From: Bacteroidales bacterium
GTDB lineage: Bacteria > Bacteroidota > Bacteroidia > Bacteroidales > GCA-2748055
Assembly: GCA_023138875.1 (NCBI GenBank)
Contig: JAGLOO010000001.1
Span: forward strand, 1 to 52,167
Reading direction: 5' to 3'
Length of the DNA stretch: 52,167 nt
The translations under genes were made by a program, and so were the position numbers. The notes below the pieces were generated by a model, which was not told where the DNA came from, made no database searches, and was given only the letters and a program-made list of their open reading frames with translations. Positions within the stretch are counted from its first letter, which is position 1, and each line of letters starts with the position of its first letter. This document shows, piece by piece, positions 1 to 52,167 of this stretch.

Positions 1-114
1 TTCCACAAATTGGGATTGCACCCGAGTACATATTCCAGTGTATGACCACTCCATGCTGATTTCATTTAACTATCCAAATATCTTAGTGCAATGGGATTTA
101 CATTAATTACTATG

Positions 115-149
115 TTCCGGCACAAGGTAGTCACTGCTTCCATTTTTTC
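115..149. repeat. Imperfect direct repeat, copy 1 (IS21-end-like)
   Basis: This 35-bp segment matches 1467-1501 at 28 of 35 positions in the same orientation; both start TTCCGGC and share AAGGT and TGCTTCC. On the minus strand each reads as a TGA-x2-ACCTT-x2-GCCGGAA unit, followed further on by a TGGTCA unit. Such iterated units resemble the multiple terminal repeats of IS21-family elements, but no istA or istB reading frame is present. Bases 1-158 otherwise hold no gene that I can see. Confidence 0.45.
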
Positions 150-158
150 AAGCATGCG

Positions 159-1142
159 TCAATCAAACGATTTATATCCAAGACGATCCAATAACTCCAA
201 ACGTAGATAGGAATTAATTCCTTTTAACCCCATGTCTGCTGCACCCCCCAGCTCTATTTCGTCAGAAAGCTTAATGTGGTTTGAACCAGTCTTTTCTATT
301 GTGCGATCTATTAGATCTATTGATCGATCAAATTTCGCAGCATGCAGGAACCGATTTCTTGTTCGATAATGCTTTTTGAGAATATCAAGAACTACGCCTT
401 GCAACTCTTTATCTTTGATTCGCGTTTCAATGAATTCTTCTACGATATCCATAATAGGTCTGTTAGCATTAATTCTTTCACCACAATGCTGACAGATTTT
501 AAAACCTGATTGATCTGTTATATCCATCATAGCAAGAGACTCAATTATTACAAATGAATTACTCACTTGAAGATTGGAATTGTCATAGACCTTGCTCATT
601 ATCATATTTGAAAGCGAACTGTATGAAAAGAAATCAATTAATTCCTTGATTCTTTTTTGTATCGGTTCTGCATCAGATAGCTCCACATACATCCATAAAC
701 ACTTTCCAAAATCGATCCTTGTTGGGTTAGGAGTAAGTTCATACAATGGGAATTTCCAATAATCCACCACATAGTACCAATCCGGCTCCCTTTGTGGTTT
801 TTTGAAATTCTGATTTACATATTCTTTCAAAGATTCGACGTGCTTTTCAAACCTCTCAAGATGCTTCCCTGAAAGTGCATTATCAAACGTCCATTGCAAT
901 AATTTGAAGTTTCTATTTAGAAAATTCAAAACAATAATAATATTGATAATCTTCCTTCTTATTTCATCAGGATTCGTGTCATAGAAGACAATTCTTGTTG
1001 CATCTTTTGGCCCCCAATAATCACTCTTTGGAAGAGGGCTATTCACAGGAAACAAAACAGTGTTATATTTTTTTATCCAATAAGGTTCAAAGGGTATAAT
1101 GTGTATTGGCTGGAAAAACCGAACAAAGTGGTTCTTCGTCAA
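159..1142 (-). CDS. HEPN-motif (Apea-like) hypothetical protein
   Basis: A 327-residue soluble protein with no signal peptide. A CxxC pair (Cys217, Cys220) is followed by a helical C-terminal part with RNRFLH at 262-267, which fits the R-N-x3-H signature of HEPN domains (many are RNases or associate with nucleotidyltransferases in toxin-antitoxin and phage-defence systems). The arrangement CxxCG, helices, then RNxxxH resembles Apea-like HEPN proteins. The first 200 residues are not recognised. There is no partner gene on either side; instead the gene is bracketed by IS21-end-like repeats and an ISL3 transposase relic, so it was probably acquired as cargo or is a survivor of a decayed island. 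RNase or defence function is inference only. Confidence 0.5.
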   Translation of the reverse strand: MTKNHFVRFFQPIHIIPFEPYWIKKYNTVLFPVNSPLPKSDYWGPKDATRIVFYDTNPDEIRRKIINIIIVLNFLNRNFKLLQWTFDNALSGKHLERFEKHVESLKEYVNQNFKKPQREPDWYYVVDYWKFPLYELTPNPTRIDFGKCLWMYVELSDAEPIQKRIKELIDFFSYSSLSNMIMSKVYDNSNLQVSNSFVIIESLAMMDITDQSGFKICQHCGERINANRPIMDIVEEFIETRIKDKELQGVVLDILKKHYRTRNRFLHAAKFDRSIDLIDRTIEKTGSNHIKLSDEIELGGAADMGLKGINSYLRLELLDRLGYKSFD

Positions 1143-1155
1143 ATATGGGGATGTG

Positions 1156-1311
1156 TTATCTTGATTGAGACAAAATCACTTTTTTCCGCAACAACTCAAA
1201 GCAAGTCCTACCATACATTTGCTGCTTAATACTTTTCAAACGGTTTACATGTCCTTCCACTGCTCCATTGCTCCAATGCATATTGATCCCGTTTTTACCA
1301 AGAGATATATT
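1156..1311 (-). pseudogene. ISL3-family transposase, C-terminal remnant
   Basis: The minus strand from about 1311 to the stop at 1156-1158 encodes about 50 residues including WSNGAVEGHVNRLKSIKQQM and then YGR...FELLRKKV. This is the highly characteristic C-terminal end of ISL3-type DDE transposases (W-S-N-G-x-V-E-G-x-x-N-R-L-K-x-x-K-R-Q-M-Y-G-R). An in-frame stop at 1315-1317 and loss of the rest of the transposase show it is a dead fragment. It lies immediately upstream of the HEPN-like gene. Confidence 0.85.
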
Positions 1312-1573
1312 GGTTTATTCAGCTGATTATCTCAAACATACACACTCAGGGCAAGGTTGAAATTGTCCCCAAATTTGACGAAGAACCGACCAACTGACCA
1401 CATCAGGCCGATTCTGGTTGACCATGTAAATGCCCTGTTATTCTGATGGTTACCTAATGTATCTCATTCCGGCGTAAGGTGATCAATGCTTCCGGTTTTT
1501 CCACTTATCCTCTATTCTTGACAACTGCAGTTGTTTTTTAGTGTTTTCAGGGTCAAAATCCTAAAAGAATTAC
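1312..1573. other. Non-coding gap
   Basis: Apart from the IS21-end-like repeat at 1467-1501 and its neighbouring unit, I see no gene or RNA here. The stretch is probably residue of the decayed insertion elements. Confidence 0.5.
1467..1501. repeat. Imperfect direct repeat, copy 2 (IS21-end-like)
   Basis: Partner of the 115-149 repeat (28 of 35 identical, same orientation, about 1.35 kb apart). The minus-strand reading contains a TGATCACCTT-x2-GCCGGAATGAG unit and, at about 1405-1425, a TGGTCAACCAGAAT unit, a pattern like the repeated terminal sites of IS21-family elements. Family assignment is from general resemblance, not a match to a named element. Confidence 0.4.
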
Positions 1574-3574
1574 CTACCAGCTTAATGGTTTCCCAAGTGA
1601 AAAAGGACTTTGTAGCCGCTCTTCAACCCAATTTTTATTCACCTTCATATTGTATTGGGAATGTGTATAGCTGTCGTTATCCCAGAATTCAAGAGCTTTA
1701 GTGTAGTTTATGATGGCATCTGGACGGTTGCCACGAAAGTCTTGAAGGTGCCCTAACCAGCAATAATTGATAAAGCGATCTTCATCCGGACCATACCGGG
1801 CGGCATAACGAAACGCAGTCTCTGATTCGGAGAAATAACCTCCATCAAATAAAGCCAATCCTAATTTGTACCAATATTCTCCAATATTTTCTGGTTGCAG
1901 ATTCTGGGCTTTTCGGTAAATCCTGTAAACTTTTTCTCCATTGCCGGTATAACTTAACATTTTAATGCCTTTGATAATTTCCTCAGCTTGTGCTTGAGGT
2001 GGATCGGATAGATTAGCTAGATATCCGCCAGGATCGATTGTACAACCAATTAGCGGACTATTGCTTTGAAATTCCAAGATAGATTTGCGGGATAAACGGT
2101 GAGTCATTTTCACCTGTGTTGAGCCATCCATAAAAATAGCATAAACAGGTACAGGCATAATAATTTCCCCTTGGTGATACACACTTACTGTTGATTTATA
2201 CCCATCATCTGCTTTCTCCGATTTGGTGTCTCCGATGGTAGCGGACAGGAATTTATTAGAACAGACCCATGGATCAAAAAACCACTGCAAATTCTCCCCT
2301 GCATGTAACTCGCATATTTTTTGAAAGTCCCTGTATTCTAACCGATCACCACCATAAGACTCTAGGGTAGCTCGGTAAGCAGACTGAAAGTTTTCCTTGC
2401 CCATAATCAATTCCAATGCACTAATAAAGGAAAAACCCTTGGCATGGATCACATAATTATTTCTATCAAAATCAATTTCAGCCTCATCCGAAGGGCGGAT
2501 TTCAAGGGTAGTATTATAGCCTTTTTTTACACCTTGTAAATACTGTTCAGCCCAGCCCCTGTGCTTCCAGTCAGATAATCCGATATACCTGGAAAATTCC
2601 CGGTCGGCATAAATACCCATAGCTATCCATAGCCATCCTGGATTATCCCCGTCCAACACATATTCTCCCCAGTACTCATGCCCTATTTCGTGAGCAGTAA
2701 TCCAACGCCAATGTCTTATTGAGCCTTTTTCAAAAAATTGCATACCATGAATCACAACCATTCCGGAAGCAAAAGGATAACCTCCCCAAACACCAGGACC
2801 ACCAGGTAGGATATTTAGAAAAGAATAGGGATACATCCCTAATAGTTCAATGTAGTATGGAATGGCTTCACGGGCTGTTTGAAGTGCGATTTCAGCAACC
2901 TTTTTACCATTTTCCGGATAAATTACCCGTACCAGGACACCCTCTACTACATCTTCTATTACTGAGCACTTTTTTGAGAAAAAGAAACCAAAGTTTAGAA
3001 CATTATCATTTTTGTAATACCCAGTCTCTGGATCCTGACGGCCACTGACAGCTACAGTATATCCAGGTAATTCATTCAGCTTTATATTGAATGCCTCAGA
3101 GATTGAAATTCCGTCCCACCACAGCCTTGGTATGAGATTCTGTTGGTCAAATTCATCAGGATTCTCATCGGTAAAAAGCCGCCGTTTGAATTCCATCTCA
3201 AGTTTCATGGAATCTCCTTTTAAAACTGGTTTATCCAAAATAAAATAAACTGGATTATTCAGCTTAGCGTTTCCATCAGGACTAAAAACATCCAATTCCC
3301 TGTTTCCTTGTTTCAACCGCAGTAGTTGATAGTTATTCAGGGCATAATCAAATGCAATGATTTCAATAGGCCATTTGCCTTCATTGCAGAATGCAACGCT
3401 CCCTTGCCCTTCCAAGATACCTGACTGAAAATCAAAATCGAGTTCCAGTGTATAAGAGGCTTTAGGGATTTTTGACGGTACAAAGTATTTTCCCTGACTA
3501 ACAACATTAACGTAAGGAAAAAAGATCAACAGCATGACAAACGCGATAGAATTCCGGAGGTGATTACTTTTCAT
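1574..3574 (-). CDS. Secreted M1-like (gluzincin) peptidase homologue with degenerate active site and C-terminal TPRs
   Basis: I start the protein at the ATG at 3574 (666 residues) because it begins a clean signal peptide (basic start, hydrophobic core to about residue 26, VVSQG); the frame is open about 100 bp further upstream. An N-terminal beta domain precedes a zinc-metallopeptidase core with HEIGH at 295-299. Two M1 hallmarks are altered. The exopeptidase motif GxMEN reads GGYPFASG, and the Glu of the WLNEGFA motif (third zinc ligand) aligns with Met319 in WIAMGIYAD. Two TPR-like repeats lie in the last 110 residues. It is an exported M1-clan protein, possibly catalytically impaired or using another ligand. 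It stands alone, divergent from the TetR gene. Confidence 0.75.
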   Translation of the reverse strand: MKSNHLRNSIAFVMLLIFFPYVNVVSQGKYFVPSKIPKASYTLELDFDFQSGILEGQGSVAFCNEGKWPIEIIAFDYALNNYQLLRLKQGNRELDVFSPDGNAKLNNPVYFILDKPVLKGDSMKLEMEFKRRLFTDENPDEFDQQNLIPRLWWDGISISEAFNIKLNELPGYTVAVSGRQDPETGYYKNDNVLNFGFFFSKKCSVIEDVVEGVLVRVIYPENGKKVAEIALQTAREAIPYYIELLGMYPYSFLNILPGGPGVWGGYPFASGMVVIHGMQFFEKGSIRHWRWITAHEIGHEYWGEYVLDGDNPGWLWIAMGIYADREFSRYIGLSDWKHRGWAEQYLQGVKKGYNTTLEIRPSDEAEIDFDRNNYVIHAKGFSFISALELIMGKENFQSAYRATLESYGGDRLEYRDFQKICELHAGENLQWFFDPWVCSNKFLSATIGDTKSEKADDGYKSTVSVYHQGEIIMPVPVYAIFMDGSTQVKMTHRLSRKSILEFQSNSPLIGCTIDPGGYLANLSDPPQAQAEEIIKGIKMLSYTGNGEKVYRIYRKAQNLQPENIGEYWYKLGLALFDGGYFSESETAFRYAARYGPDEDRFINYCWLGHLQDFRGNRPDAIINYTKALEFWDNDSYTHSQYNMKVNKNWVEERLQSPFSLGKPLSW

Positions 3575-3787
3575 TTTAATCTTTTTATTTATTGATGATA
3601 AATTTATTAAATAGACGATCGCTTCTATGAAAGGTTGCACAATTCTTGCCCATAAAATATCGTTGGACAATGCCGCCGGACTATGGGCATTTAATTGACC
3701 AGGATTATCTGCGTCTTGAATCCTATATTGTTTTTTTTACCTACTGGCTTTTTTAGTTAAAGAATTTTCAAATTTCTCTATAATAAA

Positions 3788-3818
3788 TTTTGTATTCTAA
3801 AATATAGCTGTACTTTTG
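3788..3818 (+). promoter_or_regulatory. Bacteroidota-type promoter of the tetR-like gene
   Basis: TTTTG at 3788-3792 (-33 element) and TACTTTTG at 3811-3818 fit the -33 TTTG / -7 TAnnTTTG consensus, with an 18-bp spacer. Transcription would start at about 3823, inside the operator and only about 18 nt before the ATG at 3841. Confidence 0.65.
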
Positions 3819-3836
3819 TAGAGTGATTAGTCAATC
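3818..3836. promoter_or_regulatory. Candidate TetR-family operator, copy 1
   Basis: GTAGAGTGATTAGTCAATC contains the inverted repeat GATT-AGTC-AATC and overlaps the promoter start site. The same sequence recurs at 4421-4439 (17 of 19 identical) before the next gene. Duplication of the site in front of both genes of the pair is the main evidence that the regulator binds it. Confidence 0.6.
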
Positions 3837-3840
3837 TGAC

Positions 3841-4404
3841 ATGAATAAAGAGGATAAAATATACGAAGCAGCCTTGAGTTTATTCACAACAAAAGGTTTT
3901 CATGGTACTCCAACAAGTGCGATAGCAAAAACAGCCGGAGTAGCAAATGGTACTTTATTCCATTATTTTAAAACCAAAGAAGAATTAATCAATAGCTTAT
4001 ATATTAAATTAAAGAATGAGTTGGTTGTAGAATCTGTAGATGGTGTTGAAAAAATTGATTCGTTAAAACTAAAGTTAGAATTTTTATGGTCTAAAAGTAT
4101 TCATTGGACAATGACAAATCCGAAGAAAATGTTTTTTATTCAGCAATACATGTACTCACCTTATATAACTTCCAGTACTCAAGAAGAAGTTGATAAGATT
4201 AAAGAAGTATATGTTGATTTAATAAAAAATGGTATTTCTAAAGGTGAAATAAAGGATGTACCGATTGATTTAATATACATAATTGCAAGTCAACAGTTAT
4301 TCGGAATGACTCAATATTTAGTTATGAATCCCGAGAAGTATCATGATTCAGAATTTATGAATACGGCTTTTAATTTATTTTATGATATAATAAAGAAGGT
4401 ATAA
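3841..4404 (+). CDS. TetR/AcrR-family transcriptional regulator
   Basis: A 187-residue protein. An upstream in-frame GTG at 3823 exists, but it lies in the operator/start-site region, so the ATG at 3841 is preferred. Residues 1-50 form the usual TetR helix-turn-helix (AALSLFTTKGFHGT, then AIAKTAGVANGTLFHYFKTK), followed by an all-helical ligand-binding domain typical of the family. It is 74 bp upstream of a short-chain dehydrogenase on the same strand, and a 19-bp operator candidate precedes each gene, which implies autorepression and co-control of the dehydrogenase. The ligand cannot be told from the sequence. Confidence 0.9.
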   Translation: MNKEDKIYEAALSLFTTKGFHGTPTSAIAKTAGVANGTLFHYFKTKEELINSLYIKLKNELVVESVDGVEKIDSLKLKLEFLWSKSIHWTMTNPKKMFFIQQYMYSPYITSSTQEEVDKIKEVYVDLIKNGISKGEIKDVPIDLIYIIASQQLFGMTQYLVMNPEKYHDSEFMNTAFNLFYDIIKKV

Positions 4405-4420
4405 AAAATTTAATTCAATA

Positions 4421-4445
4421 GTAGAGCGATTAGTCAGTCAATAAT
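4421..4445. promoter_or_regulatory. Candidate TetR-family operator, copy 2
   Basis: GTAGAGCGATTAGTCAGTC (4421-4439) repeats the operator upstream of the regulator with two changes. It is extended by a 6-bp inverted repeat, CGATTA...TAATCG. It sits in the gap between the regulator and the dehydrogenase, 34 bp before the ATG. Confidence 0.55.
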
Positions 4446-4478
4446 CGAAAATAAGAATAAACAACTAAAATTAAAACA

Positions 4479-5258
4479 ATGAAAAAAGTAGCGTTAATTA
4501 CTGGTGCATCCAGTGGAATTGGTAAGGAATTGGCATATGTACATGCTAAGCAAAAAGGTGATTTGGTTATTGTTGCGCGTCGACAGACTGAACTAGAATC
4601 TTTAAAAACTGAACTTGAAAGCAAGTTTGGAGTACGAGTTAAGGTAATAGTTAAGGATTTAACAAAAAGGGAAGCTCCACAAGAAATTTACGATGAATTA
4701 GTTCAATCCGGAATTAGTGTTGAATATCTTATTAACAATGCAGGTTTTGGGGGTTTAGGAAAATTTCATGAGAGAGATTGGAAATCAGACGAATCAATGA
4801 TTAACCTGAATGTTATGGCATTAACTGCTTTAACCAGAATATTCTTACCGGATTTTGTAAAAAGAAATAGCGGAAAAATTTTGAATGTTGCTTCTACAGC
4901 TGCATTTGTACCAGGTCCTTTACAAGCAGTTTATTATTCAACTAAAGCATTTGTAGTATCATTTAGCCAGGCAATAGCCGAAGAACTTCACGATACAAAC
5001 ATTACAGTAACAGCATTATGTCCGGGAGCTACTAAAACCGAATTTGCTAAAACTTCAGGGATGGAAAGCACAGTTTTATTTAAAAAAGCTTATAGTTCTA
5101 AAATGGTTGCAGAAGATGGTTATAGAGGAATGATAAACGGAAAATTATTGATTATTTCTGGTTTAAAATTATCTCAGAAATTAATGATGGCATTTGTTCC
5201 ATTTTCACCCAGGAAACTGGTTTTAAAGCAGGTTAGGAGATTACAAGAAGTACAATAA
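4479..5258 (+). CDS. Short-chain dehydrogenase/reductase (classical SDR)
   Basis: A 259-residue protein of typical classical-SDR length. It has the cofactor motif TGASSGIG at 8-15, NNAG at 86-89, a serine around 139 and the catalytic YxxxK (Tyr152, Lys156); PGATKTEF follows as in the active-site lid. Arg34-Arg35 after the second beta strand favour NADPH over NADH. It should reduce a carbonyl or oxidise an alcohol in the cytoplasm; the substrate is unknown. It lies behind a TetR gene with a shared operator and is likely induced by the regulator's ligand. Confidence 0.9.
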   Translation: MKKVALITGASSGIGKELAYVHAKQKGDLVIVARRQTELESLKTELESKFGVRVKVIVKDLTKREAPQEIYDELVQSGISVEYLINNAGFGGLGKFHERDWKSDESMINLNVMALTALTRIFLPDFVKRNSGKILNVASTAAFVPGPLQAVYYSTKAFVVSFSQAIAEELHDTNITVTALCPGATKTEFAKTSGMESTVLFKKAYSSKMVAEDGYRGMINGKLLIISGLKLSQKLMMAFVPFSPRKLVLKQVRRLQEVQ

Positions 5259-5306
5259 ATAAACATTTTACTTCGGATAGTTGTAATTCAGTATACAACC
5301 AATTTC

Positions 5307-5447
5307 ATGAGAATTAAAGCAATAATAACCGGATCAACAGGTATGGTAGGTGAAGGTGTTCTCCATGAATGCCTTAACCATCCTGATGTAGCGTCTGTTT
5401 TAGTAATTAACAGAAAGGAGTGTAATGTTCAACACCCTAAATTATAA
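5307..5447 (+). pseudogene. NAD-dependent epimerase/NmrA-like Rossmann protein, N-terminal fragment
   Basis: The ATG at 5307 opens 46 codons beginning MRIKAIITGSTGMVGEGVL, a typical Rossmann nucleotide-binding start (GSTGMVG), and ending in HPKL followed by TAA. Reading through gives E-I, so the stop looks like a single AAA-to-TAA change in a KLKEI sequence, and homology fades soon after. The rest of 5259-5552 shows no gene. The fragment lies just behind the SDR gene and was probably once part of that operon. Confidence 0.7.
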
Positions 5448-5552
5448 GAAATTGGATTGGCAATGATTATTGCCGGAAATATAGGTTGAGAAAACCACCT
5501 CTCAGTTAGCGTTTACACAATCTATTCTAAACTACCTACAAACTACCGATGA

Positions 5553-6923
5553 TTAATCTAATTTTTGAATCTCAGGTACATAATAATCACCACTCAACAC
5601 CTCTTTTTTAGGAACATATAATCTGTGGTTCATTACAAAGTTTTTCCCTTTTGGTGAAGGCAACCAATTGCTTTTTGGTGCTCCCTCTGGAAGCTCTGAG
5701 GCAATATACAGTTTTAGCGAACCATCTTCTTCGTAAGTTAATTCAGATATATTGTTCAAATTGTATCTTTCCAACTCATTCGGCACAACACGATAATCTG
5801 GCAAACTTAGCATAGTAAGCGACCAATAAGCGTTAACATGATTCATTGGTAAGTCCTCTGTTGTGTAGTGGATAATATAATCATTATCTCCATGAAGTGG
5901 CGTTTTATCTTTATCTATGAAGCCCATGTAATAAACTACCTCTAATGAACTGTTCCACCAAATACCGGCATAATTAACTCCTGCACGAGACCAATAATCA
6001 TCACCAAATTTTTCATATTCTCTGGTACTGGTCCAACCGCCTCGATTATCTCCAGCATCCATAACATGTTTTAAAAAAGCAGGTATGGCTTTCGCCTTGA
6101 TGATAGCATCAATTGATTGCTTATTTGTCTCTCCTTTTTCAATAAAATCAGCTATGGCTAATACGTTTTTCTGTAAATCATCAGAGTTAGATACAGCATC
6201 AGGAGCACTTTCAAGTACCTTCTGCAGCATTGGCTTGTTAAATGCGCCAACTGTGATTATCTCTTTATTTGTAAACATTGGAATTTCTATGGCAGGCTCG
6301 ATTACAGGCTCTCCTGTTTTTATAATCTTAAATGCTTTTTGTAAAGCAAGGGCTCCAGCATCATCGCCCTGACGCTCAACACGCGCAAGCATTTTTGCTT
6401 TTTTAGAGGGAAGGTCTATGCGTAAAGCTCCTACAGGTATTTCAGGGTTTGAACCTTTTAAACACAATGCATATTGTCCGTAAGGTTGGTCAGGGTAATT
6501 GCGCTCGTTTATATTGTAAAGTATCTCTGCCCATTCGTCAACAATTTGTGCCGTATAGTATCTGCCCTCAACTTTGGGAACTTCAAGAATGACTGGTGTA
6601 TTCTCATCCACAGCAAACCACGCTTCAAGATACGCTACATCCAGATTTGGGTTTACAAATTCTGCTTTTCCCAGCTCATTGTACTTGATTATATTGTAAT
6701 CCATACCATCTTCTGACATATCAATATGCTCCTGACGAATTACAAGGTAGCGCGCTAAGGTGTATACCCAACTGTCAACCACTTCTTGTTCGGTTAAGCC
6801 TAAACCCTCTATTACAGGCTCGGTAGTTGCTTCGGTTGTTTTCTTTGGAGTTTGATTGCAGCTTTGTAAGATAAATGCAGCAATCAGGCTTAAAGCTAAA
6901 ATTGATTTTTTCATTTGTTTCAT
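5553..6923 (-). CDS. DUF1254/DUF1214 lipoprotein
   Basis: A 456-residue protein (Met4 is an alternative start) with a lipoprotein signal ending in LQSC at about residue 22. The N-terminal half is DUF1254-like (VVDSWVYTLARYLVIRQ, NPNLDVAYLEAWFAVDENTP). The C-terminal part is DUF1214-like (SNWLPSPKGKNFVMNHRLYVPKKEVL). Members are exported proteins of unknown biochemical role. This is the first of three related minus-strand genes (with 6984-7310 and 7313-8770), a local paralogue cluster whose members differ widely in sequence. No enzyme residues are recognisable. Confidence 0.8.
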   Translation of the reverse strand: MKQMKKSILALSLIAAFILQSCNQTPKKTTEATTEPVIEGLGLTEQEVVDSWVYTLARYLVIRQEHIDMSEDGMDYNIIKYNELGKAEFVNPNLDVAYLEAWFAVDENTPVILEVPKVEGRYYTAQIVDEWAEILYNINERNYPDQPYGQYALCLKGSNPEIPVGALRIDLPSKKAKMLARVERQGDDAGALALQKAFKIIKTGEPVIEPAIEIPMFTNKEIITVGAFNKPMLQKVLESAPDAVSNSDDLQKNVLAIADFIEKGETNKQSIDAIIKAKAIPAFLKHVMDAGDNRGGWTSTREYEKFGDDYWSRAGVNYAGIWWNSSLEVVYYMGFIDKDKTPLHGDNDYIIHYTTEDLPMNHVNAYWSLTMLSLPDYRVVPNELERYNLNNISELTYEEDGSLKLYIASELPEGAPKSNWLPSPKGKNFVMNHRLYVPKKEVLSGDYYVPEIQKLD

Positions 6924-6983
6924 TTTTTCAAAAATTAATCTTATTAATTTTCTGTTGATGTATATATTTCATTTATTTTCGTA

Positions 6984-7310
6984 CTATTCCACTATTTCAA
7001 AATCGCCCGGCTTCCAGGTTTTGTCGAACCAGGGCTCAAGTGGGCCGTAAAGTCTTATTATTGGGAACCATCCTTTTTCAGGTACTGTTTGTATCCAGTT
7101 GTTCTCTTTTCCTTTTGGGGCAGTTGGTCCAAAATAGATATCAAAAGAACCGTCTTTATTCTCTTCCATCAAACCCGTAAGGCTGCTAATACTAGGAAAC
7201 GGATTGTATGTTTGCAGCATTGAGCGAGTTTGAGGGTGTACCTGAAAAGCCAATGAAAAGCATATCATCAATAGTAATACTATTATAGCTTTTAGTTTTT
7301 TGCCCCTCAT
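6984..7310 (-). CDS. Short secreted DUF1214 tail protein (probable deletion product)
   Basis: From the ATG at 7310 this is 108 residues. A signal peptide occupies residues 1-25 and is followed at once by HPQTRSMLQT, PFPSIS, DGSFDIYFGP, KENNWIQT, RLYGPLEPWFDKTWKPGDFE. These are the last ~80 residues of DUF1254/DUF1214 proteins, in which the segment YDxQTRSMLQT normally sits near residue 400. The body of the family is absent, so this looks like a signal sequence joined to a DUF1214 tail by internal deletion. It begins 2 bp after the stop of 7313-8770 and may still be expressed with it. Confidence 0.65.
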   Translation of the reverse strand: MRGKKLKAIIVLLLMICFSLAFQVHPQTRSMLQTYNPFPSISSLTGLMEENKDGSFDIYFGPTAPKGKENNWIQTVPEKGWFPIIRLYGPLEPWFDKTWKPGDFEIVE

Positions 7311-7312
7311 AA

Positions 7313-8770
7313 TCAATTCACCTTTTTCACATCTGACATTTTCCACGATTTATCATAATAGGCTTCGGTGGGGCCATATAATCGGAAGTACAAAAAGAAA
7401 CCTTCATCAACATTTGATTGCACCCAGTTGTTCTCATAACCTTTTGGTGCTTTCGGTGCAATATATATTTTGACCGACCCATCAGCTTCTACTTTAATAT
7501 CGCCTTTATTATTGATAACCGCATTGCCTTCTTTATTATCTATTAGTGCTCTGGTTTTATTATTGTAGACGGCGATGGACCAAAAATCTTTAGCAGGTGC
7601 ATTTGCAGGAATAGTAATTTCGTAGGTGTTTTCACCATCTAACCACTCTTCGTTTTCATCCACATAAACACCGAGGTATTTCGAACCGTCGTTCCTGATA
7701 GGCATCACCATTGCCTTTGATGTGGTTATGGCTTCGTAGGAAAATGATGCCATTTCTTTCGCTTCATAATAATCATCATGCATCAGGTCTAATTTTGTTT
7801 GATTGAGGATATATCTCCAGTTTCTATCCGGCCAATGCTTGCTCTTATACGATTTTTTAGAAAAAGTGTGTACCATAGCAATGGCATCGCCTTTAATGGC
7901 AGCTTGAGTAAGAATTTCTTTCTGCTCATTGTCAGGATTAAAACCGCCACTTTTAGTGATTCCCAAATCGCGTAATTGAGTTAGAATGATGCGGTTTATT
8001 CCTTCAACTGGTTCATTTTTTAACACATCGTAAACATCTATCCAGTACTGCAAACCAGTGGATTGTGCCCCCAGCCATTTTGGTGTTTCCGTGGCCGGAA
8101 TAAACTTTTGCCCTTCTTTTAATTCACCAACTTTATATACAAAATGCTGACGACGCAATTTATCAGTAGTCTCTTTATCTGCTCCAATAATTCGGGTACC
8201 TGCAAAAACAAGATTACAATTCGAGTTGATTACCCAGTCAGCGTCATGCCCTTCAGGTACTTCTTGTCCGGGACCTACTAAAAGGTATTTTCCTCCTTTG
8301 CCGGCATCAGGACCCAGCATGCCTAAATCGGCTTGTGGACGCTGATAAATATCCAGAATCAAACCACCAATACGACCTGACGGGATTTCAATGTAGTAAG
8401 GAGAAACTGATAAATCGACATATGTTACCGTATAGGGGGTAGATTGATTTGCTGTTAAAATGGGCAGTTTCTGAGCAATATTATCGAAGAAAACCCAATC
8501 TCCATGTTCACCATCTTCTAAAAAACCGAGGTGCCATTGCTGTATGCCTACAATGGGTAAAGCAAATTCATAGGCCGATATGGCCTTTATTTCCATATGC
8601 GCTTTACGCAGATTCTCAACGGATTTTTGGGTAAGGTAGCCGTTGGTTTCATACTCGGCTTCAGCTGATAAATAGGATTCCTTATGAGAATCTGATTTTT
8701 TTTGAATAGGATTGCATCCAATGAGCAGGATGGTTAAACTTAATATTAGACTAAAAAATGCAGTTTTCAT
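7313..8770 (-). CDS. DUF1254/DUF1214 lipoprotein
   Basis: A 485-residue lipoprotein (lipobox LLIGC at about residue 19). The N-terminal DUF1254 region includes AYEFALPIVGIQQWHLGF and TPYTVTYVDLSVSPYYIEIP. The C-terminal DUF1214 region includes FWSIAVYNNKTRALI, DGSVKIYIAPKAPKGYENNW and RLYGPTEAYYDKSWKMSDV. It is of full family length. It is the promoter-proximal gene of the three-gene DUF1254 group and overlaps none of its neighbours. Function is unknown; exported, probably periplasm- or membrane-anchored. Confidence 0.85.
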   Translation of the reverse strand: MKTAFFSLILSLTILLIGCNPIQKKSDSHKESYLSAEAEYETNGYLTQKSVENLRKAHMEIKAISAYEFALPIVGIQQWHLGFLEDGEHGDWVFFDNIAQKLPILTANQSTPYTVTYVDLSVSPYYIEIPSGRIGGLILDIYQRPQADLGMLGPDAGKGGKYLLVGPGQEVPEGHDADWVINSNCNLVFAGTRIIGADKETTDKLRRQHFVYKVGELKEGQKFIPATETPKWLGAQSTGLQYWIDVYDVLKNEPVEGINRIILTQLRDLGITKSGGFNPDNEQKEILTQAAIKGDAIAMVHTFSKKSYKSKHWPDRNWRYILNQTKLDLMHDDYYEAKEMASFSYEAITTSKAMVMPIRNDGSKYLGVYVDENEEWLDGENTYEITIPANAPAKDFWSIAVYNNKTRALIDNKEGNAVINNKGDIKVEADGSVKIYIAPKAPKGYENNWVQSNVDEGFFLYFRLYGPTEAYYDKSWKMSDVKKVN

Positions 8771-8952
8771 TTTACCAGATTATTAATATTTACTGAAATG
8801 GATCTTTCATTTACGCAAGATTACACAGACGATAATTCGCTTAAACTAAGGTATATAAAAAATTGTGAACCAGGTTTTTTTTTCTTGAGTTAATGCCATC
8901 TGTAGTCAGTATTTTCCAGAGGATCTATTTCCATTTTATTCTTAAATATTTT

Positions 8953-9120
8953 AACCTTTGGAGATCTGTAAAATATGATCATGTATACCTTCATCCTGCC
9001 AGCGACGGATTGGAGTTGTATCAAGGCTTAAATGAGTATTTCGTATATTACAATCATGAGTTGCATCACCTGGGTATTGGTCGAAGGATTCCGGCTGACC
9101 TATACAAACCGGCAGCCTAG
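8953..9120 (+). pseudogene. IS3-family transposase (OrfB) C-terminal remnant
   Basis: The plus-strand frame reads LWRSVKYDHVYLHPASDGLE, then YQGLNEYFVYYNHELHH and P-x-x-L-Y, the characteristic end of IS3-type integrase-like OrfB (LWRSVKYE-x-VYL ... YN-x-E-x-x-H). The usual H-Q-S-L is degraded and nothing upstream encodes the DDE core. The flanks (8771-8950 and 9121-9367) show no other gene; the downstream part is probably residual IS end sequence. Confidence 0.75.
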
Positions 9121-9367
9121 ATATGAACAGGAAATGGAATTATTAACAAAAGAAAAAAGTAGGCAAAAAAGAAAAGGTGTCAGAATAACTCTGTGAGTTT
9201 TTTCCGGTTATGTAACACAGATTTCCATCATCATAAGAATGATAATAATCAATTAAGAAAAGGCCGAAAGTGGTCCTATGAATGGGTAGTACTTCCCTAT
9301 TTTAATTATTTAAACTTGATTTCGAATTTTAAACCACCAAAAGTGCGTTTTAATGCTCTTATTGATG

Positions 9368-9390
9368 GATAAACGTGTTTTTTGTTTATC
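9368..9390. promoter_or_regulatory. Candidate HipB operator
   Basis: GATAAAC (9368-9374) and GTTTATC (9384-9390) form a perfect 7-bp inverted repeat with a 9-bp spacer. It overlaps the -7 box of the hip operon, as expected for autorepression by a dimeric HTH antitoxin. Spacing is comparable to the split palindromes bound by E. coli HipB. Confidence 0.6.
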
Positions 9391-9394
9391 TTTG
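9387..9394 (+). promoter_or_regulatory. -7 box of the hipBST operon
   Basis: TATCTTTG matches the Bacteroidota -7 consensus TAnnTTTG, 20 bp before the hipB ATG. A TTG at 9362-9364 is a possible -33 element, with a slightly long 22-bp spacer. Confidence 0.55.
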
Positions 9395-9413
9395 TAAGAA
9401 AAAGAGCCGTATA

Positions 9414-9626
9414 ATGCACCTTAAAGAATTAGTTGAAACACTGAAAAAGAGACGTGAATTATTAGGAGTTACGCAGGAGCATCTTGCCGAGCTGTCAGGC
9501 GTAGGACTGAGAACCCTTAAAGCGCTCGAAAGGGGTAAAAGTAACCCGACATTCAAAACACTAGTCAAACTGGCAGAAGTGCTGGGTATGGAACTGAAAC
9601 TGGAAGTTAAACAACCAAAATTATGA
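9414..9626 (+). CDS. hipB: HipB-like XRE-family antitoxin/repressor
   Basis: A 70-residue protein from the ATG at 9414; the frame is open upstream, but that would run through the promoter and operator. It is essentially one Cro/C1-type helix-turn-helix (RRELLGVTQEHLAELSGVGL then RTLKALERGKSNPTFKTLVK). It is followed at 9630 by the HipA N-subdomain protein and then the kinase, the hipB-hipS-hipT order. In E. coli HipBST, HipB mainly represses the operon while HipS neutralises the toxin. The inverted repeat over the promoter is its likely target. Confidence 0.85.
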   Translation: MHLKELVETLKKRRELLGVTQEHLAELSGVGLRTLKALERGKSNPTFKTLVKLAEVLGMELKLEVKQPKL

Positions 9627-9629
9627 TAA

Positions 9630-9965
9630 ATGCACATGGCAAGGGTATATCGCAATGGACAATTAGCCGGTAGATTGATACAGAATAGCCCTGGAAGCTA
9701 TGAATTTCAGTATGATGATGCCTGGTTTTCAAATGACTCGTTGCCTGCTATAAGTCTCACATTGCCAAAGACACAACAGGTGTACAAAGCAGATCATTTG
9801 TTTCCTTTTTTCTTCAATATGCTCTCTGAAGGTATGAACAAAAAACTGCAATGCCGCCAACTGAGAATAGACGAAAAGGATTATTTTGGGCTGTTATTGG
9901 CAACTGCTTCAAATGATACCATTGGAGCTATAACAATTGTACCTGTAAAAAATGAAAATGAATGA
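9630..9965 (+). CDS. hipS: HipS-like antitoxin (stand-alone HipA N-terminal subdomain)
   Basis: A 111-residue protein starting 3 bp after the hipB stop (ATG at 9630; a second ATG at 9636). It matches only the first subdomain of HipA kinases (ARVYRNGQLAGRL, FPFFFNMLSEGMNKKLQ, DYFGLLLATASNDTIGAI). In single-chain HipA this is fused to the kinase; here it is a separate gene whose stop overlaps the kinase start (ATGA at 9962-9965). In the characterised HipBST system the equivalent HipS is the antitoxin. Confidence 0.8.
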   Translation: MHMARVYRNGQLAGRLIQNSPGSYEFQYDDAWFSNDSLPAISLTLPKTQQVYKADHLFPFFFNMLSEGMNKKLQCRQLRIDEKDYFGLLLATASNDTIGAITIVPVKNENE

Positions 9966-10969
9966 GCATTCCTGAGATAAAATATTGTCCGGGAACGCTG
10001 GCTGAAGGCTTTGATACTTACAGCAAAACCTGCCTTAAAAGAGTTTTTAATAGTAAGACAGTTAGTTATGTACTTCCATACAATCCACCGCAACTCAGTG
10101 AAGAAGACGCTGAGAAATTCATTGAAAACCGAAAGCGCATTTCCTTTTCGGGTGTTCAGGAAAAGCTCTCTTTGATTCTGGACAAAAATAAGCTGCGATT
10201 AACTAAAGAGGGTGAACAGGGAAATTACATCCTTAAACCTATTCCAAAAGATCTTAAAATAGTAGATCAGGTACCAGCCAATGAGCATTTAACGATGCAA
10301 ATAGCCCGTCAGGTTTACGGAATCCATATAGCTGAAAACGCACTCATATTCTTCAAAAACGGAGAACACGCCTACATCACAAAAAGATTCGATGTAAATA
10401 ATGACGGTACCAAATGGGGAAAAGAAGATTTTGCATCCCTTGCTGGAAAAACAGCAGAAAATGCAGGAACGAATTTTAAATATGAATACAATTATGAGGA
10501 GCTCGCAGAATTGGTCAGAAAATTCGTTCCTGCTCATGTTATTGAACTGGAAAAACTTTTCTCACTAATTGTGTTTAATTACCTTTTTTCCAACGGAGAT
10601 GCACATCTGAAAAATTTCTCTATACTGGAGACCTCTAATGGTGATTATATTTTAAGCCCTGCTTATGATATGGTTAATACACGAATACATGTTGATGATA
10701 CTGATTTTGCATTGGATGGCGGATTGTTTAAAGACAATTTCGAATCGAAAGAAATGAAAAGGAATGGACATGTAGGTTTGGAAGATTTCCATGAGTTTGC
10801 AAGTAGATTGAAGATAAAACAAAATAGGAGAGATAAGTTGCTCGATCCATTTCTGGTGAAACAACAAATGGTTGAAAATTTAATTCAACGATCATTTTTG
10901 AATGACAAAACGAAAAGAGCATATCTATTACATTATCAAACCAAAAGAAACCAGTTGACTGCACAGTAA
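9962..10969 (+). CDS. hipT: HipT-like serine/threonine kinase toxin
   Basis: A 335-residue HipA-family kinase lacking the N-terminal subdomain. The Gly-rich loop is preceded by an S-x-S pair (Ser61, Ser63 in RISFSGVQEK), the position where HipT is autophosphorylated (SIS in the E. coli protein). An ATP-site lysine is likely in YILKP (Lys92). The catalytic loop NGDAHLKN has Asp213, and SPAYD (Asp236) is the metal-binding aspartate. All catalytic residues are present, so the toxin is probably active. E. coli HipT phosphorylates tryptophanyl-tRNA synthetase; the target here is unknown. It is translationally coupled to hipS by a 4-bp overlap. Confidence 0.85.
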   Translation: MSIPEIKYCPGTLAEGFDTYSKTCLKRVFNSKTVSYVLPYNPPQLSEEDAEKFIENRKRISFSGVQEKLSLILDKNKLRLTKEGEQGNYILKPIPKDLKIVDQVPANEHLTMQIARQVYGIHIAENALIFFKNGEHAYITKRFDVNNDGTKWGKEDFASLAGKTAENAGTNFKYEYNYEELAELVRKFVPAHVIELEKLFSLIVFNYLFSNGDAHLKNFSILETSNGDYILSPAYDMVNTRIHVDDTDFALDGGLFKDNFESKEMKRNGHVGLEDFHEFASRLKIKQNRRDKLLDPFLVKQQMVENLIQRSFLNDKTKRAYLLHYQTKRNQLTAQ

Positions 10970-11088
10970 TGATCTACAAGGATTCAGAAATCAGAAGTAC
11001 TAAATCATACAGAAAACGCTTTTCAAAACTCCTGATGATTGTTTTTTTCAGCCCCTTGCTGATAAAAGCAACGCATAGCCAACTTTAA
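10969..11088 (+). CDS. Short ORF, possible truncated exported peptide
   Basis: An ATG overlapping the hipT stop (TAATG) opens 39 codons. The product has a basic N-terminal half (YRKRFSK) followed by a hydrophobic stretch (LLMIVFFSPLLI) resembling a signal peptide, then stops. It may be a small hip-operon peptide, or more likely a signal-sequence stub left by deletion ahead of the TonB receptor gene. Confidence 0.25.
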   Translation: MIYKDSEIRSTKSYRKRFSKLLMIVFFSPLLIKATHSQL

Positions 11089-11102
11089 AATTTCAAACTT
11101 AT

Positions 11103-13328
11103 ATGAAAGTAAAATTTTCATGGTTCGTCATTGTGCTATTTGCAATGATATGCCAAATCGGGTTTACTCAAAATAGTATAAAAGGAAGAGTAACCGATAA
11201 AACAAAGAATGAGGCTTTGTCTTTTGTCAATGTTTATCTTCCTGAACAAAATAAAGGCACAATAACCGAAAAAAATGGTGAATTCGTATTGACCAATTTG
11301 CCCAAAGGAGAACTGAAAATCCAGTTTTCGTATGTGGGATATAAAACCATAATCAGAACCATTTTTACCGCGAATATGGAAACCATATTAAATATTGAAA
11401 TGGAAACAGCCATATTACAAGCAGAGGAGGTTGTGGTTTCGGGTGGGACGCATTCAACGCAACACGAAAATGCCATTAAAATCGATTTGATTAAAAGCAA
11501 AGATATTGCTTCTATTGGCACACCTACTTTTATCGAAGCAGTTGCCAATGTACCCGGAGTGGATATGATTGCTAAAGGAACAGGTGTAGCTAAACCAGTT
11601 ATCCGAGGTTTATCCATGACCAACATATTGATGCTCAACAATGGAGTGAAAATGGAAAACTTTCAATTTTCGGAAAACCATCCCTTTATTGTTGATGAAT
11701 TTGGCATTGACCGCATTGAAATAATAAAAGGTCCGGCTTCTTTGCTTTATGGTTCTGATGCCGTTGGTGGCGTTATCAATGTGATCAAGGAAAAACCGGC
11801 ACCAATAGGAAATATTCTCGGTGATTACAATATGCAATACCACTCAAACACACAAGGAGTAGTAAGTAATCTTGGTATAAAAGGAAGTTCCGAGAATTAT
11901 TTTTGGGGCTTACGTGGCGGTGCAAAAAGCCATACTGATTATAAAGATGGAAATGGTGATTATGTCCCCAATACACGTTTCAATGAATACAGTTTTAAGG
12001 CCAATGTGGGTATAAACAAATCCTTTGGACTGTTCCGGTTATATTATGATTACAATCAACCTAAACTTGGGATGTGTGTAGGTGATGCTGTTCCGTTAAC
12101 AACCGAAAATGGAAGGAAAAACAAACTTTGGTATCAGGATTTAACCAATCATATCATTTCTACCAGAAATACCCTATTTCTTGGAAAATATAAAATTGAT
12201 TTGAATGCTGCTTATCAAATGAACAACAGGCGATTGCAGACCGATGTGAATAAGCCGTCTTTTGAGATGGTTGATATGGACTTGAACACATTTTCCTATG
12301 AAGTAAAGATTTTTCTGCCATCGACAGCAAATTCGGAATACATCCTAGGATTGCAGGGAGCTAATAAAACCAACAGAAACAATGAAGCCCCAAATCATGT
12401 ATTGCCCGATGCCGATGTGAATGATTTCTCTGTTTTTGGATTAGTTCAACATACTTTTTTTAAAAAGCTGAAAGCTCAAGCCGGTATAAGATATGATTAC
12501 CGTTCCATATCAACAGAGGCAGAAACAAACAAAGAGGCAGTTAATACTGATTATGGAAATGTAAGCGCTTCCCTTGGTACAATCTATGAAGTAAACAAAA
12601 ATATCTTGTTGCGCACAAATTTTGCTTCTGCTTACAGAACCCCTAACATTGCTGAATTAACGCAAAACGGTATGCATGGTGCAAGATACGAGCAGGGAAA
12701 CCCCGAATTGAAAACACAACGTAGTTACGAAGTCGATTTAAGTACTCATTTTCATTCAAAATATGTGATGGTTGATATTTCGGGTTTTTATCATAGCATT
12801 AACGACTATATTTTTATTGTCCTAACCGACGATACAATTGCGAGTGGCGATATGATTTACCGGTACTCGCAAACCAATTCTGAAATTTATGGTAGTGAAC
12901 TTGCTATTGATGTTTTGCTGTTTGACTGGTTAAATTTTAAAACAAGCTATGCTTATCTGATTGGCAAACAAGATGATGGAAGCAATCTGCCATTTATTCC
13001 TCAAAATAAACTGCGGTTTGAACTCAAATTTCAAAATCAAAAATTGGCTTTCTTGAAAAATACATTTTTCAAAGCTGGAGGACTTTTTGCTGCAAAGCAA
13101 AACAATCCTGCAATGTTTGAAACGAAAACCGAAAGTTATTTTTTGTTAGAAGCAGGTATAGGGACAGATATAAAATGGGCAAATCAGATAGTATCTTTGT
13201 CTGTTCAGGTAAATAACTTGCTGAAGGAAACTTATATAGACCATTTATCAACATTGAAGGAAATGAACTATTATAATATTGGCAGGAATATTAGTGTAAA
13301 TCTGAAAATCCCGTTTGGAATTAAATAA
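11103..13328 (+). CDS. TonB-dependent outer-membrane receptor
   Basis: A 741-residue protein. A signal peptide (to about residue 22) is followed by a carboxypeptidase-regulatory-like beta-sandwich domain (IKGRVTDKTKNEALSFVNVY, about 25-105). Then come a plug domain (TPTFIEAVANVPGVDM, RGLSMTNILMLNNGVKME, ERIEIIKGPAS-like IDRIEIIKGPASLLYGSDAV) and a long beta-barrel ending in a typical aromatic/charged strand (ISVNLKIPFGIK). It is too short for SusC and has no SusD partner, so it is a stand-alone siderophore-, metal- or vitamin-type receptor. It needs TonB-ExbBD, which is not encoded here. Substrate is unknown. Confidence 0.9.
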   Translation: MKVKFSWFVIVLFAMICQIGFTQNSIKGRVTDKTKNEALSFVNVYLPEQNKGTITEKNGEFVLTNLPKGELKIQFSYVGYKTIIRTIFTANMETILNIEMETAILQAEEVVVSGGTHSTQHENAIKIDLIKSKDIASIGTPTFIEAVANVPGVDMIAKGTGVAKPVIRGLSMTNILMLNNGVKMENFQFSENHPFIVDEFGIDRIEIIKGPASLLYGSDAVGGVINVIKEKPAPIGNILGDYNMQYHSNTQGVVSNLGIKGSSENYFWGLRGGAKSHTDYKDGNGDYVPNTRFNEYSFKANVGINKSFGLFRLYYDYNQPKLGMCVGDAVPLTTENGRKNKLWYQDLTNHIISTRNTLFLGKYKIDLNAAYQMNNRRLQTDVNKPSFEMVDMDLNTFSYEVKIFLPSTANSEYILGLQGANKTNRNNEAPNHVLPDADVNDFSVFGLVQHTFFKKLKAQAGIRYDYRSISTEAETNKEAVNTDYGNVSASLGTIYEVNKNILLRTNFASAYRTPNIAELTQNGMHGARYEQGNPELKTQRSYEVDLSTHFHSKYVMVDISGFYHSINDYIFIVLTDDTIASGDMIYRYSQTNSEIYGSELAIDVLLFDWLNFKTSYAYLIGKQDDGSNLPFIPQNKLRFELKFQNQKLAFLKNTFFKAGGLFAAKQNNPAMFETKTESYFLLEAGIGTDIKWANQIVSLSVQVNNLLKETYIDHLSTLKEMNYYNIGRNISVNLKIPFGIK

Positions 13329-13349
13329 AATTCAGCAATTAACAAGTAG

Positions 13350-13865
13350 ATAATCCAATTGCGCTTGGTTTTCAATATTTCTATCACGGAGGATGCTCAA
13401 TTTGAAGCAACAATGGATAGCCCTGATCAGGGGGCTATGGGGGGGTTCCTCTTGGAGAAGTTAATCTGACAGGTGATTCTATTAGAATTGACGCGCCATT
13501 GATTATGGGATATTGCATTCATTATTTTGTTTGACGGTCCGGGAGTTGACGGGAAAACCATCCTCCTGGATCAAAGTGAATATATTAACAGGTTGAGTGG
13601 CGTGCAGGAATCTGTTCTGGAATTTACCAGTGCTTATTATTCCGAAAAGGGGATTGGTGATTATAATGAAAAGGATATTGAGCAGAGTAAGAAAAACTTA
13701 TTGGCATCCATACCAGAATCTTCTTATGAATGGATGCGCTTCTTTATAATGTTTGATCCATATTGTGAAACCGGTCTGCCGGGAGAATATGGTTCGATTG
13801 AAGAGACCTTCGATCAAAAAACTCTTGGTATAATGTCGAACTGGATTCTGCAATTATATGAATAA
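13350..13865 (+). pseudogene. Alpha/beta hydrolase with N-terminal lipocalin-like domain, frameshifted and deleted
   Basis: The first part (13350-13445) reads QLRLVFNISITEDAQFEATM then DSPDQGAMG, the signature of the N-terminal domain of a family of Bacteroidota alpha/beta hydrolases (ATMDSPDQGA-x-GIP). The frame then breaks at a run of seven G (13439-13445) and continues as VPLGEVNLTGDSIRIDAPL to a stop near 13530. From 13527 another frame gives FDGPGVDGKTILLDQSEYIN, a later part of the same family, through the family-like end (IEETFDQKTLGIMSNWI) at 13865. The nucleophile region is missing, so this is a relic with a frameshift and at least one large deletion. Confidence 0.75.
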
Positions 13866-15216
13866 ACAAGCAACTATAAATAAATTGAGTAAAATGAAAG
13901 CTTTACCGGCATTACATTATTATTCGAAAAAAGAAAGATCAGAGACTTCTTTCAGAAAAAGCAAAGTTTTGCAGTTGGGTTTGTTATGCTTATTTTTTTT
14001 AACCCTTCAAGGAGGGATTATGAAGGCCCAGGAAGAATGTGAATGGCATTGTTTCCACGGCTCTAACCGGACCAATAAATCAGCAGAAACTGGATTGTTA
14101 AAAAAATGGCCGGAAGCAGGTCCGGAATTACTCTGGACGATTTCCGGATTGGGAGAGGGATACAGCTCTGTGTCAGTTGCCAAAGGGTATCTTTTTACAG
14201 CCGGGATGATGGAACAACAAACCTGTGTTTTTGCTTTTGACCTGACAGGGAATCTGGTTTGGAGAAAGCCCAATGGACAGTTTTGGGAAACAAACATGTT
14301 CCACGCGAGGTCATATACCGGTTCCAGAAGTACTCCGACCTACGACGATGGGATCGTATACCATCTGGGTGAATTGGGCAGGTTAACAGCATTTGATTAC
14401 AAAACAGGAGAGGAGGTATGGAGTATTGAATTACGTGAGCAATTCGATGCAGATATTCCCGAATATGGTTATTCTGAATCTGTTATTGTCGATGGAGACA
14501 GATTGTACTGCAGCCCTGCAGGGAAAAAAGGATACATAGTTTGCCTGGATAAAAAAAATGGTAATCTGATATGGGCAAATGCGGAAATACCAGGGACTGT
14601 TGGATTCGGTTCTCTTGTTATTTTTGAATATGGTGGTTATCGCCAGCTATCAGGACTGAGTTCAAATTGTATTTACGGGGTGGACTCAAAATCAGGTAAA
14701 TTGCTCTGGCATGTGGAGTATGAGAATAGCCGGTCAAATAATGTGGCGGATATCATTTTTCATAACGGGAATGTCTTTGCGTCAAGCGGCTACGGCAAGG
14801 GAAGTATCCTGATAAGACTTAAAGCTTCAGGAAAAGAGATTACTACTGAAACAGTCTGGAATACTGACCTGATGGACAATCATCATGGTGGTATTATCCT
14901 GCATCACGGATATCTTTACGGGGCAGGCCACAACGCCAGGGGATGGTTCTGCCTGGATTTTGAGACAGGCAGACAGATGTGGAAGGCGAATGGAAAGGGA
15001 TCACTAACATATGCAGATTCTATGCTATATTGCCTGGATGAAAGAGGAATCATGACACTGGTCAGAGCTACGCCTGAAAGCTTTAATGCAACAAGTGCAT
15101 TTGAAATACCGAGTGGGGGAAAAGGGATGTACTGGGCACATCCGGTGGTATGCGGTGGGCGGCTCTATATCCGTCATACGGATAAATTGTATGCCTATGA
15201 CGTTGGTGATAAATAG
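13858..15216 (+). CDS. Secreted PQQ-type beta-propeller (quinoprotein-like) protein
   Basis: A 452-residue protein. The ATG at 13858 overlaps the end of the hydrolase relic; Met13 (13894) is an equally possible start. A hydrophobic export signal ends at about residue 57 (MKAQEE). The mature part begins with W-x-x-F-H-G-S-N-R-T and ETGLLKKWPEAGPELLW, followed by GLGEGYSSVSVAKGYLFTAG and repeated blades of the form VYAFD-x-x-TG-x-x-xW (TGEEVWSIEL, NGNLIWANAE, SGKLLWHVEY, TGRQMWKANG). Such BamB/PQQ-like propellers are common in Bacteroidota and Planctomycetes as exported scaffolds or dehydrogenase relatives; no cofactor site can be assigned. Confidence 0.8.
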   Translation: MNKQATINKLSKMKALPALHYYSKKERSETSFRKSKVLQLGLLCLFFLTLQGGIMKAQEECEWHCFHGSNRTNKSAETGLLKKWPEAGPELLWTISGLGEGYSSVSVAKGYLFTAGMMEQQTCVFAFDLTGNLVWRKPNGQFWETNMFHARSYTGSRSTPTYDDGIVYHLGELGRLTAFDYKTGEEVWSIELREQFDADIPEYGYSESVIVDGDRLYCSPAGKKGYIVCLDKKNGNLIWANAEIPGTVGFGSLVIFEYGGYRQLSGLSSNCIYGVDSKSGKLLWHVEYENSRSNNVADIIFHNGNVFASSGYGKGSILIRLKASGKEITTETVWNTDLMDNHHGGIILHHGYLYGAGHNARGWFCLDFETGRQMWKANGKGSLTYADSMLYCLDERGIMTLVRATPESFNATSAFEIPSGGKGMYWAHPVVCGGRLYIRHTDKLYAYDVGDK

Positions 15217-15253
15217 TGAATTGCCAGATTATATATTCTCAATAGTAAAGTGG

Positions 15254-16087
15254 TTAAATCAACTTAATCCCTTCAGGCTGTATCGTTATTTTGCGTTGTT
15301 TGTATAAAGCTCCTATCGACTTTTTAAATGCCTTTTTACTAATACCAAACTGCGCATAAATTTCATCGGGAGTGCTGCTATCAGTGATTGCTAAAAACCC
15401 CTCGTTCTCTAATAATGTGTTGTAAATCAACTCACTGTTAGCATCATTAAAGTTCTTATATCCAATAGGTTGAATCGAAATATCAATTTTATTGTCTTCA
15501 CGGATTTTTTTCACATAACCATTCAGCTTGTCCCCAATATTGAGCTCTTTAAATATCTCGTTCTCAAATATTAATCCTTTGTGTACACTGTTTACTATTG
15601 CCGAATATCCGAGATCTGTTTTATGCAATACCAGCAGCTCAACTTCTTCACCTTCCTTTAAGGATACTACATCATTTTGCAGAAATTTTTCAATCTTATT
15701 ACTGGCATAAAGCCGGTCTGTTTTTTTATCAAGATCCAGGTATACGATATACCACCTTCCCTCTTCCATTTTTTGCCGCTGTTCTCTAAAGGGAACCATA
15801 AGGTCTTTTTCCAGTCCCCAATCCATAAAAGCTCCGACATCGGATACAGCTGTTACCTGCAATAATGCAAATTCATTGATTAATATCTTAGGGATCAAGT
15901 TTGTAGCCACCTTTCTTTCTGCAAAATCGCGGTAAACAAATACCTCAATTTTATCCTCAATCTTCATGTTTTCGGAGCAATATTTATTAGGAAGCAGCAC
16001 ATCTTCACCGGATTCATCTCCAAGATACAGGCCAACACTTGCCTGCCTTAAAATCCTCAATTCATTATATCTTCCTATCTCTATCAT
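15254..16087 (-). CDS. cvfB: S1-like RNA-binding protein, CvfB/YitL family
   Basis: A 277-residue protein of family length. It has tandem S1/OB-type domains (NELRILRQASVGLYLGDESG; LLQVTAVSDVGAFMDWGLEK; YSAIVNSVHKGLIFENEIF, GYVKKIREDNKIDISIQ) and a C-terminal winged-helix segment (TPDEIYAQFGISKKAFKKSI). CvfB proteins bind RNA and influence virulence or translation in Firmicutes; the role in Bacteroidota is little known. Its ATG overlaps the stop of the upstream DEAD-box helicase gene by 4 bp, so the two RNA-acting proteins are translationally coupled. Confidence 0.88.
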   Translation of the reverse strand: MIEIGRYNELRILRQASVGLYLGDESGEDVLLPNKYCSENMKIEDKIEVFVYRDFAERKVATNLIPKILINEFALLQVTAVSDVGAFMDWGLEKDLMVPFREQRQKMEEGRWYIVYLDLDKKTDRLYASNKIEKFLQNDVVSLKEGEEVELLVLHKTDLGYSAIVNSVHKGLIFENEIFKELNIGDKLNGYVKKIREDNKIDISIQPIGYKNFNDANSELIYNTLLENEGFLAITDSSTPDEIYAQFGISKKAFKKSIGALYKQRKITIQPEGIKLI

Positions 16088-17763
16088 CGCTTTTTCTTCT
16101 TGCCCTTTTTCCCTTCCTTGGGAGTCTTATCCTTGGAGAGGGATACATTAAACGATTTTTCCTCATAAACCCCTTCATCTATCCTGGATAAGACTTTATA
16201 TCCGACGGCCTCATCAATCTCGAAAAAGGAGTGTCCCGGATGAATATCGATCCTCCCTACCTGGTTGCTTGAAATTCCGGATTCGGTACAAACCAGCCGC
16301 ACAAGGGCGCCTTTATTCATGTTTTGCTTTTCACCCAGGCTGATGAAGAAACGCTGTTTTGCACCAGAGAGGTTTCTGTTATGTCCGTCACCTCTGCTAT
16401 CTCTTTTATCGCGTTCTTTTCCCCCCCTGCCTTTTTCCTGATCCGCATTCAGATTTCCTGCACCTTTATAATAACCCAGGAAGGAATTTAATTCAGTTGA
16501 AATAAATTTTAAGACGATATCTTCAGCGGGAATGCCTTTCAGTTTTTCATAAAAAACCGGCCAGTAACGTTCAATGGCCTCGTCATCCACAGGCGTTTTT
16601 ACCACCCTGTCCATGAGGGCATACATCTGTTTCTCACAGATATCTTCCGCATCGGGTATCCGGGTATATTCTAAGCTGGACTGAATCATCTTTTCAACCT
16701 GGCGGATTTTATAAATTTCTCTTGTATTAATCAACGCAATTGAAATACCGGACCTTCCCGCCCTGGCCGTTCTGCCACTTCTGTGTGTATAGTTTTCTGT
16801 TTCATCGGGCAGGTTATAATGAATGACGTGACTGATTTCCTCAACATCAATACCCCTGGCTGCCACATCGGTGGCCACCAGAATTCTGGCCGTTCTCTCC
16901 CTGAATTTTTTCATGGCTGCATCTCTTTGACCCTGAGACAGGTCTCCGTGTAATGCAACCACATTGTAACCTTCTTTTTCCAGCTTTTCAGAAACCGACC
17001 CGGTCTCTCTCCTGGTCCTGCAGAATATTAATCCGAAGATATCCGGATAATAGTCGAGTATTCTTTTTAACGCATAGTACCGATCTCTCTCCTTCATCAT
17101 ATAGTATCGGTGTTCAATATTGTCAGCCACACTATTTTGTCTTCCTACAACCACTTCCACCGGGTCATCCATATAGTTTTTTGCTATTCTCCGGACCTCT
17201 TTAGGCATGGTTGCAGAAAACAGCCAGACCCTTTTTTTGTCAGGAGTCTGCTCCAATATGGAATCAATGTCCTCTTTAAATCCCATATTGAGCATTTCAT
17301 CTGCTTCATCCAGAATGACCCTCTGAACGGTCTTTAACTTGACGACTTTTCTATTGATCAAATCCAATAACCTGCCTGGTGTTGCAACTATAATGTGAGC
17401 TCCTTTTTTTATCCTTCGGATCTGCTCCTCAATGCTGGATCCTCCATATACCGGAACAATGTTGGGATCGCTCTGGAATTTCGCGAAGGCCACCAGATCC
17501 TTTGTGATCTGCATACACAGCTCCCTGGTTGGACAAATCACCAGGCCCTGTGTGCTTTTATTGCTAAAATCGGTGTGTTGAATAAACGGCAGGCCATAAG
17601 CGGCTGTTTTTCCGGTACCGGTCTGAGCAAGTCCAACAAAATCCTTTTTGTCGGTTGACAGAACGGGTATTGCTTTTTCCTGTATCTCTGAAGGGTTTTC
17701 AAACCCGAGTTTATTTACTGCTTTCAGAATATCTGAATGCAGACCTAAGTCCTTAAAATCCAT
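16084..17763 (-). CDS. DEAD-box ATP-dependent RNA helicase with DbpA-type RNA-binding domain
   Basis: A 559-residue protein with all helicase motifs: Q motif near 27, AQTGTGKT (46-53), PTRELC, TPGR, DEAD (152-155), SAT (183-185), and the HRSGRTARAGR motif VI. A basic linker (about 450-475) precedes a DbpA-like RNA-recognition fold (NKGALVRLVCTESGISSNQV, GRIDIHPGHSFFEID) and a Lys-rich tail. It probably acts in ribosome assembly or cold-adapted RNA remodelling (CsdA/DbpA-like). It is the first gene of the helicase-cvfB pair. Confidence 0.93.
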   Translation of the reverse strand: MDFKDLGLHSDILKAVNKLGFENPSEIQEKAIPVLSTDKKDFVGLAQTGTGKTAAYGLPFIQHTDFSNKSTQGLVICPTRELCMQITKDLVAFAKFQSDPNIVPVYGGSSIEEQIRRIKKGAHIIVATPGRLLDLINRKVVKLKTVQRVILDEADEMLNMGFKEDIDSILEQTPDKKRVWLFSATMPKEVRRIAKNYMDDPVEVVVGRQNSVADNIEHRYYMMKERDRYYALKRILDYYPDIFGLIFCRTRRETGSVSEKLEKEGYNVVALHGDLSQGQRDAAMKKFRERTARILVATDVAARGIDVEEISHVIHYNLPDETENYTHRSGRTARAGRSGISIALINTREIYKIRQVEKMIQSSLEYTRIPDAEDICEKQMYALMDRVVKTPVDDEAIERYWPVFYEKLKGIPAEDIVLKFISTELNSFLGYYKGAGNLNADQEKGRGGKERDKRDSRGDGHNRNLSGAKQRFFISLGEKQNMNKGALVRLVCTESGISSNQVGRIDIHPGHSFFEIDEAVGYKVLSRIDEGVYEEKSFNVSLSKDKTPKEGKKGKKKKR

Positions 17764-17780
17764 AATAATAAATTAGGGCG

Positions 17781-17788
17781 CGAAGGTA
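17781..17788 (-). promoter_or_regulatory. -7 box for the helicase-cvfB operon
   Basis: The minus strand reads TACCTTCG, one change from TAnnTTTG, 17 bp before the ATG. A TTG lies about 16-22 bp upstream as a possible -33 element. Confidence 0.4.
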
Positions 17789-17852
17789 CAATATTCCCCG
17801 GACTCAAGAGCAATAATGATTAATAATTCTCTGGAATAGAGGGCTGGATGAA

Positions 17853-18035
17853 TTATGCACCCAGCGCCTTGAATGCTTCATAGACCAGGAGAGCTGGCCA
17901 GACCAATGCTTTTAGAATTCCAAGGACACCGATCCAGAAGCCTGTAGCGGTGGAAATAAAATATACAGCTGCTCCTATGAGCCCTATTCCGTAAACAGCA
18001 CTTGCCGGGGCATTGCATTGCACGTCTTTTTTCAT
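17853..18035 (-). CDS. Small two-helix membrane protein
   Basis: A 60-residue protein with two hydrophobic segments (about 13-30 and 33-52). The pattern YGIGLIGAAVYFISTATGFW, then GVLGILKALVWPALLVYEAF, recurs in a family of uncharacterised short membrane proteins found in many phyla. It stands alone between the helicase and the DNPH1-like gene. Function is unknown. Confidence 0.7.
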   Translation of the reverse strand: MKKDVQCNAPASAVYGIGLIGAAVYFISTATGFWIGVLGILKALVWPALLVYEAFKALGA

Positions 18036-18134
18036 GATATTCCTTTTGAGAGTTGAGGTTTTGAAATACTAAGATAATGTATAGACACGAAATATTGATT
18101 AAGTTGCACCTGAAAAACGGTTAAGAAGACACAA

Positions 18135-18572
18135 ATGGTAAAAATATATTTTTGCGGATCCATCAGGGGGGGAAGGCAACTGGCTTCCACATATGAAAAG
18201 ATTATAAAAATGCTCCGGTTGTATGGAAAGGTGCTTACCGAACACCTGGGTGATGACAATGAAATTCAAACCAGGGACAGGGTACTGTCTGACCGCACTA
18301 TCCACGACAGGGACCTGCAATGGATCAGGGAATCGGATGTGGTAGTGGCAGAAGTGACCGTTGCCAGTCTGGGAGTGGGATATGAAATAGGGAGGGCTAT
18401 AGAGATGGACAAACCGGTCCTGTGTCTTTTTAATAATGGTTCAGGCAATAGGGTGTCTGCGATGATTGCAGGCAGCGAGGGGGTGAAAATGCACTACTAC
18501 AGCGTTCCGGATGAGTTGAAAAGTATCCTGGCGCAATTTATATCTCAGAGTGTTGCTCGTCGTACTTCCTGA
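18135..18572 (+). CDS. DNPH1/Rcl-like 2'-deoxynucleoside 5'-phosphate N-hydrolase
   Basis: A 145-residue protein closely patterned on mammalian DNPH1 (Rcl), a member of the nucleoside 2-deoxyribosyltransferase fold. It has YFCGSIRGGR at 5-14, VLTEHLG, IHDRDLQWI, then SDVVVAEVTVASLGVGYEIG with the catalytic Glu in YEIGRA, and SAMI. Family members cleave the N-glycosidic bond of deoxynucleoside monophosphates; human DNPH1 removes 5-hydroxymethyl-dUMP, a mutagenic pool contaminant. The gene runs tail-to-tail into a thymidylate-synthase-family gene, overlapping it by 35 bp. Confidence 0.88.
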   Translation: MVKIYFCGSIRGGRQLASTYEKIIKMLRLYGKVLTEHLGDDNEIQTRDRVLSDRTIHDRDLQWIRESDVVVAEVTVASLGVGYEIGRAIEMDKPVLCLFNNGSGNRVSAMIAGSEGVKMHYYSVPDELKSILAQFISQSVARRTS

Positions 18573-19443
18573 TTTTCATAAGTGCAGCCTGTTCTGCCTG
18601 ATCATACATCTCCCTGATGAAATCGTCGTGAAAATTAAAAGTACGTTCCTCAAGGGTCATTGAATCCAGCCGGTCGAACAGCATGGCCTTTGCCTGTTCG
18701 ATATCCCTTCCGTAGATGTGGTATGAGTCGGCTTGCCAGTTCATTCTTCCAAGGTGTACTTCTTTTCCACTTCGGCGGGCAATCTCATCGGCGATTACCT
18801 CCTTGTTGAACTGAATGAATCCAAACATGTTCATAAAGCTGGCGCCCCATGCGTCGTTGCTGCGAAAACGGATGTTGCAGTTCAGCCACTGAATACCGGT
18901 TTCGTCTTCCAGGATTCTGTACCAGAGCGATTGTAAACAGGGGGGATCATACACCTGCAGGTCATGGTTGGGCATCCAGGTGATCATCTGAGCCTGCCTG
19001 GTATAAGGCTGATCCACCAGTTTCTGTATGACATGTTCAACCTGGTCTACCTGGAATCCGACATCCCTCCGCACCTTTACTCCATCCTCCTCCGCTGTTT
19101 CCTTCCACGATCCATAGCGCTGAAGCCTGCCGTGATAGGTATATTCCCAGCGGGTATCTCCCTGATCGTTCATGTTTTTTACCCAGTGATCCTTATGCCC
19201 CTTCAGTTCCAGTACATACTCTTTGAGGTCATCGATTCCTCCCGGAAAAGCCTGGTGTATCATGGGATCGCTTTCAGGATTGAGCACAGTAACATTCATG
19301 GTGCAATCCAGACTTAACGGATCGCCCGGTTTGTCATACTGGGTCTTAAATCGGGTTCCTTCATGATAGAGCTTCAGAAGGGCCGCTTCATAAGCTTCAG
19401 CAAGGGATTCCTTGGTGACGTGCAGCACAGGTATGTTATTCAT
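18538..19443 (-). CDS. Divergent thymidylate synthase (ThyA) superfamily protein
   Basis: A 301-residue protein, longer than ThyA (about 264). The ThyA active site can be traced: nucleophile Cys169 in PPCLQ (ThyA PCH; the His is Leu here), then R194-S-N-D197 for the phosphate/dUMP segment, Asn205 (equivalent to the dUMP-selecting Asn177, same 8-residue spacing from the Asp), and His242-Ile-Tyr244 for H-x-Y. Asn rather than Asp at 205 points to a dUMP-type rather than dCMP-type substrate. No folA (dihydrofolate reductase) is adjacent, so it may not be the housekeeping synthase. dUMP methylation or hydroxymethylation are both possible. It converges with the DNPH1-like gene. Confidence 0.75.
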   Translation of the reverse strand: MNNIPVLHVTKESLAEAYEAALLKLYHEGTRFKTQYDKPGDPLSLDCTMNVTVLNPESDPMIHQAFPGGIDDLKEYVLELKGHKDHWVKNMNDQGDTRWEYTYHGRLQRYGSWKETAEEDGVKVRRDVGFQVDQVEHVIQKLVDQPYTRQAQMITWMPNHDLQVYDPPCLQSLWYRILEDETGIQWLNCNIRFRSNDAWGASFMNMFGFIQFNKEVIADEIARRSGKEVHLGRMNWQADSYHIYGRDIEQAKAMLFDRLDSMTLEERTFNFHDDFIREMYDQAEQAALMKIRKYDEQHSEI

Positions 19444-19515
19444 CTGTTGAGGTTTTTTCTAAAGATATGATAAAAGTGTTTTGGCTGATACCAATGGATC
19501 TGAAGCCGTACTGCA

Positions 19516-20130
19516 TTAGCTGCGTTTCATCCTGGTGATCTCATTGTGATGAGTGACCACCAGTTTCTCATATTTTTCGCGGGAACTCTTTCTGTAGGTA
19601 TCAAATTCCTCCTGGGTGTTTTCAAGTTCCTTTTTTGTCTGGGCCGTTACCACATGGTTTCGCTTGAACCACAGGACCAGGATTACCGAAAACAGGGCCA
19701 ATCCCACAACAATGATCCACATAACCGTGTTGTAGAGTATCTTATTCATCTGTATACCCAGGAAGGAAAGACTATCCTTTGTTCTGATAGCCTGGTCCCG
19801 GTCATTTTTTACCCTGGCCAGATCGGAATTCAGGGTTTCAATCTGGAGGTTTCTTTCGGTCAATCTGCTGTCCAATTGGGTGATCTCCAACCTGGCTTCA
19901 TCCAGTGAATCCAGGACATTACTTATCATTTTAAGAAAGATGTCATTACGGATGGCCCGGTAATCATTGTAGATCCTGGTGCGCTCCTGCAGGTAGTCCA
20001 TCTGGGATTCAATGGTGGCCGTATCCATTACTGCCGGCATGGTGTATTGTGCATTGGATGGTTGCATGCTGGCCAATACAAGGCAGAGGCAAGCCACAAG
20101 GGGTGCGGCTGGTTGAATGAAAGTCTTCAT
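19516..20130 (-). CDS. Membrane-anchored coiled-coil protein
   Basis: A 204-residue protein: signal peptide (to about 27, SNAQ), a long heptad-rich coiled coil (about 65-120, with LDSRLTERNLQIETLNSDLA), one transmembrane helix (about 134-155, TVMWIIVVGLALFSVILVLW), then a second charged cytoplasmic coiled coil. No enzymatic domain is visible. This architecture is common among Bacteroidota envelope proteins without assigned function. It is monocistronic. Confidence 0.65.
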   Translation of the reverse strand: MKTFIQPAAPLVACLCLVLASMQPSNAQYTMPAVMDTATIESQMDYLQERTRIYNDYRAIRNDIFLKMISNVLDSLDEARLEITQLDSRLTERNLQIETLNSDLARVKNDRDQAIRTKDSLSFLGIQMNKILYNTVMWIIVVGLALFSVILVLWFKRNHVVTAQTKKELENTQEEFDTYRKSSREKYEKLVVTHHNEITRMKRS

Positions 20131-20220
20131 AATTATCGGTTGTTCAGTTATAACAACGAATTTATAAAATATATATGATCCAGCCCTATGAAAAATATCT
20201 GTTGATTCATACGGGAATAT

Positions 20221-20243
20221 CCCGCAGGAGCCAATTCTGCGGG
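20221..20243 (-). terminator. Hairpin after the hydrogenase operon
   Basis: CCCGCAG (20221-20227) and CTGCGGG (20237-20243) form a perfect 7-bp GC-rich stem with a 9-nt loop, 33 bp beyond the last stop of the hydrogenase operon. There is no U-run after it on the minus strand, so it may be a Rho-type end or a 3'-stabilising hairpin. A second small palindrome (CGGGA-ATA-TCCCG, about 20213-20225) overlaps its 5' arm and could compete with it. Confidence 0.4.
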
Positions 20244-20275
20244 GTGTGGCTGTGTTGAAGAAAATTGTTATGGTA

Positions 20276-20686
20276 TTATAAATACTTGCGGTACTCTAAG
20301 GGAAGGTCAAGGTATTTGCTGTACCGTTCGGCATCCGGGCCGAATGCTTCTGCTTTTTTATCCTGGATCTTATATGTGCAGTGTTCACCGATGATGTTTG
20401 AAATATTAATCTCATACTTTTTTCCGCTTTCGTCGGTCATGTGCACTTTCACCAGGTTGGGATTCTCTTCCTTATTCAGTTTGGCATGACAAACCGGACA
20501 GTAAAATTTATACTCTACACCCTCCTGAAGTTTAAATTCGGGATGTGTCTTTTTGGCATAATTGCCTAATTCCGTATCCAGGAAAATGAGCCCCTTCTCA
20601 TTATCAGGCGATTTTGCTGAGAATACAATTGAACTTCCAACGTTCATGTTGCTTCTGCAAATGGGACAATAGTAGTTGTTGGCCAT
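20276..20686 (-). CDS. Zinc-ribbon protein, last gene of hydrogenase operon
   Basis: A 136-residue soluble protein with two CxxC knuckles (Cys7/Cys10 and Cys63/Cys66) forming one zinc ribbon, and a C-terminal half ending in a conserved-looking acidic/aromatic segment (ERYSKYLDLPLEYRKYL). It starts 2 bp after the maturation protease stop, so it is in the same transcript. It could be a metallochaperone or assembly factor for the hydrogenase; this is inferred only from position and metal-binding cysteines. Confidence 0.65.
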   Translation of the reverse strand: MANNYYCPICRSNMNVGSSIVFSAKSPDNEKGLIFLDTELGNYAKKTHPEFKLQEGVEYKFYCPVCHAKLNKEENPNLVKVHMTDESGKKYEINISNIIGEHCTYKIQDKKAEAFGPDAERYSKYLDLPLEYRKYL

Positions 20687-20688
20687 GG

Positions 20689-21138
20689 TTATATGATTTG
20701 ATTTATTTGACGTGTGATCTGATTGGCAGCTTCAAGAACGGGCGGAGATAATTCATCTCCAAATGCCACGTTTTGGGGCTGGATCCCCAGCACATAGGTG
20801 GGGTAGTTAAAAAAATCACCCAGTCGGCCCAGGGAAATATTGTGTGTATTGAATGTGATGTCTTCCACCTTGTCGAGCGTTAGTAAACGAAATGTACCAG
20901 GTTCGGATCCCAGCTCCATGCAATCGATGATTACAATCTCTCCCGGCTTCATGGAATTGATCTTACCGATGTAGTTCTCAATGCTTACTTCAACGGTGAG
21001 TGTGCTGATCTCTGGCCTTTCAACGATATGCCTGCTGATGATCACTCCCACGCCATCATCACTTTTCAATACATTTCCTACCCCGATAAATAACAATCGA
21101 TTGGCCTCTTCAAGTATATCAGTCAAATCCGGAATCAA
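20689..21138 (-). CDS. [NiFe] hydrogenase maturation protease (HycI/HybD family)
   Basis: A 149-residue protein. It has GVGNVLKSDDGVGV (19-32), the carboxylate of which contacts nickel in this family, VIIDC with Asp72, His99 in NTHN, and the family ending GIQPQNVAFGDELSPPV. These proteases remove the C-terminal extension of the large subunit after Ni insertion. The large subunit encoded upstream (27548-28741) indeed carries a 34-residue extension beyond its last Cys motif. It is co-transcribed with the hydrogenase, 3 bp after the ferredoxin-like subunit gene. Confidence 0.9.
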   Translation of the reverse strand: MIPDLTDILEEANRLLFIGVGNVLKSDDGVGVIISRHIVERPEISTLTVEVSIENYIGKINSMKPGEIVIIDCMELGSEPGTFRLLTLDKVEDITFNTHNISLGRLGDFFNYPTYVLGIQPQNVAFGDELSPPVLEAANQITRQINQII

Positions 21139-21141
21139 TGA

Positions 21142-21750
21142 CTAAATATATTTAATAAGTACGGAATGCATGCAATTCGGACAGATGATATTGAACATAT
21201 CCTTTCTTTTCAGCCCGTCTTTGATCTCCAGATCGACATCTTCTTTCCGGGCCAATTGCAATTTTTCATTCAGGAGGTTCAGATTAAGGGTGGAAGCAAA
21301 TGCTTTGGGACCCAGTTTATTGTGCATGTAATGGATATGTTCGTCAGTAGTGATAATGGCATCACAATGTTTACACATGACCAGTTGCTTCTCCTGAGTC
21401 TCAACTAATTTATCCCTTTCAAATACAGCCAGGTCGAAGATTTTGTCTGATAAAACCACGCCTTTACCGGTAATACAATGCTGCTGGCACATGCCGCAAA
21501 ATATACATTTTCCATAATCCCTGGTAATTACCCGCTTCCCAGTCTTTTTATCGTCCTGTATGGTTATTGCGTTGGGAGGACATACATTGGCACAGGTTTC
21601 ACAACCCACGCAATGCTTATCATCCACTTCCGGTTTTCCCCTGAAATTCTCAAACGGGGTATGTGGTTCACCGGGAAACTTTGAAGTAAACGCGGGTGTT
21701 ACCAGTGAAACCACGGCTTCCTTTAACTCTCTGATCTTTGGATACTTCAT
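21142..21750 (-). CDS. Hydrogenase 2x[4Fe-4S] subunit, NuoI/MbhN-like, with extra zinc-type site
   Basis: A 202-residue protein. Two [4Fe-4S] motifs are present: Cys47/50/53/57 (HCVGCETCANVCPPN) and Cys82/85/88/92 (KCIFCGMCQQHC). This is the NuoI/HycF/MbhN peripheral-arm subunit carrying electrons to the small subunit. Unusually, a C-terminal extension (about 110-202) holds two more CxxC pairs (Cys126/129 and Cys190/193), probably a rubredoxin- or zinc-ribbon-like site. It overlaps mrpG by 4 bp. In Pyrococcus Mbh the equivalent gene is likewise placed last among the complex genes. Confidence 0.88.
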   Translation of the reverse strand: MKYPKIRELKEAVVSLVTPAFTSKFPGEPHTPFENFRGKPEVDDKHCVGCETCANVCPPNAITIQDDKKTGKRVITRDYGKCIFCGMCQQHCITGKGVVLSDKIFDLAVFERDKLVETQEKQLVMCKHCDAIITTDEHIHYMHNKLGPKAFASTLNLNLLNEKLQLARKEDVDLEIKDGLKRKDMFNIICPNCMHSVLIKYI

Positions 21751-22064
21751 TTCACAGCATCTTTATAGTCATCCTTAACACTTTTGTCTCCAAGCTTGAC
21801 TCCAAAATGATAGGCCCCTCTCACCAGCGCATGGGCAGCCGCGGTGGCTCCAAAGAACAACAGGGGTATTGCTATGAGAGCCTTAATACCGGCATCCACG
21901 AAACCAAAATGGAACAAAGCCCCCGCCAGGATGCTGCAGGTACCGAGTGTCCCGCATTTTGTGGCAGATTGAAGCCGGTTATATACATCCGGCAACCTGA
22001 TTAATCCGATGCAGCCAATAAGGTTAAAGAGTACTCCAATGGCTATTAGAATAGTACTGACCAT
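21747..22064 (-). CDS. mrpG: MrpG/MnhG-like antiporter subunit
   Basis: A 105-residue, three-helix membrane protein. It has the MrpG/MnhG (MbhC) pattern GCIGLIRLPDVYNRLQSATK followed by a Gly-rich helix and AHALVRGAYHFG. It forms part of the Na+/H+ antiporter module fused in operon with the hydrogenase. One bp separates it from mrpF. Confidence 0.9.
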   Translation of the reverse strand: MVSTILIAIGVLFNLIGCIGLIRLPDVYNRLQSATKCGTLGTCSILAGALFHFGFVDAGIKALIAIPLLFFGATAAAHALVRGAYHFGVKLGDKSVKDDYKDAVK

Positions 22065-22065
22065 G

Positions 22066-22329
22066 TTATTCGTTTAGTTTTTTTCCACTTAAATATTTTG
22101 CAAGGGTGAGCGTTCCGATAAAACTGAGAATGATCCAGGCGATACCTATGTCCAGGATGAAACTTCGCTGTGTTGTTATGGAAAGTATGGCACAGATACC
22201 CACCACAAGAACACCAAATATATCTATTGCCACCATCCGGTCGGCAATCGAGGGACCGCGAATGATCCTGAACAGACAGGAGGCACTCAGTACAATCTGG
22301 ATATAAAGCAGTATTTCGAGTATGTCCAT
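22066..22329 (-). CDS. mrpF: MrpF/MnhF-like antiporter subunit
   Basis: An 87-residue, three-helix protein with the family motif RIIRGPSIADRMVAIDI and a hydrophobic ALSITTQRSFILDIGIAW-like helix. It is equivalent to MbhB. Its ATG overlaps the mrpE stop by 1 bp, indicating coupled translation. Confidence 0.9.
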   Translation of the reverse strand: MDILEILLYIQIVLSASCLFRIIRGPSIADRMVAIDIFGVLVVGICAILSITTQRSFILDIGIAWIILSFIGTLTLAKYLSGKKLNE

Positions 22330-22814
22330 TATTCAAAGGTCTTTTTAATGAATTTTTCAAATCGTCCGGTAATTTGCCGGCTGTATTCAGCCGGATCTTC
22401 ACTTCGAACATAGATCCAGTGTACGTATAGATAGTCATCAATGATGTCTACAGAAATGGTTCCCGGGGTCATGGTGATGGAGTTGGCCAGCATAGTCCTT
22501 GCAAAATCCGATTGTAGTTCCAGCTTCACTTTTACAATTCCCGGTTTAATGGGCATGGCTGGATGAAGCACCCGGTAGGCTACATCAAGATTTGCTTTGA
22601 TGCATTCCCAGATTAAGACCACCAGGTATACAACGAACCAGAAATATCTCACTGGCTGGAGGAATTTATAAACCCTATCAAAAAAGTATCTTGCAAACAG
22701 CAATGATGTGATCACTGCTGCAACCGCTCCAGTAATTAAATTTGCAACCGAAACATCTAAGGTCAGCAGCAACCAGAAAAGAAAAGACAATATAAACAGG
22801 GCCAGGTATCTCAT
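22329..22814 (-). CDS. mrpE: MrpE/MnhE-like antiporter subunit
   Basis: A 161-residue protein: two N-terminal membrane helices (about 3-45), a third near 60-75, and a cytosolic C-terminal domain with the family signature ANSITMTPGTISVDI and YVHWIYV. It is equivalent to MbhA. The start is 1 bp after the mrpD stop. Confidence 0.9.
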   Translation of the reverse strand: MRYLALFILSFLFWLLLTLDVSVANLITGAVAAVITSLLFARYFFDRVYKFLQPVRYFWFVVYLVVLIWECIKANLDVAYRVLHPAMPIKPGIVKVKLELQSDFARTMLANSITMTPGTISVDIIDDYLYVHWIYVRSEDPAEYSRQITGRFEKFIKKTFE

Positions 22815-22815
22815 T

Positions 22816-24354
22816 TTATAATCCCATTATGGTTGTTGAATAAATATCAGATTGCATCAGCACATGGATGGCCGGTCTTAATATCGCATCGTTGATTGAC
22901 GGGAAGGCCAGCAGGCTTAAAGCAAGACAAAGGATGGCCAGGACAACCATGCTGAAAGACATGGAGAAAGGAACTTCCCGGATCTTTTCAATCGATTTTT
23001 GCAGGGGTTTATTGAAGAAAGCGTAGCGCTGGAACTTCAGGAAGTAAGCCAGTGTTATAAAGCTGATCACCACAGCCAGTGTGGCAAGCAGATAAAATTT
23101 CCCGTTGATGGCTGCAATAATAATGATCAGCTTGCTGAAAAAGCCATTGAAAGGAGGGATCCCCGATATGGACATAGATGCCATAAATGAGGTGGAGGAT
23201 GTGACAGGCATGGCCGAGGAGAGACCGCCCATTTTTTTCAGATCACGTGTATCAAGCCTGTACTCCAGTGCCCCGGCATTCAGGAACAGGAGCCCTTTGA
23301 ATACTGCATGGTTGACCATGTGGTAAACACCACCGGCGATGGCCAGTGCTGCTGCCGTATAGTTATCACCCCTCACAAGCAGGATCATACTCATACCAAA
23401 GGCCATTACAACATACCCGATCTGGCTGATGCTTGAATAGGCAAGCAGACGCTTTACATCCCACTGCATGAACGCCAGGAAGGCGCCGATCACCATGGAA
23501 ATGGCTCCCAGTGTGGTGAATACCACGGCAATCTCATGGGTGAATACAAACATGTTGAAGAACAATCGGATCAGGACATAAATACCAACAGCTTTGATCA
23601 GTACCCCTGATAGCATGGCAGAAATGGGAGATGGGGCCGAGGAATGCGCATCAGGCAGCCAGGCATGAAATGGAATGATGGCCGCCTTCAAGCCAAATCC
23701 GGAAATGAGCAGTACCTGTATAAAGATGTAGTAGGGTTTACTGTAACCGGCATCCAGGACATTCCTTACATCGGCTATGTTCAGGGTTTTGGTTTTCCAG
23801 TAGATCAATCCAATGGCCAGCAGGATAAGCATGGAAGCGAGGCCGCCCAACACCTGGTATTTAAACGAAGCTTCAAGCTCCGTTTTGCCCACCCCAAAGG
23901 CCACCAGGGCATAGGACGAGATTACCGAAACCTCCAGGAATACGAACAGGTTGAAAAGGTCTCCACTCAATACCACACCGTTCATTCCGGCAATGATCAG
24001 GCAAAACAGGGCATAGTAATTACTCTCTGCTGTATACTTTCTGATGTATGACAGGGAATAGAACAGGGCAATGAACCCAATCAGGTTGATAATGCAGAGC
24101 ATAAGAACGGAAAATCCATCCAGCACCATATAAATACCCACCGGGTATCCACCTTCAGTACTCCATCCGCCAAGGGTATAATGAATGGATGATTTACCCA
24201 GGCTGGAAAACTCAATGACAGCCATGACGAGCAACGCCAATAATATGAGGGGCGCAAAAAACCTGTGAAATCCCTTCACCAGTTTCCCAAGGATCACGAT
24301 AAGGAAGGCTGAAATCAGCGGTATGGCAACGAACAGGGGGATCAATGTATCCAT
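22816..24354 (-). CDS. mrpD: MrpD/NuoM-like antiporter subunit
   Basis: A 512-residue polytopic membrane protein of the Mrp antiporter/complex I NuoLMN family. The transmembrane-helix-5 carboxylate is present (Glu141 in FLEVSVISSY). The helix-7 lysine motif GFGLKAAIIPFHAWLPDAHS has Lys223. Both are central to proton transfer in this family, so this subunit should be active (MbhH/MrpD role). It lies between mrpC and mrpE as in Mrp operons. Confidence 0.92.
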   Translation of the reverse strand: MDTLIPLFVAIPLISAFLIVILGKLVKGFHRFFAPLILLALLVMAVIEFSSLGKSSIHYTLGGWSTEGGYPVGIYMVLDGFSVLMLCIINLIGFIALFYSLSYIRKYTAESNYYALFCLIIAGMNGVVLSGDLFNLFVFLEVSVISSYALVAFGVGKTELEASFKYQVLGGLASMLILLAIGLIYWKTKTLNIADVRNVLDAGYSKPYYIFIQVLLISGFGLKAAIIPFHAWLPDAHSSAPSPISAMLSGVLIKAVGIYVLIRLFFNMFVFTHEIAVVFTTLGAISMVIGAFLAFMQWDVKRLLAYSSISQIGYVVMAFGMSMILLVRGDNYTAAALAIAGGVYHMVNHAVFKGLLFLNAGALEYRLDTRDLKKMGGLSSAMPVTSSTSFMASMSISGIPPFNGFFSKLIIIIAAINGKFYLLATLAVVISFITLAYFLKFQRYAFFNKPLQKSIEKIREVPFSMSFSMVVLAILCLALSLLAFPSINDAILRPAIHVLMQSDIYSTTIMGL

Positions 24355-24357
24355 CTT

Positions 24358-24696
24358 CTATCCTCTTAAGTTTTTAATTTCTCTAATGTCAAACGTTTTG
24401 TACTTCCGGTACAGCCGTATGGCAATGGCCATCAGCATGGATGTGGTGGCCAGTCCGATCACAATGGCTGTAAGTACCATGGCCTGGGGCAGAGGATCCA
24501 CATAAATCTGTCCGGCCAGATCCGGATCTACGATGGGGGCCAGTCCGCCATCTATATACCCGATGAGTACCAGCATTAGGAAAATGCTGAATTCCATGAT
24601 CGATAGGGCGATGGCGATTTTGATCAGGTTACGCCTGGTGATGACCCCGTAAAGGCCCACCAGGAACAGGACAAAGCATAGGATATAGACTGTCAT
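24358..24696 (-). CDS. mrpC: MrpC/NuoK-like antiporter subunit
   Basis: A 112-residue, three-helix membrane protein of NuoK/MnhC/MbhG type, with GLYGVITRRNLIKIAIALSI and DPLPQAMVLTAIVIGLATTS. It overlaps the mrpB stop by 4 bp and ends 3 bp before mrpD. Confidence 0.92.
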   Translation of the reverse strand: MTVYILCFVLFLVGLYGVITRRNLIKIAIALSIMEFSIFLMLVLIGYIDGGLAPIVDPDLAGQIYVDPLPQAMVLTAIVIGLATTSMLMAIAIRLYRKYKTFDIREIKNLRG

Positions 24697-25130
24697 TTTG
24701 AACTCTCCTCTTTAAAAATTACAAGGGCCAGGAATATGGTGAGGATGGCTGCAGCCACCTCAATGCCAATAAATATATTGTAAAGGGGAATAACTCCGGC
24801 GCTTACCAGTTCCCCGGGTTCTCCTTTCGGGAGATAGTTGAAGAAGAACACCTTGATTCCGAACAACAAAGCCATCAGGGCAAGCAGCAGCACAATAAGT
24901 ATGGCCACACTCTCGACATTGGAAGTACCCGACACCTCCTTTTTCAAATTCAGTGCGCTGCTACCAAAAGCCAGTATAAGCAATATAAATGCTCCTGCAA
25001 CGATGGCACCTCCTGCAAAGCCCCCACCGGGCGTAAGGTGTCCGTGAAGGATGATATAGATGCCATACATGAAAATAATTCCGGCCATCAGTTGGGTTAC
25101 CTTTTTTACAATTGTGGACATTCCTTCCAT
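24693..25130 (-). CDS. mrpB: MrpB/MnhB-like antiporter subunit
   Basis: A 145-residue, four-helix protein carrying the MnhB signature HGHLTPGGGFAGGAIVAGAF (about 28-48). Equivalent to MbhF. Met4 is an alternative start. It follows the DUF4040/MbhDE-like gene by 6 bp. Confidence 0.92.
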   Translation of the reverse strand: MEGMSTIVKKVTQLMAGIIFMYGIYIILHGHLTPGGGFAGGAIVAGAFILLILAFGSSALNLKKEVSGTSNVESVAILIVLLLALMALLFGIKVFFFNYLPKGEPGELVSAGVIPLYNIFIGIEVAAAILTIFLALVIFKEESSK

Positions 25131-25136
25131 AGCACT

Positions 25137-25664
25137 TTATTTTTTTCCTTTCATCCTCAGCAGGGTGAGTACCCCCAGCGCTGCTGTATATAAAATGACT
25201 GCTTCACCCAGGGTATCGTAGGCCCTGAAATCAAACAGAACCCCTGTTACCAGGTTTACACTCCCGGTCTTTTCTACTGCACCATTCACATAGGACTCGG
25301 ACATTCTGAGTGTATGCGACCCCAGCGGATCCAGGTTTCCAATGGCCAATATGAAAAAGTAGAAGAGTGCGGCGAACACAATGAGCCCTGTTACCATGTT
25401 GATGATGGATCTTCTGTCGAAGGTTACTGCAATTTCATCCCTGGTACTATCGAGCACAACAGCAACCATAATGACCAGTGTGATGGTCTCCACGACGATC
25501 TGTACAATGGCCAGGTCGGGTGCCTTCAGAAGCAGGAAACAGATGACCAGACCGTATCCCACGATGCCCATGGCAACCACAGCAGATAATAGATCTTTTG
25601 CATGAAGCGCATAGATGGCTCCGATGATCATAAATCCCAGTATGATGGAAATTGTCAATTCCAT
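25137..25664 (-). CDS. MbhD/MbhE-like subunit (DUF4040; MrpA C-terminal equivalent)
   Basis: A 175-residue membrane protein. The first ~80 residues are DUF4040/MbhD-like (AVVAMGIVGYGLVICFLLLK, APDLAIVQIVVETIT). The C-terminal half ends in the MbhE/MrpB-N motif NLVTGVLFDFRAYDTLGEAV. In Mrp antiporters these domains are the C-terminal part of MrpA, and in Pyrococcus Mbh they are two genes; here they form one separate polypeptide. It lies between the large NuoL-like gene and mrpB. Confidence 0.88.
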   Translation of the reverse strand: MELTISIILGFMIIGAIYALHAKDLLSAVVAMGIVGYGLVICFLLLKAPDLAIVQIVVETITLVIMVAVVLDSTRDEIAVTFDRRSIINMVTGLIVFAALFYFFILAIGNLDPLGSHTLRMSESYVNGAVEKTGSVNLVTGVLFDFRAYDTLGEAVILYTAALGVLTLLRMKGKK

Positions 25665-25675
25665 ATTTGATCAAA

Positions 25676-27538
25676 TTAGGTTATCAGCAAAAGCAATAGG
25701 ATGACCAGACCCGCAAAGACCCACAATGCATAATCATGCAATACACCGGAGTGAGCCCTGCTGAATAATCTGCCAACCCATGAACAGAAACGCCTGGAAA
25801 GATCGTACAGATCAAACCATTTATCCTTTGCCTTCCGGTACATGAAGGCAAGCCATTTGAATTCCTGGATACTCTTGTAAAATTCAAGTGTGGGATATGA
25901 GGTCTCTTCCTGCATTTTTTCACCTCCCACAAAACTGTCTGATGTGCGGAAGTTCTTTATGTTCCCGACCAGGTAGATCAGGATACCCAGGGCAATGGAC
26001 ACCAATACCAGTACACCTACCGTTGATGAGGCCCAGAGGCCCGTGTACTCAAAGGTGCCGGAGACAGGCATGAACAGTTTTGGCACCACGACGTTGCTTG
26101 AAAATACCCCAAAGCCAATACATGCCAGTGCCAGTAATAGCATGGGAACCCACATCACCGGAGATACTTCTTTCACGCCCGCAAGTTCCTTCCTCTGGCG
26201 TCCAAGGAAAATTCCTCCCGCGAATTTGATGAAGCTGGCCAGGGTTAATGCAGAGCCAAGCACGGCAAGTCCAAGCCAGACGATCCAGAGTTTATTGGCG
26301 ATCCCTGCTCCCTGGCCGAAATCAATGATGCCCTGGTAGATCATCCATTTTGATGCAAAACCATTGAACGGCGGGATCCCGGAAATGGAGAGAGCAAATA
26401 TAAGTGCTGCAAGGAAGGTTATAGGCATGGCCCGGGATAACCCGCCAAGATCCTCCATCTCATCTTTTCCGGTTTGCTGTTCCACCGCTCCGGCAGCAAG
26501 GAACAATCCTCCTTTATAGATGGCGTTGTTGATCATGTGGAAAAGGCCAGCTGCGATCCCGATCAGGGATCCAAGTCCAAATCCAACGATCATGTAACCC
26601 ACCTGGGAAACTGCGTGAAAGCCCAGTAGTCGCTTGTAATTGTGCTGCACCAGGGCCATCATTACAGCCGAGATAATGGTGATCACCCCAATGGTCAGGA
26701 GAATGAACCTCATCCATTCACCCATGGTAAAGAGCTGGGTAGTGATCCTTGCAAGGAAATAAATGCCCAGGAGCTTATCAAGAGATGCCGGCAAGTATGC
26801 CGAGGAGGTGGCCGGAGCCGTTTCAGCATAATCCGGGACCCACGTGTGAAATGGGAAGGCGCCCGCTTTGGTAAAACTTCCAATGATCAGCGCCAGAAAC
26901 GCAATCACCCTTACCGCATCACTTGTATGCAAAGCTATTTCATCCATATTCAGTGTGCCGGAGATTCTCCAGATCAGTGCGATTCCCAGGATCATGATCC
27001 CGTCAGATGCACCTATGATTATCAGGGTCTTTTTTGCAGCAGCGCTGCTGGCTTCATCATGTCCGCGTATTAGTTTGTACAGCGTTAATCCAAGAATACC
27101 CCAGCAGATCAGAAATAGCAGCAGATTATTGGCCAGGACAGCACCGAATGAAAAACCCAGTGTGATCAGGAAGTATGCATAATAATTACGCATGTTTATC
27201 ACAGTCTTATACAGCGTTGAATAAACCGCAACAAGAAGCGATAACAGACTGACAAATACGACGATCAGTTTACTGAGGTTGTCGATTGAAAATGAACTGT
27301 ATTTAACAGCATTGGCATATGCATCCATTTCCGGAGCCAGTATGCCCGTTGCTTCTACCCAGTCTCCCAGAGTGAAAACCAGGGGATCAACACTGAATAA
27401 TGCGATGGCCAGGTAGCTGCAAAACAAGGTTACAACGATTGCGATGATGCCCTTGATGATCCTGAGGCTGGGGGGTAGTAAAAAAAGCAACAGCCCGATC
27501 AATATAGGGAATGCGATGATATTTATTGCCTGGGTCAT
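25676..27538 (-). CDS. NuoL/MrpA-N-like antiporter subunit with C-terminal extension
   Basis: A 620-residue polytopic protein of the NuoL/MrpA/MbhH family and the second large antiporter subunit in the operon. Helix 7 retains lysine (Lys224 in SFTKAGAFPFHTWVPDYAET). At the helix-5 position where the family has W-E, it reads CWGILGLTLY, so the key glutamate appears replaced by Gly147. After residue 540 an amphipathic stretch (EFKWLAFMYRKAKDKWFDLY) and a final transmembrane helix recall the NuoL lateral helix or MbhI anchor. No separate mbhI gene is present, so this tail may take that role. Confidence 0.88.
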   Translation of the reverse strand: MTQAINIIAFPILIGLLLFLLPPSLRIIKGIIAIVVTLFCSYLAIALFSVDPLVFTLGDWVEATGILAPEMDAYANAVKYSSFSIDNLSKLIVVFVSLLSLLVAVYSTLYKTVINMRNYYAYFLITLGFSFGAVLANNLLLFLICWGILGLTLYKLIRGHDEASSAAAKKTLIIIGASDGIMILGIALIWRISGTLNMDEIALHTSDAVRVIAFLALIIGSFTKAGAFPFHTWVPDYAETAPATSSAYLPASLDKLLGIYFLARITTQLFTMGEWMRFILLTIGVITIISAVMMALVQHNYKRLLGFHAVSQVGYMIVGFGLGSLIGIAAGLFHMINNAIYKGGLFLAAGAVEQQTGKDEMEDLGGLSRAMPITFLAALIFALSISGIPPFNGFASKWMIYQGIIDFGQGAGIANKLWIVWLGLAVLGSALTLASFIKFAGGIFLGRQRKELAGVKEVSPVMWVPMLLLALACIGFGVFSSNVVVPKLFMPVSGTFEYTGLWASSTVGVLVLVSIALGILIYLVGNIKNFRTSDSFVGGEKMQEETSYPTLEFYKSIQEFKWLAFMYRKAKDKWFDLYDLSRRFCSWVGRLFSRAHSGVLHDYALWVFAGLVILLLLLIT

Positions 27539-27547
27539 TGTGGTAGG

Positions 27548-28741
27548 TTATACATTTTTTAGCAACCGGTTTGTAATTTGCGTGGAATGTTCAATGATCT
27601 CTTTAGCGTTCATGATCCGTTTGCCACTGTTTCTGTCCAGGGCAACAGCCAGCCGCTCGGTACAGCAATAGCAGGGATCTACTGCAGCCAGTGATATGGT
27701 GGCATCAGAGATGCTCTGTCCCACGCATGACTTTTTAAAAGTGGATATGTTGGTATAACTGGGAGCCCTGATTTTATGGCGTACAGGAGAGTTGGATCCG
27801 TCGGAAACGACAAAATGGAAGACTTCACCCCTGGGCGCCTCGGCACGGCCGAGCCCATAACCCTCCGGGATGTGTTTAACCTTCACATCGATATCCCCTT
27901 CTTTTTCCTTTTTCAATCCATCAAGGCATTGTTCAATGATGGAGATGGATTCATACATCTCCAGCAGCCGTACTTCGGCTTTGGCAAATACATCCCCCGC
28001 CTGTGCTGTGATCACTTTCCAGTTCACCATCGGATAGGCGGCATACGGATCATCCCTTCGCACATCAACATCCACCCCTGAGGCCCTGGCAGTGGGACCC
28101 ACTGCAGCAAAATGGAGAATATCTTCTTTTGTAAGCACCCCCACTCCTTTTGTACGGGCATGAATAACAGGATCATCCATTACTGCTCCCACCAGCAGGT
28201 CTGTTTTTTTCTTGACCAGCGAAAGTACCTCTTCAATGGCGGGTATTTTGTTGTTCTCAATATCCCTGCGAACACCTCCTATCTTGAACATGGCGTAGCT
28301 GTTCCTGTTCCCGCTGATCATTTCAAACAGGTCCAGTACCGGCTCCCTGTATTTCCAGGCCCACATGAATACGGTGTTGTAGCCCAGGAAATGACCTGCC
28401 AGCCCCACCCAGAGAAGGTGGCTGTGTATTCTTTCCAGTTCTCCGATGATGGACCTGATGTATTTGGCCCTGTTGGTGATTTCCACATTCCCGATCTCTT
28501 CCACGCTGTTGGCAAATGCGAATGGATGGGAAGTAGAGCATATCCCACAGACCCTCTCCACCAGGAAAAACACCTCGTCGTAACTCTTTTTTTCGCTTAG
28601 TTTTTCTATGCCCCTGTGGTTGTACCCCGTTTCCCACTTCACATCTTTTACAATCTCACCGTCACAGTATAATTTAAACAGTTCGGGTTCTTCCTGCAGG
28701 GGATGATAGGGACCTATCGGTATCAACGTCTGTTTGCTCAT
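27548..28741 (-). CDS. Group 4 [NiFe] hydrogenase large (catalytic) subunit
   Basis: A 397-residue protein of NuoD/EchE/MbhL type. Both nickel-binding motifs are intact: Cys65 and Cys68 in RVCGICSTSHP, and Cys357 and Cys360 in DPCYCCTER. This separates it from NuoD and from Mbx-type enzymes, which lack the complete set. A 34-residue tail follows Arg363 and is the probable substrate of the maturation protease encoded in the same operon. The enzyme should reduce protons or oxidise H2 on the cytoplasmic side of the membrane. It overlaps the NuoC-like gene by 4 bp. Confidence 0.95.
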   Translation of the reverse strand: MSKQTLIPIGPYHPLQEEPELFKLYCDGEIVKDVKWETGYNHRGIEKLSEKKSYDEVFFLVERVCGICSTSHPFAFANSVEEIGNVEITNRAKYIRSIIGELERIHSHLLWVGLAGHFLGYNTVFMWAWKYREPVLDLFEMISGNRNSYAMFKIGGVRRDIENNKIPAIEEVLSLVKKKTDLLVGAVMDDPVIHARTKGVGVLTKEDILHFAAVGPTARASGVDVDVRRDDPYAAYPMVNWKVITAQAGDVFAKAEVRLLEMYESISIIEQCLDGLKKEKEGDIDVKVKHIPEGYGLGRAEAPRGEVFHFVVSDGSNSPVRHKIRAPSYTNISTFKKSCVGQSISDATISLAAVDPCYCCTERLAVALDRNSGKRIMNAKEIIEHSTQITNRLLKNV

Positions 28742-29184
28742 TTTTTTGTCTCCCCGTTTGATTTAAAAGTTTTCCTGTAGGGATAGACACCCTTTGCCCA
28801 GTTTCCTTCAGAGAGTAATTGATCCAGATTGGGATGGTTGAGAAAATCAATACCGAACAGCTCATGCATTTCCCTTTCAATCCAGTTGGTTGCCTCAAAC
28901 ATGTTGGAAAGGGATTCCACTTCAGGCTTCTTACTATCGAGGATCAAATGAAGGTTTAAAATGAGCCCGGGTTTATCAAGGCTGAAATGGTAATAGATCT
29001 CAAATCCTTTTCTGGTGTGAAGTGCAGAAGCAATAATAAAACGAAAACCCAGTGTTTTATAGAGATGTTCAGCCATGGACACAAGCGCCGCCGGGTTGAT
29101 GGTGATCGTTACCCTGCGGTCATTTTTGATGACCGTATCCCGGATCTCATTCGTAAACTTGCCTTTCAATTCGTCAATGACCAT
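28738..29184 (-). CDS. Hydrogenase NuoC/MbhK-like 30-kDa-type subunit
   Basis: A 148-residue soluble subunit. The C-terminal signature FEATNWIEREMHELFGIDFL with HPNLDQLL matches the complex I 30-kDa (NuoC)/EchD/MbhK family. It is structural, binding between small and large subunits, and carries no cofactor. It sits between the small- and large-subunit genes, overlapping the latter by 4 bp. Confidence 0.92.
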   Translation of the reverse strand: MVIDELKGKFTNEIRDTVIKNDRRVTITINPAALVSMAEHLYKTLGFRFIIASALHTRKGFEIYYHFSLDKPGLILNLHLILDSKKPEVESLSNMFEATNWIEREMHELFGIDFLNHPNLDQLLSEGNWAKGVYPYRKTFKSNGETKK

Positions 29185-29189
29185 ATTAA

Positions 29190-29603
29190 TCAGATTTTGC
29201 CAAGAAGTTTAACAATGCCGGCCAGGATGGCTTCGGGTTTAGGGGGACAACCAGGAATATATGCATCTACAGGAATGATCTTGTCGACCGGTCCGGCAAA
29301 TGTGTTTCCTTCAGCAAAAATACCCCCCGTACAGCCACAGGCGCCAATGGCCACCACAACAACAGGCTTGGATGCCTGCTCGTAGATCTCCAGCAGCCTG
29401 GGTTTGTCCTTTTTATTGATGGACCCGTTCACAAGGAGCACATCGGCATGCCTGACGCTACCTACCAGCACCATACCGAATCGCTCCACATCATATTTAG
29501 GTGTCAGGCAATCCAATATCTCAATATCACAATTGTTGCATGATGCCCCTCCAAAATGGAAAAGCCAGAGTGATTTTTTGAAACAGTAACTTTTAAAGCT
29601 CAC
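29190..29603 (-). CDS. Group 4 [NiFe] hydrogenase small subunit (NuoB/MbhJ-like)
   Basis: No ATG is usable, because the frame is open upstream only inside the NuoH-like gene; GTG at 29603 gives 137 residues and leaves 11 bp after the upstream stop. Cys22 and Cys25 (GGASCNNC), Cys89 (GACGCTGG) and Cys119 (PGCPPKPE) bind the single proximal [4Fe-4S] cluster typical of NuoB/EchC/MbhJ. The length is normal for group 4 enzymes, which lack the extra clusters of respiratory uptake hydrogenases. It passes electrons from the NuoI-like subunit to the Ni-Fe site. Confidence 0.92.
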   Translation of the reverse strand: MSFKSYCFKKSLWLFHFGGASCNNCDIEILDCLTPKYDVERFGMVLVGSVRHADVLLVNGSINKKDKPRLLEIYEQASKPVVVVAIGACGCTGGIFAEGNTFAGPVDKIIPVDAYIPGCPPKPEAILAGIVKLLGKI

Positions 29604-29614
29604 GGTTTTATATT

Positions 29615-30547
29615 TTATAAACCAAAGATTGCAAGTACAATGGCGATGACCGCTAAGAGATTCATCCAGATGAAGAAGAAGCGAATGGCCTGCTTGATCT
29701 TTACCCTGGGATTTGTGTTCCGTATTAAAGTGAGTAAAAGCACAACGGCAACCAATTTCAACACGGCCCACAATATATTGATCCCTTCCAGCGTAAAACC
29801 CTTCATAAGGATGGCTACGATGAACGCAGGAAGGATAAAGAGCGACATGTATTTCGACAGCTTGATCATGGCATAGGGCGTACCCGAATACTCAATGAAT
29901 ATCCCGCCACAAATCTCGGTTTCAGCTTCAGGCATGTCAAAGGGAACCATTGCCAGTTTTGCCTGCAGGCAGAATATGGCTACAATGAACAGAAGCACTC
30001 CTGATAAACTACCTATAAATGGTGTGCCGGCTTGCTGGACCTGGATGATCTGGTACAGGTTAATGCTCTGTCCCGATTTAATGATGACCCCGGCCATTAC
30101 CAGCAGGAAGGTGAGCTCATAGCTCATGATCAATTTCATCTCGCGGGATCCCCCCACGGCTGCCAGGGGATTACCTGAGGCCAGAGCCCCCATCACATAG
30201 CTTAGAGACGGAATGGTAAGCAGGTAGAATATTACGATCAGGTCTCCTTGAAAACCCGTGGTGATGTTCATCAGAGGGAGCAGAATGAAGACACCTGCCA
30301 TGGTTGCCCCGAATACCGCAAATATGGGAGCAGCCAGGAAGAGCCCCTTTGCTCCCCGGGCAGGAAGAATGGTCTCCTTCACAAGCAGAAGTTTGAAAAA
30401 ATCATAAAATGGCTGTAGCAGGGGTGGCCCTTTGCGAAACTGAACTCCGGCCGTTATTTTTCGGTCAAACCAGGAAAGAAATGCACCGATGACCGCTGCA
30501 AAAAGGAAACCGGGATAAATGAGAAAATAAAACAAGTACGTTCCCAT
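29615..30547 (-). CDS. NuoH/MbhM-like membrane subunit
   Basis: A 310-residue, about eight-helix membrane protein of the NuoH/EchB/HycD/MbhM family. It has DRKITAGVQFRKGPPLLQPF near the N-terminus and the conserved loop MVPFDMPEAETEICGGIFIE followed by YSG. It links the peripheral hydrogenase arm to the antiporter modules and is essential for coupling in the family. It follows the ferredoxin-like gene by 10 bp. Confidence 0.93.
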   Translation of the reverse strand: MGTYLFYFLIYPGFLFAAVIGAFLSWFDRKITAGVQFRKGPPLLQPFYDFFKLLLVKETILPARGAKGLFLAAPIFAVFGATMAGVFILLPLMNITTGFQGDLIVIFYLLTIPSLSYVMGALASGNPLAAVGGSREMKLIMSYELTFLLVMAGVIIKSGQSINLYQIIQVQQAGTPFIGSLSGVLLFIVAIFCLQAKLAMVPFDMPEAETEICGGIFIEYSGTPYAMIKLSKYMSLFILPAFIVAILMKGFTLEGINILWAVLKLVAVVLLLTLIRNTNPRVKIKQAIRFFFIWMNLLAVIAIVLAIFGL

Positions 30548-30557
30548 AACGATAGGT

Positions 30558-31055
30558 TTACATGTTGTCTGTTTTCCACATGCGCTCCTTGACGAGAATG
30601 TGGTCGTTCAGTTTGAAAATATTCTGTTCTGGATCCTCCTCCATATCAACCAGTTGTACGGCTCCTTCAGGCGAGTTCCTGATAAACAGGTCCAGTTCCT
30701 TTTTATCTCTCAGATCGTAATAATTCTCTTTGTCCCTGTGGTATTCGAAAAAATCTGTCATCATGGTTCCGAATGGACAGATGACCACACACGACTTGCA
30801 GGAGATGCAGAGATTTGTAGAACGGTCGATGATCCCATCCTCATTCTTTTCAAGTGCATCGGCCGGACAAACGCTGATACAGGGTGCATCGGTGCACCTT
30901 CTGCAGGTGAATTGAAAAACGGCCATTTCCCTGATGCTCTTTAATCCATGCGAGTCGATAAAAGGGCCATAGAGCCCTTCAGGCGGAGATTCATCACAGC
31001 TTTTCCCCTGCGGAGATCTGATTTTTTCGAGATCAATTAGGATCTTTTGTGCCAT
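30558..31055 (-). CDS. Polyferredoxin-like electron-transfer subunit (HycB/CooF type)
   Basis: A 165-residue protein with two [4Fe-4S] motifs: Cys51/54/59/63 (CRRCTDAPCISVC) and Cys83/86/89/93 (CISCKSCVVIC). The C-x2-C-x4-C-x3-C spacing of the first is typical of HycB/DmsB-type ferredoxins. It probably relays electrons between the AsrAB-like module encoded just upstream and the hydrogenase arm. Spacing to neighbours is 2 and 10 bp. Confidence 0.88.
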   Translation of the reverse strand: MAQKILIDLEKIRSPQGKSCDESPPEGLYGPFIDSHGLKSIREMAVFQFTCRRCTDAPCISVCPADALEKNEDGIIDRSTNLCISCKSCVVICPFGTMMTDFFEYHRDKENYYDLRDKKELDLFIRNSPEGAVQLVDMEEDPEQNIFKLNDHILVKERMWKTDNM

Positions 31056-31057
31056 GT

Positions 31058-31882
31058 TTAATTCCAGATATGGGGTTGATCTTTTATTTCATCATAGGTA
31101 AATACGGGACCATCTTTGCAAACAAGGTATTTGCCCATCATACAATGGCCGCATTTACCCAGTCCGCACGACATATTTTTTTCCATGGACAGGTATACAT
31201 TATGTTCAGGGTATCCCATTTCAAGCAGCTTCATGGTCCCGAACTTCATCATGATGGGTGGTCCGCAAACCACTGCCAAAGAGTTTTTTATATCCATGTT
31301 TACATTATCCAGCAATACGGTGACAACACCTACTCTTTCTGACCAGTTACCGTCGGCCTGGTCCACACTGCGAAGCACTTCGAATTTGGGGGTCTCACGT
31401 AATTCCTGGATATAGGGCTTAAAAATACAATCCTCGGGGGTTTTCGACCCATAACAAAGGGTGACTTTTCTCAACTTATCCGAGATGGCGATCAGGTTGT
31501 ACAGCAACGAACGAATGGGGGCAAAGCCACATCCTCCACCCAGGATCAGGACCTCCTTATCATAGAATTTTTCTATCGGGTATCCCCGGCCAAAAGGCCC
31601 CCTGATCCCCATTTTTTCTCCGGGTTGCATGCTGTGCATATGGTCTGTCACATAACCCGTCTTCATCACTGTGATTTCAAGCTGACCGGTTTCAAGGGGT
31701 GAGGAGGAAGGAGTGAATGGTGCTTCGCCCATACCATCGATGGTCACTTCAATGAACTGTCCTGTAGCAAATGAGAACTCTTCTTCGGGAACAAGGACAA
31801 AGGTTTTAATAAGCGGAGATTCATCGATAACCTTTGTCAATTCGAATTTCAGGGGTTTGTATAGATTTCCATTCATACCCAT
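31058..31882 (-). CDS. FAD/NAD(P)H and [2Fe-2S] subunit (AsrB / sulfhydrogenase HydG-like)
   Basis: A 274-residue ferredoxin-NADP+-reductase-fold protein. It has an FAD-binding barrel (APFTPSSSP, 54-62), an NAD(P)-binding Rossmann motif (VLILGGGCGFAPIRSLL, about 111-127), CGPP (206-209) and a C-terminal [2Fe-2S] site (Cys239, 244, 247, 255). This is the arrangement of anaerobic sulfite reductase AsrB, dihydroorotate dehydrogenase PyrK and archaeal sulfhydrogenase gamma subunit HydG. In this operon it is the likely entry or exit point for NAD(P)H electrons. Nucleotide preference cannot be read confidently. Confidence 0.88.
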   Translation of the reverse strand: MGMNGNLYKPLKFELTKVIDESPLIKTFVLVPEEEFSFATGQFIEVTIDGMGEAPFTPSSSPLETGQLEITVMKTGYVTDHMHSMQPGEKMGIRGPFGRGYPIEKFYDKEVLILGGGCGFAPIRSLLYNLIAISDKLRKVTLCYGSKTPEDCIFKPYIQELRETPKFEVLRSVDQADGNWSERVGVVTVLLDNVNMDIKNSLAVVCGPPIMMKFGTMKLLEMGYPEHNVYLSMEKNMSCGLGKCGHCMMGKYLVCKDGPVFTYDEIKDQPHIWN

Positions 31883-31888
31883 GGGTGA

Positions 31889-32884
31889 TTATTTTGATAA
31901 CTCAAGAATCAATTCATTCTTGTTGATCTGACCGATACATGTCTCAATGCAACGGCCGCATCCTGTACACGCTTTCAATTGATACTTCTCAGGTTTCCAC
32001 ACATATTTGCACATATACCGGTTCCTGAATCTTTCAGGCAATTCATTCAGTGCATCCTCACCACCGGCCACACGTTCGAAACCCGGGTACTGGCAGGTAT
32101 CCAGCTGCCTTACCTTTTCAAATCCGGGCTTGTCGATAAGCAGGAAACAGGAGCAGGTGGGACATATGGCACTGCAGGCTCCACACGACACACATGTGGA
32201 AGCGTATTTTTTCCATGACTCCATCCCGTTTGCAGAGATCAGCTTTCCCGTCTCTTCATAACCGGGCAAACCTTTGTTCTGTTCCTTTAATTGCTCAAGA
32301 ACGGAGCTGTGCATTTCACCGAGGGACTGCATCAATCCCTTTTCAGGTTCCACGGTAACTATTATTCCCAATGATTGGATAAACGCCTCACCTTTTGGAC
32401 CATGGACCGTGAGGATCACCTGATCCTCTATCACTGCCAGAGAGATATCCGAATGGTCATTGCCTGTGGGGTCTATGCCATAGCTGGTACAATGGCAATG
32501 TTCCCGGATGCTCAAACAATCGGTTGAAATAATGGTCGTGTTTTCACGTCTTTGCCTGTATGCCGGATCGGTGTATTCCTGGTCAAGATATATTTCATCA
32601 AGGAAGGCCAGGGCCATGACATCGCAATTGGGTGTTCCGATGATTGCCACGGGATTTCCGGGTGCTGCGATTGATGTTACATTTTCCTTTACCGGGAGAA
32701 AAAACTTTTTCAGGGGTGTAACCGGTTTGGGTTTGTTGTAAACAATTTCCGTGACTGTATCGGCCTCCAGTTTTACATAGTCACAGCTAAAATCGTTTTC
32801 CAGCGGGGCATAGATTTCATGAGATGATAAGCTCTGTATTAACTTTTCATCCCATTCCTGCTTCGGAATCGAGATACTGTTCAT
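31889..32884 (-). CDS. Dicluster Fe-S subunit (AsrA / sulfhydrogenase HydB-like)
   Basis: A 331-residue protein, first gene of the hydrogenase operon. The last third carries two [4Fe-4S] motifs: Cys231/234/237/241 (STCVSCGACSAICPTC) and Cys306/309/312/316 (KACTGCGRCIETC), with additional Cys244, 264 and 292. The N-terminal domain contains the family-like IIGTPNCDVMALAFLDEIY. It pairs with the adjacent AsrB/HydG-like flavoprotein (6 bp apart) exactly as in asrAB and hydBG operons. No siroheme sulfite reductase (AsrC) gene follows; instead the pair is joined to a membrane hydrogenase. Confidence 0.88.
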   Translation of the reverse strand: MNSISIPKQEWDEKLIQSLSSHEIYAPLENDFSCDYVKLEADTVTEIVYNKPKPVTPLKKFFLPVKENVTSIAAPGNPVAIIGTPNCDVMALAFLDEIYLDQEYTDPAYRQRRENTTIISTDCLSIREHCHCTSYGIDPTGNDHSDISLAVIEDQVILTVHGPKGEAFIQSLGIIVTVEPEKGLMQSLGEMHSSVLEQLKEQNKGLPGYEETGKLISANGMESWKKYASTCVSCGACSAICPTCSCFLLIDKPGFEKVRQLDTCQYPGFERVAGGEDALNELPERFRNRYMCKYVWKPEKYQLKACTGCGRCIETCIGQINKNELILELSK

Positions 32885-32907
32885 TTTATGTGAAAAATAT
32901 AACTATA

Positions 32908-32991
32908 AAAATATGCCGGACCTCGATATCAGTCAAGGTGTATCGGGGGAGTATGTGCTGTAAAACATATAATGAAAAACGTAAACAGCAA
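32908..32991 (-). promoter_or_regulatory. Candidate promoter region of hydrogenase operon
   Basis: Two minus-strand possibilities are visible. One is TTG (32991-32989), a 19-bp spacer and TATGTTTT (32969-32962), close to the Bacteroidota consensus. The other is a sigma70-looking TTGACT (32936-32931), 17 bp, TATTTT (32913-32908). A Rex half-site-like TGTGAAAAAT lies at about 32889-32898 next to the start codon. I cannot choose between them from sequence alone. Confidence 0.3.
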
Positions 32992-33039
32992 TTAAACAGA
33001 GTATTAGAAATTTATTCTTATCAGTTAAAAATTTGCATC

Positions 33040-33069
33040 TTTGATAAAAATATATACAGAATAATTTTT
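33040..33069 (+). promoter_or_regulatory. Candidate rex promoter
   Basis: TTTG (33040-33043), an 18-bp spacer and TAATTTTT (33062-33069) fit the -33/-7 pattern with one mismatch. Transcription would begin at or next to the GTG at 33073, giving a leaderless or nearly leaderless mRNA. Confidence 0.45.
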
Positions 33070-33070
33070 A

Positions 33071-33088
33071 TTGTGAAAAAAAACACAA
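33071..33088. promoter_or_regulatory. Rex operator (ROP) over the rex start codon
   Basis: TTGTGAAAAAAAACACAA has perfect outer arms TTGTG/CACAA in the 18-bp spacing of the Rex consensus TTGTGAAnnnnTTCACAA (two inner mismatches in the right arm). The GTG start of rex lies inside the left arm, so bound Rex would cover its own start of transcription and translation. Confidence 0.7.
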
Positions 33089-33720
33089 AATGCCCCCTAA
33101 AGAAAAGCCTTAGAAGGATCCTGTTATACAGGGGAAGCCTCCTCAGGTTGCAGGCACTGGGAGTGAAGTCGGTTTACTCTTATACACTTGGAAAAGAAAC
33201 AGGTGTCTCTGCAGAACAGGTAAGGAAAGATTTCTCGGAGTACCAAATTAAAGGCAATCAAAGGGGGGGGTATTATGTGGAAGAATTGATCAATGAAATG
33301 GGCAGGATATTTTTCCAGGGCGGAAATAAGAATATCATTGTTGTGGGTCGGGGGAATATCGGATCCTCATTGACAAATTATGATAAGTTTGTACAGCGCC
33401 AAATTAACATTGTTGCCTCCTTTGATATTGACCCATCCAAACAGCGCAGCCGGTCTGAGATACCGGTATACGGAATGGAAAGGCTCGGTGAAATTATTAA
33501 ACGGTTCACGGTAAGAGCCGCCATCATTGCTGTTCCGGAGATGGCTGCACAGTTGGTGTGCGATCAGCTTGTTGGTTTTGGGATAGAAGGTATCATCAAT
33601 TTCGCTCCGGTTATTCTGAAAGTTCCCGATGACATCATTGTGAACAATGTAAACCTGAGCGATGAGATTGAAAGTGTGATCTACTGTGTGACACGAGAAA
33701 CAGAAAATGAACGCCATTGA
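33073..33720 (+). CDS. rex: Redox-sensing transcriptional repressor Rex
   Basis: A 215-residue protein. The only start giving normal Rex length is GTG at 33073; the ATG at 33090 is out of frame. The N-terminal winged helix (LLRLQALGVKSVYSYTLGKE, GVSAEQVRKDFSEY) precedes the glycine turn (GNQRGGYYVEELI). The Rossmann domain has VVGRGNIGSSL, a variant of GAGNLG, and D-x-D near 125 (FDIDPS). Rex releases DNA when NADH rises. It is divergent from the hydrogenase operon, so it likely represses that operon and itself. The stop is 33 bp from the convergent phosphotriesterase-like gene. Confidence 0.9.
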   Translation: MKKNTKCPLKKSLRRILLYRGSLLRLQALGVKSVYSYTLGKETGVSAEQVRKDFSEYQIKGNQRGGYYVEELINEMGRIFFQGGNKNIIVVGRGNIGSSLTNYDKFVQRQINIVASFDIDPSKQRSRSEIPVYGMERLGEIIKRFTVRAAIIAVPEMAAQLVCDQLVGFGIEGIINFAPVILKVPDDIIVNNVNLSDEIESVIYCVTRETENERH

Positions 33721-33753
33721 ATATAGAGGATATTCTCATATAAGATCAGGATT

Positions 33754-34788
33754 CTAAATGGTTCCTTTTACGGAGTAAGCTTCCCCAGGATTATGGATAA
33801 GGAGTTGCTGGATATCCTTCTGTGAGAATTCACGCTCTTTCAGTGCGGGGATCAGGGAGGTGAATATGGCTGTATATCCCCTGAACTCTCCCCCGTTTTT
33901 TTCTCCGGGAGAGTACCAGCCGGCATTATGGGAGATCAATACCCGGTGCAATAATCCCGCCTCTTTCAATGCAGCAATTCTGTCAGCATACCATGCAATG
34001 CTGTACCTCTCCCCGGGATCAAGTTCTCTCTGTGCATTTACATTATCCAGGGAAATCCAAGTACCCTTCTTTGCAGCTTTGATATTCCCTTCGAGGGTAC
34101 CCCGATGTGCATGCACCCAGATAAAAGACGAAGGACTTACTCCATAGGACTGCAATATTTTTATTTGTTCAAAGGCAGGTTTATCCGGACCGGTGTGGGA
34201 GGCAATGACAAGACCTGTGCGATTGTGTGTGAGTGCTGCTGCTGTTACGATCTTTACGTGTTCCCGGGAGAGTGTATCGCTGCCGTCCACTGCAATTTTG
34301 ATAAAACCGGGTCTTACTCCGCTTCCTTCAATACCGTTTTCAAATTCATCAATCCACAGTGCCGATAGTTCTTGGGCAGTCATATCATAAAACTCCGTTG
34401 GAAGAAACCTATTGTTGTGTGCCCCGTAATACCCTGTATTGGTAATAAGGTTCATGCCGGTTTTTTCAGCAAGCGATTTGAGTATAAGTGGATCTCTTCC
34501 CAGGTATGCCGGTGTACATTCAATCAATGTGTTTACATCAAGATCCCGGATCTCAGTTAAAAAAGGAGCCACCCTTTCCGCCACTTCATCTTTATCCCAC
34601 CTGTGATATCCTGTGCTGTCTGCGCCAATGAAATCGACCAGTACATGTTCATGAACCAGGGTTAAGCCCATCTCCTCCACTGGGATTGGACCATTTACAG
34701 TAAGAATGACTTTTTTATTTGCCGGGGTGCAACTGAAAATCCCGAAAAAAACGAGAAATATTGCAAAGTGTATGTATGAACGGTTCAT
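33754..34788 (-). CDS. Phosphotriesterase-family lipoprotein with one altered metal ligand
   Basis: A 344-residue protein from the ATG at 34788, chosen because a lipoprotein signal follows (FGIFSC, Cys20); the open frame upstream lies inside the CPBP gene. Amidohydrolase-fold ligands are H46-x-H48, the carbamylatable Lys164 (FIKIAVDG), His198 (ASHTG) and His226 (VHAH). The last ligand, Asp in ISHDAGW of relatives, is Asn288 here (codon AAT confirmed). Relatives hydrolyse lactones or phosphotriesters; activity of this one is uncertain. It is third in an operon, 16 bp after the CPBP protease. Confidence 0.85.
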   Translation of the reverse strand: MNRSYIHFAIFLVFFGIFSCTPANKKVILTVNGPIPVEEMGLTLVHEHVLVDFIGADSTGYHRWDKDEVAERVAPFLTEIRDLDVNTLIECTPAYLGRDPLILKSLAEKTGMNLITNTGYYGAHNNRFLPTEFYDMTAQELSALWIDEFENGIEGSGVRPGFIKIAVDGSDTLSREHVKIVTAAALTHNRTGLVIASHTGPDKPAFEQIKILQSYGVSPSSFIWVHAHRGTLEGNIKAAKKGTWISLDNVNAQRELDPGERYSIAWYADRIAALKEAGLLHRVLISHNAGWYSPGEKNGGEFRGYTAIFTSLIPALKEREFSQKDIQQLLIHNPGEAYSVKGTI

Positions 34789-34804
34789 GGTATAAATATA
34801 AGGT

Positions 34805-35461
34805 TTAACTCCAAACCCAAAGAGGTGCGACAGCCATTGCTCCATAAAGTACAATATCGAATGTTGCATGGGCAATGACAGGGGGAATGGAACTGTGTGC
34901 CAGTTCACGTAACGCTCCGAAAACCAGTCCTCCAATAAAAGTCCATAGCACCAGGAAAAAAAAATCAAACTGAAGGGGAATGGAGAGGGAGAGGATGACC
35001 AGAAGTTTATAGGAAGTATGGACCGTGGAAGCATACACTACCGGAAGTATCCGGCCTACAGGTCTCAGGTATCCCTGGATGTATCCCCGGAATATCAGCT
35101 CCTCGGAGGCTCCTATGAAAGGAGCGATGAAAGCAAAAGAGGTTACAGTTTTGGGTATGGGTGACAGATCAAAGGTATTGCGGGTAAGCATTCCAAATCC
35201 AATCCCCAGCAATACTGCAGGAATGCAAAAGAGCAGAATCCTGGGTGAGACAGGGGAGAGTCCGAATGCTTTTAGAAAAGGGGTGAAGCGGATGGAATAA
35301 CCGATCATGATTGCAGCACCTGTCAGCCCCGCAAAAGCAACCAGACGCTGAGGCCACCCGCTGTGGATGAAGATGGCGAATAGCAGAATTCCAGCCACCA
35401 CCAGGGAGACGTCGCGGATACGGTCCATGTGACGGATAAGCAGGATGGTCGTTTTTTGCAT
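34805..35461 (-). CDS. CPBP-family intramembrane glutamic protease (candidate sortase-like enzyme)
   Basis: A 218-residue, about six-to-eight-helix membrane protein (Met12 is an alternative start). The CPBP/CAAX-protease motifs are present: E120-E121-LIF-R125, His148 after a hydrophobic helix, and H198-ATF-D202. Members include Rce1-like proteases, bacteriocin immunity proteins and the myxosortases that process MYXO-CTERM tails. It begins 21 bp after the stop of the LRR protein whose C-terminus looks like such a tail, so that protein is the obvious substrate candidate. Confidence 0.85.
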   Translation of the reverse strand: MQKTTILLIRHMDRIRDVSLVVAGILLFAIFIHSGWPQRLVAFAGLTGAAIMIGYSIRFTPFLKAFGLSPVSPRILLFCIPAVLLGIGFGMLTRNTFDLSPIPKTVTSFAFIAPFIGASEELIFRGYIQGYLRPVGRILPVVYASTVHTSYKLLVILSLSIPLQFDFFFLVLWTFIGGLVFGALRELAHSSIPPVIAHATFDIVLYGAMAVAPLWVWS

Positions 35462-35482
35462 AGCCTGTCGGTCAGCTGCCTC

Positions 35483-36844
35483 TTATCTGGTCTTCTTCAA
35501 TATAAACCGAACCAGTACAACCAGCGGAAGCAACAACAACAACCAGCCCGATCCCAGGCAAAGGCCGCTCCCCGGGACAATCTCCGTGTTGGGAAGATTG
35601 GTCCGGAGCCGGGCAATCAATTCAGGTACATCTTCAAAGAATTCAGTATTTAATACAATCAGTTCCACCTGATCAAGTACCGCAAGCTGGGAAAGATCAT
35701 ATTCGACCGTATTTAAGATCAGGACTTTCAATTGGGCATGATCCTGCAGCATGGTAATGTCTCCCACCAGGGGGCAATCATTTAATTCAACCACCTCCAG
35801 CAACGGATGTTTACCGAGGATGGAATTGAATTCTTCCTGTGTAACATTTTTTGGAAATGAGAGCCATTTGAGTTTTTCCAGGTTGTTAATGAGCTCCAGG
35901 TCTTCCACATCGTCACTGCCAGCAAGGCCCAGGTTGACCAGTGTTGAAATCTGTTCCAGTCCGCTGATGTCAGTAAGCGTATCACAACCTACCAGGTATA
36001 AACTCTTCAATGAGGCGGGAAGTTCAAAATGAGAGAAGTCCTCAAAACTGCATTCGGCCAGGGTAAGGGATTGGAGTTTTTTCAGGCCGGAAAGAGGGAC
36101 CAGTTCACCAGGTTTAGGCTCCCATTCTGCAATAATCAGGGATTCAAGGTTGCTGCAGCAATGAATAATTTTTGAAACATCCTGGATTTTACCTGTAATC
36201 CACATGAGATCCAAATCGGCGAGAAACTCTCCATGATCTGAACCGGGCAGATCTGACCGGCCATCAAGCGCCAGCCACCCTGGCCGAAAAACAGATAGCA
36301 ATTCGTCTAATTGCGTTGGTCCTGCAACACTTTCCAGTACCAGGCCAATTCCCCGAAATGAGGATTCCTGGTTATGCAGCAGAGACATGAATTCATCGGT
36401 AAGGGAACCGGATATTGACAGGGTGGACAACTGTTTCTTTACCAGAGGGGGAAGCCCATTGAAAAGTTCCCATGACACACTGTCGTCGGAAAGTTCAAAA
36501 TAATTAAGGACGCCGTTTACATAGACGGAGTTTACGTTCACTGTATCATAAGTGACCAACAGGTGGTCCCCGCCCTCTGATCTGTAGCGGTAATACAATT
36601 CCAGGTCACCGTCATCTATCATATACAGCAGGTCTCCATCGGAGGCTGGAATGCTCACTTCCCATTGTTCCTCTAATTCATATGTTGAACCGAAGGTGGC
36701 ATAGGAGGTGGTGATATTGCAGGCCCAGGTTACGCCTTCTATGTGTACTATGTCGTATTTCCAGGCAGTCTTTTCACGGCACCCATTAAGGAACCAGGCG
36801 CAAGCTACCAGTACGAGAACAAGGTGATTTCTAAAGATAACCAT
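35483..36844 (-). CDS. Leucine-rich-repeat lipoprotein with C-terminal sorting-signal-like tail
   Basis: The start is placed at the ATG at 36844 (453 residues), which leaves a compact lipoprotein signal (ACAWFLNGC, Cys22). Residues ~240-400 carry irregular leucine-rich repeats (LESLIIAEW, LQSLTLAEC, LKSLYLVGC, LVNLGLAGS, LKVLILNTV). The last 35 residues read as a tripartite tail: a Gly/Ser motif around Cys429 (PGSGLCLGSG), a hydrophobic helix (WLLLLLPLVVLVRFIL) and a basic end (KKTR). That resembles MYXO-CTERM/GlyGly-CTERM sorting signals. The next gene is a CPBP protease. Having both an N-terminal lipobox and a C-terminal anchor is odd unless one is removed. Confidence 0.75.
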   Translation of the reverse strand: MVIFRNHLVLVLVACAWFLNGCREKTAWKYDIVHIEGVTWACNITTSYATFGSTYELEEQWEVSIPASDGDLLYMIDDGDLELYYRYRSEGGDHLLVTYDTVNVNSVYVNGVLNYFELSDDSVSWELFNGLPPLVKKQLSTLSISGSLTDEFMSLLHNQESSFRGIGLVLESVAGPTQLDELLSVFRPGWLALDGRSDLPGSDHGEFLADLDLMWITGKIQDVSKIIHCCSNLESLIIAEWEPKPGELVPLSGLKKLQSLTLAECSFEDFSHFELPASLKSLYLVGCDTLTDISGLEQISTLVNLGLAGSDDVEDLELINNLEKLKWLSFPKNVTQEEFNSILGKHPLLEVVELNDCPLVGDITMLQDHAQLKVLILNTVEYDLSQLAVLDQVELIVLNTEFFEDVPELIARLRTNLPNTEIVPGSGLCLGSGWLLLLLPLVVLVRFILKKTR

Positions 36845-36907
36845 GATACGGGATTTTAGGGATTTCCGATCATGCAAGTTATGACACTATTCAAGCCGAG
36901 TCAAGCA

Positions 36908-36982
36908 CTACTCATATTTCAGGGTGTCGGCAGGATTCATCAGGGAAGCCCTGAATGCACTGAACCGGACAAATTCTGTTCG
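36908..36982 (-). pseudogene. MacB/FtsX-type ABC transporter permease, C-terminal remnant
   Basis: The minus strand encodes FVRFSAFRASLMNPADTLKY-E then stop, the characteristic last residues of MacB-like permeases (x-A-x-RAS-x-x-NP-x-x-LRYE). Nothing upstream encodes the transmembrane part; the frame runs into the end of the TolC-like gene at 36996. It is a deletion relic of a permease once placed behind tolC. Confidence 0.6.
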
Positions 36983-36995
36983 TTTTCGTACGGTT

Positions 36996-38303
36996 CTAAG
37001 GTCCTTCTGACTCAGCGGAACCCAGGAATCCTCCCGTGATCCTGGTAAGTTGTGTTTTCGAATCGATAAGGTTATAGATGGCCTGCAGACGCCTAAGTGC
37101 AGCACTGAGGTAAATCAACTGGATATCCCTGTAGTTGAAAGAGTTGATCACTCCTGACCTGTATTTATCTTCAGAAATCGAAAGGTTCAGAAGGGCTGCT
37201 TCCAGGTTCTCATCGGCCACATTGAGCAACTCGACCCGCACCTCGTAATAATCAAACAGGTTGAAAAGCTCGTTGGTCAGGGCATGTTCCATCTGACTGA
37301 TCTCCACCTGTGCTACTTCTTCATTGATCCGTGCAACTTCAACGGCCCTTTTCCTCACACCTGCACTATAGATATTATAGGAAAGACGAATGTTGCCATA
37401 CGGACTTACGGCCTGAGTACCGACAGTTGGAGCACCTGAGCTATGTGTCCAGGTATGGCTGTAATCCATTCCGGTGCCGACAGACATCGTGGGGTAGTAG
37501 GAGGCTTCTCTCAGTGAGGTCTCATCTTGTTGCAGCAGAAGATTAGTATACTGGTTTTTAAGGGTCTGATTACTGGATTTCAATTTGGACAGCAGGTCCT
37601 GCAGGAGATAGCTGGTTGTTTCTGCTTCAAACGGTTCATCAAAATTCCAGGTTTTCGCAGGATCCACTCCCATCATGAAATTCAGGTTGCGGATGGAATT
37701 TCGAATCACCACCTCCTGGCTCATGAAATTGGCTTTGTCGGTCAGGTAGACATTCTGCGCCTGGAGTACATTGTAAGTAACAGACCCGCCAAGCGACTGA
37801 CGTTTGAGTTCATACTGATAGCGATCGCTGGATAACTCCATGACCGTTTTTAATACTTCGAGCTGCTCCTGCTGCAACAATACATTGTAATAACCCAGCA
37901 GGATGTCTTCGACAGTATTTTCTATGAGAACAGCCAGTCGACCCGAGGAAAGGTCTTCCATGTTCTCCAGTTTTGATTTGGTAATACCGACCCGGAATCC
38001 ATCGAACAGGGTCCAGTTTAAACCTACACCTGCTGAAAGCCTGTTGGTGTAGGTGCTGCCGGTAAGGTCATAACTGTTGTTATCAGACGCGTCAAAGCCA
38101 ATGGTGGGGTAGCGCCCGGCGTTGCCCCAGTTGTTATTAATATCAGCTATCTCCTGATCAGCCCTGGAGATGATCACTCCATAGTTGTTTTCCAGGGCTT
38201 TATCCAGTGCCAGTGAAAGCGATAGTTCATCTCCCTGTCCGTTTGCTGATGTAAAAGCAAAGAGACTGGCCACTATATATGTAAGATTCTTCAATCGGAT
38301 CAT
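36996..38303 (-). CDS. TolC-family outer-membrane efflux protein
   Basis: A 435-residue protein. A signal peptide (to about 22, ANGQ) is followed by the OEP duplication: LSLALDKALENNYGV at the start of the first half and long helical hairpins with coiled-coil periodicity (NEEVAQVEISQMEHALTNEL). It forms the outer-membrane duct for the RND pump encoded just upstream (gap 10 bp). Its 3' end is joined to a permease relic, so the last residues (GSAESEGP) may be altered by that deletion. Confidence 0.9.
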   Translation of the reverse strand: MIRLKNLTYIVASLFAFTSANGQGDELSLSLALDKALENNYGVIISRADQEIADINNNWGNAGRYPTIGFDASDNNSYDLTGSTYTNRLSAGVGLNWTLFDGFRVGITKSKLENMEDLSSGRLAVLIENTVEDILLGYYNVLLQQEQLEVLKTVMELSSDRYQYELKRQSLGGSVTYNVLQAQNVYLTDKANFMSQEVVIRNSIRNLNFMMGVDPAKTWNFDEPFEAETTSYLLQDLLSKLKSSNQTLKNQYTNLLLQQDETSLREASYYPTMSVGTGMDYSHTWTHSSGAPTVGTQAVSPYGNIRLSYNIYSAGVRKRAVEVARINEEVAQVEISQMEHALTNELFNLFDYYEVRVELLNVADENLEAALLNLSISEDKYRSGVINSFNYRDIQLIYLSAALRRLQAIYNLIDSKTQLTRITGGFLGSAESEGP

Positions 38304-38313
38304 TTGTCAGTTA

Positions 38314-41300
38314 TTAATTGTCTTCAGCACTGTTTCCCGTTACCCTGTTCTGCTCAAATTTGAGCTTTCTTTTGTGCTGGATGATAGAAGTTTCCACCTC
38401 TTCACGTGTAGGTTTTATTCCGGTCCATATATAACGCATGTAGACCCGGGCATCATTCAGTAGCATGATCAAAACCGGAAAGAAAATAAGAATGAATATT
38501 GTACCAAGAGCGACGCCGTATGCCAGGCTGATGGCCATGGGGATCAGGAATTGGGCCTGAACACTTTTTTCGAACAACATGGGAAATAGCCCGATGGAGG
38601 TAGTAATGGATGTCAGTATGATGGGCCTCAGCCTGATTTTACCCGCCTCCTTGACTGCCTCGGGAACCTTTCTGCCTTGAATCAATAATCCGTCAAATTT
38701 GGCAAAGAAAACAATGGCATCATTGATGATCACACCGGTAAGGGCTACCGCACCCCACAAACTCATGATGGAAAGCGGCTGGCCGTGAAGGCCGTGTCCC
38801 CATGCCACACCGAGCAACGATACGGGAATCATCATAATAATGATAATGGCTTTGGGAACGCTTCTGAAATGCAGCACCAGCAACATGAATATGATGGCAA
38901 ACGCAATCATATAATACTTTCTGGCCTGACCCATGGCTTCCTGGCTGTATTTCTGCTGCCCCTGGTACATGTAGCGTATCCCGGAAAATTGTGATTTCAA
39001 TTCAGGCATGATCTCGTATTCGATCTGATCGAGGATCTCCGGAACAGACGCCAGTGGATCTACGGTTTCTGCTTCCACCCTGATTTCCCGCGAACCATTA
39101 AAACGGTTGATGGCAACAGGACCCCTTTCCATATGATAATCAGCGAGCTCAGATAGCGGGTATTCCCCCCCCGGAGTTTTTATTTTCATATTTTCCATCT
39201 GGCCCAGGGTGGTCCGGTCCGATTTGGGATAACGGACCCAGACCCGAAGTTCATCCCTTCCCACCTGCAGACGCTGTGCCTGTGCTCCGTAAAAGCCCTG
39301 TCTTACCTGGCGGGCTATGGTGTTTTCGTCCAGACCAAGGAAATAGGCCCTGGGTTTCAGGTCCAGCCGGATCTCCTGTTTTCCCAGTGCGATGTTTTCA
39401 TTGACATCTTTCAACTGGGGCATTTCGTTGAGCCGGGCCAGAAGAAACTCTTTGGCCTCCTCCAGCTCATCCAGGTTCTTGGACATTAATCCGACAGATA
39501 CCGGAGCACCCCACCGATTTCGGCCGCCTACAGTAAATTTTCTGGCTTCAGCAACCTTTCCGATTTTGATATTGACCCGCGTTGAGAGATCCCGTCCGGA
39601 TAAAGGATATCCTTCCAGGTCAACCGGGTACACGCTGATACTGCCGGCATGCGCGCCTATTTCCTGGCCGCTGAATGCACTGCCCAGCCGTTTGCTGGTC
39701 CGCTCGATAATATTTTGTTCCAGCGCCAGCTCCTCTACGATATCATCATTTACTTCCCAAATGGCCTTTTCAAACTTGTCAAGGAATTCCAGGGTCTGTT
39801 TCTCCCCATCTCCGGGAGTAAACGCTACATTCAACTCAAAACTGTCAAAATCCACCATTGGAAAGAAGGTATTCCTGATATGTCCGCCCATAAAGAGCCC
39901 CATGGTAATAAGGACCAATGCGATGGGGAAACTCAGAGCGATATACCTCCATTTAACAAGCCAGTTGAGAAAATAGTGGTAGATACGGTCACGCAACCAG
40001 GTGATGAATCCCTCGAAGTATTTCCTGATCCCCTTTTTCTTGGCCTGCAGGCTTTTCCGGCTTAACACTTTTCCGTTGCCCAGGTGGGCCGGAAGTACAA
40101 GGAACGCCTCAAACAAAGAGAAAAAGAGGGACGCAATCACTACGATGGCCACCTGAATCATCATTTCCATCCTTGTCCCGGAAAGGAACAGAAGTGGAGC
40201 GAAAGCCACAATGGTGGTGGCTACAGATGTAAGTACTGCCGGAGCCACCTCCATGGTTCCGTCAACCGCGGCATGCATGGGAGTCTTTCCACGTTCAAAA
40301 TGGAGGTAAATATTTTCTGCAATTACGATCCCGTCGTCTACCAGGATCCCGATCACCAGGATCATTCCGAAGAGAGATTGGAGATTAATGGTTACACCCA
40401 TGAAGTGGGCAGCCACAAACATGGCCAGAAAACTGAAGGGGATACCCCATGAAACCCAGAGTGACAAACGAAAACTGAGGAACATGGACAGGGCGATAAT
40501 TACCAGAAATAATCCCAGCATTCCATTTCTTGTGAGCAGGTCCAGCCGGCTCTTAAGGATATCCAGGTAGGCCCTTGAAACAATGATCTCCACACCCTGG
40601 TTTCTCTGGTTGAATTCTTCAATGTACCGGATGGCAAATTCGGTAATTTCATCCAGGTCCTCTTCGGGAAGTTTTTCCACGCTGATGGATACAGAAGGCT
40701 TTCCGTTGGTCCACCTTTTGTTGGGGGAATCTGCAAATTTAACCTTCACCTCTGCCACATCCCTGATATGAAGAAATCCTCCGTCGGGCTCTCCGCGCAA
40801 AATGATATTTCCGATCTTGTTGGGATCGGCACTCCTGGACCGCAACCTGATCAGGTACTCTTCCTCCTTCGATTTTATTTCACCACCCGATACATCCTGG
40901 TTGTTGTTCTGGATGGCCCTGACAATGTTATCGAATGTAATATTGTGCCTGAGCAGCTCTTCTTCTTTGATCTCCACAGAAATTTCCGGCTGGGGGTAAC
41001 CGGACAGAGAGATCTGGCTCATGACACCCGAGTTGAAGAAATCCTCTTCAATGCGTTGGGCATGTTCCTTCAGGGTCATCAGGTCCATCTCATGTCCGTT
41101 CAACGGAACAAGCTCCAGTCGAAGTGCACCCGCCCGACTGCGTCTCTTAGAAACAATGGGTCGTTCTGCTGCCGATGGCAGGGATGAAATCCCGTCCACC
41201 GCATTCTTTACTTCCTGCAACACTTCATTGATGGAATATTCCCCGGTGGTTTCTATGGAAACAGCACTTCTGTTTTCGACCGATGTGGAGGTAATCTCCT

Positions 41301-41535
41301 TGATCCCGATAAGACCGCGAACTGCCTCCTCAATCCTGGTGGTAACCCCTTCCTCCATTTCAACCGGGGAAGCACCCGGGTAAAACACAGAAACAGAAAT
41401 ATACCTGCTTTCTGTTTCAGGGAAAAATGATTTCTTCAGGGAGGTGAGACTTAGTCCACCGGCCAGAATGACCACTGCAATGATCAGGTTGGCATAAACC
41501 GGGTATTCTACGAACCGTTCGACAATCTTCCTCAT
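38314..41535 (-). CDS. RND-family efflux transporter (inner-membrane pump)
   Basis: A 1073-residue AcrB/MexF-like protein with the RND plan of 12 transmembrane helices and two large periplasmic loops. It opens with a typical N-terminal helix and SFFPETESRYISVSVFYPGA. The TM4 aspartate pair (GILVDDGIVIAENIY) is present, and TM10 has GVIINDAIVF. The aspartate pair indicates proton-driven export; substrate could be lipophilic drugs or envelope lipids. The 4-bp overlap with the adaptor gene shows translational coupling. Confidence 0.93.
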   Translation of the reverse strand: MRKIVERFVEYPVYANLIIAVVILAGGLSLTSLKKSFFPETESRYISVSVFYPGASPVEMEEGVTTRIEEAVRGLIGIKEITSTSVENRSAVSIETTGEYSINEVLQEVKNAVDGISSLPSAAERPIVSKRRSRAGALRLELVPLNGHEMDLMTLKEHAQRIEEDFFNSGVMSQISLSGYPQPEISVEIKEEELLRHNITFDNIVRAIQNNNQDVSGGEIKSKEEEYLIRLRSRSADPNKIGNIILRGEPDGGFLHIRDVAEVKVKFADSPNKRWTNGKPSVSISVEKLPEEDLDEITEFAIRYIEEFNQRNQGVEIIVSRAYLDILKSRLDLLTRNGMLGLFLVIIALSMFLSFRLSLWVSWGIPFSFLAMFVAAHFMGVTINLQSLFGMILVIGILVDDGIVIAENIYLHFERGKTPMHAAVDGTMEVAPAVLTSVATTIVAFAPLLFLSGTRMEMMIQVAIVVIASLFFSLFEAFLVLPAHLGNGKVLSRKSLQAKKKGIRKYFEGFITWLRDRIYHYFLNWLVKWRYIALSFPIALVLITMGLFMGGHIRNTFFPMVDFDSFELNVAFTPGDGEKQTLEFLDKFEKAIWEVNDDIVEELALEQNIIERTSKRLGSAFSGQEIGAHAGSISVYPVDLEGYPLSGRDLSTRVNIKIGKVAEARKFTVGGRNRWGAPVSVGLMSKNLDELEEAKEFLLARLNEMPQLKDVNENIALGKQEIRLDLKPRAYFLGLDENTIARQVRQGFYGAQAQRLQVGRDELRVWVRYPKSDRTTLGQMENMKIKTPGGEYPLSELADYHMERGPVAINRFNGSREIRVEAETVDPLASVPEILDQIEYEIMPELKSQFSGIRYMYQGQQKYSQEAMGQARKYYMIAFAIIFMLLVLHFRSVPKAIIIIMMIPVSLLGVAWGHGLHGQPLSIMSLWGAVALTGVIINDAIVFFAKFDGLLIQGRKVPEAVKEAGKIRLRPIILTSITTSIGLFPMLFEKSVQAQFLIPMAISLAYGVALGTIFILIFFPVLIMLLNDARVYMRYIWTGIKPTREEVETSIIQHKRKLKFEQNRVTGNSAEDN

Positions 41536-42791
41536 GGTCTTTCAGCTGGTTTACGTTTGGTTTTTTTATCTCCTGCATCAGAATTCTCCTTTTTCATCTC
41601 TTCGGGACCTGCGGGTTGTTTGCCGGGATTTCCCGGACGTATCTGCCCTTGTTTGGCGGATCCTTTGTCCACCTGAACCAGGGTACCTTCCGAAACATTG
41701 ATCAACTGCTGGACAACTAACGTATCTCCCTCCTGGAGGCCATTGAAGATGAGCGTTCGTTCATTGACCTTAATCACATTGATCTCTTTTTTGATCAGAC
41801 GGCTTCCCTGGACCTGAAACACTTCATTGGAATTAAACACTGAATTACGGGGGATTTCCATCACATTTTCAATGGGTCTGACCGGAAAGGTAGCCGCCAG
41901 ATATTCGCCGGCCATCAATGGTTGCCGGTTGTTATAGGGTATTCGGATAAAGATTTCCTGCGACTGTGTGTTTTCGTCTACGAAACGACTCTTGCGGATG
42001 ACCCTGCCGTCCCATGTGAGGGATCTGTTTTCGGAACTCACCGATACAGGATCGTTGATATTTATCCAGGCAGCATCTGCGGGATCAAGGGGGACTTCAA
42101 GTTCCAGTTCATCGGTCCTGATGGCCCTGGCCACCTTGCCTCCTATGTTGGTGTAGGCACCCAGTTCCATGTATACCTCTTTGTAAGTACCATTGAAAGG
42201 TGCCGTTACAGTACGCCTGCTCAACTGCAATTCGTCACGCTGGATGTTGTAATATTCGCTGATCACATTCCTGCTGGCCAGGAAGATCTTTAGTTTATCA
42301 TCTTTCACCTCCGGAATGGATGGCAGGGGTTTTTCAAAGGAAATTGATGAGAAAAACCTATGAAAGGCCTCCTCATGTTGGGGGAAATCAATTGACAGGT
42401 CAGGTAATATACTGGCGAGCGTATTCTGGTACTGACTCTTTCGGGCTTTCAATGAAAGCAAAGCCTCATCCGGGTAAACAATAAATAGCACATCCCCTTT
42501 GGAAAAACCGGCACCTTTCTTCAGCGCAATACTCCCTGTTTCTATTTTCCCCGATGCCTCGGCAACAATATCAATTTCAGCCACAGAGGCTAACCTTCCC
42601 GATGCAGATACAGACGAAGAAATGGTGCTGTATTTCACCGGTTCCACTTTCACATACCTGCGTGCTTCAATGGACCTGCGAACGGGGGGTGGTTCCTTCT
42701 GGGCAACTAAAAACTTCATTAAACCATAAGCCAGACCGATAATGAAAATCACACTGACTACGATGACTATCCTCCTGTCTATTTTTCTCAT
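41532..42791 (-). CDS. RND periplasmic adaptor (membrane fusion protein)
   Basis: A 419-residue HlyD/AcrA-type adaptor: an N-terminal membrane anchor (about 8-28), lipoyl/beta-barrel segments (ASGRLASVAEIDIVAEASGK; VTAPFNGTYKEVYMELGAYT), an unusually short helical hairpin, and a Lys/Pro-rich C-terminal tail (about 385-419). It bridges the RND pump and the TolC-like protein. It is the first gene of the MFP-RND-TolC operon. Confidence 0.92.
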   Translation of the reverse strand: MRKIDRRIVIVVSVIFIIGLAYGLMKFLVAQKEPPPVRRSIEARRYVKVEPVKYSTISSSVSASGRLASVAEIDIVAEASGKIETGSIALKKGAGFSKGDVLFIVYPDEALLSLKARKSQYQNTLASILPDLSIDFPQHEEAFHRFFSSISFEKPLPSIPEVKDDKLKIFLASRNVISEYYNIQRDELQLSRRTVTAPFNGTYKEVYMELGAYTNIGGKVARAIRTDELELEVPLDPADAAWININDPVSVSSENRSLTWDGRVIRKSRFVDENTQSQEIFIRIPYNNRQPLMAGEYLAATFPVRPIENVMEIPRNSVFNSNEVFQVQGSRLIKKEINVIKVNERTLIFNGLQEGDTLVVQQLINVSEGTLVQVDKGSAKQGQIRPGNPGKQPAGPEEMKKENSDAGDKKTKRKPAERP

Positions 42792-42802
42792 TTTCTGTTG
42801 TT

Positions 42803-42860
42803 TAAGGACACCTCTAAAAACTACTTATTATTACAAAACTAGTTTTTAGAGGTGTCCTAA
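42803..42860. mobile_element. MITE-like inverted repeat with TAA target duplication
   Basis: AGGACACCTCTAAAAACTA (42805-42823) and its exact complement (42840-42858) form a perfect 19-bp inverted repeat around a 16-nt loop. The core GGACACC...GGTGTCC is bordered on both sides by TAA (42803-42805 and 42858-42860), as expected for an IS5-like element with TNA target duplications. With no transposase it would be a non-autonomous miniature element of about 52 bp. Confidence 0.6.
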
Positions 42861-42874
42861 GTCAAAATAACGCG

Positions 42875-42882
42875 CAAAGTTA
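42875..42882 (-). promoter_or_regulatory. -7 box of the RND efflux operon
   Basis: The minus strand reads TAACTTTG, a full TAnnTTTG match, 83 bp before the adaptor ATG. This places the MITE-like hairpin in the transcribed 5' leader. I see no clear -33 element. Confidence 0.5.
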
Positions 42883-42953
42883 AAGTATTAGACCATTAAT
42901 ACTGGGAAAAGTTTAATATGGTGAACGAAACCATAAGATTTTTACCTTTGGGT

Positions 42954-43445
42954 ATGAAAATTCGACTTGCCAGCCGAGAGGACCTTCCGGTTATCAATGA
43001 CATCTATAACCAGGCGGTACAACAACGGTTTTGTACAGCCCACCTTTCACCGGTGAGTTTGGAGCAGCACGGGGAGTGGTATGCAGAACATGATCCGAAC
43101 CGGTTTCCCGTTTTTGTTGCGGGCCCGGATGACCACGTATACGGCTGGGTTTCCCTGAGTTCTTATCGCTCAGGTCGTCAGGCACTTGCTCATGTGGGGG
43201 AGGTGAGCTATTATGTGGATGAAAAGGAGCGGGGTAAAGGTGTTGGCACCATGCTGCTGGAACATGCGATCAGCGTTGCTCCCGGTTTTGGTATGTCGGT
43301 GTTGATAGCCATTTTGCTTGATAAGAATCCAGCCAGCATCGCCCTGCTTCAAAAGTTTGGTTTTTCCCGGTGGGGTGCCATGCCTGGTATAGCCAGGATC
43401 GATAATGAAACCGCCGACCATCTGTATTACGGTTTGAAGCTTTAA
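42954..43445 (+). CDS. GNAT-family N-acetyltransferase (phosphinothricin acetyltransferase-like)
   Basis: A 163-residue protein from the ATG at 42954 (MKIRLASREDLPVINDIYNQ, the canonical PAT start). The open frame begins at 42918, but TACCTTTG at 42943-42950 looks like a -7 box, which supports the downstream start and a nearly leaderless mRNA. The acetyl-CoA loop is ERGKGVGTMLLEHAI. PAT-like enzymes acetylate small amines such as phosphinothricin or methionine sulfoximine; true substrates are usually unknown. It ends directly against the convergent mtaB stop with no gap. Confidence 0.85.
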   Translation: MKIRLASREDLPVINDIYNQAVQQRFCTAHLSPVSLEQHGEWYAEHDPNRFPVFVAGPDDHVYGWVSLSSYRSGRQALAHVGEVSYYVDEKERGKGVGTMLLEHAISVAPGFGMSVLIAILLDKNPASIALLQKFGFSRWGAMPGIARIDNETADHLYYGLKL

Positions 43446-44723
43446 TCAGCCACCTATCATTGCCGGGGGCTCTGACGTTTCTACCCGGGTAAGGATTACT
43501 TTCTGGAATCGGTTTTTTGAGGGGTCCTGTGTGGGGAATAGTACGGGGATATAGTGCTCTCCATAGCCGTGTGCCATCCCGCTTTGATCAACCTTTTCAA
43601 TAAGTACCATCTGTTCTTTTTCAAGCATCGATTTCATATAGCTGATCCTGTTCATTACAGAGATCTTCCTGATCACCTCGCTTCTTTCGGATTTGATCCT
43701 TTCCTGAAGCTGGTCATCCATTCTGTCGGCACGTGTTCCTTTCCTCCTGGAATACCGGAAAGTATGAATGTGACTGAAACGGGCCTCTTTTGCCAGGTTC
43801 GCAGTCTGATTAAAATCATCATCTGTTTCACCGGGAAAGCCGACGATCACATCGGTCGTGAAATTAAAATCAGGCATTTGCTTCCTGAACTTCTCCACGA
43901 TCTCCATAAATGAGTGGACCGTATACATCCTGCGCATTTTCAGCAGGATGGGATCAGAACCGCTTTGAATGCAAAGATGGAGATGAGGTGCCATCCTCGG
44001 ATGTTGGAACAGTCGATGGAAATCAGGGCCAAAGCCATCGGGTTCCAGGGAGGAGATGCGAACCCTGAACTTGCCTGGTAAATCTAGGATCTTTTCAATG
44101 GCCTTTTCAATGTTGTATCCACCATAATCATACCGTCCAATATTTACCCCGGTGATTACAATTTCTTTGAAACCGTTATCCACTACCCGCTTCACATTCT
44201 CGAGGATCTCACTGATTGGACGGCTCACAGCTTTTCCCCTTACCGAGGGCACAATGCAATAGGTGCAGTAATTATCACATCCGTCCTGAACCTTGATGGA
44301 TGTCCTGGTATGCAGGCTTTTATTTACAGTTTCAAATCCAAATACATCCGGGTTGTAAGAATCGGGATGGGCAACCTCTCCTTTATAATGGGCATCGATC
44401 AAGGAAACAATCTGGCTTTTCCGTTCATTATCGACCACGTAGGTAACCCGATCGTTGGCTTCAAGTTGTTCTTTATAATTGTTTGCCATGCAACCGGTAA
44501 CCACGACCAGACCCTCACTGTTTTTCCGGATGGCATGGTTGATGGTATTCCTGGACTTCTGGTCACTCTGGTTGGTTACCGTGCATGTATTGATCACTGT
44601 GATATCGGCACGCTTTGAGTAGTCCACCACCTCATAACCGGCCTGGTGGAATTGTGTAACCAGGGCATCGGTCTCATACTGGTTCAGGCGGCAGCCCAAT
44701 GTCTTGAAAGATACTTTTTTCAT
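43446..44723 (-). CDS. mtaB: tRNA t6A37 methylthiotransferase MtaB
   Basis: A 425-residue MiaB/RimO-family radical SAM enzyme. The N-terminal UPF0004 domain has cluster ligands Cys11 (TLGCRLNQYETDA, specific for MtaB), Cys47 and Cys78. The radical SAM motif is Cys149-x3-Cys153-x2-Cys156 (GCDNYCTYC). A TRAM-like C-terminal region includes VLIEKVDQSG. It adds the 2-methylthio group to t6A37 of ANN-decoding tRNAs. It is monocistronic. Confidence 0.95.
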   Translation of the reverse strand: MKKVSFKTLGCRLNQYETDALVTQFHQAGYEVVDYSKRADITVINTCTVTNQSDQKSRNTINHAIRKNSEGLVVVTGCMANNYKEQLEANDRVTYVVDNERKSQIVSLIDAHYKGEVAHPDSYNPDVFGFETVNKSLHTRTSIKVQDGCDNYCTYCIVPSVRGKAVSRPISEILENVKRVVDNGFKEIVITGVNIGRYDYGGYNIEKAIEKILDLPGKFRVRISSLEPDGFGPDFHRLFQHPRMAPHLHLCIQSGSDPILLKMRRMYTVHSFMEIVEKFRKQMPDFNFTTDVIVGFPGETDDDFNQTANLAKEARFSHIHTFRYSRRKGTRADRMDDQLQERIKSERSEVIRKISVMNRISYMKSMLEKEQMVLIEKVDQSGMAHGYGEHYIPVLFPTQDPSKNRFQKVILTRVETSEPPAMIGG

Positions 44724-44728
44724 TCCTG

Positions 44729-44736
44729 CAAAGTTA
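44729..44736 (-). promoter_or_regulatory. -7 box of mtaB
   Basis: The minus strand reads TAACTTTG, a full match to TAnnTTTG, only 5 bp before the ATG at 44723. Transcription would therefore begin at or beside the start codon (leaderless mRNA). Confidence 0.5.
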
Positions 44737-44839
44737 ATTTAAACCGATTAAAAATAAACAAACAAAAAGAGGTTTTGTGCTAACGGAGTTTTATTTACCT
44801 TGCTTTAAGAAAGTATAGACTTTAAAGCGTGAATAAATT

Positions 44840-46300
44840 ATGTTGAGGAATTTGAATTTTGTTTTATTGCTTTCCGGATTGCTTTTCGCAGGATGCGACA
44901 GGAAGTCAGCAGGTGAAAAGTCAGGGATAAACGGTCCCAATATAATCTATATACTTGCGGACGACCTGGGATATGGCGACCTGAGCTGTTACGGACAGGA
45001 GAAGTTTTCCACACCCCATCTCGATAAGCTGGCCAATGAGGGAATCAGGTTTACCAGGCACTATTCGGGCAGCACGGTGTGCGCTCCTTCCAGATCGGTG
45101 CTGATGACCGGGCTCCATACCGGCCATACACCCATCCGGGGCAACCAGGAGGTGAAGCCGGAGGGTCAGGCTCTATTGCCTGCGTCAGCGGTTACCCTGG
45201 CGGAATTGCTAAAAGAAGCTGGATATGTGACCGGTGCTTTCGGAAAGTGGGGTCTGGGATACCCGGGATCAGAAGGCGACCCGGTAAACCAGGGATTTGA
45301 CCGTTTTTTTGGCTACAACTGTCAACGCTATGCCCACCGTTATTATCCTGAATACCTGTGGGACAACGATCAAAAAGTATTCCTTGAAGGGAACGATTGG
45401 ACCAGCACAACGACATATGCTCCCGATGTGATCCAGGAAAAAACCCTCGAATTCATAAAGGAGAACAGGGACACCAGCTTTTTTGCATATGTACCCATTG
45501 TCATACCCCACGCCGAACTCATTGTTCCGGATGATGCTATCCTCAGTAAATACCTGGAAAAATTCCCGGAAGCGCCTTATGTGGGTAAACCCGGTGCAGA
45601 CTATGGTCCGGACATGGTGATCGGGATGTACTGTAGCCAGGAAAATCCCCATGCTACCTTCGCTGCCATGGTGAATCGGATCGATAATTACGTGGAAGAG
45701 ATTATTAAAACAGTGGAAAAACTTGGAATTGCAGAAAATACCATCATTATGTTTACCAGCGACAACGGACCGCACCAGGAAGGAGGGGGCGATCCTGACT
45801 TTTTTAATAGCAGTGGCGGATTGAGGGGTGTGAAAAGAGACCTCTATGAAGGAGGAGTGAGGGTGCCGCTTATTGTATCCTGGCCAGGCACCGTTAAGGG
45901 CGAGAGGGTTTCACATCATATTTCAGCATTCTGGGATGTGCTACCCACCGTGGGAGAGATTGTCGGAATGGAAATCACCAATTCCGATGGGATCTCATTC
46001 CTTCCCGAGCTGCTGGGACAGGAACAACCCGAACACGACTTTCTTTACTGGGAATTCCATGAAAGGGGAGGAAAGCAGGCCATACTGAAAGACGGGTGGA
46101 AATCTGTGAAACTCAATGTAGGCAGAAACCCCAATGCTCCCCTTGAACTTTATCACCTGGAGACAGATCCCATGGAGAAAAACAATGTAGCTGCAAATCA
46201 TCCGGACCTGATTGAAACATTCAGCCAGATGATGGAGAAAGAGAGGGTGCCTTCCGAGAAATTCAATTTCGGGATGAAGACTTACTCCGGGGAACAATGA
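44840..46300 (+). CDS. Sulfatase lipoprotein (arylsulfatase type)
   Basis: A 486-residue S1-type sulfatase with a lipoprotein signal (LLFAGC, Cys19). Metal ligands are in ILADDLGYGD (Asp41, Asp42), and the formylglycine site is Cys81 in TVCAPSRS (C-x-P-S-R), with FTSDNGPH further on. It should be matured by an anaerobic sulfatase-maturating enzyme, not encoded here. It probably removes sulfate esters from polysaccharides at the cell surface. Its stop overlaps the next sulfatase start by 4 bp. Confidence 0.93.
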   Translation: MLRNLNFVLLLSGLLFAGCDRKSAGEKSGINGPNIIYILADDLGYGDLSCYGQEKFSTPHLDKLANEGIRFTRHYSGSTVCAPSRSVLMTGLHTGHTPIRGNQEVKPEGQALLPASAVTLAELLKEAGYVTGAFGKWGLGYPGSEGDPVNQGFDRFFGYNCQRYAHRYYPEYLWDNDQKVFLEGNDWTSTTTYAPDVIQEKTLEFIKENRDTSFFAYVPIVIPHAELIVPDDAILSKYLEKFPEAPYVGKPGADYGPDMVIGMYCSQENPHATFAAMVNRIDNYVEEIIKTVEKLGIAENTIIMFTSDNGPHQEGGGDPDFFNSSGGLRGVKRDLYEGGVRVPLIVSWPGTVKGERVSHHISAFWDVLPTVGEIVGMEITNSDGISFLPELLGQEQPEHDFLYWEFHERGGKQAILKDGWKSVKLNVGRNPNAPLELYHLETDPMEKNNVAANHPDLIETFSQMMEKERVPSEKFNFGMKTYSGEQ

Positions 46301-47724
46301 AGAGATTTTCATTCATCGCTTCCGTACTGATTATCACCAGTTTATTGTCGTGCCGGAAGGCTTCGCATGAACTGCCAAACATTGTATTGATTGTTGCCGA
46401 TGACCTGGGTTGGAAAGATTTGGGATTTATGGGATCAGAATACTATGAAACCCCTCACCTGGATCAGCTGGCCCGGGCCGGTATGGTTTTCAACCAGGCA
46501 TATGCAGCCGCAGCCAATTGTGCCCCCAGCAGGGCCTGCCTGATGACAGGAATGTATACAACTGCACACGGTATTTATACAGTTGGTTCGCCTGAAAGGG
46601 GAGATGCCCGTACCCGGAAACTGATCCCGGCCGACAACAGGGATTCTCTTTCACGGAGTTTCTTTACCCTGGCAGAAGAGCTTCAGGATGCGGGGTACAT
46701 TACATGCAGCATTGGCAAGTGGCACCTGGGAGATGACCCGCGGACACAGGGGTTTGATTTCAATGTGGGTGGAGGTATCTGGGGCCATCCCGGAAGCTAT
46801 TTTGCCCCTTACCTCAGGCCGGATCTTTATGCTCCGGATGGGGAGTACCTGACAGACCGGCTGACAGGTGAGGCACAACATTTTATACGGGAGAACAAAG
46901 ACAATTCCTTTTTTTTATACTTGCCTTATTATGCAGTGCATACTCCCATCCAGCCAAAAAAGACCTTTGAACAGAAGTATCTTGAAAAAGGGAGCCGCGG
47001 TTGCCAGACCAATGCGGCATATGCCGGAATGGTGGATAACATGGACAGGTGTATTGGTCTGGTTCTGGATGAGATAAGGGCTCAGGGCGTTGAGAGTAAT
47101 ACCCTTGTAATATTCACTTCCGATAACGGGGGTATCCGAAGGATCTCCTGCCAGGATCCGCTGAGGGCCGGTAAAGGTTCCTATTACGAAGGTGGGATTA
47201 GGGTTCCACTGGTGATGAAGTGGCCCGGAGAGATAGAGGCCGGATCTGACACAGATGTACCCGTCATAAATATTGACTTCTACCCAACCCTGTTGGAGAT
47301 TATTGGAAAGGAACCCTCCAACTCAGATCTGGATGGCGAATCATTATGGCCCTTGGTAAAGGGCATAACCGCTGCTATTGAACGGCCCCTCTATTTTCAT
47401 TTCCCCATTTACCTTCAGGCTTACCATGCCGGGTATGACGATGGCAGGGATCCGCTTTTCAGAACACGGCCAGGATCGGTGATCAGGGATGGAGATTGGA
47501 AGCTGCATTGCTATTATGAAGATGGGGGCCTGGAGCTTTATAACCTCGAAACTGATCCTGGCGAAAGGAACAACCTTGCCGGGATAAATGCTTCTAAGGC
47601 AGATGAATTATTGGGTAAACTTAAAGCTTGGCTTGAAGAAGAGGATGCGCCCGTTGCATTTCAACAGAATCCTCAATACGATTCTGTTTACGAACAGCAA
47701 GAAATTCAGGAATCAAGCCTTTGA
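46297..47724 (+). CDS. Sulfatase lipoprotein, second of a coupled pair
   Basis: A 475-residue S1-type sulfatase with lipobox TSLLSC (Cys19), IVADDLGWKD for metal binding, the formylglycine site Cys75 in NCAPSRAC, and FTSDNGG. It differs clearly from its upstream partner (about the only long identities are at the active site), so the two probably act on different sulfate positions of one glycan. The 4-bp ATGA overlap means coupled translation. The 3' end overlaps the convergent gene at 47713 by 12 bp. No SusCD pair or glycoside hydrolase is next to it. Confidence 0.93.
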   Translation: MKRFSFIASVLIITSLLSCRKASHELPNIVLIVADDLGWKDLGFMGSEYYETPHLDQLARAGMVFNQAYAAAANCAPSRACLMTGMYTTAHGIYTVGSPERGDARTRKLIPADNRDSLSRSFFTLAEELQDAGYITCSIGKWHLGDDPRTQGFDFNVGGGIWGHPGSYFAPYLRPDLYAPDGEYLTDRLTGEAQHFIRENKDNSFFLYLPYYAVHTPIQPKKTFEQKYLEKGSRGCQTNAAYAGMVDNMDRCIGLVLDEIRAQGVESNTLVIFTSDNGGIRRISCQDPLRAGKGSYYEGGIRVPLVMKWPGEIEAGSDTDVPVINIDFYPTLLEIIGKEPSNSDLDGESLWPLVKGITAAIERPLYFHFPIYLQAYHAGYDDGRDPLFRTRPGSVIRDGDWKLHCYYEDGGLELYNLETDPGERNNLAGINASKADELLGKLKAWLEEEDAPVAFQQNPQYDSVYEQQEIQESSL

Positions 47725-48477
47725 AGGCCTGACTCTCAATGGAGCGGTCCTGCGGAAGAGGCAATCTTTCATGGAGCAGATCTCACAGGTATAGTCTTTA
47801 TACATCACTGAGGCTCCGATTCCGATGATGCCACTGAGTGATTTGATGGGAGACATCAATGATGAATCGGACAATACGATGCCGCAGTATCCTTCGGGCA
47901 ACAACCGGAATAGTTTCTGCTGCTCACTTACATTCCATGAACAATAACCAGGGCTGTAACGGTTGGTCACATTCATTCCCCTGGATTCAGCCAAATCCCT
48001 GATATGCTGGTGAACCTGGTTGGCCACCGATTCAACGATTCCGGATCCGATCAGATCCACAATGTAACCTTCAAGGTACTGTCCGTCATCAATGAGCTCT
48101 CTTGCCAGGGTTTCTGGTCCCGGTCCGGCCGTCACCACAAAAAAAGCATATTCTTCCGCCCTTTGAAGCATGATCCTGAGGATCTTTCCCGTATGGAACC
48201 TGGTGCCTTCAATTTCAATTTCATCCTTTGATTCCACAACTTTGGCTTCAAATGTTGCAAAACCACCCCGGGGTGACATGATTTTTTCGCATTCAGCAAT
48301 GTACTTTTTTATGAGCTCTCCGGTGTGTGTATCTATATCTCCGGAAGCAACTCCAAGCAAAGGCAAAATTTCGGCAGAATTGACCCTGACCTGACTTCTG
48401 TCTATGTTCAGCAGCTCTAGTTCCATCCCTGCAAGATAAGTCTGATTGTTAAAAAAATCACCTTTCCGGAAATTCAT
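47713..48477 (-). CDS. Stand-alone cobalamin-dependent methionine synthase activation-domain protein
   Basis: A 254-residue protein covering only the reactivation domain of MetH. R173-x-SPGY178 in RYSPGYCSWN corresponds to the S-adenosylmethionine-binding RxxPGY segment, followed by EQQKLFRLL and SLMSPIKSLSGIIGIG. The C-terminus adds three cysteines (Cys231, 234, 239 in YTCEICSMKDC), perhaps a metal or Fe-S site. Free-standing versions occur with corrinoid methyltransferases or split methionine synthases in anaerobes. It follows the ROK kinase with a 20-bp overlap. Confidence 0.85.
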   Translation of the reverse strand: MNFRKGDFFNNQTYLAGMELELLNIDRSQVRVNSAEILPLLGVASGDIDTHTGELIKKYIAECEKIMSPRGGFATFEAKVVESKDEIEIEGTRFHTGKILRIMLQRAEEYAFFVVTAGPGPETLARELIDDGQYLEGYIVDLIGSGIVESVANQVHQHIRDLAESRGMNVTNRYSPGYCSWNVSEQQKLFRLLPEGYCGIVLSDSSLMSPIKSLSGIIGIGASVMYKDYTCEICSMKDCLFRRTAPLRVRPSKA

Positions 48478-49579
48478 CCAGCTTGCTCAATGCAAAGGCA
48501 TAAGCCCCAAGGGAAATGGCTCTGCTGGCCCCAATGCGGCTTGTGCCTATCCCCACTTTTGGTTGTTCATCGTAGTATACATGCTGGTCTGTGCCCGGGA
48601 GATCAATGTATTTACCGGTGACTTCAGAGAGGCCTTTCTGTCCGGAGGGATCGTTCAAATCAAATACCTGCTGGATCAGCCTGGGGATCGGATCGTGCTT
48701 GCGAAAATCAAACTGGTTGCGGAGCTCATTCATAACAGCAGGCATGAAAAACCGGTCGGCTCCGGAAATTCCTCCGCCCATTACCACCAGGCCATCCATC
48801 AATGAGATCAGGTTAGCGATGACATCTCCAAGGTGACGGCCCATGGATTCAAAAGCATGAACGGCTGCTTCACGGTCCCCTTCCTTTGATCCTGAGGCTA
48901 TGTCGTAGATTTCTTTTGGTGTCAGAGTGATTTCATTAGCAGTGCCGGAGGCTGACCTGTAGTTTCTTAGTACCGCTCTGATGCTGACTTCTTCCTCTGC
49001 GTTCCTGGAAGGAGTGATGCGGTTGGAAAGGATCCATACCTCTGAGGCGATGGAGTTGTCGCCGGTTATGAGTGTACCGTCGGATACAAACCCTCCTCCG
49101 AATCCTGTTCCCAGGGTCAGGCCCACCAGGTTTTTGAAACGTTTTGGATTTCCGGCGGCAGCCATCAATTGATTTACCTCCGGCAGAAATCCGCCCAGGG
49201 CTTCGCCGTATGTATACAGGTCCCCATCATTATTGATAAAAGCTGGTAGCTGGTATTGGTTCTCAAGGATTTTACCCAGGGGAACTCCACCACGAAAACC
49301 GGGCAGGTTCTTCAGATCGCCAATCACCCCATTTGGATAATCGGTGGGTCCCGGAAAAGCAAAACTGATGGCTACAGCAGGTTGTTCGAGCATGGAGAGC
49401 ATGTGGTCGAATCCCTTTTTTATGGTTTCCAGGCAGCGTTCCAGGTGATCTGCGTGGGAAGGGATTGTGATGGGCTCAAGGATTTCCCTGCCACCCTGCA
49501 TGGCAGAAAAAACAAAATTGGTACCTCCTGCATCGAAGGTCAGGACCACACGATCGTCATTGTAAATATCTACGGCCAT
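48458..49579 (-). CDS. ROK-family sugar kinase
   Basis: A 373-residue protein from the ATG at 49579 (MAVDIYNDDRVVLTFDAGGT); the open frame upstream has no homology and runs through the likely promoter (TATCTTTA on the minus strand at 49616-49623). ATP-binding motif VVLTFDAGGTNF is at about 11-22, the sugar-site IN-x-DGD at about 144, and GLTLGTGFGGGFVSDG. The usual ROK zinc motif (CxCGxxGC) is not seen. Candidate substrates are glucose or another hexose. It shares a transcript with the B12-related gene. Confidence 0.85.
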   Translation of the reverse strand: MAVDIYNDDRVVLTFDAGGTNFVFSAMQGGREILEPITIPSHADHLERCLETIKKGFDHMLSMLEQPAVAISFAFPGPTDYPNGVIGDLKNLPGFRGGVPLGKILENQYQLPAFINNDGDLYTYGEALGGFLPEVNQLMAAAGNPKRFKNLVGLTLGTGFGGGFVSDGTLITGDNSIASEVWILSNRITPSRNAEEEVSIRAVLRNYRSASGTANEITLTPKEIYDIASGSKEGDREAAVHAFESMGRHLGDVIANLISLMDGLVVMGGGISGADRFFMPAVMNELRNQFDFRKHDPIPRLIQQVFDLNDPSGQKGLSEVTGKYIDLPGTDQHVYYDEQPKVGIGTSRIGASRAISLGAYAFALSKLDEFPER

Positions 49580-49757
49580 TATATCTGGAATAAATAATCG
49601 TTCCCATTGATCAGCTAAAGATAATAGTCTTTTTTGGTATACATTTGTTGATATACAACTATAACCACAATCAAACTGATTGTCATCCGGTTCTGCCATT
49701 CTGTCTGTATTGGGCAGATGGCTTGATATTTGGACAGTTCGCATTAAATGATTATTG

Positions 49758-51986
49758 ATGATCAATGTCCAGCAAATAAAGACACGTTACCAGCGTTTAT
49801 GCCGGCTGGTTTCCTCCAGGAGGGTGAAAGATGCCCTGGATGTACTCAATGGCCTGGTGGGTGAGTCGGGTTTCAGTGATTTTTTTATTCAGCAGGAGCA
49901 CCTGGAGCATACTTATGAGCAGATGCTTAATTATATGCTTGAGGGTGTTCAGGATCCTGAACGGGATAAGGTCTATATGAAATTGCTTACATCCATCCTT
50001 GAGCTGGCCGACCGGGTCGGGGATCTGCTGATGGAGAAACATTCGGGCTGGCATACATATATCCTCAAACAGGAGGTGGACCGGCAGCAGGAGCTTACCG
50101 GGAAAAGCGTTATCGAAACCATGGACGACCTTTCCTTTAAAAGGGAGCTGGATGAAATGATAGATGAACGCCAGGTTTCTCCCGAAGCAACAGATGAACG
50201 CCGCAGGAAGCTATCTATGGAAATTTTCAGGCACCTTTGGTTAAGTAACCGGTATAATGAGGCAGAAAACAGCCTTTCCTCGGCTATTCTTACCTGCAAG
50301 GATTTCCTGTGGCATGAAAAAGCTTTGTATATCAGCGGGATCCTGTTGTCGGGATTGAGGTACTGGGATGAAGAAAAGGTCCATCGGCTCATCGATTTTG
50401 CAGGTGAAGAGGAACAGGAAGTCTCCGCAAGGGCCATTGTGGCTCTGGTGATTTTGTTATACAGGTACGACGATAGGATAGAGTTCTATCCCAACATCGT
50501 GCACAGGCTAAAGTTATTGAAAGATGATCTGAAGCTTGAACAGAGCTTCGAAAAAATTGCTCTTCAACTGATCCGTACCAGGGACACCCTGGAGATAGGC
50601 AGGAAACTGCAGGAGGACCTCATGCCCGAGATGGCCAAGCTTAAACCGAAGCTGGAAGATAAACTGAAGATGGACGACATCCGGGATGAAATGCTGGAGG
50701 AGGGGAGGAATCCTGACTGGGAATCCATGTTCAGTGAATCGGATGACCTTTTCAGGAAAGTGGATGAGTTTATGAAACTGCAAATGGAAGGAGCAGATGT
50801 TTACATGACTACTTTTGCCCACCTGAAGCAATTCCCTTTCTTCAATGAACTGACCAACTGGCTGGTTCCCTTTCATAAGGAGAATCCGGATCTTTCGGAT
50901 ATTTATTCATCGAGGAGCGAGGTCTTTGATCCGGATATTTTTGTGGACGGACTGAAGAATACACCCTTTCTTTGCAACAGCGATAAGTACAGTTTTATTT
51001 TCAACATCAGGCATCTGCCGGATGATCAGAAAAAAATGCTGTCAACTGCCTTTTTAATGGAAATTGAAGGGCTCCAGGAAATGATCTCGGACGAAAAGGT
51101 TACCTCAGGCGATTTTACAAAACGTACCGTTTTCATACAATACATCCAGGACCTCTACAGGTTTTTCAAGATCTCACCGTTTAAGAATGAATTTGAGGAT
51201 GTATTCGGAGGTAAACTGGATCTTTACAGGTCCTATTTTTTCAGGGAGATCATCGAAGATAATTCCATTACCAGGAATATTGCCGAATACCTGTTTGAAA
51301 AAGACCATTTCGAGGAGGCCCTGGATATATTCAAAATGATGCTTGAACAGCAACCGGATGACAGGGAGTTGCTGGAAAAAGCAGGGTACTGTTACCAGAA
51401 AGACGGGAACTATCAGAAGGCCATCAGGTACTACTCCCGGATTGGACTGTCGGGAGAGCAGAATAAGTGGACCCTTAAAAACCTGGGGATCTGTTACCGA
51501 GAAATAAATGATTATAAAACGGCACTTAAAGTTTACGAAAATGCCTCTGCGTTACAGCCTGATGACCAGACCACTAAATCGCTCATTGGTTATTGTAACC
51601 TGAAACTGGGCAATTACCAGACAGCCTTAGAACATTATTTTAAAATTGAATACCTGAATCCCGGGAACCAGCATATTCTGCGTCCCATCGCCTGGTGCTA
51701 TTTTGCCTTGGGCGAGCTTGAAAAATCGAAAAAATACTTTCAGCAGGTATTTGAACTGAAACCGGGATATTACGATTACATCAATTACGGGCATGTTCAG
51801 TGGGCACTGGGAAACAAACGGGAAGCCATAGAACTCTATATACAATCCCTCAGGGATCTCAATTTTGAAATGGAAGATTTCCTGAAAACCATGGTGGATG
51901 ATCAATCAATGCTGATTCGGAACGGGATCAATAAGAAAGATATTCCTTTGATGCTGGACTATCTGCACTATCGCTTAATGAAATAA
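49758..51986 (+). CDS. Large TPR-repeat protein
   Basis: A 742-residue cytosolic protein (ATG at 49758; an in-frame TTG lies just before it). The N-terminal two thirds are helical, charged and not recognised. The last ~220 residues are five to six tetratricopeptide repeats (HFEEALDIFKMMLEQQPDDR, NYQKAIRYYSRI, DYKTALKVYENASALQPDDQ, NYQTALEHYFKIEYLNPGNQ, ELEKSKKYFQQVFELKPGYY). It has no signal peptide. It is probably a scaffold for protein-protein contacts. It is divergent from the ROK kinase, with a 178-bp gap. Confidence 0.8.
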   Translation: MINVQQIKTRYQRLCRLVSSRRVKDALDVLNGLVGESGFSDFFIQQEHLEHTYEQMLNYMLEGVQDPERDKVYMKLLTSILELADRVGDLLMEKHSGWHTYILKQEVDRQQELTGKSVIETMDDLSFKRELDEMIDERQVSPEATDERRRKLSMEIFRHLWLSNRYNEAENSLSSAILTCKDFLWHEKALYISGILLSGLRYWDEEKVHRLIDFAGEEEQEVSARAIVALVILLYRYDDRIEFYPNIVHRLKLLKDDLKLEQSFEKIALQLIRTRDTLEIGRKLQEDLMPEMAKLKPKLEDKLKMDDIRDEMLEEGRNPDWESMFSESDDLFRKVDEFMKLQMEGADVYMTTFAHLKQFPFFNELTNWLVPFHKENPDLSDIYSSRSEVFDPDIFVDGLKNTPFLCNSDKYSFIFNIRHLPDDQKKMLSTAFLMEIEGLQEMISDEKVTSGDFTKRTVFIQYIQDLYRFFKISPFKNEFEDVFGGKLDLYRSYFFREIIEDNSITRNIAEYLFEKDHFEEALDIFKMMLEQQPDDRELLEKAGYCYQKDGNYQKAIRYYSRIGLSGEQNKWTLKNLGICYREINDYKTALKVYENASALQPDDQTTKSLIGYCNLKLGNYQTALEHYFKIEYLNPGNQHILRPIAWCYFALGELEKSKKYFQQVFELKPGYYDYINYGHVQWALGNKREAIELYIQSLRDLNFEMEDFLKTMVDDQSMLIRNGINKKDIPLMLDYLHYRLMK

Positions 51987-52100
51987 AAAAAGCGGTTCGA
52001 TATTGAAGAAAAAAAGCCATGGAATTCAACCCGTCTCTATGAGAATGGAATGTAGTATCGAACCGCTATATTATCAAGTATAAGAACGTCAACTATTATT
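51984..52100 (-). ncRNA. Candidate ~115-nt small RNA with terminal stem
   Basis: On the minus strand a -7 box (TATATTTG) lies at 52111-52104, predicting a start near 52100. The transcript would contain AGCGGTTCGATA (52067-52056), a 53-nt central segment and TATCGAACCGCT (52002-51991). The 12-bp arms pair perfectly and are followed by a run of seven T (51991-51985), a Rho-independent end. The central segment has its own small pairing options (CCAT/ATGG) and no start codon with a frame of note. It is not a tRNA, tmRNA or SRP RNA; an overall closed-stem shape recalls 6S-like RNAs, but I do not recognise it. Confidence 0.5.
51985..52067 (-). terminator. Rho-independent terminator with long closing stem
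   Basis: The 12-bp perfect stem at 51991-52002 / 52056-52067 followed by seven T on the minus strand would stop transcription entering from the right, two bp short of the convergent TPR gene's stop. On the plus strand no T-run follows. Confidence 0.55.
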
Positions 52101-52103
52101 GTA

Positions 52104-52132
52104 CAAATATAATGATTTAATCCAACAAACAA
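52104..52132 (-). promoter_or_regulatory. Promoter of the candidate small RNA
   Basis: Minus-strand TTG (52132-52130), an 18-bp spacer and TATATTTG (52111-52104) fit the Bacteroidota -33/-7 consensus. Confidence 0.5.
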
Positions 52133-52167
52133 GGGTCAGAAGTAACCAAAATCAGGCCCTTTGTCAA

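Follow-up and report, generated by a model that had tools for sequence, protein, structure and literature searches.

The DNA analysed here (the window) comprises positions 1 to 52,167 of the forward strand of contig JAGLOO010000001.1, from assembly GCA_023138875.1 of a Bacteroidales bacterium (GCA-2748055). Between positions 20276 and 32884 lie 18 genes, all on the minus strand and separated by gaps of -4 to +11 bases (Table 1), just as an earlier note on this sequence had described them, and the identities proposed there were matched by Pfam and NCBIfam scans. The extent given in that note, 20276-33720, takes in the whole cluster but overshoots it, since rex, which diverges from the cluster, ends at position 33720. 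Gene order and strand, judged on the genes found in each of 80 related loci (many of them cut by contig ends), agreed without a single violation; D2 matches below 45% identity were excluded from this comparison as cross-hits to D1.

Table 1. Genes and predicted regulatory sites of the hydrogenase locus, in window coordinates
Feature	Position	Strand	Evidence
rex, NADH/NAD+-sensing repressor, divergent	33073..33720	+	PRK05472 Rex 205 bits, above cut-off
Rex box 1 (predicted), TTGTGAAAAAAAACACAA	33071..33088	.	11/12 palindrome positions, best in window; spans inferred rex start
Rex box 2 (predicted), degenerate, before asrA-like start	32888..32905	.	9/12 in window
AsrA/HydB-like Fe-S protein, 331 aa	31889..32884	-	Fer4_22 80 bits; 16 conserved Cys
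AsrB/HydG-like flavin/NAD(P)/[2Fe-2S] protein, 274 aa	31058..31882	-	NAD_binding_1, FAD_binding_6, DHODB_Fe-S_bind
HycB/CooF-type ferredoxin-like subunit, two 4Fe-4S motifs	30558..31055	-	Fer4 families; 8 Cys in 71/71
NuoH/MbhM-like membrane subunit	29615..30547	-	PF00146 213 bits
NuoB/MbhJ-like small subunit	29190..29603	-	PF01058 112 bits; inferred GTG start at 29603
NuoC/MbhK-like subunit	28738..29184	-	PF00329 84 bits
[NiFe] large subunit, ERVCGICS ... DPCYCC plus C-terminal extension	27548..28741	-	PF00346, PF00374
Large antiporter-like subunit D1 (MrpA-N like), 620 aa	25676..27538	-	PF00361 200 bits
MbhD/MbhE-like (MrpA C-terminal part)	25137..25664	-	PF13244, PF20501
MrpB-like	24693..25130	-	PF04039
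MrpC/NuoK-like	24358..24696	-	PF00420
MrpD-like antiporter subunit D2	22816..24354	-	PF00361 223 bits
MrpE-like	22329..22814	-	PF01899 157 bits
MrpF-like	22066..22329	-	PF04066
MrpG-like	21747..22064	-	PF03334
NuoI/HycF-like 2x[4Fe-4S] subunit, extra CxxC...CxxC	21142..21750	-	Fer4_7
HycI-type maturation protease	20689..21138	-	PF01750 33 bits; TTG start in ORF list
Small conserved Cys4 protein	20276..20686	-	C7, C10, C63, C66 in 45/45; in 43/55 loci

The large subunit carries the four nickel-binding cysteines that had been picked out earlier, as C65, C68, C357 and C360 in 81/81 sequences. Its top PDB matches are MbhL (290 bits), HycE (272 bits) and the 49 kDa subunit of complex I (about 200 bits or less), and in the tree that the earlier note had called for the family sits with group 4, apart from NuoD. 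That tree of 31 rows joins the family, including its member in a genome from another class of the phylum (G677), in one clade at 100/99, separate from the NuoD and Ech-like rows; relative to HycE, MbhL and L136 it gives no firm placement, and long branches were flagged. The host genome holds one PF00346/PF00374 [NiFe] large subunit, and encodes a HypD. The NuoB-like subunit keeps C21 in 76/77 sequences and C24, C88 and C118 in 77/77 (alignment numbering). The subunit first labelled NuoI-like does have that domain, and the label can be refined, since HycF (88 bits, top PDB match) is nearer to it than MbhN (37 bits); 12 of its cysteines are conserved in all of the 58-60 sequences with a residue at those positions, as is the CxxC...CxxC at its C-terminus. 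The maturation protease scores 84 bits with TIGR00072, above the cut-off, and 89.5 bits with TIGR00142 (HycI), below it, while the Cys4 protein gave no fold match at E <= 0.001.

The operon also encodes membrane subunits akin to those of complex I (NuoH-, NuoL/M/N- and NuoK-like), and homologues of Mrp A to G are all present: types B to G, with the MbhD/MbhE-like protein and D1 as the parts of MrpA. A structure model of D1 (pLDDT 83) found MrpA (7qru_A) as its top Foldseek match. MrpB, C, E, F and G are present in 54/55 related loci.

The two genes at the head of the operon encode the proteins resembling AsrA/HydB and AsrB/HydG. The AsrB-like protein has FAD and NAD(P) domains and a C-terminal [2Fe-2S] motif, keeps C239, C244, C247 and C255 in 69/69 sequences, and has the gamma subunit of sulfhydrogenase 1 (9nez_C, 171 bits) as its top PDB match; the sole PDB match of its partner is the beta subunit of the same enzyme (9nez_B, 110 bits). 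The partner, previously called a dicluster Fe-S protein, is indeed an Fe-S protein but goes beyond a dicluster one: of its 17 cysteines, 15 recur in 66/66 aligned sequences and C87 in 65/66, and each of these 16 has a cysteine opposite it in the beta subunit, so that the features of a HydBG-type module are all present. NCBIfam scores nevertheless fall under the equivalog cut-offs, both for the AsrA-like protein (ShyB 137, AsrA 120, HydB 118 bits) and for the pair (TIGR02910, 119.5 vs 323.15 bits; TIGR02911, 206 vs 288.6 bits; HydB/HydG and ShyB/ShyC, 118-177 vs 600-750 bits), and the pair is therefore regarded as a homologous module rather than as a member of the sulfhydrogenases. No AsrC-like protein was seen among the 20 proteins domain-scanned; the host genome contains one strong and three weak AsrB matches. 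The connection to NAD(P)H proposed earlier is backed by the homology to the gamma and beta subunits and, indirectly, by the Rex boxes described below.

Of 57 related loci that extend far enough upstream, 56 have the AsrAB-like pair and the ferredoxin-like gene there, arranged as in the window. At one locus, L107, the core is present but the pair is missing, as are most Mrp genes, and the sequence is broken by runs of unknown bases. Across 393 genomes of the order, taking E<1e-100 as a strong match, AsrA was found in 20 of the 21 genomes with the large subunit, and on the same contig in 19 of the 20 having both (Fisher p 1e-32, in a calculation that ignores the kinship of the genomes). The earlier note would have been contradicted by the pair lying mostly apart from the hydrogenase in related genomes; at the same threshold this AsrA without this large subunit occurred in 0/393 genomes, and the AsrA-like proteins that do lie apart from it are more remote (E 1e-20 to 1e-32) and belong to 43 further genomes. 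The same operon recurs in G677 (identities AsrA 34%, AsrB 51%, large subunit 58%), and its asrA-to-hycI portion in the apparently cultured Labilibacter sediminis CG51 (L100) and Marinilabiliaceae bacterium JC017 (L109). Because of its regularity across loci and genomes and its persistence in G677, the pair is not a chance neighbour, and these comparisons support the view, already taken in the earlier note, that it is a genuine part of a composite hydrogenase operon.

The rex reading frame as listed (32824-33720) is too long; an in-frame GTG at 33073, compatible with the relatives, is the likely start and falls inside the first Rex box. The gene is divergent from the operon in 48/57 loci, and was not found beside it in G677, L100 or L109. 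Somewhere in the intergenic region, 52 of the 54 related loci where both genes were found have a Rex box matching at least 10/12 positions. The second box scores 8/10 in the close relatives L033-L036 and 10/10 in 40/64 related loci, against 0 in 6400 shuffles. Elsewhere in the host genome a gene set resembling [FeFe] HydABC has a Rex-like box 54 bases ahead of it; on its own this is weak evidence, because the genome-wide pattern with one mismatch gives 15 sites, barely more than the 11 in a reversed control. Binding of Rex to the boxes at the operon would predict its induction at high NADH. The available text of PMC5317091 applies the same Rex reasoning for a H2-evolving role to another hydrogenase.

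On balance it seems probable that the operon encodes a group 4 [NiFe] membrane hydrogenase that is linked to Mrp subunits and has its own NAD(P)H module of group 3b type, and that it is mainly H2-evolving, ion-translocating and induced at high NADH. The sequences show the gene content, the ligand residues, the tie between the pair and the hydrogenase, and the Rex-like boxes; from them we infer how the complex assembles, whether NADH or NADPH is its cofactor, its direction, ion and stoichiometry, and the binding of Rex. The AsrB-like protein would take up electrons from NAD(P)H at its FAD and [2Fe-2S] and hand them through the Fe-S clusters of the AsrA-like protein to the ferredoxin-like subunit, from which they would go on by way of the NuoI/HycF-like subunit and the NuoB-like cluster to the NiFe site, where protons would be reduced to H2; NuoH/C and the Mrp-type subunits would couple this flow to Na+/H+ movement. 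Given that the potentials of NAD(P)H and H+/H2 are close, the complex is likely to be reversible. At low H2 it would dispose of NAD(P)H at little ion cost, and at higher H2 the ion gradient would be spent in driving electrons onto protons. Disposal of NADH as H2 is the likely main direction, because Rex derepression is expected at high NADH/NAD+; and since the genes of the NAD(P)H part are firmly joined to those of the membrane hydrogenase, surplus NAD(P)H is probably turned into H2 with ion exchange across the membrane. A reading that goes further, and that we consider nearly as likely as not, sees here one ion-translocating NAD(P)H:H+ oxidoreductase, a H2-evolving counterpart of complex I with a HydBG module of the sulfhydrogenase type in place of NuoEFG, maintained in a stable, mostly Rex-linked Bacteroidales lineage and allowing fermenters to push electrons from NAD(P)H to H2 by an ion gradient, without ferredoxin.

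When H2 is high, electrons run downhill from it to NAD(P)+, and a complex working mainly in that sense, with outward ion pumping, would yield reductant and some energy. For relatives in group 3b that have the same module, the accessible part of PMC5037454 gives the physiological role as reversible; yet the Rex boxes predict expression once NADH is already high, and such a role is unlikely. Somewhat less likely still is a chiefly ferredoxin-fed Mbh that evolves H2 and pumps ions, with the AsrAB-like pair either a NAD(P)H side branch or a means of making NAD(P)H from ferredoxin. The operon does contain two ferredoxin-type subunits, and ferredoxin is given in the same part of that source as donor of the known Mrp-linked 4d enzymes and presumed donor of 4g, but the pair is as regular in the operon as the core, and the genome already has Rnf for ferredoxin.

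In favour of electron confurcation, which the earlier note had suggested as a possibility and in which ferredoxin and NAD(P)H would be used jointly, as in HydABC, the operon has input subunits of both kinds. This reading we consider very improbable: domain scans of the 18 proteins revealed a single flavin protein, with the flavin/NAD domain pair of the AsrB-like protein, no second flavin domain, and no NuoF-like or NfnB-like domain, while confurcation would be needless given ion coupling, and HydABC-like enzymes seem already to be present in the genome. That the pair forms an independent enzyme merely adjoining the hydrogenase, feeding for example a sulfite or sulfur reductase, is scarcely credible, for although AsrA and AsrB are named for sulfite reductase and distant relatives occur elsewhere in hdr-flx-like clusters, the scores lie under the AsrA and AsrB cut-offs and the linkage to the hydrogenase is near-absolute and old. 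Several points count against the preferred reading, a H2-evolving hydrogenase with its own NAD(P)H module: the host genome also has Rnf and HydABC-like [FeFe] hydrogenases, which could already be doing this job; rex does not adjoin the operon at every locus; the second Rex box of the window is degenerate; and L107 has the core alone.

Except at very low H2, anaerobes that make H2 from NAD(P)H work against the energy slope, and how they do so is a central question for syntrophy and H2 cycling in gut and sediment. The well-known routes are confurcating [FeFe] hydrogenases, or Rnf together with a ferredoxin hydrogenase. A third would be offered by this operon, which recurs in Bacteroidales, usually beside rex, and seemingly places a NAD(P)H module directly on an ion-coupled hydrogenase. 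The gene combination is not wholly new, a similar set having been reported once, in another phylum and with no tested function: as described in the available text of PMC6349859 (2019), a region of Saganbacteria RX5A likewise brings together asrA-like, asrB-like, cooF-like, Mrp antiporter-like and group 4 [NiFe] genes, and additionally has an unclassified molybdopterin oxidoreductase; neither control by Rex nor conservation is taken up in that text. HydDB group 4g of Cloacimonadota and Omnitrophota (PMC8542988) is similar in being a Mrp-linked Mbh of uncultured anaerobes, but is treated in the accessible part of that source as ferredoxin-fed, with no AsrAB-like module mentioned there; assignment of the operon to 4g would have to be inferred from that text.

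Distant AsrA/AsrB-like relatives also occur in other Bacteroidales (L128-L132), near a NuoA-N type complex; unlike the operon, these loci have a NuoD without the Ni-binding CxxC and different partners (Hdr). On our reading of the sequences we take them to be HdrABC-Flx-like clusters. Formate hydrogenlyase of Escherichia coli (7z0s) resembles the operon in HycE and in HycF, but its donor is formate dehydrogenase, and none of the annotated hyc genes resembles MrpB-G. MBH (6cfw, HydDB 4d type), which we take to be that of Pyrococcus furiosus, shares the core subunits, the Mrp-type module and MbhL as top PDB match; it is, to our knowledge, without a flavoprotein, and the operon differs from it by its pair of large antiporter subunits and its HycF-like NuoI. 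The NAD(P)H module, in turn, is most like the gamma and beta subunits of sulfhydrogenase 1 (9nez, group 3b), presumably also from P. furiosus; that enzyme, however, is soluble, and its catalytic core belongs to group 3.

The 18 genes of the operon lie on one strand in the order given in the table, separated by gaps of -4 to +11 bases, so that the tightly packed [NiFe]/Mrp/AsrAB-like set described in the earlier note is confirmed; all four Ni-binding Cys that it reported in the large subunit are likewise intact, here and throughout an alignment of 81 sequences (81/81). The host genome (4.79 Mb, 99.6% complete) encodes HypD, and a search of it for PF00346/PF00374 large subunits gave none besides that of the operon. 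The gene at the operon end specifies a conserved small Cys4 protein, for whose AlphaFold model (pLDDT 76) Foldseek gave no match at E ≤ 0.001. Elsewhere in the window, two ORFs were recognised by eye as resembling a HipA-type kinase pair.

Features of the window and of the host genome
Feature	Position	Strand or context	Detail
Operon	20276-32884	minus	18 genes
Genes 1-7, from promoter end			AsrA/HydB-like, AsrB/HydG-like, ferredoxin-like, NuoH, NuoB, NuoC, [NiFe] large subunit
Genes 8-15			antiporter D1, MbhDE, MrpB, MrpC, MrpD-like D2, MrpE, MrpF, MrpG
Genes 16-18			NuoI/HycF-like, HycI-type protease, small Cys4 protein
Cys4 protein gene	20276-20686	operon end
rex, best start	33073	diverges from operon	GTG
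Rex box 1	33071-33088	intergenic	TTGTGAAAAAAAACACAA
HipA-like ORFs	9630-10969		two ORFs
Second rex-like gene	L150:15757-16380	contig C21, own genome	after [FeFe] hydrogenase genes

A scan with the large subunit, run against 84,980 species at one genome per species, gave 256 relatives, the best 80 of which were retained; these are 77-92% identical and all titled Bacteroidota. Gene content upstream was tallied in 57 loci, after omission of the 23 of 80 with under 6.5 kb of sequence upstream of the large subunit, and downstream in 55 loci, the 25 with less than 9 kb on that side being omitted. Genes for AsrA, AsrB and the ferredoxin-like subunit were found upstream in 56 of the 57, the sole exception (L107) containing runs of unknown bases and missing most Mrp genes as well. 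MrpB, C, E, F and G together with NuoI are present in 54/55 loci, the protease in 53/55 and the Cys4 gene in 43/55; the D2 tally (55/55) was not used, because weak D2 matches are cross-hits to D1. Among the genes found in related loci there was no violation of order or strand. Of the 70 loci where both asrB and the ferredoxin gene were found, 24 (for example L041 and L067) have an additional gene between them, encoding a protein of about 155 aa with a cyclic-nucleotide-binding domain; the one example scanned has no other Pfam domain, and the protein is a possible regulatory subunit. In L135 (G272:C87) the operon is interrupted between NuoB and NuoH by two long ORFs (1195 and 310 aa) and one of 118 aa.

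Searches among near relatives and across the order bear on whether the AsrAB-like pair belongs to the hydrogenase operon, as had been proposed, or is an independent sulfite-reductase enzyme. Strong matches (E<1e-100) to the large subunit occur in 10 of 41 near relatives, and strong AsrA matches in 9, all among those 10, with both genes on one contig in 8/9. Across 393 genomes of the order the corresponding numbers are 21 and 20, again with every AsrA genome among the 21 and none of the 393 having a strong AsrA alone; the two genes share a contig in 19/20, and the remaining genome, G139, has them on separate contigs, 1-2 kb from a contig end in both cases. In the one large-subunit genome lacking a strong AsrA (G037), just 2.96 kb of sequence precedes the large subunit on its contig, not enough to accommodate asrA. 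Fisher's test gives p 1e-32 for this co-occurrence, which is a guide only because the genomes are related. On the strength of this linkage to the hydrogenase in the loci and genomes searched, an independent sulfite-reductase role is rejected. Among 395 genomes of the phylum, searched with the large subunit, a match at E<1e-75 was found in two, the own genome and G677, a member of another class; there the order from asrA to NuoI is the same as in the window, at identities of 34% for AsrA, 51% for AsrB and 58% for the large subunit, which argues that the association is old. No gene for Rex, the protease or the Cys4 protein was found adjacent to the G677 operon. An artefact or contig join is excluded, the gene order being the same in related loci and in G677.

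A further 43 genomes of the order have AsrA-like matches of lower strength (E 1e-20 to 1e-32). All seven examined lie in hdr-flx-like clusters, and therefore form a distinct set; 5/7 adjoin NuoA-N-type genes without Ni ligands. In these five (L128, L129, L130, L131 and L132, from other Bacteroidales), genes for what are, by eye, presumably hdrC-hdrB-hdrA-like, MvhD-like (about 150 aa), AsrA-like and AsrB-like proteins adjoin the NuoA-N sets, while L139 and L140 have such a cluster with no adjoining Nuo genes, the Hdr/Mvh/Flx names there being presumed in the same way. No NuoEFG genes were found near the five in the stretches examined, most of which end inside nuo genes, and the cluster may provide complex I with an alternative input. 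The order also contains another group 4 hydrogenase, in L136 (G135:C10), with a large subunit 46% identical and three antiporter-like subunits; AsrAB-like genes are absent there. L141 and L142 have small Ech-like hydrogenase gene sets whose large subunit ends DPCLSCTAR with no C-terminal extension.

Cysteine conservation was assessed in alignments from which hits were dropped if they covered less than 60% of the query, as were sequences in which more than five residues were unknown. The [2Fe-2S] Cys of the AsrB-like protein are intact in 69/69 sequences and the eight Cys of the ferredoxin-like subunit in 71/71; in the AsrA-like protein 15 Cys are kept in 66/66 and C87 in 65/66, and 12 Cys are conserved in the NuoI-like subunit. 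The sole PDB relative found for the AsrA-like protein is sulfhydrogenase 1 beta, with which 16 Cys align, and the best for the AsrB-like protein is sulfhydrogenase 1 gamma (171 bits, against 66 for the runner-up). The large subunit matches MbhL at 290 bits, HycE at 272 and complex I at about 200 or less. These matches, with the intact ligands, assign the NAD(P)H module to the group 3b type and the core to the group 4 type; the large-subunit tree, with its long branches, gave no firm placement relative to MbhL or HycE. Structure comparison places the model of D1 closest to MrpA, its C-terminal 90 residues, where a lateral helix might lie, being poorly modelled.

A frame break in rex was considered, since the ATG that follows Rex box 1 is not in frame. 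The idea was dropped because relatives keep the frame: L033 and L035 share it, and in L034 the reading frame continues through this GTG. Among the 54 related loci in which both genes were found, 52 have a best Rex-box match in the intergenic region of 10 or more positions out of 12; the mean is 10.9 against 8.2 in shuffles. Rex box 2, just before the asrA start, was scored in the 64 loci that have 130 or more bases ahead of asrA; it is perfect (10/10) in 40 and at least 8/10 in 51, against 5% in shuffles, which for both boxes were first-order Markov samples. The window's own Rex box 2 is degenerate, and no rex was found beside the operon in 9/57 loci, including L100 (Labilibacter sediminis CG51) and L109 (Marinilabiliaceae bacterium JC017). 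In the parts consulted, the Caldithrix paper that gives the Rex consensus reasons that a hydrogenase under Rex control, being expressed when NADH/NAD+ is high, evolves H2 (PMC5317091); by analogy, the hydrogenase of the operon would be expressed under the same regime and would likewise be H2-evolving. One-mismatch Rex patterns number 15 genome-wide against 11 in a reversed control, so that lone sites elsewhere, such as the one lying 54 bases ahead of a HydABC-like gene set, are only suggestive. The genome also carries a second rex-like gene.

Electrons from NAD(P)H would pass through AsrB, AsrA, the ferredoxin-like subunit, NuoI and NuoB to the NiFe site, and the membrane arm would couple their flow to Na+/H+ movement. 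The standard potential of NAD(P)H is about -0.32 V and that of H2 -0.41 V, or about -0.30 V at 10 Pa, and since these are close, ion flow can set the direction. Electron confurcation, which had been raised as a possibility, is not indicated and is rejected as the main reading, because the operon encodes only one flavoprotein and no second flavin domain. To judge from its gene content, which includes Rnf, HydABC-like and Nfn-like genes (the last recognised by reading the sequences), the cell could shuttle electrons between carriers, which would leave room for a ferredoxin contribution to the hydrogenase.

In the sections of the sources consulted, HydDB defines group 4d as ferredoxin-coupled and Mrp-linked and 4g as putatively ferredoxin-coupled (PMC5037454), and Mrp-linked 4g enzymes of Cloacimonadota and Omnitrophota are taken as ferredoxin-fed (PMC8542988). 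The consulted parts of PMC7082340, PMC7382037 and PMC10823672 contain nothing on the AsrAB/Mrp/[NiFe] combination, and searches of the open-licence PMC literature gave one paper with asrB, Mrp and a NiFe hydrogenase together, PMC6349859. As described in the portion consulted, the Saganbacteria RX5A region of that paper comprises a group 4 [NiFe] hydrogenase, Mrp, cooF, asrA, asrB and a molybdopterin oxidoreductase, and is termed enigmatic, an oxidoreductase module being proposed. Likened by this published description, it is the closest precedent. It differs in its molybdopterin oxidoreductase, of which there is none among the 20 proteins scanned here. The present operon is recurrent in Bacteroidales and mostly Rex-linked.
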